64,000 nt of DNA from Gallionella sp. (GTDB taxonomy: Bacteria > Pseudomonadota > Gammaproteobacteria > Burkholderiales > Gallionellaceae). Position 1 is the first letter of the stretch. Each line of letters starts with the position of its first letter. A program made the translations under genes and the position numbers. Below the pieces are notes generated by a model. That model did not search any database and had not been told where the DNA came from. It worked only from the letters and a program-made list of their open reading frames with translations. Below are positions 1-64,000 of the stretch, piece after piece. The DNA lies in assembly GCA_023259035.1 (NCBI GenBank), contig JAHFRA010000014.1, positions 1-64,000 on the forward strand. Direction: 5' to 3'.

Positions 1-2
1 AC

Positions 3-2051
3 ATGAATATTCATTCGCCGGACGAAGCTCTCAAGTTTTCGCCGGGCGCATACACCACCAGACCGGCAGGGCACGAGCCCAGCGTCATGGGAACCAACGT
101 GGTATTGAGGGGTATCCCCGATTATTCGAGGACGCTGGTGCTGGTTGACGGGCAGACCCTTAACGATCCTTACATCGGGGCAGTTACCTGGGAATCCGTA
201 CCGGCGGAAACCATCAAGCGTATCGAGGTCGTTCCGGGGCCATTTTCTTCGCTTTATGGCGGCAGCGCCATGGCCGGCGTGATCAATATCATTACCAAGG
301 TACCTACCAAACGGGAATTTTCCTTGAAGGGCGGGTATGGGACAGATAACTTCAAGAGCGGCTCTTTCGTCTATCAGGATCGTCCTGCGGAGTGGCTCGG
401 GGTGGCCTTTGATTATGGGTACAAGCAAAGCGACGGGTTCGTGAAGGATGAAGTCCTGATAGCGCCCAGTGGCGCAGGCGGAGTAGCGGTTGCTGGCGCA
501 CAAAAAACGACCGATGCGTCCGGCAATTTGCGCTATCTGATAGGCGACAAAGGTCCCATCGGCTGGACGTCGGAAAATATCGGAGCCAAGTTTTATCTCG
601 ACTTGTCCGAAAACTCGAAGCTTTCCGTCGGCGCTTCACAATTCAAGTACGGCAGCTTTGGCCGCAACCACTACAATTTGTATTTGCGTGATCTGACCGG
701 CAATCCTGTTGTCCCTGGTACTTATACGGTAAGCGGCACGGGTGCAAAACTTGCATATAAAGAATCAGCATTGCTCACGGGACCCGATAGCGATATCAAG
801 ACACAGAACCGATACACGCTGGAGTTCGAAAAACAACTGGCACAAGCCACGCTAAAGGCAACGCTTGGACACACCGATATACCGCTGTATAACAATTACA
901 TCGTGTTGGGTGGCGCGGACACCTTGGCCGGCGGAGGGGCGGCAACCCGCATGCTTCGCCCGAACAAGGAAACTTCCGGATCGCTCCAGTTAAGCGTGCC
1001 GGTCGCGGATAATAACTTTCTGGTTGCCGGTGTTTCGGCTGGCAAAAGAGATATTTACACTGTAACTTACAATATTGCCGATTGGCGAAACAAGGACTCT
1101 GCCGGTCCGATTGCGAATCAAACAAGTGGCACGGATACGTCTTATGCCCTGTATGTTCAGGATGAAATCAAACTGTCCGACAAATTGACCAGCTATCTGG
1201 GCGGACGTTACGACAGTGTGACAGCGCAGGGATACATTGAGGGTGCCGGGGGCGTTGCGACGCGAACGACCTATGCGGCTACGAACCAAACTCATTTCAG
1301 TCCCAAGGTATCCATGGTTTATCGGCCGCAGGAACAAACAACACTGCGGGCATCGGTCGGTAATGCATTCCACGCTCCGCAGTTGCGCGATACCTTCGGC
1401 TGGTGGACCCCGATGACCGGCTATACCTATACGCCGAATCCGGCCCTCAAACCTGAAACTGTCACCTCTTGGGAACTTGGCGTCGAGCAGCAGGTAGGCA
1501 GCGGCACATTGCTGCGCGCCACCTATTATGAGAATAGCCTGAAAGATCTCATTTACCGGACGCAGATCGATTATCCGGGTGGAGGAGGGGTGCAGAGTGT
1601 CGCTAATGCCGGTGCCGCCAAGGTGAAAGGAATTGAATTGGAAGCGCGCCAGAAGTTGACCAGCGAGCTAACCGCTTTCGTGAACGTGACTTGCAATGAT
1701 TCCAAATTCACCAAGAACCCGGCAAAGGTGTTGACCGAAGGCAAACGCATGACGAACACACCCGATAAAATGGCCAACCTTGGAATACAAGCGGCAACCG
1801 GGCCATGGAGCGGGTCGTTGCTGGGGAAATACGTTGGCAAGGTTTACGCGAACGATGTCAATCTGGACAAAGTGAGCGGAGTGTTTGGCTCGTATGATCC
1901 GTATTTTATTATGGACGCCAAAATATCCTATAAGGTGAAAGATTCGGTGATGCTATCCTTGTCCATTAGCAACTTGGGTGATCGCCGGTATTATCAATCT
2001 ACCCTAGCACAAGGCAGGGCTTATTTCGGCGAAGCAGAGTTCAAGTTTTAA
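3..2051 (+). CDS. TonB-dependent outer-membrane receptor (5' end outside window)
   Basis: TonB-dependent receptor that takes up a ligand across the outer membrane. The reading frame is open to the left edge and begins inside the plug domain (LRGIPDYSRTLVLVDGQ, then IEVVPGPFSSLYGGSAMAG and INIITK), so the signal peptide, TonB box and early plug lie upstream of the window; the ATG at 3 is just an internal Met. About 590 residues of beta-barrel follow, with the usual receptor segment YRPQEQTTLRASVGNAFHAP and a C-terminal ...YFGEAEFKF ending in Phe, as outer-membrane barrels do. It leads a same-strand cluster with a propeller lipoprotein, a thioredoxin-like protein and its own TonB-ExbB-ExbD, which suggests a dedicated uptake system. 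The ligand cannot be read from the sequence; a metal or metal complex is my guess from the Cys/His-rich neighbour. Confidence 0.93.
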   Translation: MNIHSPDEALKFSPGAYTTRPAGHEPSVMGTNVVLRGIPDYSRTLVLVDGQTLNDPYIGAVTWESVPAETIKRIEVVPGPFSSLYGGSAMAGVINIITKVPTKREFSLKGGYGTDNFKSGSFVYQDRPAEWLGVAFDYGYKQSDGFVKDEVLIAPSGAGGVAVAGAQKTTDASGNLRYLIGDKGPIGWTSENIGAKFYLDLSENSKLSVGASQFKYGSFGRNHYNLYLRDLTGNPVVPGTYTVSGTGAKLAYKESALLTGPDSDIKTQNRYTLEFEKQLAQATLKATLGHTDIPLYNNYIVLGGADTLAGGGAATRMLRPNKETSGSLQLSVPVADNNFLVAGVSAGKRDIYTVTYNIADWRNKDSAGPIANQTSGTDTSYALYVQDEIKLSDKLTSYLGGRYDSVTAQGYIEGAGGVATRTTYAATNQTHFSPKVSMVYRPQEQTTLRASVGNAFHAPQLRDTFGWWTPMTGYTYTPNPALKPETVTSWELGVEQQVGSGTLLRATYYENSLKDLIYRTQIDYPGGGGVQSVANAGAAKVKGIELEARQKLTSELTAFVNVTCNDSKFTKNPAKVLTEGKRMTNTPDKMANLGIQAATGPWSGSLLGKYVGKVYANDVNLDKVSGVFGSYDPYFIMDAKISYKVKDSVMLSLSISNLGDRRYYQSTLAQGRAYFGEAEFKF

Positions 2052-2089
2052 GCGCTGCGGTTGATGCTGTGTTTTCAAAGAAAGTGAAT

Positions 2090-3337
2090 ATGAGCAACTT
2101 AGCTATTGCACTGCTTGTTGCTGCTGCGGTGACTGCTTGTCCGGCGTTGGCGGTTGATCACGCCAGCCACGGCAAGCCCGGTGCGCCGGCTTCAACCGCC
2201 GCGCCGGCAGACAGGGAAAAAGCCTGGCAGGAGATACTCGCCAAACCGTCGCTGGCCGTCAGCGCTGATTTCGATGAGAAAGGGCGTTTGTGGCTGGCGG
2301 CAATCCGCGGGCAGCATATTTACGTCAGTTATTCCGATGACCGTGGCGCCAGCCAAAGTGCGCCGGTCAAGGTCAATGCGGAGCCCGAGAATATTCTCGG
2401 CGACGGCGAGAACCGCCCCAAGATTATCGTGCGCAAAGGGGTGGTTTACGTGTCCTACACGCAAGGGCTGGCGAAACCGATGACCGGCGATATTCGCTTC
2501 AGCCGGTCGGCAGATGATGGGAAAAGTTTTTCCGCGCCGCTTACCGTCAACGACAACCACGAAATTATCAGCCACCGTTTTGATTCCATGACGGTGAATG
2601 ACAAAGGGCATGTTTATGTCGTCTGGCTCGATAAGCGCGACCTGAGCGCCGCTCAGAAAGCGGGGAAAAAGTACAGCGGTGCGGCTATCTACTATGCGAT
2701 GTCGGATGACGGCGGAGGCAGTTTCCATGGCAACGTAAAAATTGCCGACTATGTTTGTGAATGCTGTCGCACAGCCATGGCTGTAGATACCGACGGCTAT
2801 CCTGTTGTCATATGGCGGCATATCTATGAAACCAATATTCGCGACCACGCGCTGGTCAAGCTGGACGGCAAAATGTCCCCCGTGAGGCTCAGCCAGGAAA
2901 ACTGGGATATCGCTGCCTGCCCGCATCACGGGCCTTCCCTTTCCATCGCTTCGGATGGCATATATCACGCCACCTGGTTCAGCAACGCGCCTGAACACCA
3001 TGGATTGTTCTATGCGCACTCGGCCGACCGGGGCAAGACTTTTTCCAATCCGCTGAATTTCGGCAACTTCGAAGCGCAACCGGCACATCCTTATGTGCTT
3101 GGTCTGGGCAATCGCGTTTACCTTGTCTGGAAGGAATTCGACGGGGAGCGCACCAGCATCCTCGGGATGCTTTCCAATGACGGCGGAAAATCCTGGTCTG
3201 CGCCAAGAAAATTGGCAGCCACGTCAGATGTGTCCGATAATCCGCTGCTGATCGGTGAGAACAACCGGGCTTACCTGTCCTGGAACACCAAGAATGAAGG
3301 CTATCGCCTGGTCGAAATAGGCGCAGAAATTAAATGA
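2090..3337 (+). CDS. BNR/sialidase-like beta-propeller lipoprotein with Cys/His clusters
   Basis: Exported protein of about 415 residues made of BNR/Asp-box-like repeats (SADDGKSFS, SDDGGGSFH, SADRGKTFS, SNDGGKSWS), the fold of sialidases and other beta-propellers. The N-terminus has a hydrophobic stretch and a lipobox-like VTAC around Cys17, so it is probably an envelope lipoprotein. I chose the ATG at 2090; a GTG at 2069 would add seven residues. It is unlikely to be a true sialidase: instead it carries an unusual CECC cluster (about residues 223-226), CPHHGP and PEHHG, which look like metal ligands. It lies 38 bases behind the TonB receptor gene and overlaps the next gene by ATGA, so it is translated with the uptake operon. 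Function beyond metal or ligand binding in the envelope is not known to me. Confidence 0.8.
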   Translation: MSNLAIALLVAAAVTACPALAVDHASHGKPGAPASTAAPADREKAWQEILAKPSLAVSADFDEKGRLWLAAIRGQHIYVSYSDDRGASQSAPVKVNAEPENILGDGENRPKIIVRKGVVYVSYTQGLAKPMTGDIRFSRSADDGKSFSAPLTVNDNHEIISHRFDSMTVNDKGHVYVVWLDKRDLSAAQKAGKKYSGAAIYYAMSDDGGGSFHGNVKIADYVCECCRTAMAVDTDGYPVVIWRHIYETNIRDHALVKLDGKMSPVRLSQENWDIAACPHHGPSLSIASDGIYHATWFSNAPEHHGLFYAHSADRGKTFSNPLNFGNFEAQPAHPYVLGLGNRVYLVWKEFDGERTSILGMLSNDGGKSWSAPRKLAATSDVSDNPLLIGENNRAYLSWNTKNEGYRLVEIGAEIK

Positions 3338-3828
3338 AGCGATTGGGCTTGTTGATGGGGTTGTGTCTGACCGTATTGTTTTCTGCTCCGTCAGCAGCGT
3401 TCGCCGCACAGGAAATAAAACCATTTGTGCGCGGCAGTTATCAGCAGATCATTGCTGCACGGCAGGGAATGCCTTTCATCGTCAGCTTCTGGTCGTTGAC
3501 TTGCAGCTACTGCATGGTTGAACTAACCATGCTTAAAAAGCTGGCCAAAAAATATCCCAAACTTGATTTGGTGCTGGTATCTACCGACACGCCGGAAGAA
3601 GAAAAACTGGTTGCCGCTACGTTGGAAAAAATCTCTCCGAGAAATGCGGAGGCTTGGCTGTTTGCCGACAGTTACGCCGACCGGTTGCGTTTCGAGGTTG
3701 ACAAGAGGTGGCAAGGAGAATTGCCGCGCACCTATTTTTTTGGCGCAAAAAACGAGGTAAAGGCCTATAGCGGCAAGCTTGAACGCGAAGAGGTGGAGCA
3801 GTGGATCAAAGAGCAATATGCTCCCTGA
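3334..3828 (+). CDS. Exported thioredoxin-like (TlpA-type) protein
   Basis: Periplasmic thiol-disulfide protein of 164 residues. Residues 1-25 form a signal peptide ending ...SAAFAA. The thioredoxin fold is recognisable from FIVSFWSLTCSYC with a C57-S-Y-C60 redox motif, then LDLVLVSTD and a cis-Pro-like stretch GELPRTYFFG. The length is typical for TlpA/ResA-like proteins. The start codon overlaps the stop of the propeller gene (ATGA), which implies translational coupling. A plausible job is keeping the Cys-rich propeller protein or an imported metal in the right redox state; that link is inferred from position only. Confidence 0.85.
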   Translation: MKRLGLLMGLCLTVLFSAPSAAFAAQEIKPFVRGSYQQIIAARQGMPFIVSFWSLTCSYCMVELTMLKKLAKKYPKLDLVLVSTDTPEEEKLVAATLEKISPRNAEAWLFADSYADRLRFEVDKRWQGELPRTYFFGAKNEVKAYSGKLEREEVEQWIKEQYAP

Positions 3829-3843
3829 TTTAGAGACTTTCCA

Positions 3844-4599
3844 GTGAACTCGTTGGTCTACCCACCAGTACTGACTATTGTGAACCCGGCAGATTTGCCG
3901 TTGCGCGACCGCTCGCTGATTGTCGCATTGGTGGCGCTCGCGCATGTGTTGCTGTTGTGGTTATTGGCGACAATACCTAACCCGCCCAATCCGGTGCGTC
4001 ATGAAATGTCGGTTAGCATCGCGGCTTTGCCCAATCCGCCGCAACCGGCGCCTCCGCCGCAGCCCGCACCGGCGGAGCCGGAACAAAAACCTGAGCCAGT
4101 GGTGAAGCCCAAGCAAGAACCGGTGGTGAAGCCTAAGCCCGATCCGCTGGTAAAACCCGAGCCGGGTGAACCTCGGAGCGTGCAGCCGGCTTCGGAAATT
4201 GCAACACCTGCCGCAATCGTAACGTCTGTCGCGTCTGCTGAAACAGCCGCGCCAGCAGCGGAGGCGGGCAGCGCACCCTCTCAACCGGCAATTGCCGCGC
4301 CCAGTCTGCCGGATCGCGAGCCGGATTATCAGGCGGCCTACCTTAACAATCCGGCGCCTGCTTACCCGATGGTGGCGCGGCGCATGGGCTGGCAGGGCAG
4401 GGTGGTGCTGAATGTCGAGGTGCTGGCGAGCGGTTTGCCCGGTCAGGTCAAGTTGCATCAAAGCAGCGGGCATGATGTGCTCGACAATGCGGCGCTACAG
4501 GCGGTGCGCGGTTGGCGCTTTGCCGCAGCGCGCCAGGGCGGGCAGGTGGTTTCCAAGTTTTTTCTAGTTCCGATTCCGTTTATTTTGAAAGAGGATTGA
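3844..4599 (+). CDS. tonB: TonB energy-transducing protein
   Basis: TonB couples the proton-motive force of ExbB-ExbD to outer-membrane receptors. The 251-residue protein has one N-terminal membrane anchor (about residues 22-40, LIVALVALAHVLLLWLLA), a long Pro-rich periplasmic spacer with KPEPVVKPKQEPVVKPKPDP repeats, and a C-terminal TonB domain (YPMVARRMGWQGRVVLNVEV ... LDNAALQAVRGWRF). It starts with GTG at 3844, 15 bases after the previous stop; no better start fits upstream of the anchor. It is followed directly by exbB and exbD, so this cluster carries a complete transducer. Confidence 0.95.
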   Translation: MNSLVYPPVLTIVNPADLPLRDRSLIVALVALAHVLLLWLLATIPNPPNPVRHEMSVSIAALPNPPQPAPPPQPAPAEPEQKPEPVVKPKQEPVVKPKPDPLVKPEPGEPRSVQPASEIATPAAIVTSVASAETAAPAAEAGSAPSQPAIAAPSLPDREPDYQAAYLNNPAPAYPMVARRMGWQGRVVLNVEVLASGLPGQVKLHQSSGHDVLDNAALQAVRGWRFAAARQGGQVVSKFFLVPIPFILKED

Positions 4600-5255
4600 T
4601 GATGCAGTTATTCAGCGGTGGTTCGATTGTCGTCAGCATCACACTTTTTGTGCTGCTGCTCTGTTCTGTGTTCACTTGGTCAATTGTGATTTACAAGCTG
4701 TTGCAACAAAGGCGCAACGGCAAGCTGAACAAAACTTTTGCGCAGCAGTTCTGGGATTCGCCGGACTGGAAAAGTGCCGAGCATATGAGCGAGCAACATG
4801 AAGGACAGCTCGCCAGTCTGGCGCGCACCGCTTTTACCGCCTTGAAAGAAATGGCCAGCGGCAAGACTGACCTGAAACATGCGGGTGCGCCACAGGAGTT
4901 GATGGAAAACGCCTTGAGTCAGCAAATACGCAACTTGCAGCGCAAGGGGGAAAGCGGCTTGGCCGAGTTGGCCGGAATCGGCTCTACCGCTCCTTTCGTC
5001 GGGCTATTTGGCACGGTGTGGGGGATCATGCATGCGTTGCAGGAAATCGGCAAAACCGGTTCGGCCAGTCTGGATGTGGTGGCGGGACCGATTGGTGAAG
5101 CGTTGATTGCGACCGCTTTCGGCATTGCGACCGCGCTGCCTGCGGTGCTGGCGTACAACTATTATCTGCGCCGCTTACGATTGAATCTCACGGAGCTGGA
5201 GAATTTTTCAGACGACTTTGCCAGGTTGGCGCGCAAATACGACTATAAGGTGTGA
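4599..5255 (+). CDS. exbB: ExbB biopolymer transport protein (MotA/TolQ/ExbB)
   Basis: Inner-membrane proton-channel subunit of the TonB motor, 218 residues. Three membrane segments are visible: about 12-34, and two near STAPFVGLFGTVWGIMHAL and EALIATAFGIATALPAVLAYN, the signature region of MotA/TolQ/ExbB proteins. The start is the ATG at 4599, which overlaps the tonB stop and has a GAAAGAGGA ribosome-binding site; the frame is open further upstream but that part is the tonB sequence read out of frame. exbD follows after one base. Codon use and strand match the rest of the operon. Confidence 0.95.
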   Translation: MMQLFSGGSIVVSITLFVLLLCSVFTWSIVIYKLLQQRRNGKLNKTFAQQFWDSPDWKSAEHMSEQHEGQLASLARTAFTALKEMASGKTDLKHAGAPQELMENALSQQIRNLQRKGESGLAELAGIGSTAPFVGLFGTVWGIMHALQEIGKTGSASLDVVAGPIGEALIATAFGIATALPAVLAYNYYLRRLRLNLTELENFSDDFARLARKYDYKV

Positions 5256-5256
5256 T

Positions 5257-5664
5257 ATGGCTTTTCAGACGCAATCCAATCAGGAAATGATGAGCGAGAT
5301 CAACGTCACGCCGCTGGTGGACGTGATGCTGGTGCTGCTGGTGGTGTTCATTGTCACCGCGCCGTTGCTGTCGCAATCGCTGGAAGTAAAGCTGCCCAAG
5401 ACGGCCGCAGTGGCGGAGCGCATGAATACCAAACAGCAGATCATCACCATCAATGCGCAAGGGCAGATCGCATTGGATAGCATCTCGCTGAGCGATGAAA
5501 AACTGGCGCAGCAACTCGCCAATGCTGCGGCAGGAAAGGATAATTTCGAGCTGCACGTCCATGCCGATGAGACCGTTCCTTATGGGCGCGTGGCGCAGAT
5601 TATGGCCATCGCGCAACATGCCGGGGTGAGCAAGCTGTCGTTCATGACGATGGCGGGAGAGTAG
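5257..5664 (+). CDS. exbD: ExbD biopolymer transport protein
   Basis: Partner of ExbB in the TonB motor, 135 residues. The N-terminal cytoplasmic stretch ends in SEINVTPLVDVMLVLLVVF, the single membrane helix with the conserved Asp (D22) that binds the proton in ExbD/TolR proteins. The periplasmic part (VKLPKTAAV ... LHVHADETVPYGRVAQIM) matches the family. The ATG at 5257 lies one base past the exbB stop. It is the last gene of the operon and is followed by the terminator at 5719-5748. Confidence 0.95.
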   Translation: MAFQTQSNQEMMSEINVTPLVDVMLVLLVVFIVTAPLLSQSLEVKLPKTAAVAERMNTKQQIITINAQGQIALDSISLSDEKLAQQLANAAAGKDNFELHVHADETVPYGRVAQIMAIAQHAGVSKLSFMTMAGE

Positions 5665-5718
5665 GCATAACCGATGACCAGTAGTTTCATCAGAGGATAA
5701 AGTCTCGTACAGCACATG

Positions 5719-5748
5719 AAAAAAGGCACGCCGAAGCGTGCCTTTTTT
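5719..5748. terminator. Bidirectional intrinsic terminator between exbD and rhlE
   Basis: A 13-base perfect stem, AAAAAAGGCACGC / GCGTGCCTTTTTT, with loop CGAA. The stem carries a T run on each strand, so it can stop the exbD operon from the left and rhlE from the right. It lies 55 bases after the exbD stop and 19 bases before the rhlE stop. Confidence 0.92.
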
Positions 5749-5766
5749 GTTGCCGCGAATTGCCGA

Positions 5767-7359
5767 TTAACGGCTATTGCCGTTGTTGCCGCGCCCGAGT
5801 GCGTAACTTGGACGATCCCCATCACGGCGTGGCGTGCTGTTGCCGCCGCGATTCTGGTTCTGACCACCGAAGCTGCGTTCCTGGCTACGCGGTTGAGCCT
5901 GGCCGCCAAATCCCGAAGGACGGCCTTGTCCACCAAAACCCTGGCCTCCGCCAACTCCCGGAGTGTGGCCTTGGGTGCTATTGCCGTTTGCTTGGCCGTG
6001 CCATTGACCATGACCTTCCTTGCGTCCGGCATGACTATGACGGCTATCCGGCGCGCTGTGATGAAAGCCGCCGCCAGCGTTGTTGCCGTGGCCGGCAACA
6101 CCAGCATTACGATTGCCGCCGAAGCCGCCACTGTTACCGCCACCAAATCCGCCACCGCTACTGCGGCGCGGGCCGCTGTTGCTGCGCGGACGATCCGACG
6201 ACGGACCGCCGGTGCGTAGTTTGTATTTCGGCTCCAGTCCTTCGATGGTGTGCATCTTGATGCTTTGCTCGGTGTAGCGTTCGATGCGCTTCAGCAGCTG
6301 CGCGTCGCGGTTCGAGGCAAACGAGATGGCGATGCCGGACTCGCCGCCGCGACCGGTACGGCCGATACGGTGAACATAATCTTCGGCGAACTTGGGCAAG
6401 TCGAAGTTGATCACATGCGAAATGCCGCGCACGTCGAGACCGCGCGCCGCCACATCGGTGGCGACCAGAATGCGCACATTGCCGTTGCGCATATTGAGCA
6501 GCGTGCGGTTGCGTTCGCGCTGGTTCATGTCGCCGTGCAATGCCGCGACAGAATGGCCTTGTGCGGAAAGCTGATCGGCGAGGCTGTCCGCGTCGCGCTT
6601 GGTGGCGGTGAACACCAGCGCCTGATTCATATCCGCATCGGTCAGCAAGTGGCTGAGCATCTTGTTCTTGTGCGCCACGTCATCGGCAAACATCATGCGT
6701 TGCTCGATGTTCTCGTGCTTGTCTTTGGCTGCCGAGACGGTGATGCGCTTCGGCGACTTGAGCAGGCGCGAGGCCAGATTGCCGACCACGCCATCCAATG
6801 TGGCGGAGAACAGCAGGGTTTGACGTGTGGCCGGTGTGGCTTTGGCGATGCGTTCCACATCGTCGACAAAACCCATGTCCAGCATGCGATCCGCCTCGTC
6901 GAGAATCAGCATTTCCAAGCGCGAGAAATCGATGCGGCCGCGCTCCAGATGGTCGATCAGACGGCCCGGTGTGGCGACCAGAATATCCACATGGCTGGAC
7001 AGCAAACGGTTTTGTACCGGGTAAGGCATGCCGCCCAGAATGCTGATGATCTTGAAGCGCATGTTTTTGCCGTACTTGGTTGCGGCGTCGCAGACTTGTT
7101 GCGCCAGTTCGCGGGTCGGTGTCAACACCAGCACGCGCGGGCCTTTGCCGGGCACTGCAGAAGGCGTGGCCAAGCGGTTCAGCGCGGGCAGGATAAACGC
7201 GGCGGTCTTGCCGCTGCCGGTTTGCGAAGAAGCCATCAGGTCGTGGCCGGCCATGATTTCGGGAATGGCCTGCGCCTGGATGGCGGTGGGTTCGGTGTAG
7301 CCGGTATCGGCAATCGCCTTGAGAATGGCGGCGTTTAAATTTAAATTTTCAAATGACAT
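5767..7359 (-). CDS. rhlE: RhlE-type DEAD-box ATP-dependent RNA helicase
   Basis: RNA helicase of about 530 residues that unwinds short RNA duplexes, acting in RNA turnover and ribosome assembly. Visible in order: an F-x-x-L-N-L Q-motif region with PTAIQ, Walker A SSQTGSGKT, PTRELAQQV, LDEADRMLDMGF, the SAT motif, LVATDVAARGLD and HRIGRTGR. After about residue 380 it becomes a Gly/Asn/Arg/Ser-rich low-complexity tail (GGGFGGGNSGGFGGNRN and similar), typical of RhlE and used for RNA binding. The start is the ATG at 7359 with AAGGAAG just upstream; an in-frame extension to 7419 lacks a good ribosome site. Transcribed alone, with a long leader. Confidence 0.95.
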   Translation of the reverse strand: MSFENLNLNAAILKAIADTGYTEPTAIQAQAIPEIMAGHDLMASSQTGSGKTAAFILPALNRLATPSAVPGKGPRVLVLTPTRELAQQVCDAATKYGKNMRFKIISILGGMPYPVQNRLLSSHVDILVATPGRLIDHLERGRIDFSRLEMLILDEADRMLDMGFVDDVERIAKATPATRQTLLFSATLDGVVGNLASRLLKSPKRITVSAAKDKHENIEQRMMFADDVAHKNKMLSHLLTDADMNQALVFTATKRDADSLADQLSAQGHSVAALHGDMNQRERNRTLLNMRNGNVRILVATDVAARGLDVRGISHVINFDLPKFAEDYVHRIGRTGRGGESGIAISFASNRDAQLLKRIERYTEQSIKMHTIEGLEPKYKLRTGGPSSDRPRSNSGPRRSSGGGFGGGNSGGFGGNRNAGVAGHGNNAGGGFHHSAPDSRHSHAGRKEGHGQWHGQANGNSTQGHTPGVGGGQGFGGQGRPSGFGGQAQPRSQERSFGGQNQNRGGNSTPRRDGDRPSYALGRGNNGNSR

Positions 7360-7673
7360 GGTGCTTCCTTTTTTATAATTAAAGGGAATCCGTTTCGTTA
7401 TCCTGGCGCGAGCCAACATCCGGTTAAGAAATAACCGAATGCCAAACCGAATTTGGCACGACGAACTTTTAGCAGTTCCCTAAGGTGAGCGCAGGCAGTA
7501 AAACTACCCGTTGAACGGGGAGGCGATTAACCGGCGCATAAAACATCGTTGCTAACCGGAAAACCCAGAATTTCTTGATGAGTTTTTTAGACAGGCGCGA
7601 TTTGCATACGCGCGAGAGATAGGTCAGAAAACGATGAACAAAATGCCGCGAGGGAATTCCCTAACTGCGGCAA
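7360..7673 (-). promoter_or_regulatory. Long structured 5' leader of rhlE
   Basis: Non-coding stretch of about 315 bases between the TATAAT at 7686-7681 and the rhlE start. It contains two clear hairpins: TGCCAAA (7440-7446) / TTTGGCA (7452-7458), and GCCGC...GCGGC around the palindrome AGGGAATTCCCT near 7650-7676. No open reading frame of note. Long folded leaders are known from cold-induced DEAD-box helicase genes such as deaD/csdA; a similar role here is inference. Confidence 0.45.
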
Positions 7674-7680
7674 GGCGCGC

Positions 7681-7686
7681 ATTATA
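7681..7686 (-). promoter_or_regulatory. Probable -10 box (TATAAT) for rhlE
   Basis: A perfect TATAAT on the minus strand, followed by the GC-rich discriminator GCGCGCC. No convincing -35 hexamer is seen 16-18 bases upstream, so activity may need an activator or the T-rich upstream stretch. Use of this box would give rhlE an untranslated leader of about 315 bases. Confidence 0.5.
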
Positions 7687-7923
7687 ACGATGAAAAAAAT
7701 AAAAGCCAGCGGTATTTTTGAACCGAATTCACTCAGGATCGGGCGTGGGACTTACGGATTCAACGGCTTATCCCAAGAATTGTTCGGCCGGGTACAGTTG
7801 CGCTCGGCACAACAGATCAATCGGGTGAGCGATGGAGTATGGCGTACGATAGAATGCCAGATGATAAAAGCAGCTCTGGCGTTATTTCAAGGAAACCGAA
7901 GCAGAGCAGTCAAGAGGGTGAGC
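7687..7923. other. Upstream region of the diguanylate cyclase gene; nothing recognised
   Basis: About 240 bases that stay open in the frame of the following gene, but the translation (starting at the ATG at 7690) looks like non-coding sequence and shows no domain. I see no clear promoter, repeat or small gene. The next gene is better started at 7924. Confidence 0.4.
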
Positions 7924-10788
7924 ATGAGCAGGGAACCAAGCGCGCAAGATCCGCTGCAAATAGCCGCTGGGCGTAAAGCTTCAGGCGATGCGCTCGATGA
8001 GGGCAACCGTTTTTTCTCCACGCTGGCACGGATCAGCCCGGTGGGAATTTTCCGGACTGATGCGCAGGGTAACTGCGTATATGTTAACGAGCGCTGGTGC
8101 AAAATTACCGGCATGAAATACGACGAGGCGCTTGGCGCAGGATGGGCGCAAGCCGTCCATCCGGATGACCGGGAGAAAGTTGCCCAAGCCCGGTACATAT
8201 CGGCGCAGGCTCGCCAGCACTTCATCATGGAATACCGCGTGCAGCGGCCGAACGGCGTGACGCGCTGGGTGCAAGGAGAAGCTGCGGCCGAGATGGATGC
8301 TGCGGACGAAGTGATTGGCTATGTCGGCACCATCACCGACATCACCCAGAGCAAGCAGGCCGAAGATGAATTGCAAAGATTTTTCAATATCATTCCCGAT
8401 CTGGTGTGCATCGCGTCAATCAATGGGCGTTTCCTGAAAATCAATCCCATGTGGCGGGAAATGCTCGGATATACCGAGCAGGAAATTCTTGCCAAACCTT
8501 TCCTCGAATTCATCCATCCCGATGACCGGGATGCAACGATGAAGGAAGTGGAACAGCAACTGGCTGGCGAGTCGACCATGCAATTCACTAATCGCTATCG
8601 TTGCAAGGATGGCAGCTACAGATGGCTGGAATGGAAGGCGACACCTGCCGTTGACAAGAAACTGCTGTTCGCTTCCGCGCGCGATGTTACCGAGCGCAAT
8701 AAAATAGAGGCGGCACGGCATGAAGCACTGGATCGCTTCCAGAAAATCACCCAGTTGGTGCCCGGAATCGTTTACCAATTCCGCTTACGTCCCGATGGCA
8801 GCACCAGCATTCCTTACGCCAGCGAAGCAGCCCGCGCGATATATCGGCTTGACCCGGAGGAAGTTCGCGAGGACGCGTCCAAAATATTCACCCCTGTTCA
8901 TCCTGATGATCTGGGAAGCTTTATGGCTTCCATCCATGCATCGGCACGGGACTTGACCCCGTGGCAGCACGAGTATCGGCTGAAGTTTGGCGATGGCGCG
9001 GTGCGCTGGCTGTTCGGCAACTCGATTCCGCAGCGCGAAGCAGACGGCTCCACGCTCTGGCACGGCTTTATTACCGACATCACCGAGCGCAAGGAGAGCG
9101 AGGAACGCCTCCGGCAAAGCGACAGGAAGCTGCGGGCCTTTCTGGATAATATTTCCGACATTATCTGGTTAATCGATGCAAACTTGAACATGGCCTATGT
9201 ATCACCCAGCGTCACACGTTTGCTGGGTGTATTACCCGGGGAGCTGGTCGGCCACCCAAGCGCCCTGGTCATACATCCGGATGACATGGGTGTCATAGAC
9301 AATGCCATGCGCCATGTGATGGAGCATCCCGGTGAACCCCACACGATCCAGTACCGCGTCAGCCACAAGGATGGCCGCTGGATTCATGTGGAGAGCACCG
9401 GCGTAAATATGCTGGACAATCCGGCGATCAACGGAGTGCTCGTCACGATGCGGGATATCACCGAGCGCAAGCAGGCCGAACAGGCTCTGGCCGAGAGCGA
9501 GAGCCGTTTCCGCGAAATCTTCAACACCGTCAGCGACGCAATTTTTATCCACGATGCGGAGACGGGCCGCATCATCGATGTCAATCGCCGCATGCTCGAG
9601 ATGTACGGCCTCACCCGTGAACAAGTCCTCGTCTGCGGCCCCGATGACCTGAGCGCCGGCACGCCGCCCTACTCATCTACCGAGGTCGCCGAAAAAATCC
9701 GCTTGGCACGTACCGAAGGCCCGCAGACCTTCGACTGGCTGGCGCGTGCCCGCGATGGGCATCTCTTCTGGGTCGAGGTAAGTCTTCGATTTGCGCACAT
9801 CGGCAACCAACAGCGGATACTGGCTGTGGTGCGCGATATTTCAGATCGCAAGCAGGTGGAAAATGCTTTGCGTGAAAGCGAGAGCCGTTACAGGCTTCTT
9901 GTCGAGTCCTCCCCGTTCTGCATTCATGAAATTGACCTGGAAGGACATTTGCTATCCATGAACAGGACGGGGCTTGACATGCTCGGCCTGGATGATGCCG
10001 GGAAAATTCGTGGTACGCCGTACCTTGATACAGTAAATCAGCGAGATGCCGGCCGCGTCGGCGCGCTTTTGCGGGAGGCTATCGCCGATGGAATTACAAG
10101 TCATTTTGAATTTGCCGCTACCGGGGATGTGCTGCGGTATTTCAAGTCATGTTTCATCCCGATCATAGACAGCGGCGGCAAGGTGCTAAAGCTGATGGGG
10201 ATAACCGAAGATATCACTGAACGCAAGCAGGCCGAGGAGCGGATCCGCAACCTGGCTTTCTACGATACTTTGACGCAACTGCCCAACCGCCGCCTGCTCA
10301 ATGATCGTCTCGGGCAAATAATGGCCGCCAGCAAACGCAGCAGCCATTATGGCGCGTTGATGTTCCTCGATCTGGATAACTTCAAGCCGCTCAATGATAT
10401 GCACGGGCATAGTGTTGGCGACTTGCTGCTGGTGGAGGTAGCGCATCGCCTCACCAGTTGCGTGCGTGAGGTGGACACTGTCGCGCGTTTTGGCGGTGAT
10501 GAGTTCGTGGTGATGCTCAGCGAATTGGACGAAGATAAAGCCGAGTCCACCGCACAAACCAGCATCGTCGCGGAAAAAATCTGCACCGCTTTGGCCGAGC
10601 CATATCTGCTGACACTCAAGCAAGAGAATAATGCGGAAAAAATCATCGAGCATCATTGCACAGCGAGTGTCGGCGTGGTGCTGTTCATCAATCATGAAGC
10701 CAGTGCAGAAGATATTCTCAAGTGGGCGGATACGGCGATGTATCAGGCTAAAGCGGATGGGCGCAACCTGGTTCGTTTCCATAAATAG
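7924..10788 (+). CDS. Diguanylate cyclase with six PAS modules (PAS6-GGDEF)
   Basis: Cytoplasmic enzyme of about 954 residues that makes c-di-GMP. Six PAS/PAC units follow one another, each closed by a D-I/V-T/S-x-R/S-K linker (ITDITQSKQ, ARDVTERNK, ITDITERKE, MRDITERKQ, VRDISDRKQ, TEDITERKQ). The last ~170 residues are a GGDEF domain with [23 protein letters not shown] and an intact GGDEF active site. REVD sits five residues before GGDEF, matching the RxxD inhibitory site, so product inhibition is likely. The start at 7924 has AGAGGG upstream; earlier in-frame starts only add unrelated sequence. There is no membrane segment, so it senses an internal signal. Its sixth PAS and its GGDEF domain have near copies elsewhere in the window. 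Confidence 0.93.
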   Translation: MSREPSAQDPLQIAAGRKASGDALDEGNRFFSTLARISPVGIFRTDAQGNCVYVNERWCKITGMKYDEALGAGWAQAVHPDDREKVAQARYISAQARQHFIMEYRVQRPNGVTRWVQGEAAAEMDAADEVIGYVGTITDITQSKQAEDELQRFFNIIPDLVCIASINGRFLKINPMWREMLGYTEQEILAKPFLEFIHPDDRDATMKEVEQQLAGESTMQFTNRYRCKDGSYRWLEWKATPAVDKKLLFASARDVTERNKIEAARHEALDRFQKITQLVPGIVYQFRLRPDGSTSIPYASEAARAIYRLDPEEVREDASKIFTPVHPDDLGSFMASIHASARDLTPWQHEYRLKFGDGAVRWLFGNSIPQREADGSTLWHGFITDITERKESEERLRQSDRKLRAFLDNISDIIWLIDANLNMAYVSPSVTRLLGVLPGELVGHPSALVIHPDDMGVIDNAMRHVMEHPGEPHTIQYRVSHKDGRWIHVESTGVNMLDNPAINGVLVTMRDITERKQAEQALAESESRFREIFNTVSDAIFIHDAETGRIIDVNRRMLEMYGLTREQVLVCGPDDLSAGTPPYSSTEVAEKIRLARTEGPQTFDWLARARDGHLFWVEVSLRFAHIGNQQRILAVVRDISDRKQVENALRESESRYRLLVESSPFCIHEIDLEGHLLSMNRTGLDMLGLDDAGKIRGTPYLDTVNQRDAGRVGALLREAIADGITSHFEFAATGDVLRYFKSCFIPIIDSGGKVLKLMGITEDITERKQAEERIRNLAFYDTLTQLPNRRLLNDRLGQIMAASKRSSHYGALMFLDLDNFKPLNDMHGHSVGDLLLVEVAHRLTSCVREVDTVARFGGDEFVVMLSELDEDKAESTAQTSIVAEKICTALAEPYLLTLKQENNAEKIIEHHCTASVGVVLFINHEASAEDILKWADTAMYQAKADGRNLVRFHK

Positions 10789-10920
10789 TGATGGTTATTC
10801 CTGAGCCAATTTTTGGCGCTGGTATTCGTGTATAAGGCTCTTAAAGATAGACGCCGCCTCACCGCAGGCGTAGCATTCGCATAGAAACCGCATTGAAATT
10901 CCTATTCACCCAAGCAGGCC

Positions 10921-11601
10921 ATGAACCACCAGCAGAACAAACCGGATCAAGCGAAGATTGCCGCGTTGCAGCAAGCGTATAAATCCGCCTTGCTCAGCGT
11001 TGACAAGGCTCGGGCGGAGAAAATCTTGCGCGATGCTTCGGTCATGTTTGCGTCGCCGCTGGAGGTAGCCGAACTGTGCCTTGCGCCGGTGCTGGAACAA
11101 ATGGGCGAAGCTTGGGAAAACGGCCATTTGGCTTTGTCGCAAATCTATATGGCAAGCCGTATCTCCGAGGAGTTGATGGAGCGTATCCTGCCGCCGTTCC
11201 AGGAAATGCGCGGTGAGGCACCCAGAATCGCCCTGATGCTCTTGGAAGATCATCACATGCTGGGGAAGCGGCTGGTGCAGTCGGCGTTGCGCCTGGCCGG
11301 GATTCCGGTGCTGGATTGGCAGCGGGTCACTGTCGAGGAATTGATTGCGCGCGCGATACGGGAGCGGCCTGACCTGATCCTGATTTCCACGCTGATGTTG
11401 CGCGCCGCATTGCACGTCCGTGATGTGCGGAAAGGTTTGGATAGCGCCGGGCTGGCTATCCCCATCTACGTCGGAGGCGCGCCATTCCGGCTTGATCCCT
11501 TGCTGTGGCAGGAGGTAGGCGCAAGCGCCATGGGCGCCAATGCCACTGAAGCCATCCGTTTGGTGCTGGGCTTTCTGGAGCATCGCCATGCCGTCCGATG
11601 A
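10921..11601 (+). CDS. Corrinoid (B12-binding) methyltransferase subunit
   Basis: Protein of 226 residues resembling the corrinoid carriers of one-carbon methyltransferase systems (MtaC/MtbC/MetH type). Residues about 10-95 match the helical B12-binding cap (LCLAPVLEQMGEAWENGHL ... SEELMERI). The cobalamin fold follows, with the diagnostic D-x-H-x-x-G as D110-H-H112-M-L-G115, where H112 would be the lower cobalt ligand, then ISTLML and YVGGAPF. The start at 10921 lacks a strong ribosome site but the coding signal begins there. It overlaps the next gene, a URO-D-like methyltransferase, so the two are probably a functional pair. No reductive activase is visible nearby. Confidence 0.88.
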   Translation: MNHQQNKPDQAKIAALQQAYKSALLSVDKARAEKILRDASVMFASPLEVAELCLAPVLEQMGEAWENGHLALSQIYMASRISEELMERILPPFQEMRGEAPRIALMLLEDHHMLGKRLVQSALRLAGIPVLDWQRVTVEELIARAIRERPDLILISTLMLRAALHVRDVRKGLDSAGLAIPIYVGGAPFRLDPLLWQEVGASAMGANATEAIRLVLGFLEHRHAVR

Positions 11602-12655
11602 AATGACTTCCCTCCAGCGCGTGTTAACGACGCTCAGCCTGAAAGAGCCGGATCGCGTGCCGCTGTTCCTGTTGCCGACCACACAGGGTGCGGCGGAGAT
11701 GGGCGTTCCTCTCAAGGATTATTTTCGTGCGCCCGGCTTGATGGCGGAGGCGCAAGTGCGCTTTCGCGAGCGTTACCGCAACGATTGCCTGTACGGTTTC
11801 ACCTACGCGGCGGCCGAGTTCGAGGCTTTCGGCGGCGACATCATTTTTTATGACCGCGCGCCGCCCAATGCCGGCGCGCCCTTCCTGCATACACCGGACG
11901 ATTTTGCGCGGCTTGCCGCGCCGCAGATCGAAGATTGCCCCGTGCTGTGCCGGACGCTGGAATTCCAGGCACAATTGCGTCGCGCGGCGAACGGAAACGC
12001 ACCGGTGATAGGCGTAGTGATGTCGCCGACCTCGCTCCCGGTCATGCAGCTGGGATTTCCCGAATATCTCAGGTTGCTGATGGAACAGCCGGATTCGCTG
12101 ACGCCGCTGTTCGAGATCAACGAAGAATTTTGCGTCTCATGGGCCAACGCCCAACTGGCGGCGGGTGCCGACGCGCTGGTCTATTACGATCCGGTAGGGT
12201 CGTGTACGGTCATCGAACCGGCGCATTACCGTCGGCTAAACGCCCCCATTGCCAAGCGTGTTATGGCGCGGATCAAGGGGCCTGCTGTCACCCATTTCGC
12301 CAGTGGCCGCTCGTTCGCCATATTGCCCGACGTCGCCGAAACCGGAACCGGGGGCGTGGTGGTGAGCGGTGATGATGATCTCGCCGCAGTCAAGGCCGCC
12401 GTGGGAAATCGGCTCCCCATTTTTGGCAACCTGAATGGCCTCGCCATGCGGCATTGGGATGCAGAAATAACGGAGCTTCAAGTGAAGAATGCCATCGCCG
12501 CCGCCGGGGTAGGCGGCGGATTCATTCTCACCGATCACCACGGCGAGATACCCTTCGATGTGCCGGAGCGTGTTCTTATATGGATTTCCGAGAGCGTTGA
12601 GCGGTGGGGCCGTTATCCTCTGACATGGGTGGACGCATGGCGGGAGCAGCAATGA
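11588..12655 (+). CDS. URO-D/MtaA-like corrinoid methyltransferase-family protein
   Basis: Protein of 355 residues in the uroporphyrinogen decarboxylase superfamily (URO-D, MtaA, CmuA). Family landmarks are RVPLFL near the N-terminus, GVVMSPTSLP, QLAAGADALVYYDP, FGNLNG and the C-terminal GEIPFDVPERVL. Overlap with the corrinoid gene argues for methyl transfer rather than haem synthesis. The Cys ligands usual in zinc-dependent MtaA/MtbA enzymes are not evident: the expected HxC position reads THFASG, and the later Gly-Cys position reads DHHGEIP. It may bind metal differently or act as a sensor or non-canonical enzyme. I chose the ATG at 11588 with GGAG upstream; the ATG at 11603 is an alternative. 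Confidence 0.78.
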   Translation: MPSDEMTSLQRVLTTLSLKEPDRVPLFLLPTTQGAAEMGVPLKDYFRAPGLMAEAQVRFRERYRNDCLYGFTYAAAEFEAFGGDIIFYDRAPPNAGAPFLHTPDDFARLAAPQIEDCPVLCRTLEFQAQLRRAANGNAPVIGVVMSPTSLPVMQLGFPEYLRLLMEQPDSLTPLFEINEEFCVSWANAQLAAGADALVYYDPVGSCTVIEPAHYRRLNAPIAKRVMARIKGPAVTHFASGRSFAILPDVAETGTGGVVVSGDDDLAAVKAAVGNRLPIFGNLNGLAMRHWDAEITELQVKNAIAAAGVGGGFILTDHHGEIPFDVPERVLIWISESVERWGRYPLTWVDAWREQQ

Positions 12656-12706
12656 ACCCAGAAAAAACAGTTTGTCCACGAAAGGCACGAAATGGGGTAA
12701 GTGAGC

Positions 12707-12791
12707 GTAGCCTGGATGGAATGCAATGGAATCCGGGGCGCGCTCTGGCGTGCACACTGCCCCGGATTATGCTTCGCTGCATCCGGGCTAC
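12707..12791. repeat. Dispersed intergenic inverted repeat (REP-like)
   Basis: An imperfect inverted repeat with outer arms GTAGCC(T/C)GGATG and inner arms AATCCGGGG, loop around 12740-12759. This GTAGCCCGGATG...AATCCGGG form is a familiar dispersed element of proteobacterial intergenic DNA. It lies between the methyltransferase and kinase genes, and the open frame that runs through it is not a real N-terminus. Confidence 0.7.
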
Positions 12792-12818
12792 ATTTGGTTC
12801 CGGCTCGCCCGGCTTGGG

Positions 12819-15134
12819 ATGATGAGAGCAGCGCTGAACCCCCGCTTAAAGTTGGAAGTATGCGCCTTCTTCGAGGATGAATTTCGGGCGGCGCTGGCGG
12901 CTGAGAAACGCGGCGACATCGAGATCGAGCCGATACAGGGTGCCTGCGACGAGCGTCGCCGTCGTCTTGCCACCGCGGAGACGCTGCCCGCACAAAGCGA
13001 GACGCAGACGCTGTGCTTGATGGGCATCTGCTCAGGTCGGACAGCTTGCCCAGATACACCCCACTCCTGCTTTGAATTCCTGCTCGGTCCCGACAAGGTG
13101 GATGCACTTCTGGGCGAAGGCGCGCACCTGCTGACGCCCGCCATGGTGCGCGCGTACCCGGAAACGCTGCAATGCCTGAACGAACAACCGGAAAATCTCC
13201 ACGCGTATTTTGCCGAGTCTGTCCGCGCATGGGTGGTGGTGGATACCGGAGCAGCTCCACTCACTGCTGCAGAGCAGGCGGCCTTCCTGTCCGCCACTGG
13301 CGGGAAGATGGAGTTACTGTCAGCGGAACCACATCTGCTTCGCGCCAATTTGCGCGCCGCCCTCGCGCAATGGAAGGCTGACGCTATTGGCACCCGTTCC
13401 ACCGGGCAGATTGCCTCGCTCCAGCACCGCTTGGCCGATTACACCATGGCCTACGATCTGATCAGCCGCTTGATCCCCCACCAAGGGGAGCAAACTATCG
13501 TCACTGCCATTCTGGAATTATTCTACATGCTCTGCGCACCGCGTGCGGTGCATCTTCTGCTGGTTCAGGACGGGAGCAAAGATGGCGATGCCGGCACCGT
13601 AGAAGGAGCGGTGCAACATTTCTCGCAGCCCGCCGATAGCGACAGGAAAAATGAACTCAGCGAAGACCAGCTCCGCGTATTCCTGTATTGCCCGACTCCC
13701 TGGGGCGAGATCGAAGCGCCAAGAGGTTTCTATTTCCAGATACGTCAGGAGGACGCGCAGGCGTTGGGGGTCGTGGTGGTCGAGGGTGCGTTCCTGCCGG
13801 AACATCAACGCAATTATCTGGATATTGCGCACTTGCTGATGCCCATATTGCGGCTTGCCCTGCATAATGCCCGCAGCTATGACCTGCATAATGCCCGCAG
13901 CTATGAGAAGTTATGCAACACCGAGCGCGAATTGCGTGTCTCGCAGATGGAATTGGAGCGGCGGGTGGAGGAACGAACCGCCCAGTTGACGGCGGAGATC
14001 GCGGTGCGCAAACAGAGCGAGCAGGCGTTGCGCGAGGCTGAGGCGCGATTCCGCTCGTCGTTCGAAGCTGCGGCCATCGGCATGGCCCTGGTGTCTATCG
14101 AGGGATGCTTCGTTGATGCCAACCCGGCGTTGTGCCAGCTCGTCGGCTATCCTCGCGATGAGTTGACACAAAAAACCTTCCAGGAAATTACTCACCCCGA
14201 CGACCTTGATGCAGACCTGAACTACGCCAGGCAACTGATGGCTGGCGAGCGAGCCAGCTACCAGATGGAGAAGCGCTACTTCCACAAGGACGGTCATATT
14301 ATCTGGGCTTTGCTCACCGGATCGACGGTCCGGGACGCGCAGGGAAACCTGCTGTATTTTATTGCGCAGATACAGGACATCACCGAGCGCAAGCAGGCGG
14401 AAGAAGAGCTCAAGCGCTCCAACACAGAGCTGGAACAATTCAGCTACGCCGTTTCTCACGATATGCGCCAGCCGTTGCGCATGATTTCAAGCTACTTGCA
14501 ACTGATCGAGATAAGCATGTCCGATCGGCTCGACGGCGAGAAGCGCGGCTACTTCGAGTTCGCCATCGAAGGCGCCAAGCGCATCGACCAGATGCTGGTG
14601 GCCTTGCTCGAATACTCGCGGGTGGGCAGGATGGGCGAACCACCAGCTTGGGCCGAGAGCCGCGCAGCACTCGACGAGGCGCTGCAATTCCTCCAGCCAG
14701 CCATCGCCGAAGCACGGGCCAGGCTGAATATCAGCGGCGACTGGCCGCGCATTTTTGCCCGTCACGACGACATAACCAGGCTCCTCCAAAACCTGATCGG
14801 CAATGCCATCAAATACCGCGTTGCCGCGCGGATACCGGAAATCACCGTCACCAGCAAGATAGTCAGGAATGAATGGCATCTGTGTGTTGCCGACAACGGT
14901 GTCGGCATTATCCCCGACCAGATCAAACGATTGTTCAAGGTGTTCCAGCGACTGCAATCGCGCGAAGCCTACGAAGGCACCGGCATCGGTCTCGCGCTGT
15001 GCCGCAAGATTGCCGAGCATCACAAGGGGCGCATCTGGGCAGAATCGGCGGGGGAAGGGCGGGGCAGCGAGTTCCGTGCCATATTACCTGTGTTGCGGGA
15101 AGATACAATAACCGCAAGAGGAAAAATCATATGA
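12819..15134 (+). CDS. Histidine kinase 1: DUF1638-like / GAF-like / PAS / kinase module
   Basis: Sensor kinase of about 771 residues. The first ~210 residues (LEVCAFFEDEFRAALAA, DIEIEPIQGA, CFEFLLGPDKVDAL) resemble DUF1638, a domain I associate with corrinoid/methyltransferase loci. A GAF-like region (about 215-370), a coiled coil with EERTAQLTAEI, a PAS domain (about 405-525) and the kinase module follow. The module, shared by nine kinases here, has the phospho-acceptor in SHDMRQPLR (H547), an N-box NLIGNAIKYR, DNGVGI and GTGIGLALCRKIAEHHKGRI. I start it at 12819 because the frame upstream is a dispersed repeat. Location behind the corrinoid pair suggests that methyl-transfer state, or the corrinoid itself, is the input; this is inference. 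Confidence 0.87.
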   Translation: MMRAALNPRLKLEVCAFFEDEFRAALAAEKRGDIEIEPIQGACDERRRRLATAETLPAQSETQTLCLMGICSGRTACPDTPHSCFEFLLGPDKVDALLGEGAHLLTPAMVRAYPETLQCLNEQPENLHAYFAESVRAWVVVDTGAAPLTAAEQAAFLSATGGKMELLSAEPHLLRANLRAALAQWKADAIGTRSTGQIASLQHRLADYTMAYDLISRLIPHQGEQTIVTAILELFYMLCAPRAVHLLLVQDGSKDGDAGTVEGAVQHFSQPADSDRKNELSEDQLRVFLYCPTPWGEIEAPRGFYFQIRQEDAQALGVVVVEGAFLPEHQRNYLDIAHLLMPILRLALHNARSYDLHNARSYEKLCNTERELRVSQMELERRVEERTAQLTAEIAVRKQSEQALREAEARFRSSFEAAAIGMALVSIEGCFVDANPALCQLVGYPRDELTQKTFQEITHPDDLDADLNYARQLMAGERASYQMEKRYFHKDGHIIWALLTGSTVRDAQGNLLYFIAQIQDITERKQAEEELKRSNTELEQFSYAVSHDMRQPLRMISSYLQLIEISMSDRLDGEKRGYFEFAIEGAKRIDQMLVALLEYSRVGRMGEPPAWAESRAALDEALQFLQPAIAEARARLNISGDWPRIFARHDDITRLLQNLIGNAIKYRVAARIPEITVTSKIVRNEWHLCVADNGVGIIPDQIKRLFKVFQRLQSREAYEGTGIGLALCRKIAEHHKGRIWAESAGEGRGSEFRAILPVLREDTITARGKII

Positions 15135-15217
15135 ACACTGCAACTCAGCCTTTTGTTATTCTGTTGATCGAAGACGAAAAAACGGATGCCGGCCTCGTTG
15201 ACGGGAAAAATACATGA
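15131..15217 (+). pseudogene. Truncated start of a single-domain response regulator
   Basis: Twenty-eight codons from an ATG overlapping the kinase stop. The first 20 residues (MNTATQPFVILLIEDEKTDA) match the intact receiver at 43917-44381 at all but one position, then the sequence breaks into GLVDGKNT and stops. The ribosome site is retained. It is the remnant of a receiver gene whose body was replaced by the REC-LuxR gene that begins at 15214. Confidence 0.8.
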
Positions 15218-16155
15218 GTGAAAATTTCCCACGAGCGCTTTCGGTTCTGGTGATAGAGGACGATGCCGGTGATTTCGGGTTGATTCGGGTGCATGTGCAG
15301 TTGTCAGGCCTTGTGCAGGGTGGCGGCAAAGAGCCGGTGATCTGGGCGAAAACGCTGGCTGACGGCATAATCGCAGCCAGGAACAACAAGCCTGATGTCG
15401 TGCTGCTCGACTTGTCGCTCCCTGATTCTGCGGGGCTAGACACTGTGCAGGCGATGCGTGCAGCATTGCCCGGCGTGCCCATCGTGGTGTTGACGGGTCA
15501 CGACGACAATGCTCTCGCCGATGCCGCTTTACAAGCCGGCACCCAGGATTATCTGGTCAAGGGACAATTCGATCACGATGCGTTGGGTCGTGCGGTGCGT
15601 CATGCCCTGGTGCGTCATGCTCTGGAGTTGCGGCTCAAGGAAAGTGAAAAAATATTGCTTGATTCCCGCAATCATCTGAAAGAGCAAGTTGTAAAAATGA
15701 CATCCCAACTGAAAGAGCTCAGGGATGAGTTTGAAGACGTCAATACGACGCTAAAAGTTTTACTCAAGAACCGGGACACGGATAAGTCCGCTACCCAAAA
15801 TGCGCTGGTGCGCGAAATGAGCCAGGAGGTCGCGCCATTCCTGCTGAAGCTTAAAAAAAGCGTCCGGGATCGCAAGCAAATCCGCTTGCTGAGTGTTCTC
15901 GATAACAACCTGCAGCAATTAGCCTCTTCATACGGTAACACGAGTGCCTACACGTTGCTTTCATGGCAGTTGACGCCGGTCGAAATACAAGTGGCATCCA
16001 TGATCAAACAAGGCCTGTCGACCAAGGACATCGCCACGGCCTTGTCTCTCTCGCCGGAAACCATCAGTGTTCATCGGAAACATATTCGTAAAAAACTCGG
16101 ATTGAACAGCAAAGCGGTTAATCTCCGCAGCCATCTAACGTCACTGTCCGGTTGA
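15214..16155 (+). CDS. Response regulator REC-coiled coil-LuxR HTH
   Basis: DNA-binding response regulator of 313 residues. REC domain 1-140: acidic E15-D16-D17, phospho-acceptor D66 in [21 protein letters not shown] and the Lys of DYLVKGQF. A charged coiled coil (about 145-215) leads to a C-terminal LuxR/FixJ helix-turn-helix: LTPVEIQVASMIKQGLSTKD, then ATALSLSPETISVHRKHIR. The start overlaps the stop of the receiver remnant. The receiver is closely similar to those of the REC-PP2C and REC-PAS-GGDEF proteins further on, so all three may be fed by the same kinases. Probable partner of kinase 1 by position. Confidence 0.92.
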   Translation: MSENFPRALSVLVIEDDAGDFGLIRVHVQLSGLVQGGGKEPVIWAKTLADGIIAARNNKPDVVLLDLSLPDSAGLDTVQAMRAALPGVPIVVLTGHDDNALADAALQAGTQDYLVKGQFDHDALGRAVRHALVRHALELRLKESEKILLDSRNHLKEQVVKMTSQLKELRDEFEDVNTTLKVLLKNRDTDKSATQNALVREMSQEVAPFLLKLKKSVRDRKQIRLLSVLDNNLQQLASSYGNTSAYTLLSWQLTPVEIQVASMIKQGLSTKDIATALSLSPETISVHRKHIRKKLGLNSKAVNLRSHLTSLSG

Positions 16156-16183
16156 TTCAAAACAGCACCGGACCAATCCCTTC

Positions 16184-16205
16184 AATGGTTATTTCAATAA
16201 CCATT
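16184..16205. repeat. Perfect 22-base inverted repeat
   Basis: AATGGTTATT / AATAACCATT with a two-base spacer TC, 28 bases after the REC-LuxR stop. There is no T run, so it may be a weak terminator or a binding site for a dimeric regulator; the sequence does not decide. Confidence 0.5.
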
Positions 16206-16310
16206 TACTTACCCATTCAATCACGATTTTAAACGCTTGCCCATCGCTATCACCACATTTAAGGTATGCACGGGTTTTTACGTATCGGATTTGCCTTTAT
16301 ACCTTGGCGC

Positions 16311-16397
16311 ATGAACACTGCAATTCAGCCTTTTGTCATGTTGCCAAAGGCGTATGTTCTATCAACAAACAATGGATATTTGAAGCGTGAATGTTAA
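16311..16397 (+). pseudogene. Second remnant of the single-domain receiver start
   Basis: The bases from the ATG at 16311 encode MNTAIQPFV, identical to the first nine residues of the receiver at 43917, then diverge (MLPKAYVLSTNN...) and stop at 16397, overlapping the cheX start. It is a scar of the same duplicated unit, here without a kinase directly upstream. Confidence 0.6.
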
Positions 16398-16905
16398 TTT
16401 CATCAACCCGGTTCTGGGGTCAATACTGGATGTGTTATCTACTATGGCGCATATTGAGCCGGAAGTGGGCTCTCCTAAAAGAAAAGGTAAGCACGATGTC
16501 GTGCATGGGAAAAATATTACCGGCGTAATAAGCATGGTGGGAAGAAGAGGAAATGCTTCTATCGCCTTAACTTTTTCGGAAGCCGCCATATTGCATATTG
16601 CAAAAAAAATGTTGCCTAGCGAAATTACCACGATTGACGGAATTGTTATTGACCTGGTGGGGGAGCTGGCCAATATGGTTCTCGGTGGCGCAAAAAGGGA
16701 TTTGGAAAACCGGGGCTATTCATTCCAATTATCACTGCCAACAATAATATTCGGGTGTGACTATCTGATCGCCCATAAGACAAATGCGCCCATCATCATG
16801 CTGCCATTTACTATGCCGGAGGGCGAGTTTGTTGTTGAAGCAGGATATGAAGAAGTCAACGAGTATGTATATAGCTCATCATTGCCGTCTAATCTGGCTC
16901 CATGA
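16387..16905 (+). CDS. cheX: CheX-family chemotaxis phosphatase-like protein
   Basis: Protein of 172 residues of the CheC/CheX/FliY phosphatase family, which remove phosphate from CheY-type receivers. The catalytic E-x-x-N motif is visible as E93-L-A-N96 in DLVGELANMVLGGAKRDLE, with the preceding FSEAAILHIAKKML region typical of CheX. The GTG at 16387 is the likely start; the frame holds no earlier alternative. No chemotaxis operon is present, so its substrate is more likely one of the receivers in this array, or a signalling step tied to the H-NOX gene just downstream. Confidence 0.85.
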   Translation: MNVNFINPVLGSILDVLSTMAHIEPEVGSPKRKGKHDVVHGKNITGVISMVGRRGNASIALTFSEAAILHIAKKMLPSEITTIDGIVIDLVGELANMVLGGAKRDLENRGYSFQLSLPTIIFGCDYLIAHKTNAPIIMLPFTMPEGEFVVEAGYEEVNEYVYSSSLPSNLAP

Positions 16906-17017
16906 TTACACAATTTTTAATTTCACGTTGGCTGTTGCACTTCGAACTTGAATCTGCCTCATGCATCAGTGAGGTGGTTTTTATGATTACAACTTTCGGA
17001 CATAGGAGGACGTTACC

Positions 17018-17566
17018 ATGTATGGACTAGTGAACAAAACCTTGCAAGAGATGATCATTGACCGCTATGGGAATGCGAAATGGGAAGAGATCAGGAAAGA
17101 GTCGGAGATTGAACCCCTGTTCTTTATCGCTATGGAGTGCTACCCGGATGAAATGACGTACAAGCTCGTCGCTGGCGCCAGCAGCGTACTCGGCGTACCT
17201 GCGGATCAGCTCATACGCAGTTTTGGGGAACACTGGTTTCAGGTTGCCAAAGTGGGATACAAGGAAATACTCGATTTTGCGGGCGACAACTTTGTTGATT
17301 TCCTCAAGAACCTTGACAATATGCACACGCGAGTCGGCTTGATTTTTACCGGCTTTCGGCCACCCTCTTTCAAGTGTACGGAGGTTACCGATAGCTCTTT
17401 GCGGCTTCACTATTACTCGGAACGTGCCGGGCTAACCCCTCTGGTTGACGGGTTGTTGGTGAGCGTGGGAAAGCATTTCTCCCTGGAAGTCGATGCTGTG
17501 CTGGACAAGAGCCGGGCCGGGGGCGACGATCATGACGAATTTATCGTCCACTTCAGAAAAGCCTGA
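17018..17566 (+). CDS. H-NOX haem NO/O2-binding sensor protein
   Basis: Stand-alone H-NOX (HNOB) domain, 182 residues, the usual length. It begins MYGLVNKTLQEMI, as this family does. The likely proximal haem ligand is H103 in DNMHTRVG, the conserved Pro follows in FRPPSFKC, and the haem-propionate motif Y-x-S-x-R is Y132-Y-S134-E-R136. An AGGAGG ribosome site precedes the ATG. It overlaps the next gene, a kinase with an HNOBA domain, so gas (probably NO) binding here is very likely read out by that kinase. The distal-pocket Tyr that favours O2 binding in some H-NOX proteins cannot be assigned with confidence by eye. Confidence 0.94.
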   Translation: MYGLVNKTLQEMIIDRYGNAKWEEIRKESEIEPLFFIAMECYPDEMTYKLVAGASSVLGVPADQLIRSFGEHWFQVAKVGYKEILDFAGDNFVDFLKNLDNMHTRVGLIFTGFRPPSFKCTEVTDSSLRLHYYSERAGLTPLVDGLLVSVGKHFSLEVDAVLDKSRAGGDDHDEFIVHFRKA

Positions 17567-19247
17567 GGTGATCTTGTCGTCCGGGTTCGGCTTGGGGCCG
17601 CGTGAGTTGGACTCCGTCTTCCCTTTTCATTTCGTTATCGACAGCGATACCAGAGTCATTCGTGCCGGTCCCGCCATCCAGCGCCTGCTGCCGGATTTTG
17701 CTGGCGGCAAGAAGCTTGACAGCTTGTTCAGAATCAAGCGCCCGGCCAATTTAGTTGGGTATAGGGAGATATGCGAGCATAGTGACCAGCTATTCCTGCT
17801 TGAAGCCAGGTCATTAGACAAGCTGTTACTCAAGGGGCAGATGCTGTATCTGCCGCATGCCGATGCTATTGTTTTTATCGGCGCGCCGTGGCTCACAGAC
17901 AGTTCCGATATTGGTGCGCTGGGCCTGACCCTCAACGATTTTGCCATTCACGATTCAGTGCCGGATTATCTGCTTCTCTTGCATACGCTGAAGACCTCTC
18001 TGGGTGATGCGCAGGCGCTGGCCGAACAGTTGAATGTCATGAACAGGCAATTGGAGGGGCGGATCGAAGAGCGGACACAGGAGGTCGTTTCCGCGAACGC
18101 CACATTGAAGGAAGCCAACCACAGGTTGCTGCAAGAAATTGCCGAACGCAGGCGGGCCGAGCAGATATTGTTTGAGAGTGAAAGCCGTTTCCGCATGATG
18201 TCGGACAGCGCGCCAGTATTGATCTGGATGTCCGGGACGGACAAGCTGTGCAACTATTTCAACAAAGGCTGGCTGGATTTCACCGGACGGACGCCGGAAC
18301 AGGAAATGGGCAACGGCTGGGCAGAAGGAGTGCATCAGGAAGATTTCAAGCGTTGCCTGGATACCTACGTTTCCGCCTTCGATGCCCGCCAGGAATTCAG
18401 TATGGAATATCGGCTGCGTCGCCATGATGGGGAATATCGCTGGGTGGTGGATCATGGCGTGCCGCGTCATGACAATCATGGCATCTTCCTTGGCTATATT
18501 GGCTCTTGTGTTGACATCACCGAACGCAAGGAATTCGAAGAAGAGCTCAAGCGCTCCAACACCGAACTGGAACAATTCAGCTACGCCGTATCCCACGACA
18601 TGCGCCAGCCGCTGCGCATGATCTCGAGCTACCTGCAACTGCTCGAAAGAAGCCTGGCCGGACAACTGGACAGCGAAAAGCGCGATTACTTCAACTTCGC
18701 CATCGACGGCGCCAAGCGCATCGACCAGATGCTGGTGGCCTTGCTCGAATACTCGCGGGTAGGCAGGACGGGCGAGCCTACGGTATGGATCGAGAGCCGC
18801 GCAGTGCTCGATGAGGCACTGCAATTCATCCAGCCAGCACTGGACGAAGCACAGGCTAAATTGAGTATCAGCGGCGACTGGACGCGTATTTTTGCAAGCC
18901 ATGATGAGATACTGAGGCTCATCCAGAACCTCATTGGCAATGCCGCCAAGTACCGCGTCGCCGGGCGGATACCGGAAATCACCGTGACCAGCGGGATGGT
19001 CAAAAATGAATGGCGCTTGTGCGTCGCCGACAACGGCGTCGGCATCATCCCCGACCAGATCAAGCGGCTGTTCCAGGTGTTCCAGCGCTTGCAATCGCGC
19101 GAAGCCTACGAGGGCACCGGCATCGGCTTGGCGCTGTGCCGCAAGATCGCCGAACACCACAAGGGACGCATCTGGGCGGAATCGGCAGGCGAAGGCAAGG
19201 GCAGTAAGTTCTATGTTGCGCTGCCTGTGTCGCGGGAGAAAATATGA
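17532..19247 (+). CDS. Histidine kinase 2: HNOBA / PAS / kinase module
   Basis: Kinase of 571 residues. Residues about 20-170 are an HNOB-associated (HNOBA) domain: FPFHFVIDSDTRVIRAG, LLLKGQMLYLP, IVFIGAPWL and DFAIHDSVPDYLLLLH, as in the PAS-like domain that receives the signal from the haem domain in soluble guanylate cyclases. A coiled coil, a PAS domain (about 215-335) and the shared kinase module follow, with the acceptor His at H355 and a complete ATP-binding domain. The ATG at 17532 lies inside the end of the H-NOX gene, so translation is coupled. Together they form an apparent NO-responsive two-component input; no membrane segments are present. Confidence 0.93.
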   Translation: MTNLSSTSEKPEVILSSGFGLGPRELDSVFPFHFVIDSDTRVIRAGPAIQRLLPDFAGGKKLDSLFRIKRPANLVGYREICEHSDQLFLLEARSLDKLLLKGQMLYLPHADAIVFIGAPWLTDSSDIGALGLTLNDFAIHDSVPDYLLLLHTLKTSLGDAQALAEQLNVMNRQLEGRIEERTQEVVSANATLKEANHRLLQEIAERRRAEQILFESESRFRMMSDSAPVLIWMSGTDKLCNYFNKGWLDFTGRTPEQEMGNGWAEGVHQEDFKRCLDTYVSAFDARQEFSMEYRLRRHDGEYRWVVDHGVPRHDNHGIFLGYIGSCVDITERKEFEEELKRSNTELEQFSYAVSHDMRQPLRMISSYLQLLERSLAGQLDSEKRDYFNFAIDGAKRIDQMLVALLEYSRVGRTGEPTVWIESRAVLDEALQFIQPALDEAQAKLSISGDWTRIFASHDEILRLIQNLIGNAAKYRVAGRIPEITVTSGMVKNEWRLCVADNGVGIIPDQIKRLFQVFQRLQSREAYEGTGIGLALCRKIAEHHKGRIWAESAGEGKGSKFYVALPVSREKI

Positions 19248-20248
19248 TGCGCTACCTGATGCCATGTCGAGGCCTCGGCAAGCCGCTATCGTGGCTGGTG
19301 CTGGCCATTGGATTTGTACTCATGCTTTCCGGTTGCGGGTGGCTGGCTGACAAACCCATCTCCATCGCCTCGGTCATTTGGGTGGGCTACGAGCCAATGC
19401 GCCTGGCGCGCAACGAAGGTTGGCTGGATGTCAGGCGGGTGCATCTGGTCGAAATGGCTTCTGCCACGGATTCCTTACAAGCATTGGTCGAAGGCAAGGT
19501 GGATGGCGCTGCACTGACATTGGATGAGATGTTGAAAGCGCGCGCCAAAGGCATACCGCTATCGGCGGTCATGATCTTTGACGTCTCGGCCGGCGCCGAC
19601 ATGCTGGTTGTTCGCCCCGGCATCAAACAACTTTCCGATCTCAAAGGGCGGCGCATCGGGTTTGAACAAGGCGCCGTGGGTAGTTTAATGCTGACAAATG
19701 TGTTGTGGGCTGCAGGGCTGACCAAAGACGATGTCGAACTGGTGCCACTTACCATTAACAATCATCGCGATGCCTGGGAACGCAACCAAGTGGATGCCAT
19801 CGTTACCTACGAACCGGTAGCCAGCCAGTTGCTGGCGCAGGGGGCGAATAAGCTGTTCGATAGCCGGCAAGTTCCCAACACCATTATTGATGTGCTGGCA
19901 ATACGCAGCGATGCGCTCGACCACAGCCATGCGGCCGCTATTCGCCACCTGATTTCCGCCCACTTACAGGCGCTAGATTACCTGAGACGGAACCCGCATG
20001 ATGCCGCCTACCGCATGGCAACCCATCTGGGCTTGCCTGTGGACGATGTGTTGCCAACTTTCAAGGGGCTATTGCTGCCGGACGCCACCAACAACCGTCG
20101 CTTGTTGACAGGCTCACCGCCGCAATTACTGGACATCGCGCGCAAGGTATCTGTTTTTATGGTAAAGGAAAAACTTTTACCGCGCGACGATACGTTCATC
20201 GAGCTGATACGCGCCGATTTCTTGCCTGCTGATTACTTATTAAATTGA
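19244..20248 (+). CDS. Periplasmic binding lipoprotein, NMT1/SsuA-like, without transporter
   Basis: Substrate-binding protein of 334 residues with a lipoprotein signal peptide (LVLAIGFVLMLSGC; lipobox LSGC). The fold is of the NMT1/SsuA/NrtA kind: WVGYEPMRLARNEG near the start, ALVEGKVDGAALTLDE, LKGRRIGFEQGAVG and VDAIVTYEP. No permease or ATPase gene lies near. It overlaps kinase 2 upstream (ATGATG) and is followed within two bases by kinase 3, which has its own periplasmic binding domain. I infer a sensory rather than transport role. The ligand is unknown; family members bind small organic sulfonates, nitrate or pyrimidines. Confidence 0.87.
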   Translation: MMRYLMPCRGLGKPLSWLVLAIGFVLMLSGCGWLADKPISIASVIWVGYEPMRLARNEGWLDVRRVHLVEMASATDSLQALVEGKVDGAALTLDEMLKARAKGIPLSAVMIFDVSAGADMLVVRPGIKQLSDLKGRRIGFEQGAVGSLMLTNVLWAAGLTKDDVELVPLTINNHRDAWERNQVDAIVTYEPVASQLLAQGANKLFDSRQVPNTIIDVLAIRSDALDHSHAAAIRHLISAHLQALDYLRRNPHDAAYRMATHLGLPVDDVLPTFKGLLLPDATNNRRLLTGSPPQLLDIARKVSVFMVKEKLLPRDDTFIELIRADFLPADYLLN

Positions 20249-20250
20249 TC

Positions 20251-23200
20251 ATGAACGTCCTCAAATCAACCAGCCAGGAAATGTTTAACCGGATTGCCAG
20301 CGTATTGCTGTCGCTAATTGGTTTGCTGGTAATGCAGCTCACTTCTGCTTACGCTGCCGAACCGGTGAAGATTGGCGTGCTCGCCTTTCGCCCCAAGCCG
20401 CAAACGCTGGCGCAATGGCAACCCTTGGCAACCGCGCTCAAGCAGGCGATACCGGAGCGCGATTTTGTCATCGAGGTATTCGACTATCCGGAACTGGATA
20501 TGGCTGTCGCCACCCGCCAGCTGGATTTTGTGCTCACCAACTCGGGGCACTATGTCCTGCTGACCAAGCGCAGCGGACTGTCGGCGCCCCTCGCCACACT
20601 GTCTGAAGAGATGCAGGGCAAAACCATTGCCGTGATGGGAGGCGCCATTTTCAGCCGTGCGGATAATGCGGCGATACGGTCGCTGGCGGATCTGGAAGGC
20701 AAGTCCATAGCCGCCACCAGCACCGAAGCAATATACGGCTATCAGGCGCAGGCGTACGAATTGAAGCAGGCGGGCATCCACCTGCCGCAAGACGCGAAAA
20801 TGCTGTTCACCGGGATGCCGCTCGACAATGTGGCCGAGGCGGTGCTGGCCGGACGCGCCGACGCGGGCTTTGCGCGCTCTGGCGCGCTGGAGGAGATGGC
20901 GCGCGAAGGCAAGCTGGACATGGCGCAAATCAAGATTATCAACCGCCAGTCCCTGCCGGATTTTCCGGTGCAGGTTTCCACCCATCTCTATCCGAATTGG
21001 CCATTCGCCGCGTTGCCGCATATCGACGAGAACCTCTCCCGGCATGTCGCCGCCGCACTTTTCTTGCTGGAGGAAAACCGCGCTGCGATAAAAGCCATGG
21101 GCATCCACGGCTTTGCCATTCCTGCCGATTACACCCCGGTGTCAGACATGTTGCGAGACCTTCGTATGCCGCCCTTTGATGCGGTGCCTGACTTTACTTT
21201 GCACGACGTGTGGCGCCAATATCGCTGGTGGATAATTATCATCCTGATTGCTGGCGGATTGATCTTGTTGCTGGTTTTGCGGGTGCTGATAATCAACCGG
21301 AAGTTGAATGTTGAGCGCCGCATCACGCTACAGCAGAAGCAGCAGTTGGAAGAGAGCGAACGGCGCTATCGCTTCCTGTTCAATAACAATCCGATGCCGA
21401 TGTGGGTTTTTGCGGGGGACAGCCTGAGATTTCTTGAGGTGAACGAACGCGCGGTCGAACACTACGGGTTTACGCGCGAGGAATTCAGCCGGATGACGCT
21501 ATACGACCTTCGCTCTGTAGACGGTGTTCCGGAACTTGAACGCGCAATTTCCAGCTCGCCGGGCGGCAAAATCCTGACCGAAGCCCGCCACAAAAAAAAG
21601 GACGGTGCGCTGATCGACGTCGCAATCAACGCCATGCCGATGGAATACGGCGCAACTCCCGCATGGATCACGCTGATACAGGACATTACCGGGCGCAGGG
21701 CCATGCAGAGGAAGATGGCGAATCAACTGGCATTCACCGAAGCGGTCATTAACGCCGAGATGGATGCGCTATCAGTTTGCCACGGCATCGCCGAGCCGCC
21801 TTATACCCGCTTCACAGTCTGGAATCCGAGCATGGAGAACCTGACCGGTTATCGCTTGGAGGAAATCAACCGTCTCGGCTGGTACCAGACCGTCTATATC
21901 GATTCAGAAGTGCAAGAACAGGCGCGGCAGCGCATGGAACGCATGCGCCAGGGAGAACACTTACGCGGCGAGGAATGGACTATCACCCGCAGAAATGGCG
22001 AGCGCCGGGTTGTCCAGATTTATACGGTGACTGTTGCCGAAGATGATCGGGGGGCGCATGTGCTTGCCGTCATGCGCGACATCACCGAACGCAAACATGC
22101 GGAAAAAGAACTGCGGGAGAAAACCCAGCTTCTCGATAGTATCGTCGAGAACATCCCGAATATGATTTTCCTCAAGCGCGCTTCGGATCTTCGTTTTGCA
22201 TTATTCAACCGTGCTGGTGAAGCGCTGGTAGGGCATAGCCGCGATGAGCTTCTGGAGCGCAACGATTACGACTTTTTCCCGAAAGAACAGGCGGATTTCT
22301 TTACCGGCAAGGACCGTGCGACGCTGGAACAGGACGGCATAGTGGACATAGCGGAAGAACCGATCGAGACTCCGCGCGGAACCCGCATCCTGCATACAAG
22401 AAAACTGGCACTCAGGGATGAGCAGGGCCAGCCCCAGTACCTGCTGGGTATTTCTGAGGACATCACCGAACGCAAGCAGGCCGAGACAGCATTAAAACGG
22501 CATAAAACGGTGATCGATACCGCCAAGGACGGCTTCTGGATGTACGACACCTCCGGCTATCTGCTCGAAGTGAACCAGGCCTATGCCGACATGATGGGTT
22601 ATACGTGCGAAGAACTGATCGGCATGCACATTTCCCAATTATCGGTGCTGTTGAATACGCCGGAACTGGTCAAGGTACGGATGGAGAAAATCATCAAGCA
22701 GGATTCTTCTTCCCATTTTGAAACACAGCACCGCCATAAGGATGGGCACATCGTCCACTTTGAAACATCCAATGCCTTCATGCCGGAATCAAATATTGTA
22801 TTTTCTTTCCTGCGCGACATCACCGAGCGCAAGCAGGCCGAGGAAGAGCTCAAACGTTCCAACGCCGAACTGGAACAATTCAGCTATGCCGTGTCCCACG
22901 ACATGCGCCAGCCGCTGCGCATGATATCGAGCTATTTGCAATTGCTCGAAAGGAGCCTGGCCGGACAACTGGACAACGAAAAGCGCGACTACTTCAACTT
23001 CGCCATCGAAGGCGCCAAGCGCATCGACCAGATGCTGGTGGCCTTGCTCGAATACTCGCGGGTGGGCAGGATGGGCGAGCAGCCAACAATTATCGACAGC
23101 CATGCCGTGCTCGACGAGGCGTTGCAATTTCTCCAGCCCGTCATCACCGAAGCGCAGGCCAAACTGAACATCGTCGGCGAATGGCCGCGCATCCTGGTCA

Positions 23201-23577
23201 GCCACGATGAAATATTGAGGCTGCTGCAAAACCTGATCGGCAATGCCGTCAAGTACCGCATCGCCGGGCGCATACCGGAAATCACCGTCACCAGCGAGAC
23301 GAGCAAGAACGAATGGCGTCTGTGCGTCGCCGACAACGGCGTCGGCATCATCCCCGACCAGATCAAGCGGCTGTTCCAGGTGTTCCAGCGCTTGCAGTCG
23401 CGCGAGGCTTACGAAGGCACCGGCATCGGTCTGGCGCTGTGCCGCAAGATAGCCGAACACCACAAGGGGCGCATCTGGGCGGAGTCGGAGGGAGAAGGCA
23501 AGGGCAGCAGGTTTTGCGTCGTGTTGCTTGTTCCGCTGGAGAAGACAATATCAGCAATAGGAGAAACCAGATTATGA
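20251..23577 (+). CDS. Histidine kinase 3: PhnD-type periplasmic sensor / TM / 4 PAS / kinase module
   Basis: Membrane kinase of about 1108 residues. After a signal/anchor helix, residues about 38-300 are a PhnD-like binding domain (KIGVLAFRPKPQTLAQWQPL, LDFVLTNSGHYVLL, ATSTEAIYGYQAQ, AGRADAGFARSG), which in transporters binds phosphate- or phosphonate-like ligands. A membrane helix lies at about 326-350. Four PAS units follow, then the shared kinase module (H883). I prefer the ATG at 20251 over a TTG at 20245. The third PAS recurs almost unchanged in kinase 9, and part of the kinase module is identical in DNA to kinase 4. It is probably a partner of the binding lipoprotein directly upstream. 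Confidence 0.93.
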   Translation: MNVLKSTSQEMFNRIASVLLSLIGLLVMQLTSAYAAEPVKIGVLAFRPKPQTLAQWQPLATALKQAIPERDFVIEVFDYPELDMAVATRQLDFVLTNSGHYVLLTKRSGLSAPLATLSEEMQGKTIAVMGGAIFSRADNAAIRSLADLEGKSIAATSTEAIYGYQAQAYELKQAGIHLPQDAKMLFTGMPLDNVAEAVLAGRADAGFARSGALEEMAREGKLDMAQIKIINRQSLPDFPVQVSTHLYPNWPFAALPHIDENLSRHVAAALFLLEENRAAIKAMGIHGFAIPADYTPVSDMLRDLRMPPFDAVPDFTLHDVWRQYRWWIIIILIAGGLILLLVLRVLIINRKLNVERRITLQQKQQLEESERRYRFLFNNNPMPMWVFAGDSLRFLEVNERAVEHYGFTREEFSRMTLYDLRSVDGVPELERAISSSPGGKILTEARHKKKDGALIDVAINAMPMEYGATPAWITLIQDITGRRAMQRKMANQLAFTEAVINAEMDALSVCHGIAEPPYTRFTVWNPSMENLTGYRLEEINRLGWYQTVYIDSEVQEQARQRMERMRQGEHLRGEEWTITRRNGERRVVQIYTVTVAEDDRGAHVLAVMRDITERKHAEKELREKTQLLDSIVENIPNMIFLKRASDLRFALFNRAGEALVGHSRDELLERNDYDFFPKEQADFFTGKDRATLEQDGIVDIAEEPIETPRGTRILHTRKLALRDEQGQPQYLLGISEDITERKQAETALKRHKTVIDTAKDGFWMYDTSGYLLEVNQAYADMMGYTCEELIGMHISQLSVLLNTPELVKVRMEKIIKQDSSSHFETQHRHKDGHIVHFETSNAFMPESNIVFSFLRDITERKQAEEELKRSNAELEQFSYAVSHDMRQPLRMISSYLQLLERSLAGQLDNEKRDYFNFAIEGAKRIDQMLVALLEYSRVGRMGEQPTIIDSHAVLDEALQFLQPVITEAQAKLNIVGEWPRILVSHDEILRLLQNLIGNAVKYRIAGRIPEITVTSETSKNEWRLCVADNGVGIIPDQIKRLFQVFQRLQSREAYEGTGIGLALCRKIAEHHKGRIWAESEGEGKGSRFCVVLLVPLEKTISAIGETRL

Positions 23578-25589
23578 ATGCTACAGCCCGCAGAAATCCG
23601 TTGCGTCCGCTCCTGCTTGCCACCTTGTTGTCCAATCTGGTCTGTGGGTTTGTCGCTCCCTCTGCTGCGAGAGCGGATGAAGGTACTTCGCTCGCCGATT
23701 ATTCGCTGGAACAGTTGATGAACTTGAGCGTGGAGGTCAGTTCTGCGGCACGCAAGCCGCAGAAGCTGGAAGACACTGACGCAGCCATTCATGTGATTAC
23801 CCGGCAGGATATCCGCAGTTCCGGCATGACCAGCCTGCCGGAACTGCTGCGCATGGTGCCGGGTATGCAGGTGGCGCGAATCGACGGCGGCAGTTGGGCC
23901 ATCAGCAGCCGCGGTTTCAATGCCAAGAATAGCGACAATTTGCTGGTGATGCTGGACGGGCGCGTATTGCAGGCACCGACTTTCACCGGCGTGTATTGGG
24001 ATGCCCAGGACGTGGTGCTGGAAGATGTGGAGCGCATCGAGGTGATACGCGGTACCGGCGGCGCGCTGTGGGGCGCGAATGCGGTTACCGGCATCATCAA
24101 CATCATCACCCTGCCCGCGTCGGCAACCCAGGGCGGCATGCTGAGCGGCGGAGCCGGAAACCACGAACGTCAAGGAGCGGCGCGCTTCGGCGGCAAGCTC
24201 GGTGAAACCGGCCATTTCCGCGTCTATGCCAAGGATGCGGCCCAGAGCAATTTCAAGCAGGTTTCCGGCGCCGGGGCGCATGACCGGCACGGCTTGCTCA
24301 GCGCCGGTTTTCGGGCGGACTGGGATATGTCCGACGGTAACTCGCTGACTGTGCAGGGCGATACCTATACCGGCGGTTCCGACCACCTCAGCACGGCATT
24401 TTCACTTTCGCCGCCTTACAGAACACCGACCGGTTACACCATCGACCTGACAGGCAGCAACTTGCTGGCACGCTGGAAAAGCGCGCTATCGGTTACCGAT
24501 GAGTGGGCATTGCAGTTCTACTACGATATTTATGAGCGGCGCTACTTCAATCTCGGCGAGCGGCGCGCTACTTACGACCTGGATTTCCAGCGCCGTTTCC
24601 TGTTGGGCGACCGGCACGACATTGTGTGGGGTGCGGGTTATCGGCAAACCGGCGACAGCATGGGCAATACTTTCGGGGTGTCATATATGCCGGCGAGCCG
24701 CACGGACAGTGTTGCCAGCGTTTTTTTTCAGGATGAAATCGCGCTGAACAAGGACAGCCTGCATTTGATCGCGGGTTCCAAGTTCGAGCACAACGACTAC
24801 ACCGGATTTGAGTATCAGCCCAACCTGCGCCTGCGCTGGAAAATCGACGAGCGGCAAACTGCCTGGGCGGCGGTATCCCGCGCCGTGCATACGCCGTCCC
24901 GCACCGACGCGGATAGCAACATCGTAGCCTCAGTCACACCGGGCGCAACGATCTCCGTAATGCGGCTAATAGGCAATCCGGCAATCCAGTCCGAGCAGGC
25001 GCTTGCCTACGAGACAGGTTACCGTAGCCAGCTTACCGAGCAGGTGCAGATGGATATCGCCGCTTTTCACAACGAGTTTCGTCATGTGATGACCCTCGAG
25101 AGCGAGGCGAATTTCACCGAAGCCGGACACACGGTTACCCCGCTGGTGTTTTACAACAAGGCAAATGCGACAACCAACGGCCTGGAATGGAGTAGCAGTT
25201 GGCGACCGACCGACCTGTGGCAATTCAAGGCCGCTTGGTCATGGTTGAAAATGAATATCCACCGCGATGCGGGCAGCACATCATCGATTGAGTCCGAAGT
25301 GGGGCGATCGCCGCAGAACCAGTTCCAGTTCCACATACGCCACTCTCCGGCGGATAGCGTCGATCTGAGCACCTCGCTCTACTATGTGGACAGCCTGCCC
25401 AGCCTGAACGTACCCGCCTATACCCGTCTGGATGCGCGCATCGGCTGGCGCATCCAGCGTAACCTGGAACTCAGCCTGACCGGGCGCAACCTGCTCGATC
25501 CCGGCCATCCAGAATTTATCAACCCTTCAGGGCCGCGAGCCAGTGAAGTTCCGCGCAGCATCTTCGGAGGTGCGACATGGCGATTTTGA
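23574..25589 (+). CDS. TonB-dependent outer-membrane receptor
   Basis: Complete receptor of 671 residues with a signal peptide ending ...SAARADE. The plug domain is intact (SLEQLMNLSVEVSSAARKPQ, AIHVITRQDIRSSGMTSLPE, VLLE-type IEVIRGTGGALWGANAV, GIINIIT), followed by a barrel ending ...RSIFGGATWRF. The start overlaps the kinase 3 stop (ATGA) and has AGGAG upstream; its first residues, MNATARR, recall the MNTA start of the receivers found behind other kinases. It precedes a YfiR-like protein and kinase 4 on the same strand, an arrangement more like a signalling relay than simple import. The ligand is unknown. Confidence 0.93.
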   Translation: MNATARRNPLRPLLLATLLSNLVCGFVAPSAARADEGTSLADYSLEQLMNLSVEVSSAARKPQKLEDTDAAIHVITRQDIRSSGMTSLPELLRMVPGMQVARIDGGSWAISSRGFNAKNSDNLLVMLDGRVLQAPTFTGVYWDAQDVVLEDVERIEVIRGTGGALWGANAVTGIINIITLPASATQGGMLSGGAGNHERQGAARFGGKLGETGHFRVYAKDAAQSNFKQVSGAGAHDRHGLLSAGFRADWDMSDGNSLTVQGDTYTGGSDHLSTAFSLSPPYRTPTGYTIDLTGSNLLARWKSALSVTDEWALQFYYDIYERRYFNLGERRATYDLDFQRRFLLGDRHDIVWGAGYRQTGDSMGNTFGVSYMPASRTDSVASVFFQDEIALNKDSLHLIAGSKFEHNDYTGFEYQPNLRLRWKIDERQTAWAAVSRAVHTPSRTDADSNIVASVTPGATISVMRLIGNPAIQSEQALAYETGYRSQLTEQVQMDIAAFHNEFRHVMTLESEANFTEAGHTVTPLVFYNKANATTNGLEWSSSWRPTDLWQFKAAWSWLKMNIHRDAGSTSSIESEVGRSPQNQFQFHIRHSPADSVDLSTSLYYVDSLPSLNVPAYTRLDARIGWRIQRNLELSLTGRNLLDPGHPEFINPSGPRASEVPRSIFGGATWRF

Positions 25590-25596
25590 GGGTGAG

Positions 25597-25786
25597 GCTT
25601 CGTGGCGTCTTCCCCATTTGCAAAAGGGGGATTGAGGGGGATTTGCCGGTGGCAGAAATCCCCCCTGACCCCCCTTTTCACCCGCAAGGAGTACGCCGGT
25701 GGGTTCCCCGTTGCTGCGCAACGACCCTTCCGCAGGCAAAGGGGGGAATCTCATCCTTGGTAAAGGGGGAAATCTCATTTCTCGCA
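25597..25786. repeat. Dispersed GGGGG-rich repeat between receptor and yfiR-like gene
   Basis: Contains AAAGGGGGATTGAGGGGGAT, its complement-like AAATCCCCCCTGACCCCCCT and two further AAAGGGGG tracts followed by AATCTCAT. This AAAGGGGGATT form is a common dispersed intergenic element. The frame of the following gene stays open through it, which makes a misleading 70-residue extension. Confidence 0.65.
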
Positions 25787-26299
25787 ATGGTTCGCCTTAT
25801 CTGCGGCGTGATGCTGTTGCTCACGCTGACACCGGCACGCGCCGCCACGTCCGAATATGAGCTCAAAGCCGCGTTCATTTACCAGATTGCCAAGTTCGTC
25901 GAATGGCCGTCTTCCGGCACGTCTCTGCGCCTGTGCGTGCTTGGTGGCAATCCGTTCGGTCCGGCGCTGGAGACTATCCGGGATAAACCGGTTAATGAAC
26001 GCAGAATGGAAGTGTCGCTGCTCGATACAAACGCAGACACCCGCGAATGCAACCTGCTGTTCATCGCCGCCCCGGCGGAAAAACATATCGAGCGTATCAC
26101 TGCAATTTCACGCGGTAACGGCGTGTTGACCATAGGTGACACGGAAGGATTCGCCCAGCGCGGCGCGATAGTCAATTTCTTCCTGGAAAACGGAAAAATC
26201 CGTTTTGAAATTAATCTGGAATCATCCCGGCGCGCCGGGCTCAAGATCAGTTCGCAACTGCTGAAACTGGCGCGCATCATCCAGGAGGAAGCGCCATGA
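25787..26299 (+). CDS. YfiR-like periplasmic signalling protein (DUF4154)
   Basis: Exported protein of 170 residues of the YfiR family, which in Pseudomonas binds the periplasmic part of the diguanylate cyclase YfiN and represses it. The signal peptide (VRLICGVMLLLTLTPARA) is followed by the family core YELKAAFIYQIAKFVEWP, then LFIAAPAEKHIERI, NGVLTIGDTEGFAQRGAIVN and KIRFEINLESSRRAGLKISS. I start it at 25787, since the frame upstream is a dispersed repeat. It overlaps kinase 4 by ATGA. Kinase 4 has a CHASE8-like periplasmic loop of the YfiN kind, so YfiR probably controls a histidine kinase here rather than a cyclase. Confidence 0.9.
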   Translation: MVRLICGVMLLLTLTPARAATSEYELKAAFIYQIAKFVEWPSSGTSLRLCVLGGNPFGPALETIRDKPVNERRMEVSLLDTNADTRECNLLFIAAPAEKHIERITAISRGNGVLTIGDTEGFAQRGAIVNFFLENGKIRFEINLESSRRAGLKISSQLLKLARIIQEEAP

Positions 26300-28167
26300 T
26301 GCAGATGAAATGGTGGCAGATTGAATGGTTCCGGGATGCGCCCATCAAGCGCAAACTGCTGATGATTGGCTTGCTGACTTTTGGTTTCGCGTTGCTGTCC
26401 GTCAGTCTGATCTTGACGGTGAGAGACATTGTCGAATGGCGCAACCGGACGGTGCTCGAACTGACGACTTATGCCAGGGTGATCAGCACCAATGCCGCAC
26501 CAGCCATGGTGTTCGACGACCGTAAGGCTGCTGTCGAGATGCTGTCCGCCCTGTCCGCCAAACCGGATATCGTCCATGCCGTTATTTACGACAAAAAAGG
26601 AAAAGAGTTCGCGGTCTTCCATGCCACCACCCATCCGCCACAACCCTTGCCATACACCAAAATTGGGGAGCAACGGTTTACCTTTGATAGCCTGACCGTT
26701 TCAAGCGCGATCCACTTGAAAAATGAATTGCTGGGCAGCATCACCCTGGAGTCTGATCTGCGCGGCTTATATACGGGGGTTATACGCAGTATTGTGCTGA
26801 TTTTTCTGTCGGCATTCTGCGTGTTTCTGCTGGCCGCGATTCTGTTTGCCAGGCTTCAGAAAATCATCGTCACGCCTATCATAATAATGGCTGAGGCGAT
26901 GCAAAACGTCATAACGGAACAGAATTTCACGGCGCGGGTGGCACCCCATGGAAAGGACGAAGTTGGCGCGCTGGCCGACACCTTCAATGCCATGCTGGGA
27001 TACATCCAGTTGCGCGATGCCTTATTGGTGGAACACCGGGAGCACCTGGAGGAAGAGGTCGCGCACCGCACCGCCAGGTTGACCGAAGCGCAGCGTATTG
27101 CCCATCTCGGCAACTGGGAATGGAACATTGCGGACAATAAGCTGATTTGGTCCGATGAAATTTACCGTATTTTCGGCCTCGCGCCACAGCAGTTTGGGAA
27201 CAACTACGAAGCCTTCCTGCAAACCGTACACCCAGAAGACCGGCAGCTTGTCGATACCAGTATCCGTGCGGCGCTGGAGCAGATGCAGCACTATAGTATT
27301 GATCATCGCATCGTGCTGCCGGATGGTTCGGTGCGTTACGTGCATGAGCAGGCCGAGGTATCACGCAGCGAGGATGGACGCCCCATCAAGATGCTGGGAA
27401 CGGTGCAGGATATCACCGAGCGCAAGGAATACGAAGAAGAACTCAAGCGCTCCAACGCCGACCTGGAGCAATTCAGCTACGCCGTGTCCCACGACATGCG
27501 CCAGCCGTTGCGCATGATCTCGAGCTACCTGCAACTGCTCGAGAGGAACCTGGCCGGACAACTGGACAACGAAAAGCGCGACTACTTCAACTTCGCCATC
27601 GAAGGCGCCAAGCGCATCGACCAGATGCTGGTGGCCTTGCTCGAATACTCGCGGGTGGGCAGGATGGGCGAGCAGCCAACAATTATCGACAGCCATGCCG
27701 TGCTCGACGAGGCGTTGCAATTTCTCCAGCCCGTCATCACCGAAGCGCAGGCCAAACTGAACATCGTCGGCGAATGGCCGCGCATCCTGGTCAGCCACGA
27801 TGAAATATTGAGGCTGCTGCAAAACCTGATCGGCAATGCCGTCAAGTACCGCATCGCCGGGCGCATACCGGAAATTACCGTCACCAGTGAAGCGGCCAGG
27901 AACGAATGGCGTCTGTGCGTCGCCGACAACGGCGTCGGCATCATTCCCGACCAGATCAAGCGGCTGTTCCAGGTGTTCCAGCGCTTGCAGTCGCGCGAGG
28001 CCTACGAAGGCACCGGCATCGGGCTGGCGCTGTGCCGCAAGATTACCGAACATCACAAAGGGCGAATATGGGCGGAATCGGAGGGAGAAGGCAAAGGCAG
28101 CAGGTTCTGTGTCGTGCTGCCCATGCTAAATGAGAAGGCCCTATCCACACCTGGAGTAACCACATGA
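26296..28167 (+). CDS. Histidine kinase 4: CHASE8-like / HAMP / PAS / kinase module
   Basis: Inner-membrane kinase of 623 residues. TM1 at about 21-43 and TM2 at about 162-185 bracket a CHASE8-like periplasmic domain (TTYARVISTNAAPAMVFDD, AVEMLSALSAKPDI, HAVIYDKKGKEF) of the type found in YfiN. HAMP (about 186-240), a coiled coil, a PAS domain with GNWEWNIADNKLIWSDE (about 258-380) and the shared kinase module (H399) follow. Gene order with yfiR upstream repeats the YfiR-YfiN pairing with a kinase output. Bases 27549-27875 are identical to kinase 3. Confidence 0.93.
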   Translation: MMQMKWWQIEWFRDAPIKRKLLMIGLLTFGFALLSVSLILTVRDIVEWRNRTVLELTTYARVISTNAAPAMVFDDRKAAVEMLSALSAKPDIVHAVIYDKKGKEFAVFHATTHPPQPLPYTKIGEQRFTFDSLTVSSAIHLKNELLGSITLESDLRGLYTGVIRSIVLIFLSAFCVFLLAAILFARLQKIIVTPIIIMAEAMQNVITEQNFTARVAPHGKDEVGALADTFNAMLGYIQLRDALLVEHREHLEEEVAHRTARLTEAQRIAHLGNWEWNIADNKLIWSDEIYRIFGLAPQQFGNNYEAFLQTVHPEDRQLVDTSIRAALEQMQHYSIDHRIVLPDGSVRYVHEQAEVSRSEDGRPIKMLGTVQDITERKEYEEELKRSNADLEQFSYAVSHDMRQPLRMISSYLQLLERNLAGQLDNEKRDYFNFAIEGAKRIDQMLVALLEYSRVGRMGEQPTIIDSHAVLDEALQFLQPVITEAQAKLNIVGEWPRILVSHDEILRLLQNLIGNAVKYRIAGRIPEITVTSEAARNEWRLCVADNGVGIIPDQIKRLFQVFQRLQSREAYEGTGIGLALCRKITEHHKGRIWAESEGEGKGSRFCVVLPMLNEKALSTPGVTT

Positions 28168-28223
28168 ACGAGCCGAAACCAAAAAGGGGGAGGTTGTCTT
28201 TTCGTATCCGTGAAGAAGACATC

Positions 28224-29420
28224 ATGAGCGAGAAGCAAAATAAGCAAGGCACGTTACACGCAGCATCCGGGGCTGTCGTAGTGAGTATTCTTGTCGCAGG
28301 AATGGCTGGCTCCTCTGCATTTGCTCAGGAGGAAGAGAAATCACCTTGGCGCTTTAATGGCGTAATCCGGGGAAATTATCAATATTTGGACTACGTCTCC
28401 AGCCGCAAGGGTGTGCTTGAGTTCGATACGCTTTTTGGCAAGCTTGCTTACGACGATGGATCGGTAATCGGATCGGGACAGATACGTTATTACAGGTACT
28501 CTCACCGGCAAACGGGCGGTACGGATTCGGGCGAGATGGTGTTTCTGCAGCATCTTTGGGTGGGATATCGCTTTAATGACCAGAGCGAGTTGAATGCGGG
28601 GCTCAGTTCACAACCGTTTGGCCTTTATCCTTATGCCGGAAACAATCTCTCCGAATCGATGGCGTATTGGGCCGGGTATGAAGATACGCAAAGCTTCGGT
28701 ATCAAATATTCGCGCAGGGATGGCGAGCTGGAGACACAGCTGGCTATTTACCCGAGTGATGGCGGATACGGCTGGGCGTCGGCATCGGGCGGCAACTTTC
28801 TGGAAAAAGAATCGGCGCGATATAGCTACCACGCAGTTAATGGCAACCTGGAGAGCAACACTGTTGTCGCTCGCGTTGCTTATGGAATTCAGCATGGACA
28901 AGATGAAAAATCGGAGATCGGGCTTTCCTACCTCAATGGCAGAATCGATAGCACAATCAATCAGGCTGGTAACAGGGACGCCATGGCGGTTCACTATGCC
29001 GGATCATTCGGCAAACTGGGGGTCAGGTTGCAGGCCATGCAATATGACTATCGGCTCAATGGTTCACCCACTACGTTATCGATTGGCTCCTACGGTTACT
29101 CGAACAAACTCGCCACCAAGGGAAACATTTATATTGCCAATGTCAGTTACGCGCTTGATGGCAGTATCGGGCCTTTCAGCGGTTTCACTGCATACAACGA
29201 CTATAGCGTGCTGAGCAAAAGTGCTGCCGGTTTTGTTGATTCATCCCAAAATGTTGCTGGCGTTTCGGCTGATGCCGGAAAGTGGCGGGGCTATGTCGAT
29301 TACATGCATGGCAAGAACTCGACGTTTATGTCTCCCGTAGGCTATAACGGCCTGGGTTCGGGTGCTGCAACCAACAATATGGGCAAACGCATCAACATAA
29401 ACGTTGGCTATTATTTTTAA
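28224..29420 (+). CDS. Outer-membrane porin-like protein
   Basis: Predicted beta-barrel of about 398 residues with a signal peptide (GAVVVSILVAGMAGSSAFAQ). The mature part alternates aromatic and polar residues (FNGVIRGNYQYLDY, SGQIRYYRYSHRQ, FLQHLWVGYRFND, ELNAGLSSQPFGLYPYAGNN) and ends in ...INVGYYF, the terminal Phe of outer-membrane proteins. It resembles carbohydrate-porin-type proteins, but no family is certain. The ATG at 28164, overlapping the kinase 4 stop, has a better ribosome site (GGAG) and would add 20 residues; I prefer 28224 because it gives a normal signal peptide. It lies between kinases 4 and 5. Confidence 0.8.
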   Translation: MSEKQNKQGTLHAASGAVVVSILVAGMAGSSAFAQEEEKSPWRFNGVIRGNYQYLDYVSSRKGVLEFDTLFGKLAYDDGSVIGSGQIRYYRYSHRQTGGTDSGEMVFLQHLWVGYRFNDQSELNAGLSSQPFGLYPYAGNNLSESMAYWAGYEDTQSFGIKYSRRDGELETQLAIYPSDGGYGWASASGGNFLEKESARYSYHAVNGNLESNTVVARVAYGIQHGQDEKSEIGLSYLNGRIDSTINQAGNRDAMAVHYAGSFGKLGVRLQAMQYDYRLNGSPTTLSIGSYGYSNKLATKGNIYIANVSYALDGSIGPFSGFTAYNDYSVLSKSAAGFVDSSQNVAGVSADAGKWRGYVDYMHGKNSTFMSPVGYNGLGSGAATNNMGKRININVGYYF

Positions 29421-29505
29421 CTTTAATTTTTATTCATGGGGTTTTGCTGAATGATGCTCCATAAATCCGTAGCTCCTGTGTTACACAGATGGGTAGATAA
29501 ATAAA

Positions 29506-32133
29506 TTGAACGCACACCCTGATAACCCGCCAAAAAAGGCCGGCGAGATCATAAAGATTCGCGGCTATGCGCTGGTCTTTGCGCTGCTGGGAATTTTCTT
29601 TACTGCCGTTGCTAATGGCAGCAGTGGTGTCAAAGAAATACTAACACCCGAGGAGCGTCTCTGGCTCACACAGAACCAGCCACGCCTCGTCCTCGCGGTC
29701 GAAACCGGTTATGCGCCATTTGTGTTCCTCGATTCAACAGGCCAGCCGACAGGCTTTGCCCACGATTACATGCGCCTGATCGAATCGAAGCTTGATACCC
29801 GCTTCAAGCAGAGACGCTTCACATCCCTGAATGATATCTTCGAGAAGGTTCGCAACGGGGAAGTGCATATCGTCAACGCCGTCACGAACACACCCGAACG
29901 ATCCAGATTCCTTTTCATGACGGATTCTTTTGTTTCGGTGCAGAATGTCATCATCGTGAGAAAGGATCATTCAGGCCAGATGCGCGAGAAAGACTTGTCC
30001 GGATTGAAGGTCTCGCTGGTAAAGAGTTATGCCGTCACGGAACACCTTAAAGATACAAATCCAGGTTTGGTGCCCAACCTGGTTCCCGACGATCTCACTG
30101 CGTTGCTAAACGTTTCTTTCGGACAGTCCGATGCTGCTGTTATCGATCTTGCGACGGCGTCCTATCTGATCTCGCAAAAGGGCATCACCAATCTCCGCGT
30201 GTCGGGTGAAGTGGATTTCGATATCCGGCTTGCGATAGGCTCGCCGATAGGCGAACCGGTGCTGCACGACGTCCTCAAGAAGGGGCTTGATGCGATCACG
30301 GAAGAAGAAAAACAGGAGATTCACAAGCGCTGGATCAATACATCCAGCCAGAGCATCCTGACTGACTGGCGGTTTTGGGTTGTTACGGGGGGCGCACTTC
30401 TCATCATTTTTGTGGTAATTGCCGTAATTCTCATTTGGAATCGCGCGCTCAGGCAGCAGGTTGCCATTCGCACCGAAGCTCTTGCCAAGGAAAGAAAATA
30501 CATTGCCGAGCGCAAACAGTTGGAGCAGCAACTCTCCCGTCGCCTCCACCATCGTGACATCATGGAACGCATCACGCAGATAAGTTTTGAAAGCACTGCC
30601 GTTGAAGAGTTGCTGAAAAAGGTGCTCGACGAAATACTGATCGTATTCAATGCCGACCGTGCCTGGTTTTTGTACCCATGCGACCCCGATGCGCCTTCCT
30701 GGTCAGTGCCGATGGAACGCACGCGCCCGGAGTGGCCGGGGGCTTTTGCGCGCGGTATGGTGATTCCGATGACCCCGGAAGTGGCCGAGGTGCTCCGTGA
30801 GGTGCTTGCATCCAACAAGCCTCTGCCTTATGGCCCGGCGGCATCCCGTGATATTCCCGCTGCGGTGGCCAAGCAGTTCTCGATACGATCCCAGATTCAA
30901 ATGGCGTTACGCCTCAGGGTCGGTAGCCCATGGGCAATGGGCCTGCATCATTGCGCACAGGCTCACGCTTATGACGAGGATGAGCTGATGCTTTTTAATG
31001 ACATCGGGCAGCGTGTCGCAGATGTCTTGAGCAGCATGATCATGCTGAATAACCTGCGCGAGAGCGAGCAGAAATTCCGCGCGCTCTTTGAGGGGATGGT
31101 GAGCGGCTTTGCGTTGCACGAGATAGTCTTCGATGAAGACGGGAAGCCTGTGGATTACATCACGCTTGAGGTCAATCACGAATTCGAGCGGCTGCTTAAC
31201 ACTACACGGGAAAATGTAATCGGTAAAAAAGCCTATGAAACCATTCCAGGGCTGGATAAAAAATGGCTCGATATCTTCAGCAAGGTTGTGCTTACCGGGG
31301 AGCCTTTAAGTTATGAGGAATATGCATCGAATCTCGGTAAATGGTTTTTCGGAACAGTGTTCTCGCCGCAAAAAAATTTAGTTGCAGGCACGTTTATCGA
31401 CATTACCGAGCGCAAGGAATATGAAGAAGAACTCAAACGCTCAAACGCCGACCTGGAGCAATTCAGCTATGCCGTCTCCCACGACATGCGCCAGCCGCTG
31501 CGCATGATCTCGAGCTATTTGCAACTACTCGAGAGGGGCTTGGCCGACCAGCTTGACGGCGAGAAGCGCGACTACTTCAACTTCGCCATCGAAGGCGCCA
31601 AGCGCATCGACCAGATGCTGATGGAATTACTCGAATACTCGCGCGTCGGCAGGATGGGTGAACCGCCAGCCTGGATCGACAGCCGCGCGGCGCTCGATGA
31701 GGCGCTGCAATTTCTTCAGCCCGCCATCATCGAGGCGCAGGCCAACCTGAATATAAGCGGCGATTGGCCGCGCATTCTGGTCAGCCACGACGAGATACTG
31801 CGGCTGCTGCAAAACCTGATCGGCAACGCCGCCAAGTTCCGCATCGCCGGGCGCACACCAGAAATCACCGTCGCCAGCGAGGTGGTCAAGAATGAATGGC
31901 GTCTGTGCGTCGCCGACAACGGCGTCGGCATCATCCCCGACCAGATCAAGCGGCTGTTCCAGGTGTTCCAGCGCTTGCAATCGCGCGAAGCCTACGAAGG
32001 CACAGGCATCGGTCTGGCGCTGTGCCGCAAGATAGCCGAGCACCACAAGGGGCGCATCTGGGCGGAATCGGAGGGAGAAGGACAGGGCAGTAAATTCTAT
32101 GTTGTGTTGCCGGTGCTGGGTGAGTGGATATAG
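29506..32133 (+). CDS. Histidine kinase 5: SBP3 Venus flytrap / TM / GAF / PAS / kinase module
   Basis: Membrane kinase of about 875 residues starting with TTG. After an anchor helix (ALVFALLGIFFTAVANG), residues about 45-285 form an extracytoplasmic SBP_bac_3 domain as in BvgS/EvgS kinases (LTPEERLWLTQNQPRLVLAV, YAPFVFLDSTGQPTGFAHDY, VHIVNAVTNTPERSRF, IHKRWI). TM at about 291-312, then GAF (about 365-540, RVGSPWAMGLHHCAQAHAYD), PAS (about 550-640) and the shared module (H659). The ligand is probably a small solute such as an amino acid, which is a family-level guess. It follows the porin gene by 85 bases. Confidence 0.92.
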   Translation: MNAHPDNPPKKAGEIIKIRGYALVFALLGIFFTAVANGSSGVKEILTPEERLWLTQNQPRLVLAVETGYAPFVFLDSTGQPTGFAHDYMRLIESKLDTRFKQRRFTSLNDIFEKVRNGEVHIVNAVTNTPERSRFLFMTDSFVSVQNVIIVRKDHSGQMREKDLSGLKVSLVKSYAVTEHLKDTNPGLVPNLVPDDLTALLNVSFGQSDAAVIDLATASYLISQKGITNLRVSGEVDFDIRLAIGSPIGEPVLHDVLKKGLDAITEEEKQEIHKRWINTSSQSILTDWRFWVVTGGALLIIFVVIAVILIWNRALRQQVAIRTEALAKERKYIAERKQLEQQLSRRLHHRDIMERITQISFESTAVEELLKKVLDEILIVFNADRAWFLYPCDPDAPSWSVPMERTRPEWPGAFARGMVIPMTPEVAEVLREVLASNKPLPYGPAASRDIPAAVAKQFSIRSQIQMALRLRVGSPWAMGLHHCAQAHAYDEDELMLFNDIGQRVADVLSSMIMLNNLRESEQKFRALFEGMVSGFALHEIVFDEDGKPVDYITLEVNHEFERLLNTTRENVIGKKAYETIPGLDKKWLDIFSKVVLTGEPLSYEEYASNLGKWFFGTVFSPQKNLVAGTFIDITERKEYEEELKRSNADLEQFSYAVSHDMRQPLRMISSYLQLLERGLADQLDGEKRDYFNFAIEGAKRIDQMLMELLEYSRVGRMGEPPAWIDSRAALDEALQFLQPAIIEAQANLNISGDWPRILVSHDEILRLLQNLIGNAAKFRIAGRTPEITVASEVVKNEWRLCVADNGVGIIPDQIKRLFQVFQRLQSREAYEGTGIGLALCRKIAEHHKGRIWAESEGEGQGSKFYVVLPVLGEWI

Positions 32134-32215
32134 CTATTTCCGTGAAGGTGAGAATGGAAGAGATTTTTTCTCATCCCCTGAAGTTTGTGAATAGGTGCTG
32201 AAAACCTACTGAATC

Positions 32216-33901
32216 GTGAGCGATAAATTGGACAATAAAACAGCCATACAATCCGTGCAGATGCGCCAGATGATTGCGGCAAGCAATATGTCGCTGGCTA
32301 CCAGCACACTTCTTGCCGCGATTCTTGCTTATATGCAGCGGGATGTAATCGACTTTTCTGTGGTTATTGGCTGGTTTACCCTGATTGTGTTGGTCATGCT
32401 TTCACGAGCCGCGCTCGTTATGGCTTATCACCGTACTCCAGTGGATGGCGGTGCGGCTACTCATGCACGGTTGGTGAGATTCCGTTTTGGAGTCCTGGCG
32501 GCTGGTGTGGTGTGGGGTTCGGCTGGCTTTCTGCTGTTCCCCGCCCATCATCCGCAGCATCAGATGTTCCTGATCTTTGTGGTGGCCGGTTTGACGGCGG
32601 GCGGCGTGGTGTCATATTCAGCCGATCTACTCAGTGGAATTATATTTTCCGTATCCGTTATTGTGCCGCTCGTAGCCCGCCTGTTTGTTGACGGAGACAG
32701 CATGTCTGTGGCAATGGCGATGGCGTTAATGCTGTATCTCGGATTCATGATCATGAGCCTGCGCCATATTAACCGGAATATATGCGAGAACATCACCCTG
32801 CGTCTGGAAGCAGTCGCGCGCGAGAAAATAGTGCGGGCCAATGAGGAGCGCTACCGTTTGTTGCTGGATCATTCGCCAGTTGGCATTTTTCATTATGACG
32901 CCAGCCTCGTCATTACTTATTGCAACGATCGCTTCGCCGAGATGCTGCAAAACTCAATTGAACGCATCATCGGGCTGGATATGAAACATCTCAAGGATCA
33001 GTCTTTCCTGCCAACCTTGAGACAAACCCTGAAAGGAGAGAGTGCCTATTACGAAGGTCATTATAGCGCCACCTTCAGCGATGCCAGAGGATGGACAGCC
33101 ATGACCTGTGCGCCTTTACGAGATGATAGAGGAGAAATTGCGGGGGGTATTGCCATCGTTCAGGACATCACCGAGCGCAAGGAACACGAAGAAGAGCTCC
33201 AACGCTCCAACGTTGACCTGGAGCAATTCAGCTACGCCGTATCCCACGACATGCGCCAGCCGTTGCGCATGATCTCGAGCTATTTACAACTGATTGAGAT
33301 TGGCTTGGCAGACAAACTGGACAGCGAAAAGCGCGGCTACTTCGACTCCGCCATCGAAGGCGCCAAGCGCATCGACCAGATGCTGGTGGACTTGCTCGAA
33401 TACTCGCGGGTCGGCAGGAAGGGCAAACCGTTAGACTGGATCGAGAGTCGCGCTGTGCTCGATGAGGCGCTGCAATTCCTCCAACCAGCCATTGCCGAAG
33501 CGCAGGCCAAGCTGAGCATCGCCGGTGAATGGCCGCGTATTTTGGCCAGCCACGATGAAATGCTGATGCTCCTGCAAAACCTGATCGGCAACGCCGCCAA
33601 GTACCGCATCGCCGGACAAACACCGGAAATCACTGTCACCGGCGAGATAGTCGAGAATGAATGGCACTTGAGCGTCGCAGACAATGGCGTCGGTATCATC
33701 CCCGACCAGATCAAACGGCTGTTCCAGATGTTCCAGCGCCTGCACACGCGCGCTGTCTATGAAGGCACCGGCATCGGGCTGGCGCTATGCCGCAAGATTG
33801 CCGAACACCACAAGGGGCATATCTGGGCGGAGTCGGAGGGGGAAGGCAAAGGCAGCAGGTTTTGTGTCGCGCTGCCCGTGCTGCGGAGGCGTAGGCCCTG
33901 A
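32216..33901 (+). CDS. Histidine kinase 6: six-helix membrane sensor / PAS / kinase module
   Basis: Kinase of 561 residues starting with GTG. The first ~200 residues contain about six hydrophobic helices (for instance VVIGWFTLIVLVMLSRAAL, FGVLAAGVVWGSAGFLLF, LIFVVAGLTAGGVVSYSADL, MALMLYLGFMIMSLRHI) with very short loops, an integral-membrane sensor of the MASE kind that I cannot assign to a named family. A PAS domain (about 215-330, YRLLLDHSPVGIFHYDASLV) and the shared module (H344) follow. This copy of the module is among the more divergent (RLHTRAVYEGTGIG in place of RLQSREAYEGTGIG). Confidence 0.9.
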   Translation: MSDKLDNKTAIQSVQMRQMIAASNMSLATSTLLAAILAYMQRDVIDFSVVIGWFTLIVLVMLSRAALVMAYHRTPVDGGAATHARLVRFRFGVLAAGVVWGSAGFLLFPAHHPQHQMFLIFVVAGLTAGGVVSYSADLLSGIIFSVSVIVPLVARLFVDGDSMSVAMAMALMLYLGFMIMSLRHINRNICENITLRLEAVAREKIVRANEERYRLLLDHSPVGIFHYDASLVITYCNDRFAEMLQNSIERIIGLDMKHLKDQSFLPTLRQTLKGESAYYEGHYSATFSDARGWTAMTCAPLRDDRGEIAGGIAIVQDITERKEHEEELQRSNVDLEQFSYAVSHDMRQPLRMISSYLQLIEIGLADKLDSEKRGYFDSAIEGAKRIDQMLVDLLEYSRVGRKGKPLDWIESRAVLDEALQFLQPAIAEAQAKLSIAGEWPRILASHDEMLMLLQNLIGNAAKYRIAGQTPEITVTGEIVENEWHLSVADNGVGIIPDQIKRLFQMFQRLHTRAVYEGTGIGLALCRKIAEHHKGHIWAESEGEGKGSRFCVALPVLRRRRP

Positions 33902-33928
33902 TTGTTGATTGGAAATGTCACCTTGATG

Positions 33929-33957
33929 ATCGTTCTCACGCAGAGCATGGGAACGAT
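33929..33957. repeat. REP-like hairpin
   Basis: Thirteen-base arms ATCGTTCTCACGC / GCATGGGAACGAT around AGA, with two mismatched positions. This TCGTTCCCACGC-type hairpin is a common dispersed element. It lies in the 83-base gap between kinases 6 and 7. Confidence 0.6.
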
Positions 33958-34017
33958 AAAAGTGCGTAGACAATGTCATCTTGATTGCAATTGTGCATTA
34001 ACAGAAAGAATTTGAAT

Positions 34018-36537
34018 ATGGTCAGTAATTCCAAATTTGAAGAAATCAAGGCAAGTGGCCATTTGCCCACTCCTAAAGGCGTGGCTTTGCAGGTGATTCA
34101 GTTGACCCACAAAGATGACGTGACGAACCAGGAGATTGCCCATGCGATCAAGTCCGATCCGGCGTTATCCAGCCGCATCATCAAGGTAGCCAATGCGCGC
34201 GTGGCATACCAGACGCGGCCTGTCGTGTCAGTGGTGGATGCGGTCGCGGTGTTGGGTTTGAGTTCGGTGCGGCAGTTGGTGTTGGGCTTGTCGTTAATGG
34301 AGAGCAACCGCAAGGGGACATGCCAGCAGTTTGATTATCAGGGCTTCTGGGGACACTCGTTGCTGACGGCGATTACCGCGCAAAATCTGGTGCTGCACAG
34401 CGGCATCGGGTCAGCGGAAGAAGTGTTTATTCTCGGCTTGCTGGGGCAAGTCGGCGCACTGGCGATGGCGACGGCATATCCGCAGGACTATGGACGCATC
34501 CTTGGTGTGGCTGCGACGCAGGCGGATTCTGAATTGGCCAACCTTGAGCGCGCCGAATTCGGGTTTGACCACAACCAATTGACGCAGTCGATGGTGGCCG
34601 ACTGGGGTATGCCACGGGTATTCCAGGAAGTCGCGTTGCACCATGAAAACCCGGAACAGGCCCATTTTACGGAGGGTGGACGGGATTGGCGCCTGCTGAA
34701 TATGCTGCACATTGCGGACTATTTTTCCAGGGTGTGTTTGGCCAAAGGGTCGCATCGGCGCAAGATGATTTCCAAGTTGATCCTGATAGCCACCCGGATG
34801 GGCGTGGAGTTGGAAGCGCTTGCTAGGCTTGGCGACAAGTCTGTGCACGAATGGCACGAGTGGTGCAAGTTATGCGGCATCCGTTCACAGGAGCTTCCAG
34901 AGTTCGCGGACGTATTGAAAGCGGCGCCGCTGACACCGGACATGCTGGATGCGGGGAGTGAGTTGCCGGGCGCCGCAGACACGCTTTATAAATTGCGTAT
35001 ATTGCTGGTGGATGATGATCGTGCTGTTTTGCTGCTGCTGAAAGCGTTATTGGAAAATGCCGGACATGCTGTGGTCACGGCCAGCAATGGGATGGAAGCG
35101 TTAAGCCTGCTTGAAAAATCGACGCCGCAACTCATTATCACCGACTGGATCATGCCCAGGATGGATGGCATCGAATTTTGCAAGGCGCTCAGGCAAAACC
35201 CGAAATGGCGCAACACCTACGTGTTTATTTTGACGGCACAGGAAAGCACGGACAGGCTGGTGGAGGCTTTCGAGGCAGGCGCAAACGACTACATGACCAA
35301 GCCGATCAACCAGAGGGTGCTGGGGGCGAGGCTGCGCGCCGTGCAGCATGTGGTGCATTTGCAGGAAGACATGGAATTCGACCGCCAGCAATTGCATAAA
35401 TTTGCCGATGAGCTGGCGGCATTCAATCACCGGCTGCGCAAGAGCGATGTGAGTATGCGCGCCATCCTGGACAATTCGCCCTATATGGTTTGGCTGAAAG
35501 ACACGGAAGGCCGCTATGTCAAGGTGAACAAGGCTTATGTCGATTATGTCCGGCGGAAAGATGCCCAGCAGGTCATCGGCAAGACCGATTTTGACCTGTG
35601 GCCGAAAGAACTGGCCGGGAAATACCGCGCCGACGATGCCAAGGTAATAGCCTCACGCGAGCAGCTACACACCGAAGATCCCTCGCTTGACGGCGACATG
35701 GTGCACTGGGTGGAAACTTTCAAGACTCCGGTCATCGACGAAAACGGCAATGTGCTGGGCACTACCGGCTTTGCCCGCGACATCACCGAGCGCAAGGAAT
35801 TCGAGGCAGAGCTCAAACGTTCCAACGCCGAACTGGAACAATTCAGCTATGCCGTGTCCCACGACATGCGCCAGCCGCTGCGCATGATATCGAGCTATTT
35901 GCAATTGCTCGAAAGGAGCCTGGCCGGACAACTGGACAACGAAAAGCGCGACTACTTCAACTTCGCCATCGAAGGCGCCAAGCGCATCGACCAGATGCTG
36001 GTGGCCCTGCTCGAATACTCGCGTATCGGCAGGATGGGCGAACCGCCGACGTGGATCGACAGCCGCGCGGCACTCGACGAGGCGCTGCAATTCCTCCAGC
36101 CAACCATCACCGAAGCGCAGGCCAAACTGAACATCGTCGGCGAATGGCCGCCTATCCTGGTCAGCCACGATGAAATATTGAGGCTGCTGCAAAACCTGAT
36201 CGGCAACGCCGTCAAGTACCGCATCGCCGGACGCACACCGGAAATCACCGTCACCAGCGAGACGAGCAAGAACGAATGGCGTCTGTGCGTTGCCGACAAC
36301 GGCGTCGGCATCATCCCCGACCAGATCAAGCGGCTGTTCCAGGTGTTCCAGCGCTTGCAGTCGCGCGAGGCTTACGAAGGCACCGGCATCGGTCTGGCGC
36401 TGTGCCGCAAGATAGCCGAACACCACAAAGGGCGCATCTGGGCGGAATCGGCAGGGGAAGGCAAGGGCAGCAGGTTTTGCGTCGTGTTGCCTGTGCCGCA
36501 GGAGGAAACAATATTCAACACAGGGAAAACCACATGA
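34018..36537 (+). CDS. Histidine kinase 7: HDOD / REC / PAS / kinase module
   Basis: Cytoplasmic hybrid of about 839 residues. Residues about 10-215 are an HDOD domain (LPTPKGVALQVIQLTHKDDV, IKSDPALSSRIIKVANAR, VRQLVLGLSLMES, LLNMLHIADYFSRV), a non-catalytic HD relative found in signalling proteins. A receiver follows (ILLVDDDRAVLLLLKALLE; acceptor D376 in LIITDWIMPRMDG; DYMTKPI), then PAS (about 480-595) and the shared kinase module (H615). An internal receiver placed before the kinase suggests it is an input of another kinase or a phosphate sink. The ATG at 34018 is preferred over a start 11 codons earlier. Long stretches of the module match kinase 3 in DNA. Confidence 0.92.
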   Translation: MVSNSKFEEIKASGHLPTPKGVALQVIQLTHKDDVTNQEIAHAIKSDPALSSRIIKVANARVAYQTRPVVSVVDAVAVLGLSSVRQLVLGLSLMESNRKGTCQQFDYQGFWGHSLLTAITAQNLVLHSGIGSAEEVFILGLLGQVGALAMATAYPQDYGRILGVAATQADSELANLERAEFGFDHNQLTQSMVADWGMPRVFQEVALHHENPEQAHFTEGGRDWRLLNMLHIADYFSRVCLAKGSHRRKMISKLILIATRMGVELEALARLGDKSVHEWHEWCKLCGIRSQELPEFADVLKAAPLTPDMLDAGSELPGAADTLYKLRILLVDDDRAVLLLLKALLENAGHAVVTASNGMEALSLLEKSTPQLIITDWIMPRMDGIEFCKALRQNPKWRNTYVFILTAQESTDRLVEAFEAGANDYMTKPINQRVLGARLRAVQHVVHLQEDMEFDRQQLHKFADELAAFNHRLRKSDVSMRAILDNSPYMVWLKDTEGRYVKVNKAYVDYVRRKDAQQVIGKTDFDLWPKELAGKYRADDAKVIASREQLHTEDPSLDGDMVHWVETFKTPVIDENGNVLGTTGFARDITERKEFEAELKRSNAELEQFSYAVSHDMRQPLRMISSYLQLLERSLAGQLDNEKRDYFNFAIEGAKRIDQMLVALLEYSRIGRMGEPPTWIDSRAALDEALQFLQPTITEAQAKLNIVGEWPPILVSHDEILRLLQNLIGNAVKYRIAGRTPEITVTSETSKNEWRLCVADNGVGIIPDQIKRLFQVFQRLQSREAYEGTGIGLALCRKIAEHHKGRIWAESAGEGKGSRFCVVLPVPQEETIFNTGKTT

Positions 36538-36560
36538 ACACCGCAGCTCAACCTTTTGCC
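36534..36560 (+). pseudogene. Third remnant of the receiver start (MNTAAQPFA)
   Basis: The ATG overlapping the kinase 7 stop begins MNTAAQPFA, matching the start of the receiver at 43917, then runs in frame into unrelated residues upstream of the binding-protein gene. The true start of that gene is at 36618. This is another scar of a receiver gene that once followed the kinase. Confidence 0.65.
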
Positions 36561-36617
36561 TTAGGCTGCCCAATTGATATGGAAAAAGGTTCACACTACT
36601 CAAGGAGGGTGGATGTT

Positions 36618-37592
36618 ATGAAACGTATTTTGCTCGTATTGGGTTTGTTTCTTGGACTGTCAGTCTTGTCGCCCGTTGTTTATGCCGTAGAGCGCCTGGT
36701 TGTTGCTGACGCGCCTACCCTGTTGACCGGCCTGGTAGGCATTGCCGCAGAAAAGGGATATTTCGCCGAGCAAGGGCTGGAGGTCGAGATCAAGGATTAC
36801 AAGACTGGGGATGATGCCACGCGCGCGATGTTCGAGGGCACGGCGGATATTGCAACGGTTGCGGAAACCGCATTTGTCTTTGACAGTTTTCGGGAAAAGG
36901 ACTTCAGCCTTTTTGCCACTATCGGCAGTTGGGACAACGAGGTGAAAATCGTTGCGCGCGCCGACCGGAATATCAACAGCATTGCCGATCTGCGCGGTAA
37001 GCGCGTGGGAACCCACCCCAAGATTTCCGTGCATTACTTCCTGTCTCAGGCCCTGCTCAAATACGGTCTGACGATGCGCGATATCACGCCTGTGTTCAAG
37101 AAAGCCGGCGAATTGCCGGCGACCCTTGAAGCGGGTGAAATTGATGCGTTTTCGTTGCGCGAGCCATTCATCGGCGAAGCGTTCCAGCGGCTTAAAGGAA
37201 ACGTCAAAGTGTTTGCGGAACCGGGCTTATACTGGAAAACTTTCAGCCTGGTGGCGCGCAACAAAACACTGGCGGAGCGCCCCGATGCATTGCAGGGGTT
37301 TCTGCGCGCCCTGCGCAAGGCTGAAATACTGGTGCGAGAGCAGCCGCGAGAAGCGGCAAGCATCCTGGCGGCGCGGCTCAACAGCACACCGGATAAGATA
37401 GCGGCTGACCTGGATCAAGTGAAACTGCGTCTTGGCTTGGAGCAGCGGCTCGTTTATGTGCTGGAAAATATCGCGGCCTGGGCGCTGGATGAAAACCTCC
37501 TGACGGCAAAGGCTGTGCCGAATTACCTGCTCCTGATCGATGCGGATGCGCTGCGCAAGGTCAAACCCAATTCCGTAACAATTATTAAGTGA
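36618..37592 (+). CDS. Periplasmic binding protein, NMT1/ThiY-like, without transporter
   Basis: Exported solute-binding protein of 324 residues with a cleavable signal peptide (ILLVLGLFLGLSVLSPVVYA). NMT1/SsuA-like features: PTLLTGLVGIAAEKGYFAEQ, GLEVEIKDYKTGDD, EGTADIATVAETAF, DLRGKRVGTHPKISVHYFL and AGEIDAFSLREPFI. The start at 36618 has a strong AAGGAGG. No ABC permease or ATPase is near. It is followed four bases later by kinase 8, whose periplasmic domain has no binding fold of its own, so this protein may deliver the ligand signal to it. Not closely similar to the lipoprotein at 19244. Confidence 0.88.
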   Translation: MKRILLVLGLFLGLSVLSPVVYAVERLVVADAPTLLTGLVGIAAEKGYFAEQGLEVEIKDYKTGDDATRAMFEGTADIATVAETAFVFDSFREKDFSLFATIGSWDNEVKIVARADRNINSIADLRGKRVGTHPKISVHYFLSQALLKYGLTMRDITPVFKKAGELPATLEAGEIDAFSLREPFIGEAFQRLKGNVKVFAEPGLYWKTFSLVARNKTLAERPDALQGFLRALRKAEILVREQPREAASILAARLNSTPDKIAADLDQVKLRLGLEQRLVYVLENIAAWALDENLLTAKAVPNYLLLIDADALRKVKPNSVTIIK

Positions 37593-37596
37593 CGCC

Positions 37597-39873
37597 ATGC
37601 TCATTCGCACCCGACTGATTCTGATTGGATTGCTGCCAGTGCTGCTGCTCCTGTTGTTTATCGCGGGAATGATGGTGACTCAGCTCCAGCTTGATTCATT
37701 CAGGGAAAAGGCAACCTTCGCCAGTGACATTGAGAAAAACTTCTTCAATCTGTTCGTTGTCGCGCACGATATAAGGGAGAAAAACAGGTTTGAGCGATCC
37801 CGTCAGCAATGGCCACCCATCACGCAAGAGCTTGGGCAGCAACTACCGAAGGCCAGGGAAATGTTCTCCTCAGCCGACGAAAGCGAGCTCATCGAGACGT
37901 TGCTTGGATATTTTGAAGACAGCCAGCGTGATTTCCGTGAGTTGGAGCAGTGGCTCGATCAACACCAGGACCGGACGTTGAATACGGCGCAACAAGACTA
38001 CTTGTCCAGCTTGAGCGAACGTCTCCATATCAGCTTGCAAAGTGCGATTCCCATCGCCAACCGGATTGCCGCGATCAATCAGGAAAACGCCGAGGCTTTC
38101 GATAAAAGACGCGAGAACGTGCTGGCCTCCATACTGATTTTTATTACCGGAGTTATTCTTCTGATTCTCTGGCCGCTGACGCGCGCCCTCATGCGCTCGG
38201 TCGATCACCTGAAAACCGGCATGAATCAGGTGGCGCTCGGAGACCTTGAATTGCGCATCGCAATGACGGGTAAAGATGAATTTGCGCAACTCGCCCGGCA
38301 CTTCAATGAAATGATCTCGAAGCTCGCCGAAGTCACTGTCGCGCGCGAAACGCTGTCTGCGGAAGTGGCCGAACGCAAGCAGAAGGAAGTTGAGCTGAAA
38401 GATAGCAAAGACCGCATCGAGATGTTGCTGAATTCGGTTGCCGAAGGAATATACGGCGTTGATACGCGTGGAAATTGCACTTTCATCAATTCGGCCGGAT
38501 TGCGTTTGCTCGGTTATCAGGAAGAAGCAGAGCTGCTGGGCAAGCATATGCACGATGTGATTCATCACACGCGCGCGGATGGGTCGCACTACCCATCCGA
38601 CGAATGCCGTTTGTACCGTTGCCTGCACTCCAATGAAAGCGTTCATGTCAGCGACGAGGTGTTCTGGCACAAGGATGGCAGTTCTTTCCCTGCTGATTAT
38701 TGGTCTCGCCCGACTAAATTGAATGGCGAGGATAGCGCGGTCGTCACGTTTTTCGACATCACCGAGCGCAAACGTGCCGAAAATGAATTGTGGGAAAAGG
38801 AAGAGCGCCTGGCGCTGGCCACGCTCCAGAACGGCGTAGGCGTCTGGGACTGGAACCTGATAACCCAGGAGATGGTCTGGGACGATTCGATGTACTCGCT
38901 CTACCGTATCCGCCGCGAAGACTTCATCGGCACCGAAGAGGCATGGAGGGCGGCTTTGCACCCTGATGACCTCGAGCGCGGGGACCGGGAAGTCAACGAT
39001 GCGATCACGGGTAAAAAGCCTTTCGACACCGAGTTCCGTGTAGTCTGGCCCAACGGCGAAGTTCACCACATCAAGGCCGTGGCGAAGGTGTTCCGCGACG
39101 AGCGGGGAACCCCTTTGCGGATGCTCGGCATCAATATGGACATCACCGAGCGCAAGGAATACGAAGAAGAACTCAAGCGCTCCAACGCCGACCTGGAGCA
39201 ATTCAGCTACGCCGTGTCCCACGACATGCGCCAGCCGCTGCGCATGATCTCGAGCTACCTGCAACTGCTCGAAAGGAGCCTGGCCGGACAACTGGACGGC
39301 GAGAAGCGCGACTACTTCAACTTCGCCATCGAAGGTGCCAAGCGCATCGATCAGATGCTGGTGGAACTGCTCGAATACTCGCGCGTGGGCAGGATGGGTG
39401 AACCGCCAGCGTGGGTCGAGAGCCGCGCGGCGCTCGATGAGGCGCTGCAATTTCTCCAACCAGCCATCGCCGAAGCGCAGGCCAGGTTGGTTATCAGCGG
39501 TGAATGGCCGCGCATCCTGGCCAGCCACAACGAGGTGCAGAGGCTTATCCAGAACCTGATCGGCAACGCCGTCAAGTTCCGTGTCGCCGGGCGCGTGCCG
39601 GAAATCACCGTCACCAGCAAGGTGGTCAAGAATGTATGGCATTTGTGCGTCTCCGACAACGGCGTCGGCATCATTCCCGACCAGATCAAGCGCCTGTTCC
39701 AGGTGTTCCAGCGCTTGCAATCGCGCGAGGCCTACGAAGGCACCGGCATCGGGCTGGCGCTGTGCCGCAAGATTACCGAACATCACAAAGGGCGCATCTG
39801 GGCGGAATCGGCGGGTGAAGGTCTGGGCAGCAAGTTCTGTGTCGTGCTGCCGGTGCCGGGAGAGAAGAAATGA
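37597..39873 (+). CDS. Histidine kinase 8: periplasmic helical sensor / HAMP / 2 PAS / kinase module
   Basis: Inner-membrane kinase of 758 residues. TM1 at about 7-29 and TM2 at about 175-195 bound a mainly helical periplasmic domain of about 145 residues (EKNFFNLFVVAHDIREKNRF ... SLQSAIPIANRIAAINQENA), as in chemoreceptor-like sensors. HAMP (about 196-250), a coiled coil, two PAS units (about 265-390 with a Cys-containing insertion ECRLYRCLH, and 395-530) and the shared module (H542) follow. It starts four bases after the binding-protein gene and is very likely co-transcribed with it. Confidence 0.92.
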   Translation: MLIRTRLILIGLLPVLLLLLFIAGMMVTQLQLDSFREKATFASDIEKNFFNLFVVAHDIREKNRFERSRQQWPPITQELGQQLPKAREMFSSADESELIETLLGYFEDSQRDFRELEQWLDQHQDRTLNTAQQDYLSSLSERLHISLQSAIPIANRIAAINQENAEAFDKRRENVLASILIFITGVILLILWPLTRALMRSVDHLKTGMNQVALGDLELRIAMTGKDEFAQLARHFNEMISKLAEVTVARETLSAEVAERKQKEVELKDSKDRIEMLLNSVAEGIYGVDTRGNCTFINSAGLRLLGYQEEAELLGKHMHDVIHHTRADGSHYPSDECRLYRCLHSNESVHVSDEVFWHKDGSSFPADYWSRPTKLNGEDSAVVTFFDITERKRAENELWEKEERLALATLQNGVGVWDWNLITQEMVWDDSMYSLYRIRREDFIGTEEAWRAALHPDDLERGDREVNDAITGKKPFDTEFRVVWPNGEVHHIKAVAKVFRDERGTPLRMLGINMDITERKEYEEELKRSNADLEQFSYAVSHDMRQPLRMISSYLQLLERSLAGQLDGEKRDYFNFAIEGAKRIDQMLVELLEYSRVGRMGEPPAWVESRAALDEALQFLQPAIAEAQARLVISGEWPRILASHNEVQRLIQNLIGNAVKFRVAGRVPEITVTSKVVKNVWHLCVSDNGVGIIPDQIKRLFQVFQRLQSREAYEGTGIGLALCRKITEHHKGRIWAESAGEGLGSKFCVVLPVPGEKK

Positions 39874-39898
39874 TGCTCTTGTGGCAAATGCAAAAGTG

Positions 39899-39951
39899 CG
39901 CAGGGTGCATTTCATGCACCAATGGCAATGGTGCATGGAATGCACCCTGCG
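39899..39951. repeat. Long hairpin, 22-base arms
   Basis: Arms 39899-39920 and 39930-39951 are complementary with one mismatch, loop AATGGCAAT. Each arm contains GGTGCAT..ATGCACC, itself palindromic. No T run follows, so it is not a standard terminator; it looks like a dispersed REP-type element in the gap between kinases 8 and 9. Confidence 0.75.
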
Positions 39952-39982
39952 ATATTGCATTGCCGGAAAATTCAGAACGAAC

Positions 39983-42900
39983 ATGGAAAAGACAGATACT
40001 TCTGCACGCATGATGAACCACAGAGATAGCCTGATGTACATACTGAAGCTGCTCGGCGTGGCCGCGCTCTATGCGCTGCTGGCCAAGATCGTCCTCACTT
40101 TTTTTTCGGCCAACGGTGTCGTCAGCATTGTCTGGCCGCCGAGCGGACTGGCGCTGGCTGTGTTGCTGATCGGGGGGAAGCGGTATTTTCCGGGCGTATT
40201 CCTCGGCGCATTACTGGCAAACGCAATGACAGGACTTACCTTGGGAGTGGCCGCCAGCATTGCCATGGGCAATACTCTTGAGGCGCTTCTGGGTATCTGG
40301 CTGCTCACCCGCAACGGTAGGTTTAATTCAAACATGGGTACATTGCACGACTACCTGCGGCTGGTCGCCCTGGGCGGATTCGTTGCCTGTAGCGTCGCCG
40401 CCTTGAATGGCAGCACGACCCTTCTGGCTTCCGGGTTCATCACTACCGAAATCTATTTTCAGAACCTGCTCAATTGGTGGATGGGCGATGCGCTCGGCAT
40501 CATCCTGCTTACCCCCTTGATACTGGTCTGGCAACGGATGCCCGATAGATGGCTCGAACCAACACGGGCGGCTGAAGCCATATTGCTGCTTAGCCTGATG
40601 TTCCTGTCCAATCAAATCGTTTTTCTTGGCTGGTTTCACGACACGAGTGGAATATTTGAACAGGTAGCCCGAGGTTACTGGATGTTTCTGCTTGTCGCCT
40701 TGATAGGAGTACGTCTCGGAACCCGCGGGGTGTTGATTGCGCTGGTCATGACGGCAATTCAGGCACTGTTTGGCGCGGCTCTGGGCGTGGGCTTTTTTGC
40801 GGGTGACATTGCCAAAACCGGGCTGATCAATTACTGGTTTTACATAGTGGTTCTGTCCGTGGTCGGTATGGCGCTGGCAACTTATTTCGCCGAACGTGAA
40901 CAGATGGAAAGGGCGCTACGCCGCAGTGAGGAGGGCCTCAATCGCGCGCAAGCCGTTAGCCAAACCGGCAGTTGGTTTCTTGATATTCCCACTAGTCGGC
41001 TGGAATGGTCGGCGGAAACCTATCGCATGTTCGGTATCCCGCAGCAGCAGACTGTTGATCTGGCAACTTTCGTTGCGATCACCCACCCCGATGACCGCGA
41101 CTTTGTGCTCAATGCATGGGGCGAAGCGATGGCGGGAGCACCCTACGACATCGAGCATCGCATCATGGCCGGGGGGCGGGAGCGCTGGGTAAGGGAACGC
41201 GCCCGGATTGAACGTAATGCGGAAGGCCGTCCGCTTACCGGTATTGGTACGGTGCAGGACATCACTGAGCGCAAACAATTAGAGATGGCGCAGCGAGAGA
41301 GCGAAAAACTCTATCGCTCCCTGTTCGAAAATATGCTGAACGGATTCGCCTATTGCCAGATGATTTTCGAGCAGGATCAACCGCATGATTTCATTTATCT
41401 CAGCGTCAATGCTGCCTTCGAGACGCTGACGGGATTGAAGAATGTCGTCGGCAAAAGAGTATCCGAAGTCGTTCCGGACATACAGCAGACCGACGCCAAG
41501 CTATTCGAACTTTACGGGCGAGTATCCCTGTCCGGCAAGCCGGAACGCTTTGAAATATACCTAGAAGCCTTGCAGCAGTGGTTCTGGATATCGGTGTATA
41601 GCCCGGAAAAGGGTTACTTCGCGGTTACATTTGATGTTATCACCGAGCGCAAGCAGGCAGAAGAAAAACTGCGTGCGAGCGAACAGAAATTTATGCGGCT
41701 TTTTATGGAGATTCCCATTCCGTTGGGTGTTGCCAACAAAGACGGTGTCATCGCTTACTTTAACAATAAATTTACCGAGGTCTTCGGCTATACCACCAGC
41801 GACGTACCGACGCTGAATGAATGGTGGCTAAAGGCCTACCCGGATGAAACTTACCGTCGCTGGGTTATGGATAACTGGAACGATGCGGTAGCTAAAGCGG
41901 CAAAGGAAGGAGCGAATGTTGAATCTGCCGAATACCGCGTGACCTGCAAGAATGGCGCGGGGCGCATTGTCATCATTGGCGGGAGCCCCGTTGAAGGGGG
42001 TGTTCTTGCGATATTTAATGACATCACCGAGCGCAAGGCGGCAGAGCAGGCATTGCAACAATCCAAAGATCGCCTCGCGCTTGCCCTTAAAGGATCAAGC
42101 GATGCCCCTTGGGACTGGGATATAGAACGGGACCAAATGTACTACTCGCCGCAATGGTGGCACATGCTCGGTTATGCGGTGGATGAGTTGCCGAACGACG
42201 CCGGGCTTTGGTTGCGGCTTGAGCATCCCGACGATATCGCCACGACCGGGCAGGCATTGACCGATGCCCTGCAAAATGCGCAGGAAAGTTTCGCAGTCGA
42301 ATCACGTTTGCGTCACAAGGATGGCCACTATGTTTCCGTCCTTACGCGTGGTTTTATCATGCGCAACGAATCCGGCAAACCGCTACGCGCGACTGGCACC
42401 AATATGGATTTGACAGAACGCAAGCAGTCAGAGGAGGCTTTGCGTGAAAGCGAGAACCGTTACAGACTTCTTGTCGAGTCCTCGCCGTTCTGCATTCATG
42501 AGATTGACCTGGAAGGGCGCTTGCTATCCATGAACAGGGCAGGGCTTAACATGCTCGGCCTGGATGATGCCAGGAAAATCTGTGGCATGCAGTATCTTAG
42601 TATGGTAAGCCTGCAAGATGCCGGGCGCGTTGGAGCGCTCTTGCGGGATGCCATCACTAACGGGATCCCAAGTTATTTTGAATTTTCCGCTGCCGGGGAT
42701 GTACCGCTGTATTTCAAGTCATGCTTTATCCCGATCAAAGACGCCAGCGGCAAGGTGCTAAAGTTGATGGGGATAACCGAAGATATCACGGAGCGCGAGC
42801 AGGCAGAAAAAGAGCTGCGGGAGAAAACCCAGCTTCTCGACAGTATCGTCGAGAACATCCCGAATATGATTTTCCTCAAGCGTGCATCGGACCTCCGTTT

Positions 42901-43906
42901 TGCATTATTCAACCGTGCCGGTGAAGCGCTGGTAGGCCATAGCCGCGATGAGCTTCTGGGGCGCAACGATTACGACTTTTTCCCAAAGGAGCAGGCGGAT
43001 TTCTTTACCGGCAAGGACCGTGCGACGCTGGAACAGGACGGCATAGTGGACATAGCGGAAGAACCGATCGAGACCCCTCACGGAACCCGCATCCTGCATA
43101 CAAGAAAACTGGCACTCAGGGATGAGCAGGGCCAGCCCCAGTACCTGCTGGGCATTTCGGAGGACATCACCGAGCGCAAGGAACACGAGGAAGAACTCAA
43201 GCGCTCTAACGCCGACCTGGAACAATTCAGCTACGCCGTGTCCCACGACATGCGCCAGCCGTTGCGCGTGATCTCGAGCTATTTGCAACTACTCGAGATG
43301 GGCTTGGCCGACCAACTTGACGGCGAGAAACGCAACTATTTCAACTTCGCCATCGAAGGCGCCAAGCGCATCGACCAGATGCTGGTGGAATTACTCGAAT
43401 ACTCGCGCGTCGGCAGGATGGGCGAACCGCCAGCCTGGATCGAGAGCCGCGCAGCACTCGATGAGGCGCTGCAATTTCTCCAGCCAGCGCTAATCGAAGC
43501 ACAGGCCAAACTGAACATCGCAGGAGACTGGCCGCGCATCCTGACCAGCCACGACGAGATACTCAGACTGCTGCAAAACCTGATCGGCAATGCCGCCAAG
43601 TTCCGTGTTGCCGGGCGCACACCGGAAATAACCGTTACCAGCGAGGTGGTCCAAAATGAATGGCGCCTGTGCATCGCCGACAACGGCGTCGGCATTATCC
43701 CCGACCAGATCAAGCGGCTGTTCCAGGTGTTCCAGCGCTTACAGTCGCGCGAAGCCTACGAAGGCACCGGCATCGGGCTGGCGCTGTGCCGCAAGATAGC
43801 CGAACACCACAAGGGGCGCATCTGGGTGGAATCGGCGGGTGAAGGACAGGGCAGCAAGTTTTATGTCGTGCTGCCTGTTTCGCAGATGAAGACAACATTG
43901 CAATAG
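39983..43906 (+). CDS. Histidine kinase 9: MASE1 / 6 PAS / kinase module
   Basis: Largest kinase of the array, about 1307 residues. The N-terminal ~300 residues are a MASE1 integral-membrane sensor (IVWPPSGLALAVLLIGGKRY, PGVFLGALLANAMTGL, NWWMGDALGIILLTPLILVW, GVRLGTRGVLIALVMTAIQA). Six PAS units follow, each closed by a D-I-T-E-R-K-like linker, then the shared module (H1088). The fifth PAS is nearly the same as the last PAS of the cyclase at 7924-10788, and the sixth nearly the same as the third PAS of kinase 3. The start is the ATG at 39983, with ATG 40010 as an alternative; the open frame further upstream is kinase 8 sequence in another frame. It is followed by an intact single-domain receiver, probably the ancestral arrangement. 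Confidence 0.93.
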   Translation: MEKTDTSARMMNHRDSLMYILKLLGVAALYALLAKIVLTFFSANGVVSIVWPPSGLALAVLLIGGKRYFPGVFLGALLANAMTGLTLGVAASIAMGNTLEALLGIWLLTRNGRFNSNMGTLHDYLRLVALGGFVACSVAALNGSTTLLASGFITTEIYFQNLLNWWMGDALGIILLTPLILVWQRMPDRWLEPTRAAEAILLLSLMFLSNQIVFLGWFHDTSGIFEQVARGYWMFLLVALIGVRLGTRGVLIALVMTAIQALFGAALGVGFFAGDIAKTGLINYWFYIVVLSVVGMALATYFAEREQMERALRRSEEGLNRAQAVSQTGSWFLDIPTSRLEWSAETYRMFGIPQQQTVDLATFVAITHPDDRDFVLNAWGEAMAGAPYDIEHRIMAGGRERWVRERARIERNAEGRPLTGIGTVQDITERKQLEMAQRESEKLYRSLFENMLNGFAYCQMIFEQDQPHDFIYLSVNAAFETLTGLKNVVGKRVSEVVPDIQQTDAKLFELYGRVSLSGKPERFEIYLEALQQWFWISVYSPEKGYFAVTFDVITERKQAEEKLRASEQKFMRLFMEIPIPLGVANKDGVIAYFNNKFTEVFGYTTSDVPTLNEWWLKAYPDETYRRWVMDNWNDAVAKAAKEGANVESAEYRVTCKNGAGRIVIIGGSPVEGGVLAIFNDITERKAAEQALQQSKDRLALALKGSSDAPWDWDIERDQMYYSPQWWHMLGYAVDELPNDAGLWLRLEHPDDIATTGQALTDALQNAQESFAVESRLRHKDGHYVSVLTRGFIMRNESGKPLRATGTNMDLTERKQSEEALRESENRYRLLVESSPFCIHEIDLEGRLLSMNRAGLNMLGLDDARKICGMQYLSMVSLQDAGRVGALLRDAITNGIPSYFEFSAAGDVPLYFKSCFIPIKDASGKVLKLMGITEDITEREQAEKELREKTQLLDSIVENIPNMIFLKRASDLRFALFNRAGEALVGHSRDELLGRNDYDFFPKEQADFFTGKDRATLEQDGIVDIAEEPIETPHGTRILHTRKLALRDEQGQPQYLLGISEDITERKEHEEELKRSNADLEQFSYAVSHDMRQPLRVISSYLQLLEMGLADQLDGEKRNYFNFAIEGAKRIDQMLVELLEYSRVGRMGEPPAWIESRAALDEALQFLQPALIEAQAKLNIAGDWPRILTSHDEILRLLQNLIGNAAKFRVAGRTPEITVTSEVVQNEWRLCIADNGVGIIPDQIKRLFQVFQRLQSREAYEGTGIGLALCRKIAEHHKGRIWVESAGEGQGSKFYVVLPVSQMKTTLQ

Positions 43907-43916
43907 GAGAAGCCGC

Positions 43917-44381
43917 ATGAACACTGCCATTCAGCCTTTTGTCATTCTGTTGATCGAAGACGAAAAAACGGATGCCTATCTCGTTAAATGGGCAATTGAA
44001 GAAAACCGGATCATGGTTGATTTGCGCCATGCCTTTGATGGTTATGAGGCACTGGCATATTTGCGTCGGCTCGCACCGCGTTTTGTGGGTGCACCGCGCC
44101 CTGATTTAATCCTGCTCGATCTCAACATGCCGGGTATGGCTGGACTGGAGTGTCTCGCCAGCATCAAGCAGGACCCTGCGCTGCGTGATATTCCGGTAGT
44201 GATGTTGTCCACTTCGTATGCCGAGAAAGATGTAGCCGCTTCCCGCAATCTCGGTGCCGCCGACTACTTCACCAAGCCGATGGATATTCACCAACTCGTG
44301 GAAACTTTTCGCGTTCTGGGTGAGCGCTGGATCACTCCTCGCGCGGTTGCCACAGCGCATATTGGCGGGAGAAACGCGTGA
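43917..44381 (+). CDS. Single-domain response regulator (Rcp1/CheY-like)
   Basis: Receiver without output domain, 154 residues. E14-D15-E16 acidic pocket in ILLIEDEKTDAYLVKWAIEE, acceptor D68 in LILLDLNMPGMAG, MLSTS, and K120 in YFTKPMD. The N-terminal pattern is that of Rcp1, the partner of the bacteriophytochrome Cph1, whose kinase domain resembles the shared module here. AGGAG precedes the ATG, ten bases after kinase 9. Broken copies of its first codons follow kinases 1 and 7, which suggests it is the common ancestral partner. It may pass phosphate to other proteins or act through binding. It overlaps the next gene by GTGA. Confidence 0.93.
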   Translation: MNTAIQPFVILLIEDEKTDAYLVKWAIEENRIMVDLRHAFDGYEALAYLRRLAPRFVGAPRPDLILLDLNMPGMAGLECLASIKQDPALRDIPVVMLSTSYAEKDVAASRNLGAADYFTKPMDIHQLVETFRVLGERWITPRAVATAHIGGRNA

Positions 44382-45553
44382 ATAAAACTTTTTCACAATC
44401 CATTTCGATTCTGGTGATCGAGGACGATCCCGGAGACTTCGGATTGATCCGGGCGCATGTGCGGTTGTCGGGTCTTGTTCATGGTGGCGACAAGGAGCCA
44501 GTGGTCTGGGCGAAAACTCTGACCGAAGGTATAGCCGCAGCCCAATGTAACAAGCCCGATGTCGTGCTGCTCGACTTGTCGCTTCCTGATTCCGCCGGGC
44601 TTGCTACAGTGCAGGCGATGCGCGCCGCTTTGCATGATGTGCCCATCGTGATATTGACAGGGCATGACGATGCCGCGCTCGATGCCGCCGCTCTGGAGGT
44701 TGGCGCGCAGGATTATCTGGTCAAGGGGCAGTTCGAGCACAACGCGCTGGGCCGTGCGGTGCGTCATGCACTGGTGCGCGGTGCGCTTGAGCAGGAGCTG
44801 GAACGCAAGAACCGGGAATTGCAGGAACTGCATGAAAGCGATATGGATGACATGGCGGTCGCCAACGACATCATGAGCCACATCATGCGTTCGGAAGGGT
44901 TGCGCGATTCGCAAATCCGCTACTTCCAGCGCCCGACACAGCAATTCAGCGGCGACTTCATTGCTGCCGGTCGGGATAACAATGGCGACTTGCGTGTCAT
45001 GTTGGCGGATGTTACCGGCCACGGTCTGCAAGCCGCGCTGTTTCTGCTGCCCATCTTCCGGGTATTTCATACGATGGTGAAAAAAGGACTTCCAACCTGC
45101 GACATTGTCACGGAAATAAATCAGACCATGCGGGAAATCACCGCGCCTGGGCGCTTCATCGCGGCGGTGGCAGCGCACATCGCCCGCGATGGCTCTTCAA
45201 TTGAAGTCTGGAACGGCGGCATTCCCACCGCTGTCTATGTGCAAAAAAATGGCGAACTGCATAAATTCCGTTCGCGGCATCTCCCGTTGGGCGTGGTGGA
45301 TGCCGATGCCTTCGAAGCGACCACCGAGATTTTCCAAGTGCAACCGGGAGTGTTGCTGCTCTGCTCGGATGGCCTGACCGAAGCGGAGAGTGTTTCCGGC
45401 GAGCCATTCGGTGAAGCACGATTTGAAACCATACTCCAGATATCACCGCCGGATGAACTTTTTGACAATATTCTTTCCGCACTTGAAGCGCATCTTGGAG
45501 GAGGCATCGCTCATGATGATTTATCCATGGTGCTTGCCCAATGTGGGGCTTGA
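44378..45553 (+). CDS. Response regulator REC-PP2C (SpoIIE/RsbU-type phosphatase)
   Basis: Receiver-controlled serine phosphatase, 391 residues. REC 1-140 with acceptor D66 in [13 protein letters not shown] and K in [10 protein letters not shown]; a short coiled coil (QELERKNRELQELHESDMDD); then a SpoIIE/PP2C phosphatase domain with metal-binding signatures FSGDFIAAG, LADVTGHGLQAAL, LLCSDGLTEAE and AHDDLSMVL. Such proteins usually act on anti-sigma-factor antagonists, but no STAS or anti-sigma gene is visible in the window. It starts with GTG overlapping the stop of the single-domain receiver. The receiver is a close relative of those at 15214 and 46975. Confidence 0.93.
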   Translation: MNKTFSQSISILVIEDDPGDFGLIRAHVRLSGLVHGGDKEPVVWAKTLTEGIAAAQCNKPDVVLLDLSLPDSAGLATVQAMRAALHDVPIVILTGHDDAALDAAALEVGAQDYLVKGQFEHNALGRAVRHALVRGALEQELERKNRELQELHESDMDDMAVANDIMSHIMRSEGLRDSQIRYFQRPTQQFSGDFIAAGRDNNGDLRVMLADVTGHGLQAALFLLPIFRVFHTMVKKGLPTCDIVTEINQTMREITAPGRFIAAVAAHIARDGSSIEVWNGGIPTAVYVQKNGELHKFRSRHLPLGVVDADAFEATTEIFQVQPGVLLLCSDGLTEAESVSGEPFGEARFETILQISPPDELFDNILSALEAHLGGGIAHDDLSMVLAQCGA

Positions 45554-45614
45554 ATCTGGCGGTACGTAGGTTGATTTTTTGAAAACCTCAATAGTGCAGT
45601 TTTGATTGTGTCTT

Positions 45615-45620
45615 TATAAT
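45615..45620 (+). promoter_or_regulatory. Possible -10 box (TATAAT) of the HD-GYP gene
   Basis: A perfect TATAAT 31 bases before the start codon at 45651. No clear -35 element is seen 16-18 bases upstream, so this is a weak call. Confidence 0.35.
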
Positions 45621-45650
45621 CTCTTCACCAGCCGAATATTTGGACTAATC

Positions 45651-46889
45651 ATGTTAAAACGTATCCCAGTCGAACATCTGCGCGTAGGTATGTACATTCA
45701 CGAGTTTTGCGGCTCATGGTATGACCACCCGTTCTGGCGCAATGCGTTCACGCTGGGCAAACCCGAAGTCCTACTGGACATCTTGTCCTCCGGCATCAAG
45801 GAAGTATGGATAGACACCGGCAAAGGGCCGGATGTCGAGGGCGGCGAGGGCGGCAAGAGCGAAAAGGCGGTAGCAGCAGAAGTTGACAACACGCTTACGC
45901 GTGCCGATGCCGGAAGCAAAATAGCGCACCATGTCGACATTACTCAGGAAGCGGTACGCGCCGTCAAGATTTGCGCCCAATCCAAACAGGCAGTCGCCTC
46001 CATGTTTCATGAAGCACGCATGGGCAAAGCCCTGAATGCCAGCGACGCGCTACCTGTCGTCGATGAAATCACCACCTCTGTAGTGCGCAACCCCGGCGCG
46101 CTGATCAGCCTGGCGCGCCTGAAGAACAAGGACAATTACACCTACATGCATTCGGTGGCAGTATGCGCATTGATGGTTTCCTTGTCACGGCAGTTGGGTT
46201 TGGGTGAAGAAGAAACTCGCCAGGCCGGCATGGCCGGTTTGATGCATGATATCGGCAAAACGATGACCCCGCTTGAAGTCATCAACAAACCTGGCAAGTT
46301 GACCGAAGCTGAATTTCAGGTGATGAAGAACCATCCTATTGAGGGACACGTAATATTGCTGGAAAGTAATGGAATAAGCGATATTGTGTTGCATGTATGC
46401 TTGCATCATCACGAAAAAGAGGATGGTAGTGGTTATCCGAGCAAGCTTGCCAATGGGCAAATCGACCTGTATTCAAAGATGGGGATGGTGTGCGATATTT
46501 ATGATGCAATCACGTCCTTTCGCGCCTACAAGAACGGATGGGAACCTGCCGAAGCGATACGCAAGATGGCTGAATGGAGCCACAGACATTTTGACCAGCT
46601 AATTTTCCATGCTTTCGTTAAAAGTATCGGCATCTATCCAATCGGCACACTGGTCAAGCTAGCGTCCGACCGACTGGGTGTGGTCGTCGAACAGACCGAT
46701 AATTCGCTACTTACGCCAATCGTGATGGTGTTTTTTTCTGTCAAAACTAATTGCAGAATTACCATGGAGATACTGGATTTATCGAAACCGGCATGCAGGG
46801 ATAAAATAGTCTCGCACGAAGACCCCGAAAAATGGGATATCAATGATATTCAGGAGCTGTGGAGCGGTTTGGCTGCCACGCCTGCTTAA
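45651..46889 (+). CDS. HD-GYP c-di-GMP phosphodiesterase
   Basis: Predicted hydrolase of c-di-GMP, 412 residues. N-terminal DUF3391-like part (LKRIPVEHLRVGMYIHEFCG ... VWIDT), then an HD-GYP domain: AGLMHDIGK with the HD metal pair, NHPIEGH, HHHEKEDGSGYP with the GYP motif intact, and CDIYDAITSFRAYK. All landmark residues for activity are present. The start at 45651 gives the usual LKxIPVxxLRxGMY opening; an extension to 45606 lacks support. It stands between two output receivers, one of which makes c-di-GMP, so synthesis and breakdown are encoded side by side. Confidence 0.94.
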   Translation: MLKRIPVEHLRVGMYIHEFCGSWYDHPFWRNAFTLGKPEVLLDILSSGIKEVWIDTGKGPDVEGGEGGKSEKAVAAEVDNTLTRADAGSKIAHHVDITQEAVRAVKICAQSKQAVASMFHEARMGKALNASDALPVVDEITTSVVRNPGALISLARLKNKDNYTYMHSVAVCALMVSLSRQLGLGEEETRQAGMAGLMHDIGKTMTPLEVINKPGKLTEAEFQVMKNHPIEGHVILLESNGISDIVLHVCLHHHEKEDGSGYPSKLANGQIDLYSKMGMVCDIYDAITSFRAYKNGWEPAEAIRKMAEWSHRHFDQLIFHAFVKSIGIYPIGTLVKLASDRLGVVVEQTDNSLLTPIVMVFFSVKTNCRITMEILDLSKPACRDKIVSHEDPEKWDINDIQELWSGLAATPA

Positions 46890-46974
46890 TGCGAAACTCG
46901 CGGCATTCCCTTTTGGTTCCGTCTCGTCCGACTTGGATTGGCAGACTATGTGTACGGCAAAATCAAGGAAAATT

Positions 46975-48336
46975 ATGAGTGAAGTTTTTCAGCAAGCTAT
47001 ATCGATCCTGGCGGTAGAGGATGATCCCGGCGATTTCGGATTGATCAGGGCGTATGTGCGCTTGGCCAAACTTGGCCTCAGTGAAGACAAAGAGCATGTG
47101 ACATGGGCAAAGACGCTGGTTGAGGGCATCGCCGCAGCCAGGAGCAACAAGCCTGATGTCGTGCTGCTCGACCTGTCATTACCCGATTCGGCTGGACTCG
47201 CCACGGTGCAGGCGATGCGTGCAGCCTTGCCCGGTGTGCCAATCGTGGTACTGACGGGACACGACGACAGTGCTCTTGCCGTCGCCGCCCTGCAAACCGG
47301 TGCTCAGGATTATCTGGTCAAGGGACAATTCGATCAAGATGCGCTGGGTCGCGCGGTGCGCAATGCACTGGTGCGCGAGGCGCTTGAATCACGCTTGCGG
47401 CTGTTCGAGGCGGCGCTGAATTCGGTCGCCAATGGTATCGTCATCACCGACATCAATTCACATATTCAATGGATCAATCCGGCCTTTACGCAGCTGACGG
47501 GGTTTTCGCTGGAGGAAGCGCTGGGCCATAAGCCGGGTGAGTTGCTAAAGTCCGGCAAACATAACCCGGTGTTCTTTCGGAACATGTGGGAAACCATCCT
47601 GTCCGGCCAGACGTGGCACGGTGAGATTGTCAATCGGCGCAAGGATGGTTCTCTTTATGATGAGGCGCTCATCATCGCCCCGGTAAACGATGCGGATGGA
47701 ACGATTCAGCATTTTGTCGCCATCATGCAGGACATCACAGAACGTAAGACGGCGGAAGAGGAAATCAACAATCTGGCTTTCTATGACACCTTGACGCAGC
47801 TGCCCAACCGCCGCATGTTAAACGACCGCTTGGGGCAAGCGATGGCAGCCAGCAAACGCAGCGGCCATTATGGCGCACTGATGTTTCTCGATCTGGATAA
47901 CTTCAAACCGCTCAATGACACATACGGGCATGGTGTGGGTGATTTGCTGTTGATAGAAGTAGCGCACCGCCTCACCGGTTGTGTGCGTGAAGTTGATACT
48001 GTCGCGCGTTTTGGCGGCGATGAATTTGTGGTGATGCTCGGTGAGCTGGATGTAGATAAGGCCGAGTCCCGCACGCAGGCCAGCATTGTTGCGGAAAAAG
48101 TCTGCGCCACCTTGTCCGAGTCTTATGTGCTGAAAACCCGGCAAGAGGGAAAAGCGGAAACCACTATTGAGCATCATTGCACAGCGAGTATCGGCGTGGT
48201 GCTGTTCATCAACCATGAAGCCAGTGCAGAAGATATTCTCAAGTGGGCGGATATGGCGATGTATCAAGCGAAAGAGCGCGGGCGCAATCAGGTTTGTTTT
48301 TTCGATTCGAAATCCCGAATACGGGCATTGTGCTAA
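46975..48336 (+). CDS. Response regulator REC-PAS-GGDEF (diguanylate cyclase)
   Basis: Receiver-controlled c-di-GMP synthase, 453 residues. REC (about 1-140) with [13 protein letters not shown] and [13 protein letters not shown] (about 145-262, [20 protein letters not shown]); GGDEF with [25 protein letters not shown] and intact GGDEF preceded by the inhibitory-site motif REVD at the RxxD position. The cyclase part is nearly identical to that of the six-PAS cyclase at 7924-10788. The ATG at 46975 has AAGGA upstream; the open frame back to 46843 overlaps the HD-GYP gene and is not credible. The receiver shares its sequence with the REC-LuxR and REC-PP2C proteins. Confidence 0.93.
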
Positions 48337-48361
48337 GCGTTCGGGATTGACTCCTCCTCTG

Positions 48362-48370
48362 TGCTAGAAT
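48362..48370 (+). promoter_or_regulatory. Extended -10 promoter of typA
   Basis: TGCTAGAAT, an extended -10 (TG-n-TAGAAT), followed by a GC-rich discriminator GCGCGCC, 33 bases before the typA start. No good -35 at 17 bases, which extended -10 promoters do not need. Confidence 0.5.
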
Positions 48371-48402
48371 GCGCGCCCTTTTCACATAGCAAGGCTGTTC
48401 CC

Positions 48403-50211
48403 ATGTCCCGCGAACTCCGTAATATCGCCATTATCGCCCACGTTGACCACGGCAAAACCACCCTGGTGGACAAGCTGCTCAGCCAATCCGGCACGTTTGC
48501 CTCCTACAAACATGTTGCCGAGCGCGTCATGGACAGCAACGATCTGGAAAAAGAACGCGGCATCACCATTCTGGCAAAGAACTGCGCGGTGGATTACGAA
48601 GGCGTGCATATCAATATCGTCGATACGCCCGGACACGCCGACTTCGGCGGCGAGGTGGAGCGCGTGCTGGGCATGGTGGACGGCGTGCTGTTGCTGGTGG
48701 ACGCGGTGGAAGGCCCGATGCCGCAAACCCGTTTCGTCACCAAGAAGGCCTTGGCGCTGGGCTTGCGCCCGATCGTGGTGATCAACAAGGTGGATCGCGA
48801 TGGCGCACGCCCGGATTGGGTAATCAACAAGACTTTCGACTTGTTCGACAAGCTCGGCGCAACCGAGGAGCAACTGGATTTTCCGGTGGTGTATGCGTCG
48901 GCTTTGAACGGCTATGCCACGCTCGATCTGGCACAAACCAGCAAGGATATGCGCCCGCTGTTCGATGCGGTACTCAAGCATGTGCCCGCGCCGGACACCG
49001 ATGTGGACGCGCCGCTGCAATTGCAGATTTCCGCGCTGGATTATTCCAGTTTCGTTGGCCGCATCGGCGTGGGTCGTGTGCGTCGCGGTCGCGTCAAGCC
49101 GGGTCAGGATGTGATGGTGTTGAACGGCGATAAAGCGCCGAAGCGTGCGCGCATCAACCAGGTGCTCGGTTTTCGCGGCATCGAGCGCGTGCCGCTGGAT
49201 GAAGCACTTGCGGGCGATATCGTGCTGATTAACGGCATCGATGAAATCGGCATCGGTGTGACGCTGGCTGACGTGAGCCAGCCGGAAGCCTTGCCGATGC
49301 CCAAGGTGGATGAACCGACGCTGACGATGAATCTGATGGTGAATACCTCACCATTGTGCGGTCAGGAAGGCAAGTTCATCACCAGCCGCCAGATTCGTGA
49401 TCGCTTGACCAAGGAGCTGTTGGTGAACGTGGCGTTGCGTGTCGAAGATACCGCTGAAACCGACGTATTCCTGCTGGCCGGGCGCGGCGAATTGCATCTG
49501 ACTATTTTGTTGGAAACCATGCGCCGCGAAGGTTTTGAAATGGGCGTGGGCAAGCCGCGCGTGGTGTACCGCGAAATCAACGGCGAGAAGTGCGAGCCTT
49601 TCGAAGTGCTGACCGTGGACGTGGAAGACACCAATCAAGGCGCGGTGATGGAAGAGCTGGGTCGGCGTCGCGGCGACTTGCAGGATATGCAGCCGGATGG
49701 ACATGGCCGGGTGCGTTTGGAGTACCGCATTCCGGCACGCGGGCTGATCGGCTTCCAATCCGAATTCATGACCATGACGCGCGGCACCGGCATCATGGCG
49801 CATGTGTTCGACGATTATGCGCCGGTCAAGGCCGATATGCCGGGCCGCCGCAACGGCGTGCTGATTTCGGCGGAACATGGCGAGGCGGTGGCTTACGCGT
49901 TGTGGAAACTGGAAGATCGTGGCCGCATGTTCGTGTCGCCAGGCGACAAGCTGTACGAGGGCATGATCATCGGCATACACAGCCGCGACAACGATCTGGT
50001 GGTTAACCCGATCAAGGGCAAACAACTGACCAATGTGCGCGCCTCGGGCACCGATGAAGCGGTGCGCCTGACACCGCCGGTTCGCCTGACGCTGGAATCT
50101 GCCGTGGAATTTATTGACGATGATGAGCTGGTGGAAATCACGCCGTTATCCGTTCGTATGCGTAAACGCTTTTTGTCGGAAATCGAGCGCAAGCGCGCGA
50201 GCCGCAGTTAA
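48403..50211 (+). CDS. typA: TypA/BipA ribosome-associated GTPase
   Basis: Translational GTPase of 602 residues, acting on the ribosome in assembly and stress adaptation. G1 [15 protein letters not shown], switch region [17 protein letters not shown]3 [15 protein letters not shown]4 INKVDR, then domain II, EF-G-like domains ([35 protein letters not shown]) and the BipA C-terminal part ([35 protein letters not shown]). Length and motifs are complete. The start is the ATG at 48403, giving [13 protein letters not shown] as in other TypA proteins. A strong terminator follows. Confidence 0.97.
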
Positions 50212-50251
50212 AATATCTCGCCATTCCAGCGCCCATTGCGGCGCAGAGTGG

Positions 50252-50285
50252 AACGCCGTGCAGTGCTATACTGCACGGCGTTTTT
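50252..50285 (+). terminator. Intrinsic terminator after typA
   Basis: Perfect 13-base stem AACGCCGTGCAGT / ACTGCACGGCGTT with loop GCTAT, followed by TTTTT-A-TTT. It lies 40 bases after the typA stop and just before rmuC. Confidence 0.93.
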
Positions 50286-50300
50286 ATTTGTCCTTTTGCC

Positions 50301-51686
50301 ATGTTGGAAATCATCACTATCGTTTTGCTGTCGTGCATCCTGGTCACCGTGGTATTGCTGGTGGTGCGGGTGATTCCGCTTGCGCGGATACAAACCGAAT
50401 CGCCGGAAATATGGGCGCGCGCACTTGAAGAAAAGCATCGCCTGATGCTGGGCGATCTGCACGACGGCCTGAACAAGCTGGGTGACCGCATGGCGCAAGC
50501 CACGCTGGACAGCTCCGAACGGCTACGCGAGAGCGTGGCGCAGGAGCTCAAGCTGACGCGCGAGGCAATGCAGGCTTTGCAACTGGCGCAGCGCGACGGC
50601 CTGTCCGGCACGCGCGAAGACTTGCTGAAGCAACTCGCCGCATTGTCGGCAGAGCTGCAAGCCAGACAGGAAGCGATGCGCGTCGAGGTAATTGGCAAAA
50701 CATTGCAAACATTGGCAGAGCAGGGGCGTGCCGAGCAGGAGTTGATCCAGTCCACGATGAAGCGCAGCACTGAGATGTTGACGCAGACCATCGATGGGTT
50801 GACCAAAAGTACCGACTCCCGGCTGGAGCAAATTTCCGGCAAGGTCGCCGAGCGGCTGGATGAAGGATTCAAGAAAACCAATGAGACCTTCACCAACGTG
50901 ATGACGCGACTGGCCACGATTGACGAGGCGCAGAAAAAAATCGACGGCCTGACAACCAACGTGGTCAGCCTGCAACACTTATTGGGTGACAAGCGTTCGC
51001 GCGGCGCATTCGGCGAGGTGCAGCTGGAAGGGCTGGTGCGCAACATCCTGCCGCCCGATGCCTACGCGTTCCAGGAAAAACTTTCCAATGGCAACCGCGT
51101 GGATTGTTTGTTGATCCTGCCGCCGCCGACCGGCAAGGTGCCGGTGGATGCCAAGTTTCCGCTGGAAAATTACCACCGCATGCTGGATCAGGATCTGGCC
51201 GAATCCGACAAGCTTGCGGCGCGCAAGCAATTCAAACTTGACATCAAAAAACACATCGAGGACATCAGCCAAAAATACCTGATCCGCAACGAAACTTCTG
51301 ATGGTGCGGTGATGTTCGTGCCCGCCGAAGCGGTGTTCGCCGAGATCCATGCCTACCATTCTGACCTGGTCGAATATGCGATGCACCAGCATGTATGGAT
51401 TGTTTCACCGACCACGCTGATGGCGGTGCTGAATACCGCGCGTGCGGTGATGAAGGATGTGCAGATGCGCGAACAGGTGCATATCATCCAAAGCGAGCTG
51501 GGCAAGCTCAGCGTGGATTTCAAGCGCTTTGACGAACGCATGAAACGCCTTGCCGACAATATTCGCAAGGCGAATGAAGAGGCCGGCCAGGTGGAGATTT
51601 CCAGCCGCAAGATTAGTGACCATTTCGCCAAAATCGAATCGGTGGAGTTATTGGAGGAGCAGGTGGGCAAGGGCAATTCTGAATAG
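50301..51686 (+). CDS. rmuC: RmuC family DNA recombination-limiting protein
   Basis: Protein of 461 residues. An N-terminal membrane helix (about 3-24, ITIVLLSCILVTVVLLVVRV) is followed by a long coiled coil (about 35-215) and a C-terminal RmuC domain with a PD-(D/E)xK nuclease-like core: LLGDKRSRGAFGEVQLE, NRVDCLLILP, VPVDAKFPLENYHRM, FVPAEAVFAEI and VWIVSPTTLMAVLNTARAV. RmuC in E. coli limits inversions at short inverted repeats, which is notable next to a region rich in repeats. It starts 16 bases after the typA terminator and is probably transcribed separately. Confidence 0.95.
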   Translation: MLEIITIVLLSCILVTVVLLVVRVIPLARIQTESPEIWARALEEKHRLMLGDLHDGLNKLGDRMAQATLDSSERLRESVAQELKLTREAMQALQLAQRDGLSGTREDLLKQLAALSAELQARQEAMRVEVIGKTLQTLAEQGRAEQELIQSTMKRSTEMLTQTIDGLTKSTDSRLEQISGKVAERLDEGFKKTNETFTNVMTRLATIDEAQKKIDGLTTNVVSLQHLLGDKRSRGAFGEVQLEGLVRNILPPDAYAFQEKLSNGNRVDCLLILPPPTGKVPVDAKFPLENYHRMLDQDLAESDKLAARKQFKLDIKKHIEDISQKYLIRNETSDGAVMFVPAEAVFAEIHAYHSDLVEYAMHQHVWIVSPTTLMAVLNTARAVMKDVQMREQVHIIQSELGKLSVDFKRFDERMKRLADNIRKANEEAGQVEISSRKISDHFAKIESVELLEEQVGKGNSE

Positions 51687-51714
51687 TTTTTTTGCAACAA
51701 TCACCGTTACTGTT

Positions 51715-51723
51715 TGGTAAAAT
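51715..51723 (+). promoter_or_regulatory. Extended -10 promoter of the OmpA-like gene
   Basis: TGGTAAAAT, fitting TG-n-TAAAAT, about 96 bases before the start codon. This would leave a leader of about 90 bases ending in the AAGGAG ribosome site. No clear -35. Confidence 0.4.
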
Positions 51724-51818
51724 ACTGTTCGCCCAAAGCGGCTCACGCGATCCTGCTGGCGAATCTGGCGCGTGTCCTACCATCCTGTTATGTCACTACT
51801 GTTTCCAAGGAGAAAAAA

Positions 51819-52889
51819 ATGAAAAATACCACGATGACTATTACTTTGGCGGTTGCATTACTGGGCATGACAGCGGCGCAAGCCGGCGAATTTGATGGCG
51901 GTTATGTTGGTGGAAAAATTGGCGTAAACCGTACTGATATGACGGCTGTTTCAAGACAATCACCTATCGCCACCGGTCTTGAAGGCGGCTATAACTGGAA
52001 CATGAACAGCATGTTGCTGGGTGTGGATGGTTTCCTGGATTTCAACGGCAAAAAGACGCATACAGGCGTTGCGCCTGCGCCGGCTACCGTGCACTACGGC
52101 AGCCACGTTTATGGGCTGGATTTGAAACTCGGCCTACCGAACGGCAATTGGATGCCTTATGCAAAATTGGGCTATGCACATACCGGCGGGCGCGGCGACG
52201 CTTATGCTTCAGCAGTTGGCGGTAGCGGAGCGCATCTCGGTCTGGGTGTTGAATATAAATTCGCACCTAACTGGAGCGTTGCCGGTGAATGGACAAACAA
52301 CACCGGCAAGAGCGGTGCCACCAAGTTGAATAATGATAATTTTACCCTCGGCGTAAATTACTATTTCGACAAGCCTTATGTTGCGCCTGTTGCACCTGTT
52401 GCGGCGCCGTCCGCAGTGAAGGTAGAGCCAGAAGCCGCACCTGCTCCTACGCCTGCTCCAGCGTACGCACCCGCACCAGAACCTGTGCCTAATGAAATTT
52501 GGAAGACGTTGCTGGAAAATAAGCCAGTGTGTATAGAGGGAGCCAACTTTGAGTTCGATTCGGCGAAATTGCGCAGCAGAGAAATCAAGAAACTGGATGA
52601 AGTGGTATCCTTCGCCGAGAAACATCAGGATGTGCAACTGGAATCGAGCGGACACACTTGTAGTATCGGCACCGAAGCCTACAACCAAAAACTGTCCGAG
52701 CGGCGCGCCGAGTCTGTCAAGGCTTATCTGGTCAAGCATGGCATCGCTGCGCAACGCATTACCACCGTCGGTTATGGCGAGTCCAAGCCGATGGCAGACA
52801 ACAAGACTCGTGAAGGCCGCGAACTGAATCGCCGTGTCGAGGTTTGCACCGTACTCAAGGTGGAAAAGAAAGTGCGCGTGACTGAGTAA
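51819..52889 (+). CDS. OmpA-family outer-membrane protein
   Basis: Outer-membrane protein of 356 residues. The signal peptide ends ...TAAQA-GEF. Residues about 22-190 form an eight-strand OmpA-type barrel (DGGYVGGKIGVNRTDMT, LEGGYNWNMNSMLLGVDGFL, WMPYAKLGYAHTGGRGDAY, NFTLGVNYYFDKPY), a Pro/Ala linker of about 35 residues follows, and the C-terminal OmpA peptidoglycan-binding domain is clear (FEFDSAKLRSREIKKLDEVV, YNQKLSERRAESVKAYLVKH, VGYGESKPMADNKTREGREL-NRRVE). Strong AAGGAG precedes the ATG at 51819. The domain has two Cys positions (VCIEGANF, HTCSIG), possibly a disulfide. Confidence 0.93.
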   Translation: MKNTTMTITLAVALLGMTAAQAGEFDGGYVGGKIGVNRTDMTAVSRQSPIATGLEGGYNWNMNSMLLGVDGFLDFNGKKTHTGVAPAPATVHYGSHVYGLDLKLGLPNGNWMPYAKLGYAHTGGRGDAYASAVGGSGAHLGLGVEYKFAPNWSVAGEWTNNTGKSGATKLNNDNFTLGVNYYFDKPYVAPVAPVAAPSAVKVEPEAAPAPTPAPAYAPAPEPVPNEIWKTLLENKPVCIEGANFEFDSAKLRSREIKKLDEVVSFAEKHQDVQLESSGHTCSIGTEAYNQKLSERRAESVKAYLVKHGIAAQRITTVGYGESKPMADNKTREGRELNRRVEVCTVLKVEKKVRVTE

Positions 52890-53239
52890 ATTTTTCTCGG
52901 CATCATACAGATGCGGGTGGCAACAGCAGAGGCCAGACATGCCCTAGAAGAGCTGGACGGCTGGCTCAAGCGTAAACTTGCAATCAACGAGGACCGTGAT
53001 GGCGCAGTGGTGCAAGCCACATGAACCATGTTTTCCCGAAGTCATGCTCCGATCGGTGTCGCTCATCGATACGATGCGACGGTTACATTGACGCCGGTCG
53101 GCTAATGGGTGACCACTTCGCACCCTAAGCCAATATTCATCAGAACCCATACCCGCACAGTCATAAAAATCTCCGAGCCAACCTATCTACCGGTAACATA
53201 AGAACCCGCCGTGTTACACCTTGAAGATTGCTGCATGAC
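52890..53239. other. Intergenic region of 350 bases, little recognised
   Basis: Lies between the OmpA-like gene and the FAD oxidase gene. Apart from a short frame at 52911-53024, I see no RNA, terminator or repeat. The sequence looks like decayed DNA; a promoter for the oxidase gene is expected here but not identified. Confidence 0.4.
52911..53024 (+). pseudogene. Possible gene fragment, 37 codons
   Basis: A short frame encoding MRVATAEARHALEELDGWLK and about 17 further residues with a helical, charged, protein-like composition. It has no ribosome site. It could be a remnant of a transposase or a chance frame; I do not recognise the family. Confidence 0.25.
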
Positions 53240-54811
53240 ATGATTTCTGAAACATCCGAACTGGCGTTAACCGCACCCGGCACCATCGGCTCTTGCCACG
53301 TCGGCCCCGATGCCTTGCTGGGCATCAAGCGCCAGCAGACCAATCCCACGCGCTGGAACGGGCAGGGCTGGCATCCATTCGCCGCCGCGTTGCGCGACAG
53401 CGGCATCGAACTGCGCGAAAACATTGCCGCACGCGGCACCTTTGCCACCGATGCGGGCGGCACAGCTTATGGCTTGCCGCATGGCGTGGTGATCGCGCGC
53501 AGTGCCGCGCAGGTTTCTTCGTTGCTCAAGGCGGCGCAACAATTTCGCGTGCCGGTCACGGTGCGCGGCGGCGGGTTGACTACCGAGGGAGAGTCTGTTG
53601 CTTTTGGTGGTGTGCTGCTGGACATGACCGGGATGAGCCGGGTGTTGCACGTCGATAGCGACGCGCTGACGGTGCGCACCGAGGGCGGGATTTTCTGGCA
53701 CAGCCTGGCCGAGGAGCTGCGTCGTCATGGCATGGATTATCTTTCCGCACCGCTCAACCTGACCTCTTCGGTCGGCGGCACGCTGGGCGTTGGCGGCATC
53801 GACGTCAACTCGCCGCGCCTCGGGTGCAGCGCCGATCAGGCCTTGTCAGTTCAGGTGGTCACGCCGACCGGTGAGATCGTCGAATGTTCCGATACGCAAA
53901 ATGCCGAATTGTTTCAGCGCGTGATTCTGGGTTATGGTCAGTTCGGTGTGATCACCGAGGCTACGCTGAAGATTCGCCGCTATACGCCGCTGCGCATGCA
54001 TTATTTTTATTACGACTCGCTGCGCACGGCGGTTGAGGATATGCAGTTGCTGAATAAAAACGATGCCAGCGATTACTCGGGCATCCTGACCATCATGGAT
54101 TGCGCGGTGAACCTGCTGGTGGCATTCGATTCTGATGAGCGCGAAGCGGCGTTCAAGGCAAACTGGCAATCACGCTTGCGCGGTCACGGCGAATTCGGTT
54201 TTGCGCTGTGCATGTTGCGGCGCTATGCGTTGCGCCCGTGGAAGATTGCGGAGGCTTGGTATTTGTTGCAGCGCAAGCGCGAGCTGTTCCCCGAATTCCG
54301 TCGCACCGAATACATGCGCGACGGCCTGATGTACGACCGTACCGTGGTGTTTTCGCACGCGGTGTGGAAGTTCTGGGGCAGCAAGCAGATGGTGATCCCC
54401 GACCTCGCGACGTCGGCGGAAAAATTCGTCGCGGCGGTGGAGCGCGGCAACGCGGTGTGCCGCAAATATTTTCCGCATTACACGCTGTATTGCGTCGGCA
54501 TCAAGCTGCGTGCGGAGCACAAGCCGCATTACGAAATGTCTTGTATCCCGCCCGATGCCGAGGGCTGGGCCTACGGCTGCGAGTTCGAGCCAATGATGGA
54601 TGACCGGGTGTACAGCCGCGATTACCTGCAATCGTTCAAAAACGCGATCTACGACATCGGTGTAGACTTGGGCGGCAGCTATTACCGCTTCGGCGGCATG
54701 ATGAAAGGCTATATCCGGCGCGTGTTCGGCGACGAGGTGGTGAACCGCCACTTGGCGATGAAACGCGAGGCCGATCCGGCGATGATTCTGAACAGGGATG
54801 TGATTTTTTGA
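53240..54811 (+). CDS. FAD-binding oxidase/dehydrogenase (VAO/PCMH fold)
   Basis: Flavoenzyme of about 523 residues with an FAD_binding_4 domain: VVIARSAAQVSSLLKAAQQF, VPVTVRGGGLTTEGES, then TSSVGGTLGVGGIDVNSPRL and LSVQVVTPTGEIVEC, the pattern of the vanillyl-alcohol oxidase/cytokinin dehydrogenase superfamily. The C-terminal half (YEMSCIPPDAEGWAYGCEFE, GGSYYRFGGMMKGYIRRVFG) would form the substrate domain. The substrate is unknown. The ATG at 53240 is preferred over a TTG at 53228. An iron-sulfur protein follows after a dispersed repeat, so electrons from the flavin may pass to it; that pairing is inferred from position. Confidence 0.85.
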   Translation: MISETSELALTAPGTIGSCHVGPDALLGIKRQQTNPTRWNGQGWHPFAAALRDSGIELRENIAARGTFATDAGGTAYGLPHGVVIARSAAQVSSLLKAAQQFRVPVTVRGGGLTTEGESVAFGGVLLDMTGMSRVLHVDSDALTVRTEGGIFWHSLAEELRRHGMDYLSAPLNLTSSVGGTLGVGGIDVNSPRLGCSADQALSVQVVTPTGEIVECSDTQNAELFQRVILGYGQFGVITEATLKIRRYTPLRMHYFYYDSLRTAVEDMQLLNKNDASDYSGILTIMDCAVNLLVAFDSDEREAAFKANWQSRLRGHGEFGFALCMLRRYALRPWKIAEAWYLLQRKRELFPEFRRTEYMRDGLMYDRTVVFSHAVWKFWGSKQMVIPDLATSAEKFVAAVERGNAVCRKYFPHYTLYCVGIKLRAEHKPHYEMSCIPPDAEGWAYGCEFEPMMDDRVYSRDYLQSFKNAIYDIGVDLGGSYYRFGGMMKGYIRRVFGDEVVNRHLAMKREADPAMILNRDVIF

Positions 54812-54862
54812 TGGGCGGTTTTGTTGTTGATGGCTACATAAATCCAGAACCTCCATTAGCAC

Positions 54863-54987
54863 CGTCATTCCCGCGCAGGCGGGAATCTGGTTGGTTGGAT
54901 AATTCCCGCATAGCGGGCCAGCATTGAAGTTTTGTCCGCTTTGCGGATTGTTTATTTTGCTGGATTCCCGCCTGTGCGGGAATGACG
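54863..54987. repeat. Paired ATTCCC(N8)GGGAAT repeats in inverted arrangement (dRS3-like)
   Basis: Two elements, 54867-54886 and 54964-54983, each read ATTCCC-N8-GGGAAT, the consensus of Neisseria dRS3 repeats. They are flanked by CGTC and GACG, so the whole 125-base unit is a large inverted repeat with the sub-hairpins CCCGC-ATA-GCGGG and CCGC-TTT-GCGG inside. It separates the oxidase and iron-sulfur genes. Confidence 0.85.
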
Positions 54988-55006
54988 AATGTTTAAAGGT
55001 TTCTTG

Positions 55007-55996
55007 ATGTTTGATTTTTTTAAAAACACATTTGCTCCGCGCCGCAACTATAGCGACTGTAGCGGTTGCAGCCTGTGCCTGCTGGTGTGCCCGGTTTGGC
55101 GACAACACCGGGACATCAGCCTGACTCCGCACGGTCATGCCAAGGCATTGCAGAATGTGAACAGCGCCGCCGATGTCGTCGCATCGGTCGAGAATTGCAC
55201 ACTGTGCATGGCCTGCGAGCCGGTGTGCCCGGAAAATATAGACATCATCGGCATGATCCTTGATCTGCGCCGTCAATTGGCTGCACCGACCTGGCTGCAC
55301 GAGTTGCAAACCCGGGTGAACGAGAGGGCAACACGCCCCGTCGCACCAGCGCCATCCTCTTCAACCATGCTGCTGCCCGACCAGGCACTGTATGCGTACC
55401 CTGATATTCTGGCGCGGATTGTCGCCTTGTTGAGAAGCGTTAACATCAGCGACGATGACGGCTCGGACATTTCGCTGGCGCTTGAATCCGGCGCGGCCAT
55501 TCCGGAGCAACGTCTGCAACGATTCCTGACCCAGCTGCGCCAACTGAAAAGAATCATCGTCGCCGACGGCCTGTTATTGCGCCATCTGAAGCAATGGCTG
55601 CCGAATGCAAACATCATCGGCTTGGGTGTAGCGCTCAGCGGCCATGCCGTTGTGCGCCGCAACCTGCGCGCAACCGACCTGTATGTGATCGAGCCGCGCG
55701 CCTACCACGCGGACTACCAACGTCTGGTTAAATACTATGATCGCTTGCGTGTTGCTCACGGCTGCGCTTTCAACCTCGACCTGCAACGCATCGCCATTCC
55801 CGCCACTGCGCGCAATCTGCCGCAGCGGCTGGGGCTGGCGGCGTCAAACGATGACGGGCAGACGCACTGGATGCTGCACGGTCGCAGCATTACGCGCATC
55901 GTGGTCGAAAATCTGGAGGAGCGCGCCGCCCTTGAGAAGGCCAGCGGTTTTCCGGTGGTACATCTGGCGGAGTTGGCGGACGATGGTGTTACGTAG
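55007..55996 (+). CDS. Iron-sulfur protein with two 4Fe-4S motifs
   Basis: Protein of about 329 residues. Its N-terminal third carries two [4Fe-4S] cluster motifs, CSGCSLCLLVCP and CTLCMACEPVCP, as in the electron-transfer subunits of GlpC/heterodisulfide-reductase-like and lactate-oxidation systems. The C-terminal two thirds (LKRIIVADGLLLRHLKQWLP, VVRRNLRATDLYVIEPRAYH, RIVVENLEERAALEKASGFP) match no family I recognise; the CCG domains usual in GlpC-type proteins are absent. I chose the ATG at 55007, with AAAGG nine bases upstream; the ATG at 54989 touches the repeat. Likely electron acceptor of the FAD oxidase. Confidence 0.83.
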   Translation: MFDFFKNTFAPRRNYSDCSGCSLCLLVCPVWRQHRDISLTPHGHAKALQNVNSAADVVASVENCTLCMACEPVCPENIDIIGMILDLRRQLAAPTWLHELQTRVNERATRPVAPAPSSSTMLLPDQALYAYPDILARIVALLRSVNISDDDGSDISLALESGAAIPEQRLQRFLTQLRQLKRIIVADGLLLRHLKQWLPNANIIGLGVALSGHAVVRRNLRATDLYVIEPRAYHADYQRLVKYYDRLRVAHGCAFNLDLQRIAIPATARNLPQRLGLAASNDDGQTHWMLHGRSITRIVVENLEERAALEKASGFPVVHLAELADDGVT

Positions 55997-56023
55997 GTCG
56001 GGCTGCGCTCGACATATCGGTGC

Positions 56024-56053
56024 TTCACAGCTACATCCAGCTTGCTATATACT
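56024..56053 (+). promoter_or_regulatory. Probable vapBC promoter
   Basis: -35 TTCACA (56024-56029), 18-base spacer, -10 TATACT (56048-56053), 32 bases before vapB. The direct repeat-like CTATATAC / CATATACA around 56045-56066 could be the site where VapB-VapC represses itself. Confidence 0.45.
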
Positions 56054-56084
56054 TCCGCCATATACATAAATCCAAGGAGATGGG

Positions 56085-56318
56085 ATGACTACTAGCACCG
56101 TTTTTATCAACAACCGCACCCAGGCGGTGCGGCTTCCTGCCGAATTGCGTCTGCCTGATGACGTGAAGCGCGTGGATGTCCGTGCGCGGGGCAATGAGCG
56201 AATTATTTCTCCAGTGGGACAGACTTGGGATAGTTTTTTTCTGGATGGTTTGCCCGTGTCCGAAGACTTTATGCAAGAGCGCGCACAGCAAAATCAACCG
56301 GATCGAGAAGTGCTGTAA
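56085..56318 (+). CDS. vapB: VapB-type antitoxin (AbrB/MazE-like)
   Basis: Small protein of 77 residues with an N-terminal swapped-hairpin DNA-binding domain typical of VapB: STVFINNRTQAVRLPAELRL, then VDVRARGNERIISP. The C-terminal tail (DSFFLDGLPVSEDFMQERA) would wrap the toxin. An AAGGAG site lies seven bases before the ATG. It overlaps the PIN-domain gene by one base, the standard type II toxin-antitoxin order, and probably represses its own promoter. Confidence 0.93.
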   Translation: MTTSTVFINNRTQAVRLPAELRLPDDVKRVDVRARGNERIISPVGQTWDSFFLDGLPVSEDFMQERAQQNQPDREVL

Positions 56319-56725
56319 TGTTGCGCTATTTGCTGGACACCAACGTCGTTATCTACGTGATGAAACGCCGCCCGGCTGAAGTGCTGGATGTATTCAATAA
56401 ACAAGCGAACCGGATGGCAATCTCCGCAATTACTTTGGCGGAACTGATGCATGGTTCGGAAAAAAGCAGCCGTCCGGCGGAGAATCTTGCTGCGGTAGAA
56501 GATTTTTGCAGCCGGTTGGAAGTTTTGTCCTACACGCCCAAAGCCGCACAGCACTACGGAGCTATTCGCACATCGCTCGAAAAAATCGGACAGCCAATTG
56601 GCATCAACGATCTGCATATTGCGGCACATGCACGCAGCGAGGGGTTGATTCTGGTTACCAACAACATGAAAGAATTTGCCAAGGTGCCTGCTCTTCAACT
56701 CGAAAACTGGATTGAGCCTGCCTGA
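56318..56725 (+). CDS. vapC: VapC-type PIN-domain ribonuclease toxin
   Basis: Toxin of 135 residues of the PIN family, which cleaves RNA such as tRNA when freed from VapB. Acidic active-site residues are D7 in LLDTNVVIY, E42 in ITLAELMHG and D98 in GINDLHIAAHA; the usual fourth position is in LVTNNMKEF. Full family length. Its stop overlaps the start of the flavoprotein gene, so the toxin-antitoxin pair may be co-transcribed with that gene. Confidence 0.94.
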   Translation: MLRYLLDTNVVIYVMKRRPAEVLDVFNKQANRMAISAITLAELMHGSEKSSRPAENLAAVEDFCSRLEVLSYTPKAAQHYGAIRTSLEKIGQPIGINDLHIAAHARSEGLILVTNNMKEFAKVPALQLENWIEPA

Positions 56726-57933
56726 TGCGTACCGTTGATGTCATTATCGTCGGCGCCGGACTAGCCTCGGCTGCTGCTGCCAAGCGTCTTGTGGATGCCG
56801 GGCTGGAGACCATCGTGCTGGAGCGTTTCCAGTTGCCGCGCCACAAGATTTGCAGCGGCATTCTGTCGCCGCGCGGGCATCGTTTCCTGCTGGAAAATTT
56901 CGGTCCGTTGCCGCGCGAGACGCTGCATGACCCGGCATCGTGCCGCGGCGTGACCTTCCATTTTCCCAGCATGGTGTCGATGCCGATGGATTTTTTCGGT
57001 GGCACGACGCCGCATCTGCACCGCAAGGAGGCAGACCATTGGGCGATCCAGCGCAGCGGGGCGGAAGTCCACGACCAGACTTCGTTTACCGGCTTGCAGG
57101 ACAACGGCAACCATGTGATCGTGCAGGCCAAAAGAATGGGCGAACCGGTCGAATACCGCGCGCGCCAGGTCATCGGTGCGGACGGGCCAAGCTCACCGGT
57201 GGTGCGTGCGGTCTATCCGGAATATCAGCAATCCATCCCGTGGTTTGTTGTTGGGCAGAAATTTCACGAGATCATCGACTGTCCGCTGGATGAACAGTAT
57301 TTCCATTTCTGGTTTCATCCCGATCTCGGGCACTACACCTGGAGCCACGCCCGCGACGGGCGGCAGATCGTCGGCGTGGGCTTCAAGCGCGGCGACAACT
57401 TCGCAAAGAAACACGCCAACGTGGTGAAGTATTTCTCCGAGAAGCATGGTGTGCGTCTGGGAGAGCCGCTTGACGACGAAGGCTGCGGTGAGAATTTCGG
57501 GCCGTCGCTGATCAACCGCTACGTGTTCGGCAAGGGCAATGTGCTGATCACCGGCCAGGCGGCGGGCTTCCTCAATATGATCGGCGAGGGTATGAGCTGT
57601 GCGCTGCATTCCGGCGCGATCTGCGGCGAGGCTATAGTGGAAGCCAGGCTGCGCAACCGTCCGATGCAGGAGATGTACCGCAGCATGATCGCCTCGGAAG
57701 TGCGCCGCACCTCGGATCAGTGGAACCCGCTGAAGATCGCCTTCGACCGCCCGCATGAAGCCGATTTCCCCGCCGCGCTGATGGCGCTGGGCTGGCGCGA
57801 CCGCGCCAAGGTGCTGCGCGATATGTGGAACTTCGTCGTGCTGTACAAGGAGTTCAAGTGGGGCAGGCAAATCATGCGCGCCGCCTTGCAGCGGCCTTTG
57901 ATCGGCGGATATTCGATGCAGCGCTGGCTGTGA
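56725..57933 (+). CDS. FAD-dependent oxidoreductase, geranylgeranyl-reductase-like
   Basis: Flavoprotein of 402 residues. Rossmann motif at the N-terminus (DVIIVGAGLASAAAAKRLVD, with the last Gly of GxGxxG replaced), LERFQLPRHKICSGILSPRG, RQVIGADGPSSPVVRAVYP and the late FAD motif NVLITGQAAGFLNMIGEGMS, as in geranylgeranyl reductases and related FAD monooxygenase-like enzymes. These reduce isoprenoid or other apolar substrates; the true substrate is unknown. It begins one base inside the vapC stop. With the FAD oxidase and iron-sulfur protein upstream it forms a redox cluster split by the vapBC insertion. Confidence 0.85.
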   Translation: MRTVDVIIVGAGLASAAAAKRLVDAGLETIVLERFQLPRHKICSGILSPRGHRFLLENFGPLPRETLHDPASCRGVTFHFPSMVSMPMDFFGGTTPHLHRKEADHWAIQRSGAEVHDQTSFTGLQDNGNHVIVQAKRMGEPVEYRARQVIGADGPSSPVVRAVYPEYQQSIPWFVVGQKFHEIIDCPLDEQYFHFWFHPDLGHYTWSHARDGRQIVGVGFKRGDNFAKKHANVVKYFSEKHGVRLGEPLDDEGCGENFGPSLINRYVFGKGNVLITGQAAGFLNMIGEGMSCALHSGAICGEAIVEARLRNRPMQEMYRSMIASEVRRTSDQWNPLKIAFDRPHEADFPAALMALGWRDRAKVLRDMWNFVVLYKEFKWGRQIMRAALQRPLIGGYSMQRWL

Positions 57934-58057
57934 AGTGAATCCGACGTGAACACGACGAGCGGGAAAATCCGCTGTATCTGGCGCGGCACTGCCGCATTTC
58001 TCTCTTGGCTTAATTCACCAAGAACAATTTGGCTCCTTTGGTTCTCTAGTTGCTCAC

Positions 58058-58087
58058 TAGGCCGAATTGCATATGCATTTCGGCCTA
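58058..58087. repeat. Near-perfect 30-base palindrome
   Basis: TAGGCCGAATTGCAT followed directly by its reverse complement with a single mismatch. It has no T run. Position between the flavoprotein gene and the AT-richer gene pair fits a terminator-like hairpin, a recombination scar or an operator. Confidence 0.6.
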
Positions 58088-58189
58088 TACGCCAGAAGGG
58101 CCACTGCTGCTAGACTGCTGACTTATGTATTTGGAGCCCCGTGTTACCTGAACGGGAAATTAATGGTTATATCTTAGGAGCCGCAAAAA

Positions 58190-58483
58190 TTGGCAACCCA
58201 CGACGAAAATAAAATGATTTCGTATCTCACAGAAAAGTGGGGCGTCATAGATTGCCCTATGTGTCGCAAGGGACCTTTACAGATTCAAGACAAAGTTTTC
58301 CAATTAAATGAATATCATCAGGGAAATTTGGTCGTTGGTGGTCCACTGGTTCCTGTCATTCCTGTAACCTGCATAAACTGTGGCTATACTCTTTTGGTTA
58401 ATGCTCTCATATCTAAGTCTATTGATCTTGCTGTAGCTTCTGAGGCAGTTCCTGAGACCAAGACGCAGGAGCAAAAAGCATGA
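58190..58483 (+). CDS. Small zinc-ribbon protein, unknown function
   Basis: Protein of 97 residues with two CxxC pairs, CPMC at about 22-25 and CINC at about 65-68, spaced like a zinc ribbon. The middle (LNEYHQGNLVVGGPLVPVIP) is hydrophobic. It starts with TTG; AGGAG lies nine bases upstream. It overlaps the next gene, a two-helix membrane protein, by ATGA. Both are more AT-rich than their neighbours, pointing to acquired DNA. Function unknown. Confidence 0.72.
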   Translation: MATHDENKMISYLTEKWGVIDCPMCRKGPLQIQDKVFQLNEYHQGNLVVGGPLVPVIPVTCINCGYTLLVNALISKSIDLAVASEAVPETKTQEQKA

Positions 58484-58866
58484 GCAACTTCACGATGTCT
58501 CAGGGCCTAGAAGTTCTGAGCCCAAAGGATGACAAAGCATTGCCAATTCCATGTAACGAGTGGGATATTCTTAAGGGAAAAATTAGAAACCTCACCACAG
58601 AACCTTGGCTCTTCCAGACAGCAGGATCAACACTAATTGGCGCATCATTGGCTACTGCCATATCAGTGTGGACAGGGGCAACATCGGCCACGTCTATTCC
58701 CAATGCGATTGTTATTGCTTGGGCTGTCACTGTGGTGTGCTTACTTGTCGGATTGGTGTGCTTGTTTTTTGCTCATATGGAACGTGGGGTTCATAGAACA
58801 AAAGCAAGTGACGTTGTTACTCAGATGGATCTGATTGAACAGCGATTTGAACGTGAGAAAATCTAA
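58480..58866 (+). CDS. Small two-helix membrane protein, unknown function
   Basis: Protein of 128 residues. Two hydrophobic helices are visible (about 45-65, TAGSTLIGASLATAISVW; about 73-97, AIVIAWAVTVVCLLVGLVCL), followed by a charged tail (TQMDLIEQRFEREKI). No family recognised. Translationally coupled to the zinc-ribbon gene upstream; the pair probably acts together at the inner membrane. Lower G+C than the surrounding genes. Confidence 0.72.
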   Translation: MSNFTMSQGLEVLSPKDDKALPIPCNEWDILKGKIRNLTTEPWLFQTAGSTLIGASLATAISVWTGATSATSIPNAIVIAWAVTVVCLLVGLVCLFFAHMERGVHRTKASDVVTQMDLIEQRFEREKI

Positions 58867-59065
58867 TCTCTCTATCTAGCGAACATCAAAAAATACGTTG
58901 TGAGTCTGCTGCATATTCCAAACATTGGTTTTTGAATGGCCGCATACGTGTCGGGAGCAGAGCGCAGAAACTGCTAAGAGTCTGCACAAAAGCGGAACGT
59001 CAAGGTAGTAAAATGACCTCTTGCCAGTGCCCAGATTTATCTCTTCTGGTGCACCAATCCAATAT

Positions 59066-59096
59066 GAAACGTGCACTCGAATCGAGTGCACGTTTT
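59066..59096 (+). terminator. Intrinsic terminator after the zinc-ribbon/membrane pair
   Basis: Stem AAACGTGCACT / AGTGCACGTTT with the small loop CGAATCG, followed by TTTTTGTTTT. It lies 200 bases downstream of the membrane-protein stop. The A-rich left arm means it can also act on the minus strand, behind the acetyltransferase fragment. Confidence 0.85.
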
Positions 59097-59133
59097 TGTT
59101 TTCCATGATGGCCGTGTTGTTTGGCCTGAAAGT

Positions 59134-59385
59134 TTAAAGCGGCTTGCTCACCTTCATGATGCCCTGATCCTCTTCGCTGATTTTGCTGGCGAAGCCGAGG
59201 CGGGTCATCAGTTTGAGCATCTTGTGGTTGTTGCTTGGCACCTCGCCTTCGATCACCGACAGCCGGTTGGCGCGAGCGGCTTCCATCAGCGAGACCATCA
59301 GCTTCTGTCCCAAGCCCTTGCCCTGAACGCTGTCCGCGACTACCAACGAGTGCCATGAGCGCCAGGGTCGAGTTGTTTTCAGCAT
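59134..59385 (-). pseudogene. Fragment of a Pat-like acetyltransferase C-terminus
   Basis: Reads on the minus strand as VVADSVQGKGLGQKLMVSLM ... SKISEEDQGIMKVSKPL, about 70 residues that correspond to the GNAT C-terminus of the large protein encoded at 59983-62661, with roughly one base in six changed. The first ~13 codons are unrelated. It lacks everything upstream of the acetyl-CoA-binding motif, so it is a broken duplicate or a displaced 3' end rather than a gene. The homologous stretch is about 59134-59345. Confidence 0.85.
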
Positions 59386-59475
59386 CTCAAGTGTTCACGC
59401 CGCCAGCTTGAGTTCTACTTTCTTTCACGCGCGCGTGGTCATGGAGGGGAAACCTCAGGGGCAGACTACCATTTT

Positions 59476-59742
59476 CTACAACTTTGCCAGGCCAGGCTTT
59501 GCAACCAAGGGAAATTGGCTGGGGTCGCGAATTGAATCTACCGACAGGTCAACATCAAGCAAAGGCCAGTAGAGGTGGTTGGGGGTCGGCCATTCGACGG
59601 TAGTAACCTGCTCCAGCGTGGCCCTTCTGAACCAGGGAAATTCTGTGTAGGGAACAAACAGTTCCTCGTTCTTCAGGAGCAACCAGAAGCCCTTGTTGGA
59701 TACCAGGGAAACTTCAATTTCAGAAGTGGCTACGCCAGGCAT
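59476..59742 (-). CDS. DUF2442 domain protein
   Basis: Small protein of 88 residues with the DUF2442 pattern: SNKGFWLLLKNEELFVPYTE, FPWFRRATLEQVTTVEWPTP and HLYWPLLDVDLSVDSI. The ATG at 59742 has AGGAGA six bases upstream, which decides the start over the in-frame ATG at 59757. It overlaps the DUF4160 gene. DUF4160 and DUF2442 genes are commonly neighbours and have been suspected to be toxin-antitoxin-like; no activity can be read here. Confidence 0.82.
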   Translation of the reverse strand: MPGVATSEIEVSLVSNKGFWLLLKNEELFVPYTEFPWFRRATLEQVTTVEWPTPNHLYWPLLDVDLSVDSIRDPSQFPLVAKPGLAKL

Positions 59743-59953
59743 GGGTAATCTCCTCATAATGATCCTGCACTAACGATGATGCTTCGTTGAGCTGCTTGTT
59801 CGAAAGTCCCTGATTCATTGCCAGCTCGATCTGCGGCTCCAACCAGAACTTGGCTTCTCCGTCGGTATGAGCAACGTGTACATGCATACGCGGCTCTTCG
59901 CGCGAGAAGAAGAAAAAGCGGAATGCGCCTTGACGGAATATGGTGGGAGCCAT
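59720..59953 (-). CDS. DUF4160 domain protein
   Basis: Protein of about 77 residues beginning MAPTIFRQGAFRFFFFSREE, followed by PRMHVHVAHTDGEAKFWLEP, the DUF4160 hallmark (P-x-H-x-H-V then a KFWL-type strand) and a helical C-terminus. I start at the ATG at 59953; a TTG six bases earlier is possible. It precedes and overlaps the DUF2442 gene on the same strand. The His pair could bind metal or be catalytic, but no function is established to my knowledge. Confidence 0.85.
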   Translation of the reverse strand: MAPTIFRQGAFRFFFFSREEPRMHVHVAHTDGEAKFWLEPQIELAMNQGLSNKQLNEASSLVQDHYEEITHAWRSHF

Positions 59954-59982
59954 GGACAAATCATAGCAGTTTCCCGCGCCAG

Positions 59983-62661
59983 CTACAGCGGCTTGCTCAC
60001 TTTAATGATGCCCTGATCATCACCGCTGATTTTGCTGATAAAGCCAAGGCGGCTCATCAGTTTGAGCATGTTGTGATTGTTGCTCAGCACCTCGCCTTCG
60101 ATTACCGACAACCCTTTGGCGCGGGCGGCTTCCATCAGCGAAACCATGAGTTTCTGTCCCAAGCCCTTGCCTTTAATGCTGTCCGCGATTACCAGTGCGA
60201 ATTCGCATGAATCCCCATCCGGGTTGATGTTGAAGCGTGCGACGCCGAGTTCTATTTCCTTGTTATGCACGATGGTCACGGCGATCAGGGCCATCTCTCT
60301 GCTGTAATCGATTTGGGTAAAACGCACCAGCATGGTTTCGGTGAGTTCTTGAATGCTGTTCATGAAACGGAAATATTTGGATTCCTCCGACAAGCCGCGC
60401 ACGAACTCCTGTACCAGTTCGGCATCTTCGGGGCGGATCGGACGGATCGTGATGTCCGTGCCGTCGGCGAGTTGCCACTGGCTGACCAGTTGCGTGGGGT
60501 AGGGATAGATCGCCATGTGCGCGTAGCGGTCGGCACTCGGCTGGCGATATTCGACCACCACGCGCGCGTCGGCGGCCAGTGCGCCGTTCTCGTCAAGGAT
60601 CAGCGGATTGATATCCATCTCCTTGAGTAATGGCAGTTCGCAGACCATTTCCGACACGCGCAATAACACGTCTTCCAGCGCATTCATATTGGCCGGAGCC
60701 ATGTTGCGGAATGCGCCGAGCATTTTGGCGATGCGGGTGCCCTGGATTAATTCCCTGACCAAAAAGTTATTCAGCGGCGGCAGGGCGACTGCACGGTCAC
60801 CCATGATTTCGACGGCAGTGCCTCCCGCGCCGAAGGTGATCACCGGGCCGAACACCGGGTCGCTGGTTACGCCGATCATCAGTTCACGGCCATTCGGCTT
60901 GACGATCATCGGTTCGATGGAGATGCCGTCCATGTGCGCATTGGGACGGTTGTGCTGCACGTTGTCGATGATGTGCTGGTAGGCGGCGCGCACCTCATGG
61001 GCATTGTTCAGGTTGAGCACCACGCCACCGGCATCGCTCTTGTGCGTGATGTCGGGCGAGTTGACTTTCATCGCGACCGGGAAGCCGAGTTGCTGTGCGA
61101 TCAGCAAAGCCTCGTTGGGCGAGTGCGCGACCATCGTGCGTGCCACAGGAATATTGAAGGCCGACAGCAGCGCTTTGGATTCCATCTCGGTCAGCACCTT
61201 GCGGTGTTCCTGCATTGCGCCCTCGATGATCAGGCGCGCGCTTTCCACATCCGGTTCGACATGGTGCGAGAACGGGCCGGGCATCTGCATCAGCAGCTTC
61301 TGGTTGCGGTAGTAGGCGGACAGGTGCGAGAACACTTCCACCGCCGGTTCCGGTGTGCGGAAATGCGGTTTATGAGCTTTGGCGAAGGCATCACGCGCTT
61401 CCGCAACTTGCCTTTCACCCATCCAGCAGGTCAACAGCGGCTTGCTGTGATTATCGGAGAGCGCGATCAGTGCTTGCGCCGATTCCAGCGGTTTGGTCAT
61501 CGCCTGTGGCGTGAGAATAGCCAGCACACCGTCCACATTTTCATCTTCCAGACAGGCTTTGACGGCGTGGTGATAGCGATCTGCTTGAGCATCGCCGATG
61601 ATGTCGACCGGATTGCTGTGCGGCCAATTCGGCGGCAGGTACTGGTTGAGATATTCAATCGTGGCATCCGACAGCGTAGCCATCGCAAGCCCCAGATCGG
61701 CGGCGCGATCGGTCGCCATTACGCCGGGACCGCCGCCGTTGGTAACGATGGCCAAGCGGTTGCCGACCGGGCGGAAGCCGCACGACAGCGCCTTGGCGGC
61801 GGTGAACAGTTGCGTGATAGTCTGTACCCGTACCACGCCGACACGGCTCACCGCCGCATCGAACACGTCGTCCGCACCGACCAGCGACGCGGTATGCGAC
61901 ATCGCCGCCTTCGAACCAGCCGCATGGCGACCGACCTTGACCAGGATCACCGGCTTGATGCGCGCGGCGGCGCGCATCGCGCTCATGAAACTGCGCGCGT
62001 TGCGGATACCTTCGATGTACATCAGGATGCTGTGGGTGTTGGGATCGGACACCAGATAGTCGAGGATTTCGCCGAAATCCACATCGGTGGATGAGCCCAT
62101 CGACACCACGCTGGAGAAACCCACGTCGTTGCTTTGCGCCCAATCCAAAATCGCGGTGCATAACGCGCCGGACTGCGACACGAACGCGATGTTGCCGGTG
62201 TTCGCGCCACCCTTGTTGAAGGTGGCGTTGAGGCCGATGGACGGGCGCATGATGCCCAAGCAGTTCGGCCCGATCAGACGGATGTTGTAGCGACGTGCGG
62301 TCTCCAGCAATTCCTTTTCCAGCGCCGTGCCAGCGGCACCGGCTTCGCCGAATCCGGCAGTGATGATGACGGCTGCTTTTACGCCGTGGATACCGCAATT
62401 CTCGATAATGCCCGGCACGGTTTGCGGCGGCGTAGCGACTACCACCAGCTCAACCTGCTCGCCGATATCGGTAATGGAGGCGTAAGCTCGCTTGCCTTGT
62501 ACTTCGGGGTTTTTTACGTTGATCGGGTACAGCGCACCCTGAAAGCCGCTTTCCAGCATATTCTGGAACACGATCTGGCCAACCGAGTCGATTCGGTCGC
62601 TTGCGCCAAATACAGCGACGGACTTGGGTGCGAAGAGGGTACTTAGGTAGTGTTTGCCCAT
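59983..62661 (-). CDS. Acyl-CoA synthetase (NDP-forming)-like / GNAT protein acetyltransferase, Pat-like
   Basis: Protein of 892 residues with the layout of bacterial Pat/PatZ lysine acetyltransferases: CoA-binding domain (APKSVAVFGASDRIDSVGQI), ligase-like domain (GPNCLGIMRPSIGLNATF, FVSQSGALCTAILDWAQSND), an ATP-grasp domain (FPVAMKVNSPDITHKSDAGG) and a C-terminal GNAT domain with GKGLGQKLMVSLMEAAR binding acetyl-CoA. The SHTASLVGADD segment keeps a His where active ADP-forming synthetases carry the phospho-His, so ligase activity may be retained. The start at 62661 gives MGKHYLSTLFAPKS; the longer frame crosses the divergent gene. It lies head to head with an HDAC-family gene. Confidence 0.92.
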   Translation of the reverse strand: MGKHYLSTLFAPKSVAVFGASDRIDSVGQIVFQNMLESGFQGALYPINVKNPEVQGKRAYASITDIGEQVELVVVATPPQTVPGIIENCGIHGVKAAVIITAGFGEAGAAGTALEKELLETARRYNIRLIGPNCLGIMRPSIGLNATFNKGGANTGNIAFVSQSGALCTAILDWAQSNDVGFSSVVSMGSSTDVDFGEILDYLVSDPNTHSILMYIEGIRNARSFMSAMRAAARIKPVILVKVGRHAAGSKAAMSHTASLVGADDVFDAAVSRVGVVRVQTITQLFTAAKALSCGFRPVGNRLAIVTNGGGPGVMATDRAADLGLAMATLSDATIEYLNQYLPPNWPHSNPVDIIGDAQADRYHHAVKACLEDENVDGVLAILTPQAMTKPLESAQALIALSDNHSKPLLTCWMGERQVAEARDAFAKAHKPHFRTPEPAVEVFSHLSAYYRNQKLLMQMPGPFSHHVEPDVESARLIIEGAMQEHRKVLTEMESKALLSAFNIPVARTMVAHSPNEALLIAQQLGFPVAMKVNSPDITHKSDAGGVVLNLNNAHEVRAAYQHIIDNVQHNRPNAHMDGISIEPMIVKPNGRELMIGVTSDPVFGPVITFGAGGTAVEIMGDRAVALPPLNNFLVRELIQGTRIAKMLGAFRNMAPANMNALEDVLLRVSEMVCELPLLKEMDINPLILDENGALAADARVVVEYRQPSADRYAHMAIYPYPTQLVSQWQLADGTDITIRPIRPEDAELVQEFVRGLSEESKYFRFMNSIQELTETMLVRFTQIDYSREMALIAVTIVHNKEIELGVARFNINPDGDSCEFALVIADSIKGKGLGQKLMVSLMEAARAKGLSVIEGEVLSNNHNMLKLMSRLGFISKISGDDQGIIKVSKPL

Positions 62662-62727
62662 GATATTGCGCCCCGTATTGAATGTTGGTTCGGTATGATA
62701 GCACCGGACCAACGCCATATCATTACT

Positions 62728-63651
62728 ATGCAAACTGCCTATATCAGCCATCCGCTCTGTCTCAAACACGACATGGGCGCACATCACCCGGAATCTCCGG
62801 CGCGCATCCACGCCATCGAGGATCAATTGATTGCTGCCGGATTAATGGATTATTTGCAGCGCCATGACGCGCCGGAGGCGACCAACGAGCAGTTGTTGCG
62901 TGTGCATGAAGAGAGCTATATCGATTCAATCGAGCTCAGTGTGCCGCAGCACGGCATCGTACAGCTTGATGGCGATACCGCGCTGAACCCTTTCAGCTAT
63001 CGAGCCGCGTTGCGTGCGGCGGGCGCCGCTGTGCTGGGTGTCGATCTGGTGATGGCGGGCAAGGCCGAAAATGCCTTTTGCAACATCCGCCCGCCCGGTC
63101 ATCATGCCGAACGCGCGCGCGCGATGGGCTTCTGCATTTTCAACAATGTCGCAGTCGGCGTGGCGCATGCGCTTGCCGCACATGGATTGAGCAGGGTGGC
63201 GATCGCGGACTTCGACGTGCATCACGGCAATGGCACGGAAAACATTTTTCACGATGAGCCGCGCGTGATGCTATGCTCCAGCTTCCAGCATCCGTTCTAT
63301 CCGTATTGCGGCGCCGATAGCGGCAACGACCACATCATCAACGTGCCGCTCGCCGCCGGTTCGGGCAGCGGGGAATTCCGCGATGAGGTCACACGCTACT
63401 GGCTGCCTGCGCTGGAACGCTTTCAGCCGGAATTGCTGCTGATTTCGGCGGGGTTCGACGCACACCGCGACGACGACATGGCGATGCTGCGCCTCACCGA
63501 AGCGGACTATATGTGGGTGACGGAAACGTTAAAACGTATCGCTGAAAAATACGCGCATGGCCGCATCGTATCGGCTCTCGAAGGGGGTTATGAACTGCAT
63601 GCGCTGGGACGGAGTGTGCTGGCGCATCTCAAAGTGCTCAGTGGCCTGTAA
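62728..63651 (+). CDS. Histone deacetylase-family (AcuC-like) deacetylase
   Basis: Zinc-dependent deacetylase of 307 residues. All catalytic landmarks are present: the His pair in RPPGHHAERARAMGFCIFNN (H125/H126), zinc ligands D163 and H165 in DFDVHHGNGTENIF, D244 in SAGFDAHRDDD, and the Tyr of LEGGYELHAL. I chose the ATG at 62728 because MQTAYISHPLCLKHDMGAHH matches the family start; ATG 62695 is an alternative. It diverges from the Pat-like acetyltransferase gene with only 66 bases between the starts, which suggests a writer-eraser pair for protein lysine acetylation. Confidence 0.94.
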   Translation: MQTAYISHPLCLKHDMGAHHPESPARIHAIEDQLIAAGLMDYLQRHDAPEATNEQLLRVHEESYIDSIELSVPQHGIVQLDGDTALNPFSYRAALRAAGAAVLGVDLVMAGKAENAFCNIRPPGHHAERARAMGFCIFNNVAVGVAHALAAHGLSRVAIADFDVHHGNGTENIFHDEPRVMLCSSFQHPFYPYCGADSGNDHIINVPLAAGSGSGEFRDEVTRYWLPALERFQPELLLISAGFDAHRDDDMAMLRLTEADYMWVTETLKRIAEKYAHGRIVSALEGGYELHALGRSVLAHLKVLSGL

Positions 63652-63717
63652 ATAAAGCGCTTGCCGAACCAAAGGACAGACACGCTTCCGGGTGTATTTT
63701 TTGTTGCGCATTTTTGT

Positions 63718-63746
63718 TTGAAGCGTGCCAAGCTTTCGGATACAAT
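63718..63746 (+). promoter_or_regulatory. Promoter of tRNA-Val
   Basis: -35 TTGAAG (63718-63723), 17-base spacer, -10 TACAAT (63741-63746), then the GC-rich discriminator GCGCG typical of stringently controlled stable RNA genes. Confidence 0.8.
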
Positions 63747-63758
63747 GCGCGTCGTTTT

Positions 63759-63835
63759 AGGCGCGTAGCTCAGCTGGTTAGAGCACTTGGTCGACATCCA
63801 AGGGGTCGTTGGTTCGAGTCCAATCGTGCCTACCA
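63759..63835 (+). tRNA. tRNA-Val (anticodon GAC)
   Basis: Complete 77-base cloverleaf with encoded CCA. Acceptor AGGCGCG / CGTGCCT, D-arm GCTC / GAGC, anticodon stem CTTGG / CCAAG with loop TCGACAT (GAC at 63793-63795), T-arm GTTGG-TTCGAGT-CCAAT. Position 33 of the loop reads C rather than the near-universal U. A recombinase gene ends 13 bases downstream on the other strand. Confidence 0.93.
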
Positions 63836-63842
63836 AAAAATC

Positions 63843-63874
63843 AAGGGGTTAGGCTAAAAGCCTGACTCCTTTTT
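63843..63874. terminator. Intrinsic terminator after tRNA-Val (bidirectional)
   Basis: Stem AAGGGGTTAGGC / GCCTGACTCCTT with two G-T pairs and loop TAAAA, followed by a T run on the plus strand. On the minus strand the same hairpin is followed by GATTTTTT, so it also serves the recombinase gene, whose stop codon lies inside the stem. Confidence 0.8.
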
Positions 63875-64000
63875 CTTTTCCTGTAGCAAAAAACGTAGTA
63901 ACTTCTGGTACGATTTCAGACGAAACTGCTGGCCTGCGATCTACCCATTGTTTGAGATGCTCACTGGAAAGGTGCGCATACTTCTGCACCATCACCGGCG
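63849..64000 (-). CDS. Tyrosine recombinase/integrase, C-terminal end (partial)
   Basis: Forty-nine codons enter from the right edge on the minus strand. They read PVMVQKYAHLSSEHLKQWVD, then a variable tail ending in VRLLA and a TAA. The KYAHLSSEHL segment is the C-terminal end of phage-type integrases, with the Tyr that attacks DNA. The rest lies outside the window. Its position right against the 3' end of tRNA-Val is the usual place for the integrase of an island or prophage that integrates into a tRNA gene. Confidence 0.82.
   Translation of the reverse strand, partial: PVMVQKYAHLSSEHLKQWVDRRPAVSSEIVPEVTTFFATGKEKGVRLLA

Follow-up and report, generated by a model that had tools for sequence, protein, structure and literature searches.

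A tandem array of nine histidine kinases with one common core and different sensors in a Gallionellaceae-like draft genome

The lineage-specific expansion of histidine kinases with shuffling of their input domains, as well as the existence of many-kinase networks, are already known ideas: the kinases of the GacS/GacA and KinA-E systems are mostly scattered and diverged, and pairs of an H-NOX protein with an HNOBA kinase are a known kind of arrangement. Kinases with related cores and differing inputs are widespread, and the swapping of inputs is usually guessed from distant comparisons. In the parts of PMC4603909 that are concerned with it, domain shuffling is termed rare, and loss followed by gain is held likelier than direct shuffling from protein to protein. 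The locus that we describe here is similar to the expansions treated in those parts in that paralogous kinase cores carry different inputs, but differs from them in that its copies are located in tandem, with conversion tracts and remnants of a receiver gene; among the open-licence papers searched, we have found no tandem kinase array with marks of conversion.

The array and its sensors

The window, i.e. the whole stretch of 64,000 nucleotides that has been analysed, belongs to a 68-contig draft assembly (93.65% complete, 4.94% contamination) of a Gallionellaceae-like genome; the host is a relative of iron-oxidising bacteria. Nine histidine kinases, which we refer to as W1 to W9, are located at positions 12726-43906, with one common C-terminal core and different sensors. 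All nine kinases and their cores are present as open frames in the window; for several genes the starts differ from those given in an earlier, sequence-only reading, through the choice of start codon only. The features are listed below, with the core coordinates of each kinase beginning at the DITERK motif described in the next section.

12726..15134 (core 14376-15134), +, kinase W1: N-terminus without Pfam family, PAS, core
15131..15190, +, cut-off copy of receiver gene 43917 (its first ~60 nt), beginning at an ATGA that overlaps the W1 stop (score 53.5; 0/500 shuffles as high)
15214..16155, +, response regulator: common receiver module and LuxR-type DNA-binding domain
16308..16339, +, second remnant of the receiver gene 43917 start, 31/32 nt (0/500 shuffles as high)
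16387..16905, +, CheX-type phosphatase of CheY-like receivers, motif D-x3-E-x2-N-x21-P present
17018..17566, +, H-NOX (HNOB) haem-NO sensor protein, adjoining the HNOBA kinase W2
17493..19247 (core 18513-19247), +, kinase W2: HNOBA, PAS, core
19244..20248, +, NMT1-type substrate-binding protein, with a 4-nt overlap with W2 and with W3
20245..23577 (core 22816-23577), +, kinase W3: phosphonate-binding domain, PAS domains, core
22078..22476, +, PAS cassette of W3; its 399 nt match 42782-43180 in W9 at 93.7% identity
23313..25589, +, TonB-dependent receptor (longest ORF; translation probably starts after the W3 stop)
25577..26299, +, YfiR-like protein
26296..28167 (core 27409-28167), +, kinase W4: CHASE8-HAMP-PAS, core
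28164..29420, +, porin-like outer membrane protein (below the curated cut-off)
29506..32133 (core 31399-32133), +, kinase W5: SBP_bac_3, weak GAF and PAS, core
32216..33901 (core 33164-33901), +, kinase W6: N-terminus without Pfam family, PAS, core
33985..36537 (core 35779-36537), +, kinase W7: HDOD-REC-PAS, core
36534..36558, +, third remnant of the receiver gene 43917 start, at the W7 stop codon (alignment alone weak: 39/500 shuffles as high)
36276..37592, +, NMT1-type substrate-binding protein (longest ORF; translation probably starts after the W7 stop)
37597..39873 (core 39139-39873), +, kinase W8: HAMP-PAS-PAS, core
38755..39155, +, PAS cassette of W8; ~402 nt align at 91% identity with a PAS of a second kinase array, contig C50
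39581..43906 (core 43163-43906), +, kinase W9: MASE1, PAS domains, core (longest ORF; translation probably starts after the W8 stop)
43917..44381, +, single-domain receiver, the sole full-length copy of its type seen in the array
44378..45553, +, response regulator: common receiver module and SpoIIE-type phosphatase
45606..46889, +, DUF3391-HD-GYP protein, putative c-di-GMP phosphodiesterase
46843..48336, +, response regulator: common receiver module, PAS and GGDEF diguanylate cyclase

The Pfam matches (HNOBA, phosphonate-binding, CHASE8-HAMP, SBP_bac_3, HDOD-REC, HAMP-PAS and MASE1) agree with the sequence-only reading, which had named HNOBA, PhnD, CHASE8/HAMP, HDOD-REC, HAMP/PAS and MASE1 inputs. 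Its SBP3/GAF assignment of W5 holds for SBP_bac_3 but not for the GAF domain, which scores below its curated cut-off (17.1 vs 22.4 bits), and its DUF1638-like label of W1 has been dropped, as residues 1-401 match no Pfam family at E<=1 and the N-terminal part has no PDB sequence match. The N-terminal 202 residues of W6 also lack a Pfam match. Both the Pfam assignments and the collapse of identity in the flanks place unrelated input domains on related cores.

Within 28900-48500, promoter-like sites are not in excess (10, shuffle mean 13.4), terminator-like sites are somewhat above shuffles (28, shuffle mean 21.2), and the terminator scan has found none on the + strand in the intergenic gaps; one long operon across the array is possible. 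The motifs of the receiver Asp, GGDEF, HD-GYP and CheX are intact.

Extent and relatives of the common core

The core spans ~245 residues; in all nine kinases, it starts abruptly at the DITERK motif at the end of the PAS domain and ends at the stop codon. Averaged over all pairs in bins of 30 nt, DNA identity rises from 34% to 81% at the start of the core and drops to 43% and then to 30% at the stop codon. Between the nine cores, pairwise identity is 77-94% in protein and 80-93% in DNA (ungapped, from EQFSY on), W1 and W6 being the most diverged; the observation of nine kinases with nearly the same C-terminus in a single locus is thus borne out, and chance similarity is ruled out by the edges and by an identity far above that of the flanks. 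HisKA with its phospho-acceptor histidine and HATPase_c score above the curated cut-offs in 9/9 kinases, and the His, N-box and G-box columns are invariant, as are 24/29 columns of the phospho-acceptor histidine helix region and 24/32 of the second helix; variable columns also exist in the alignment.

No other match in the same genome exceeds 40% identity to the core. The sequence-only reading had proposed a tree of the modules against the kinases of the genome as a check, and in this tree the nine cores cluster apart from 18 other kinases of their own genome with a support of 100/99 (18 of the 23 other matches were taken; two without a locus and three failing the length filter were left out); modules that do not cluster, the outcome named there as refuting, are not seen against the own genome. 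The core is also present in 14 of 157 other genomes of the family, and cores of other Gallionellaceae and of a Mariprofundus MAG fall among the nine, in a poorly resolved group of 26 rows; the nine are one module family with respect to their own genome, but an exclusive clade is rejected. The mean core identity within the window (83.9%) is barely above that to the relatives G016 (82.9%) and G017 (82.1%), so that homogenisation is partial.

W2, W3, W5 and W7 have counterparts in other MAGs that carry the same type of core. In G017, a separate genome, the output genes follow the order of the window and three cores form an array; one contig of G016 begins and ends inside cores. Array sizes in the draft relatives are lower bounds, with at most 17 and at most 6 candidates per genome scored in two surveys, and domain names in relatives have been assigned by blastp to the window proteins.

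Conversion tracts, mosaic kinases and receiver remnants

The cores of W3 and W4 have 327 identical nucleotides in common and differ by ~10% elsewhere, with no differences between core nucleotides 140 and 468 and 39 in the remainder. Among the 36 pairs examined, neither the W3/W4 run of 131 concordant polymorphic columns nor the W2/W5 run is reached in any of 2000 permutations; with third positions only, the W3/W4 run is again never reached and the W2/W5 run has a corrected value of 0.036, while the W3/W7 run is borderline (0.054 corrected). These runs indicate that at least two core pairs, W3/W4 and W2/W5, carry conversion tracts, and the nearest rows to the W3 and W4 cores are window cores, at 93-94% identity.

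W2 and its G016 counterpart are 94% identical in nucleotides across the sensor and 85% across the core, with fourfold-site differences of 7/87 in the sensor vs 19/91 in the core (Fisher p=0.019). The HNOB neighbour differs from that of G016 at 12/71 fourfold sites (0.17), near the 0.21 of the core, and the W2 core is 85.7% identical to three window cores vs 84% to the core of its counterpart, a slight gap; the mosaic signal of this pair is modest. Compared with its counterparts in G104 and G107, W4 is 82/72% identical in the stretch before the core and 61/62% in the core; in the tree, the G104/G107 cores pair with each other, apart from the core group, and the W4 core is 93-94% identical to that of W3. 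The sensor proper of W4 is just 42% identical in these pairs, and the pattern could stem from an exchange of the PAS stretch instead of the core. This value, together with the divergence of the HNOB neighbour, weakens the reading of a core swap. The kinases with counterparts in relatives are mosaics of segments of differing identity.

Cassettes with sharp edges recur as core, PAS, receiver and GGDEF segments: one PAS cassette is common to the window array and to the second kinase array, and relatives of the PAS and GGDEF segments occur elsewhere in the genome too. The notion of one output module holds for the reuse of the core, but understates the receivers, PAS and GGDEF segments, which are likewise reused. 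Three regulators (15214, 44378 and 46843) have one receiver in common, joined to a LuxR domain, a SpoIIE phosphatase and PAS-GGDEF, respectively, and the outputs of the array are modular as well as its inputs. In a quick tree of 35 receiver rows, SpoIIE-type and GGDEF-type receivers tend to cluster with their own type from other genomes, and no starred set includes any of the three window receivers; for these reasons, conversion among receivers is not claimed.

Remnants of the start of receiver 43917 are located exactly at the stops of W1 and W7, as well as at 16311, as located by a sequence pattern that was drawn up after the copies had been seen. In G017, the core and the receiver are duplicated together as a ~1176-nt stretch with 79% identity, and both units are intact. 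Among 40 testable relative cores (one further core was too short), 18 are followed within 1.5 kb downstream by a receiver of the 43917 type (identity of at least 45%), 16 of these within 240 nt; the other 22 have none, some of them with less than 1.5 kb of sequence there.

Proposed history, alternatives and known systems

We consider it rather probable that the array works as a many-input signalling hub made by recombination, in which a kinase-receiver unit was duplicated, sensors were swapped and receivers lost. The remnants and the G017 relative suggest that an ancestral pair of kinase core and 43917-type single-domain receiver was duplicated in tandem. The cores are now located behind unrelated sensors, with the cassettes, tracts and mosaics described above; the fusion of one module to ever new sensors, as first proposed, fits the presence of one core on unrelated sensors, but unit duplication, conversion and cassette exchange would describe its origin better. 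Most of the duplicated receivers would then have been lost, leaving their cut-off starts, and several kinases may now have receiver 43917 in common, perhaps also the three sister receivers, which would drive the LuxR-type regulator, the SpoIIE-type phosphatase and the diguanylate cyclase. Phosphotransfer from the nine cores to common receivers is predicted from the near-invariant helices, the receiver remnants and the neighbouring genes. The inputs would include NO (through H-NOX), periplasmic ligands (through the two NMT1 proteins and the SBP3 and phosphonate-binding domains) and, among further cues, a TonB/YfiR envelope signal; all of these would converge on c-di-GMP, partner-switching and transcription, with CheX resetting the single-domain receiver.

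Ordinary tandem duplication with input replacement and little or no ongoing conversion, the likeness of the cores reflecting recency and constraint, seems to us rather unlikely: that duplicated kinases shuffle their inputs rapidly is a generally accepted view (PMC4603909), the within-window identity only slightly exceeds that to G016 and G017, and at fourfold sites the HNOB gene next to W2 has diverged almost as far as the core, but the identity tracts of W3/W4 and W2/W5, the W2-G016 pair with its sensor nearer than its core and the receiver-start remnants count against it. An assembly artefact, where merged reads of related kinases made cores falsely alike or placed them on wrong sensors, is highly improbable: the genome is a draft, assemblers stumble at cores as the G016 contig illustrates, and the W3/W4 tract exceeds short-read length, so that local misassembly of this pair is possible, but every core pair differs at least at 37 of 705 sites, four kinases have counterparts in other MAGs, and G017 repeats the output gene order with its three-core array.

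Paralogous two-component systems are usually insulated from one another, and the variable core columns would allow for private partners, with small core changes, spatial separation or kinase-phosphatase balance keeping the kinases apart and no common output. We regard this as quite improbable, given the near-invariance of both helices, the single full-length 43917-type receiver seen behind nine cores, and the conversion tracts that hold parts of the core identical. The same near-identical dimerising helices and converted core parts make it thinkable, if unlikely, that kinases with different sensors form mixed dimers, a combinatorial detector of up to 36 mixed pairs; if so, pairs of signals would be read jointly before reaching the common outputs (c-di-GMP, phosphatase and transcription), and new sensors could be plugged in by recombination with no need to rewire.

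The locus unites an exact-edged core, tracts of conversion, PAS cassettes that move, counterparts of mosaic make-up and the traces of receivers since lost. Under the favoured hub reading, it points to receiver loss as a way in which private kinase-receiver pairs may become a many-input network, and with its nine cores and four receivers the rewiring of bacterial senses can be studied.

With regard to known systems, the HNOB gene beside W2 corresponds to H-NOX/HNOBA pairs, but W2 differs in that it ends in the common core of the array. The N-terminal part of W4 and its YfiR-like neighbour cover nearly the whole of the models NF053592 and NF053591 of YfiR-associated kinases, W4 at 176.6 bits not reaching the cut-off of 194 and the neighbour, at 117.1, falling just under that of 125. 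As in the parts of the literature that describe the GacS/GacA multikinase network (PMC8175716, PMC5992135) and KinA-E of B. subtilis acting on Spo0A (PMC8749435), several differing sensors are expected to converge on one regulator; unlike in those systems, the kinases of the window are adjacent, have near-identical cores and end without a receiver, and their common output is predicted from sequence.

The common core of the nine array kinases

The sequence-only reading had described nine histidine kinases with a nearly identical C-terminus, and this description holds: a common core of ~245 residues terminates each of the nine kinases W1–W9, with pairwise identities of 77–94% (protein) and 80–93% (DNA), invariant catalytic residues, and edges that are sharp. 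Averaged over the 36 pairs, DNA identity per 30-nt bin is 27–34% ahead of the core, 81% at the core start, located at DITERK, the end of the last PAS, and 73–96% inside the core; past the stop codon it falls to 43% and then to ~25–30%. The genome is a 2.88-Mb draft (68 contigs, 93.65% complete, 4.94% contamination), and the window lies in a 73.5-kb contig.

Array kinases, with start position and input (Pfam)
W1, start 12726: no Pfam family for the first 401 residues
W2, start 17493: HNOBA
W3, start 20245: phosphonate-binding and PAS
W4, start 26296: CHASE8-HAMP-PAS
W5, start 29506: SBP_bac_3
W6, start 32216: no Pfam family for the first 202 residues
W7, start 33985: HDOD-REC-PAS
W8, start 37597: HAMP-PAS
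W9, start within 39581–43906: MASE1 and PAS

The accompanying claim of unrelated inputs is borne out by Pfam for seven kinases, but not for W1 and W6, since nothing matched these N-terminal stretches at E ≤ 1. The DNA directly upstream of W1 (10921–12655) encodes two proteins, one corrinoid-binding and the other a URO-D protein similar to MtaA/CmuA, which scores under the NCBIfam cut-off; corrinoid or methyl-transfer status may be what W1 senses. Antisense to W8 (37870–40041, minus strand) lies an open frame of 723 aa, probably a composition artefact.

The regulators at 15214, 44378 and 46843 have in common a receiver of ~140 residues (DNA identity 76–80%), which ends abruptly and is followed by LuxR, SpoIIE-phosphatase or PAS-GGDEF domains. 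A similar output set adjoins cores in relatives: in the same-genus genome G017, where gene names were assigned by blastp against the window proteins, the order is kinase, receiver, receiver-LuxR, kinase, kinase, receiver with an HDOD-like part, receiver-SpoIIE and receiver-PAS-GGDEF. CheX (16387) carries its catalytic motif, and those of the GGDEF and HD-GYP domains are likewise complete.

Spread of the core family

A search of the genome with the W4 core returned 32 matches, the nine cores at 78–100% identity and the other 23 at ≤40%. The expected clustering of the nine modules is found in an 82-row tree relative to 18 other kinases of the genome (support 100/99), but not relative to other genomes: the nine fall in an unresolved 26-row group, interspersed with cores from G016, G017, G112, G104, G107, G110, others and a Mariprofundus MAG, and the core family therefore extends beyond the window. 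Counting the own genome, core matches occur in 5/61 genomes of the first search (E ≤ 1e-60), in 15/158 family genomes (E ≤ 1e-85) and, among the best ≤6 candidates per genome, in 9/399 genomes of a wider draw of the order; the other family genomes hold ≤4 each among their best ≤17 candidates. The nine-fold array is the largest observed among the genomes searched.

Among named records, the nearest that carry this core belong to Gallionella and further Nitrosomonadales MAGs, plus one Pseudomonadales-titled and one Mariprofundus MAG. At the Mariprofundus locus, the core occurs with receiver-HDOD-like and receiver-PAS-GGDEF genes and groups among Gallionellaceae cores, which suggests transfer between iron oxidisers, or contamination.

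Probable conversion tracts, exchanged segments and receiver remnants

Of 705 sites, 39 distinguish the W3 core from the W4 core, and all of these lie outside the stretch between 140 and 468; their longest concordant run (131 polymorphic columns) and a 90-nt tract between W2 and W5 were unmatched in 2000 permutations. A W3/W7 tract is borderline (0.054 corrected), and the remaining core pairs gave no significant tract in the permutation test after correction for 36 pairs.

Between W2 and its counterpart in G016, DNA identity is 94% for the sensor but 85% for the core, with fourfold-site differences of 7/87 and 19/91, respectively (p=0.019); core exchange in this pair is argued against by the neighbouring H-NOX gene, which is 93% identical, yet differs at 12/71 fourfold sites (0.17), near the core's 0.21. 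W4 and its G104 counterpart have in common the TonB neighbour (83% protein), the YfiR neighbour (72%) and the PAS stretch (82%), while the cores are 61% and the sensors proper 42% identical. What was exchanged here was the core or else the PAS stretch; the former is favoured because of the tree, where the G104 and G107 cores form a separate pair, the W4 core being 93–94% identical to that of W3. The stretch ahead of the core is 34% identical between W3 and G107 (remainder of the sensor 75%) and 30% between W5 and G112 (remainder 82%).

PAS segments recur as well: those at 22078–22476 (W3) and 42782–43180 (W9) are 93.7% identical. The upstream PAS-rich GGDEF protein (7690–10788), with an HTH_8 match close to its start, has one PAS 84% identical in DNA to W9 and a GGDEF 82% identical to that of 46843. 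Elsewhere in the genome, segments related to these PAS and GGDEF ones reach 79–83% at best; for the core and the shared receiver, matches at such identity were found only at the array, save a 60-nt piece on contig C50.

That contig carries a second array (L165, C50:97000–116500) of five adjoining kinases, whose core differs from that of W1–W9. Their sensors comprise a weak dCache match (below cut-off), HAMP, CHASE3, Tll0287/PAS and GAF, and their cores are 54–80% identical, three of the five at 80–83% in DNA. One of their PAS segments matches the last PAS of W8 at 91% over 402 nt, with 20–42% immediately outside, so a PAS cassette passed between kinases with dissimilar cores. A 680-nt direct repeat in this array (L165:2834–3513 and 16597–17276; 97.6%) takes in the end of both the first and the last kinase gene together with DNA beyond them, and is apparently a recent conversion or duplication.

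The start of the single-domain receiver gene 43917 is repeated at 15131 (~60 nt, its ATGA overlapping the W1 stop), at 16311 and at 36534, the last overlapping the W7 stop. The first two are strong (0/500 shuffles as high); the third is short and weak on its own (39/500), but located at the same kinase-stop junction. The pattern used to search for such copies was composed after they had been noticed, which makes its zero chance expectation partly circular. The same shuffle test found no such remnant for the W2–W6 and W8 cores. Among relatives, two core-receiver units of G017 align as one 1176-nt stretch (79%). Of 41 distinct core loci (score ≥300 bits), 40 were testable for a downstream receiver: a receiver of the 43917 type follows within 1.5 kb at 18 of them (within 240 nt at 16) and at 22 it does not, some with <1.5 kb of sequence to check.

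A proposed origin and its relation to known systems

The simplest account of the array would be duplication, exchange, conversion and receiver loss: a core-receiver unit would have been duplicated, sensors and PAS segments swapped by recombination near the PAS-core junction, parts of the cores held alike by conversion, and most receivers lost. Two helices, which determine partner choice, are near-invariant in the nine cores (24/29 and 24/32 columns); judged from these sequences, shared phosphotransfer to 43917 is therefore likely, perhaps also to the three sister receivers, and the putative CheX (16387) would fit the resetting of the single-domain receiver.

No tandem kinase array of this sort was found in the open-licence literature searched, and neither "histidine" nor "two-component" occurs in the main text of the Gallionellaceae pangenome paper. 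Input shuffling and many-kinase networks are already known; domain shuffling is called rare in one survey (PMC4603909), and a published study gives 47 kinase genes for Gallionella ES-2 and 37 for Sideroxydans ES-1.
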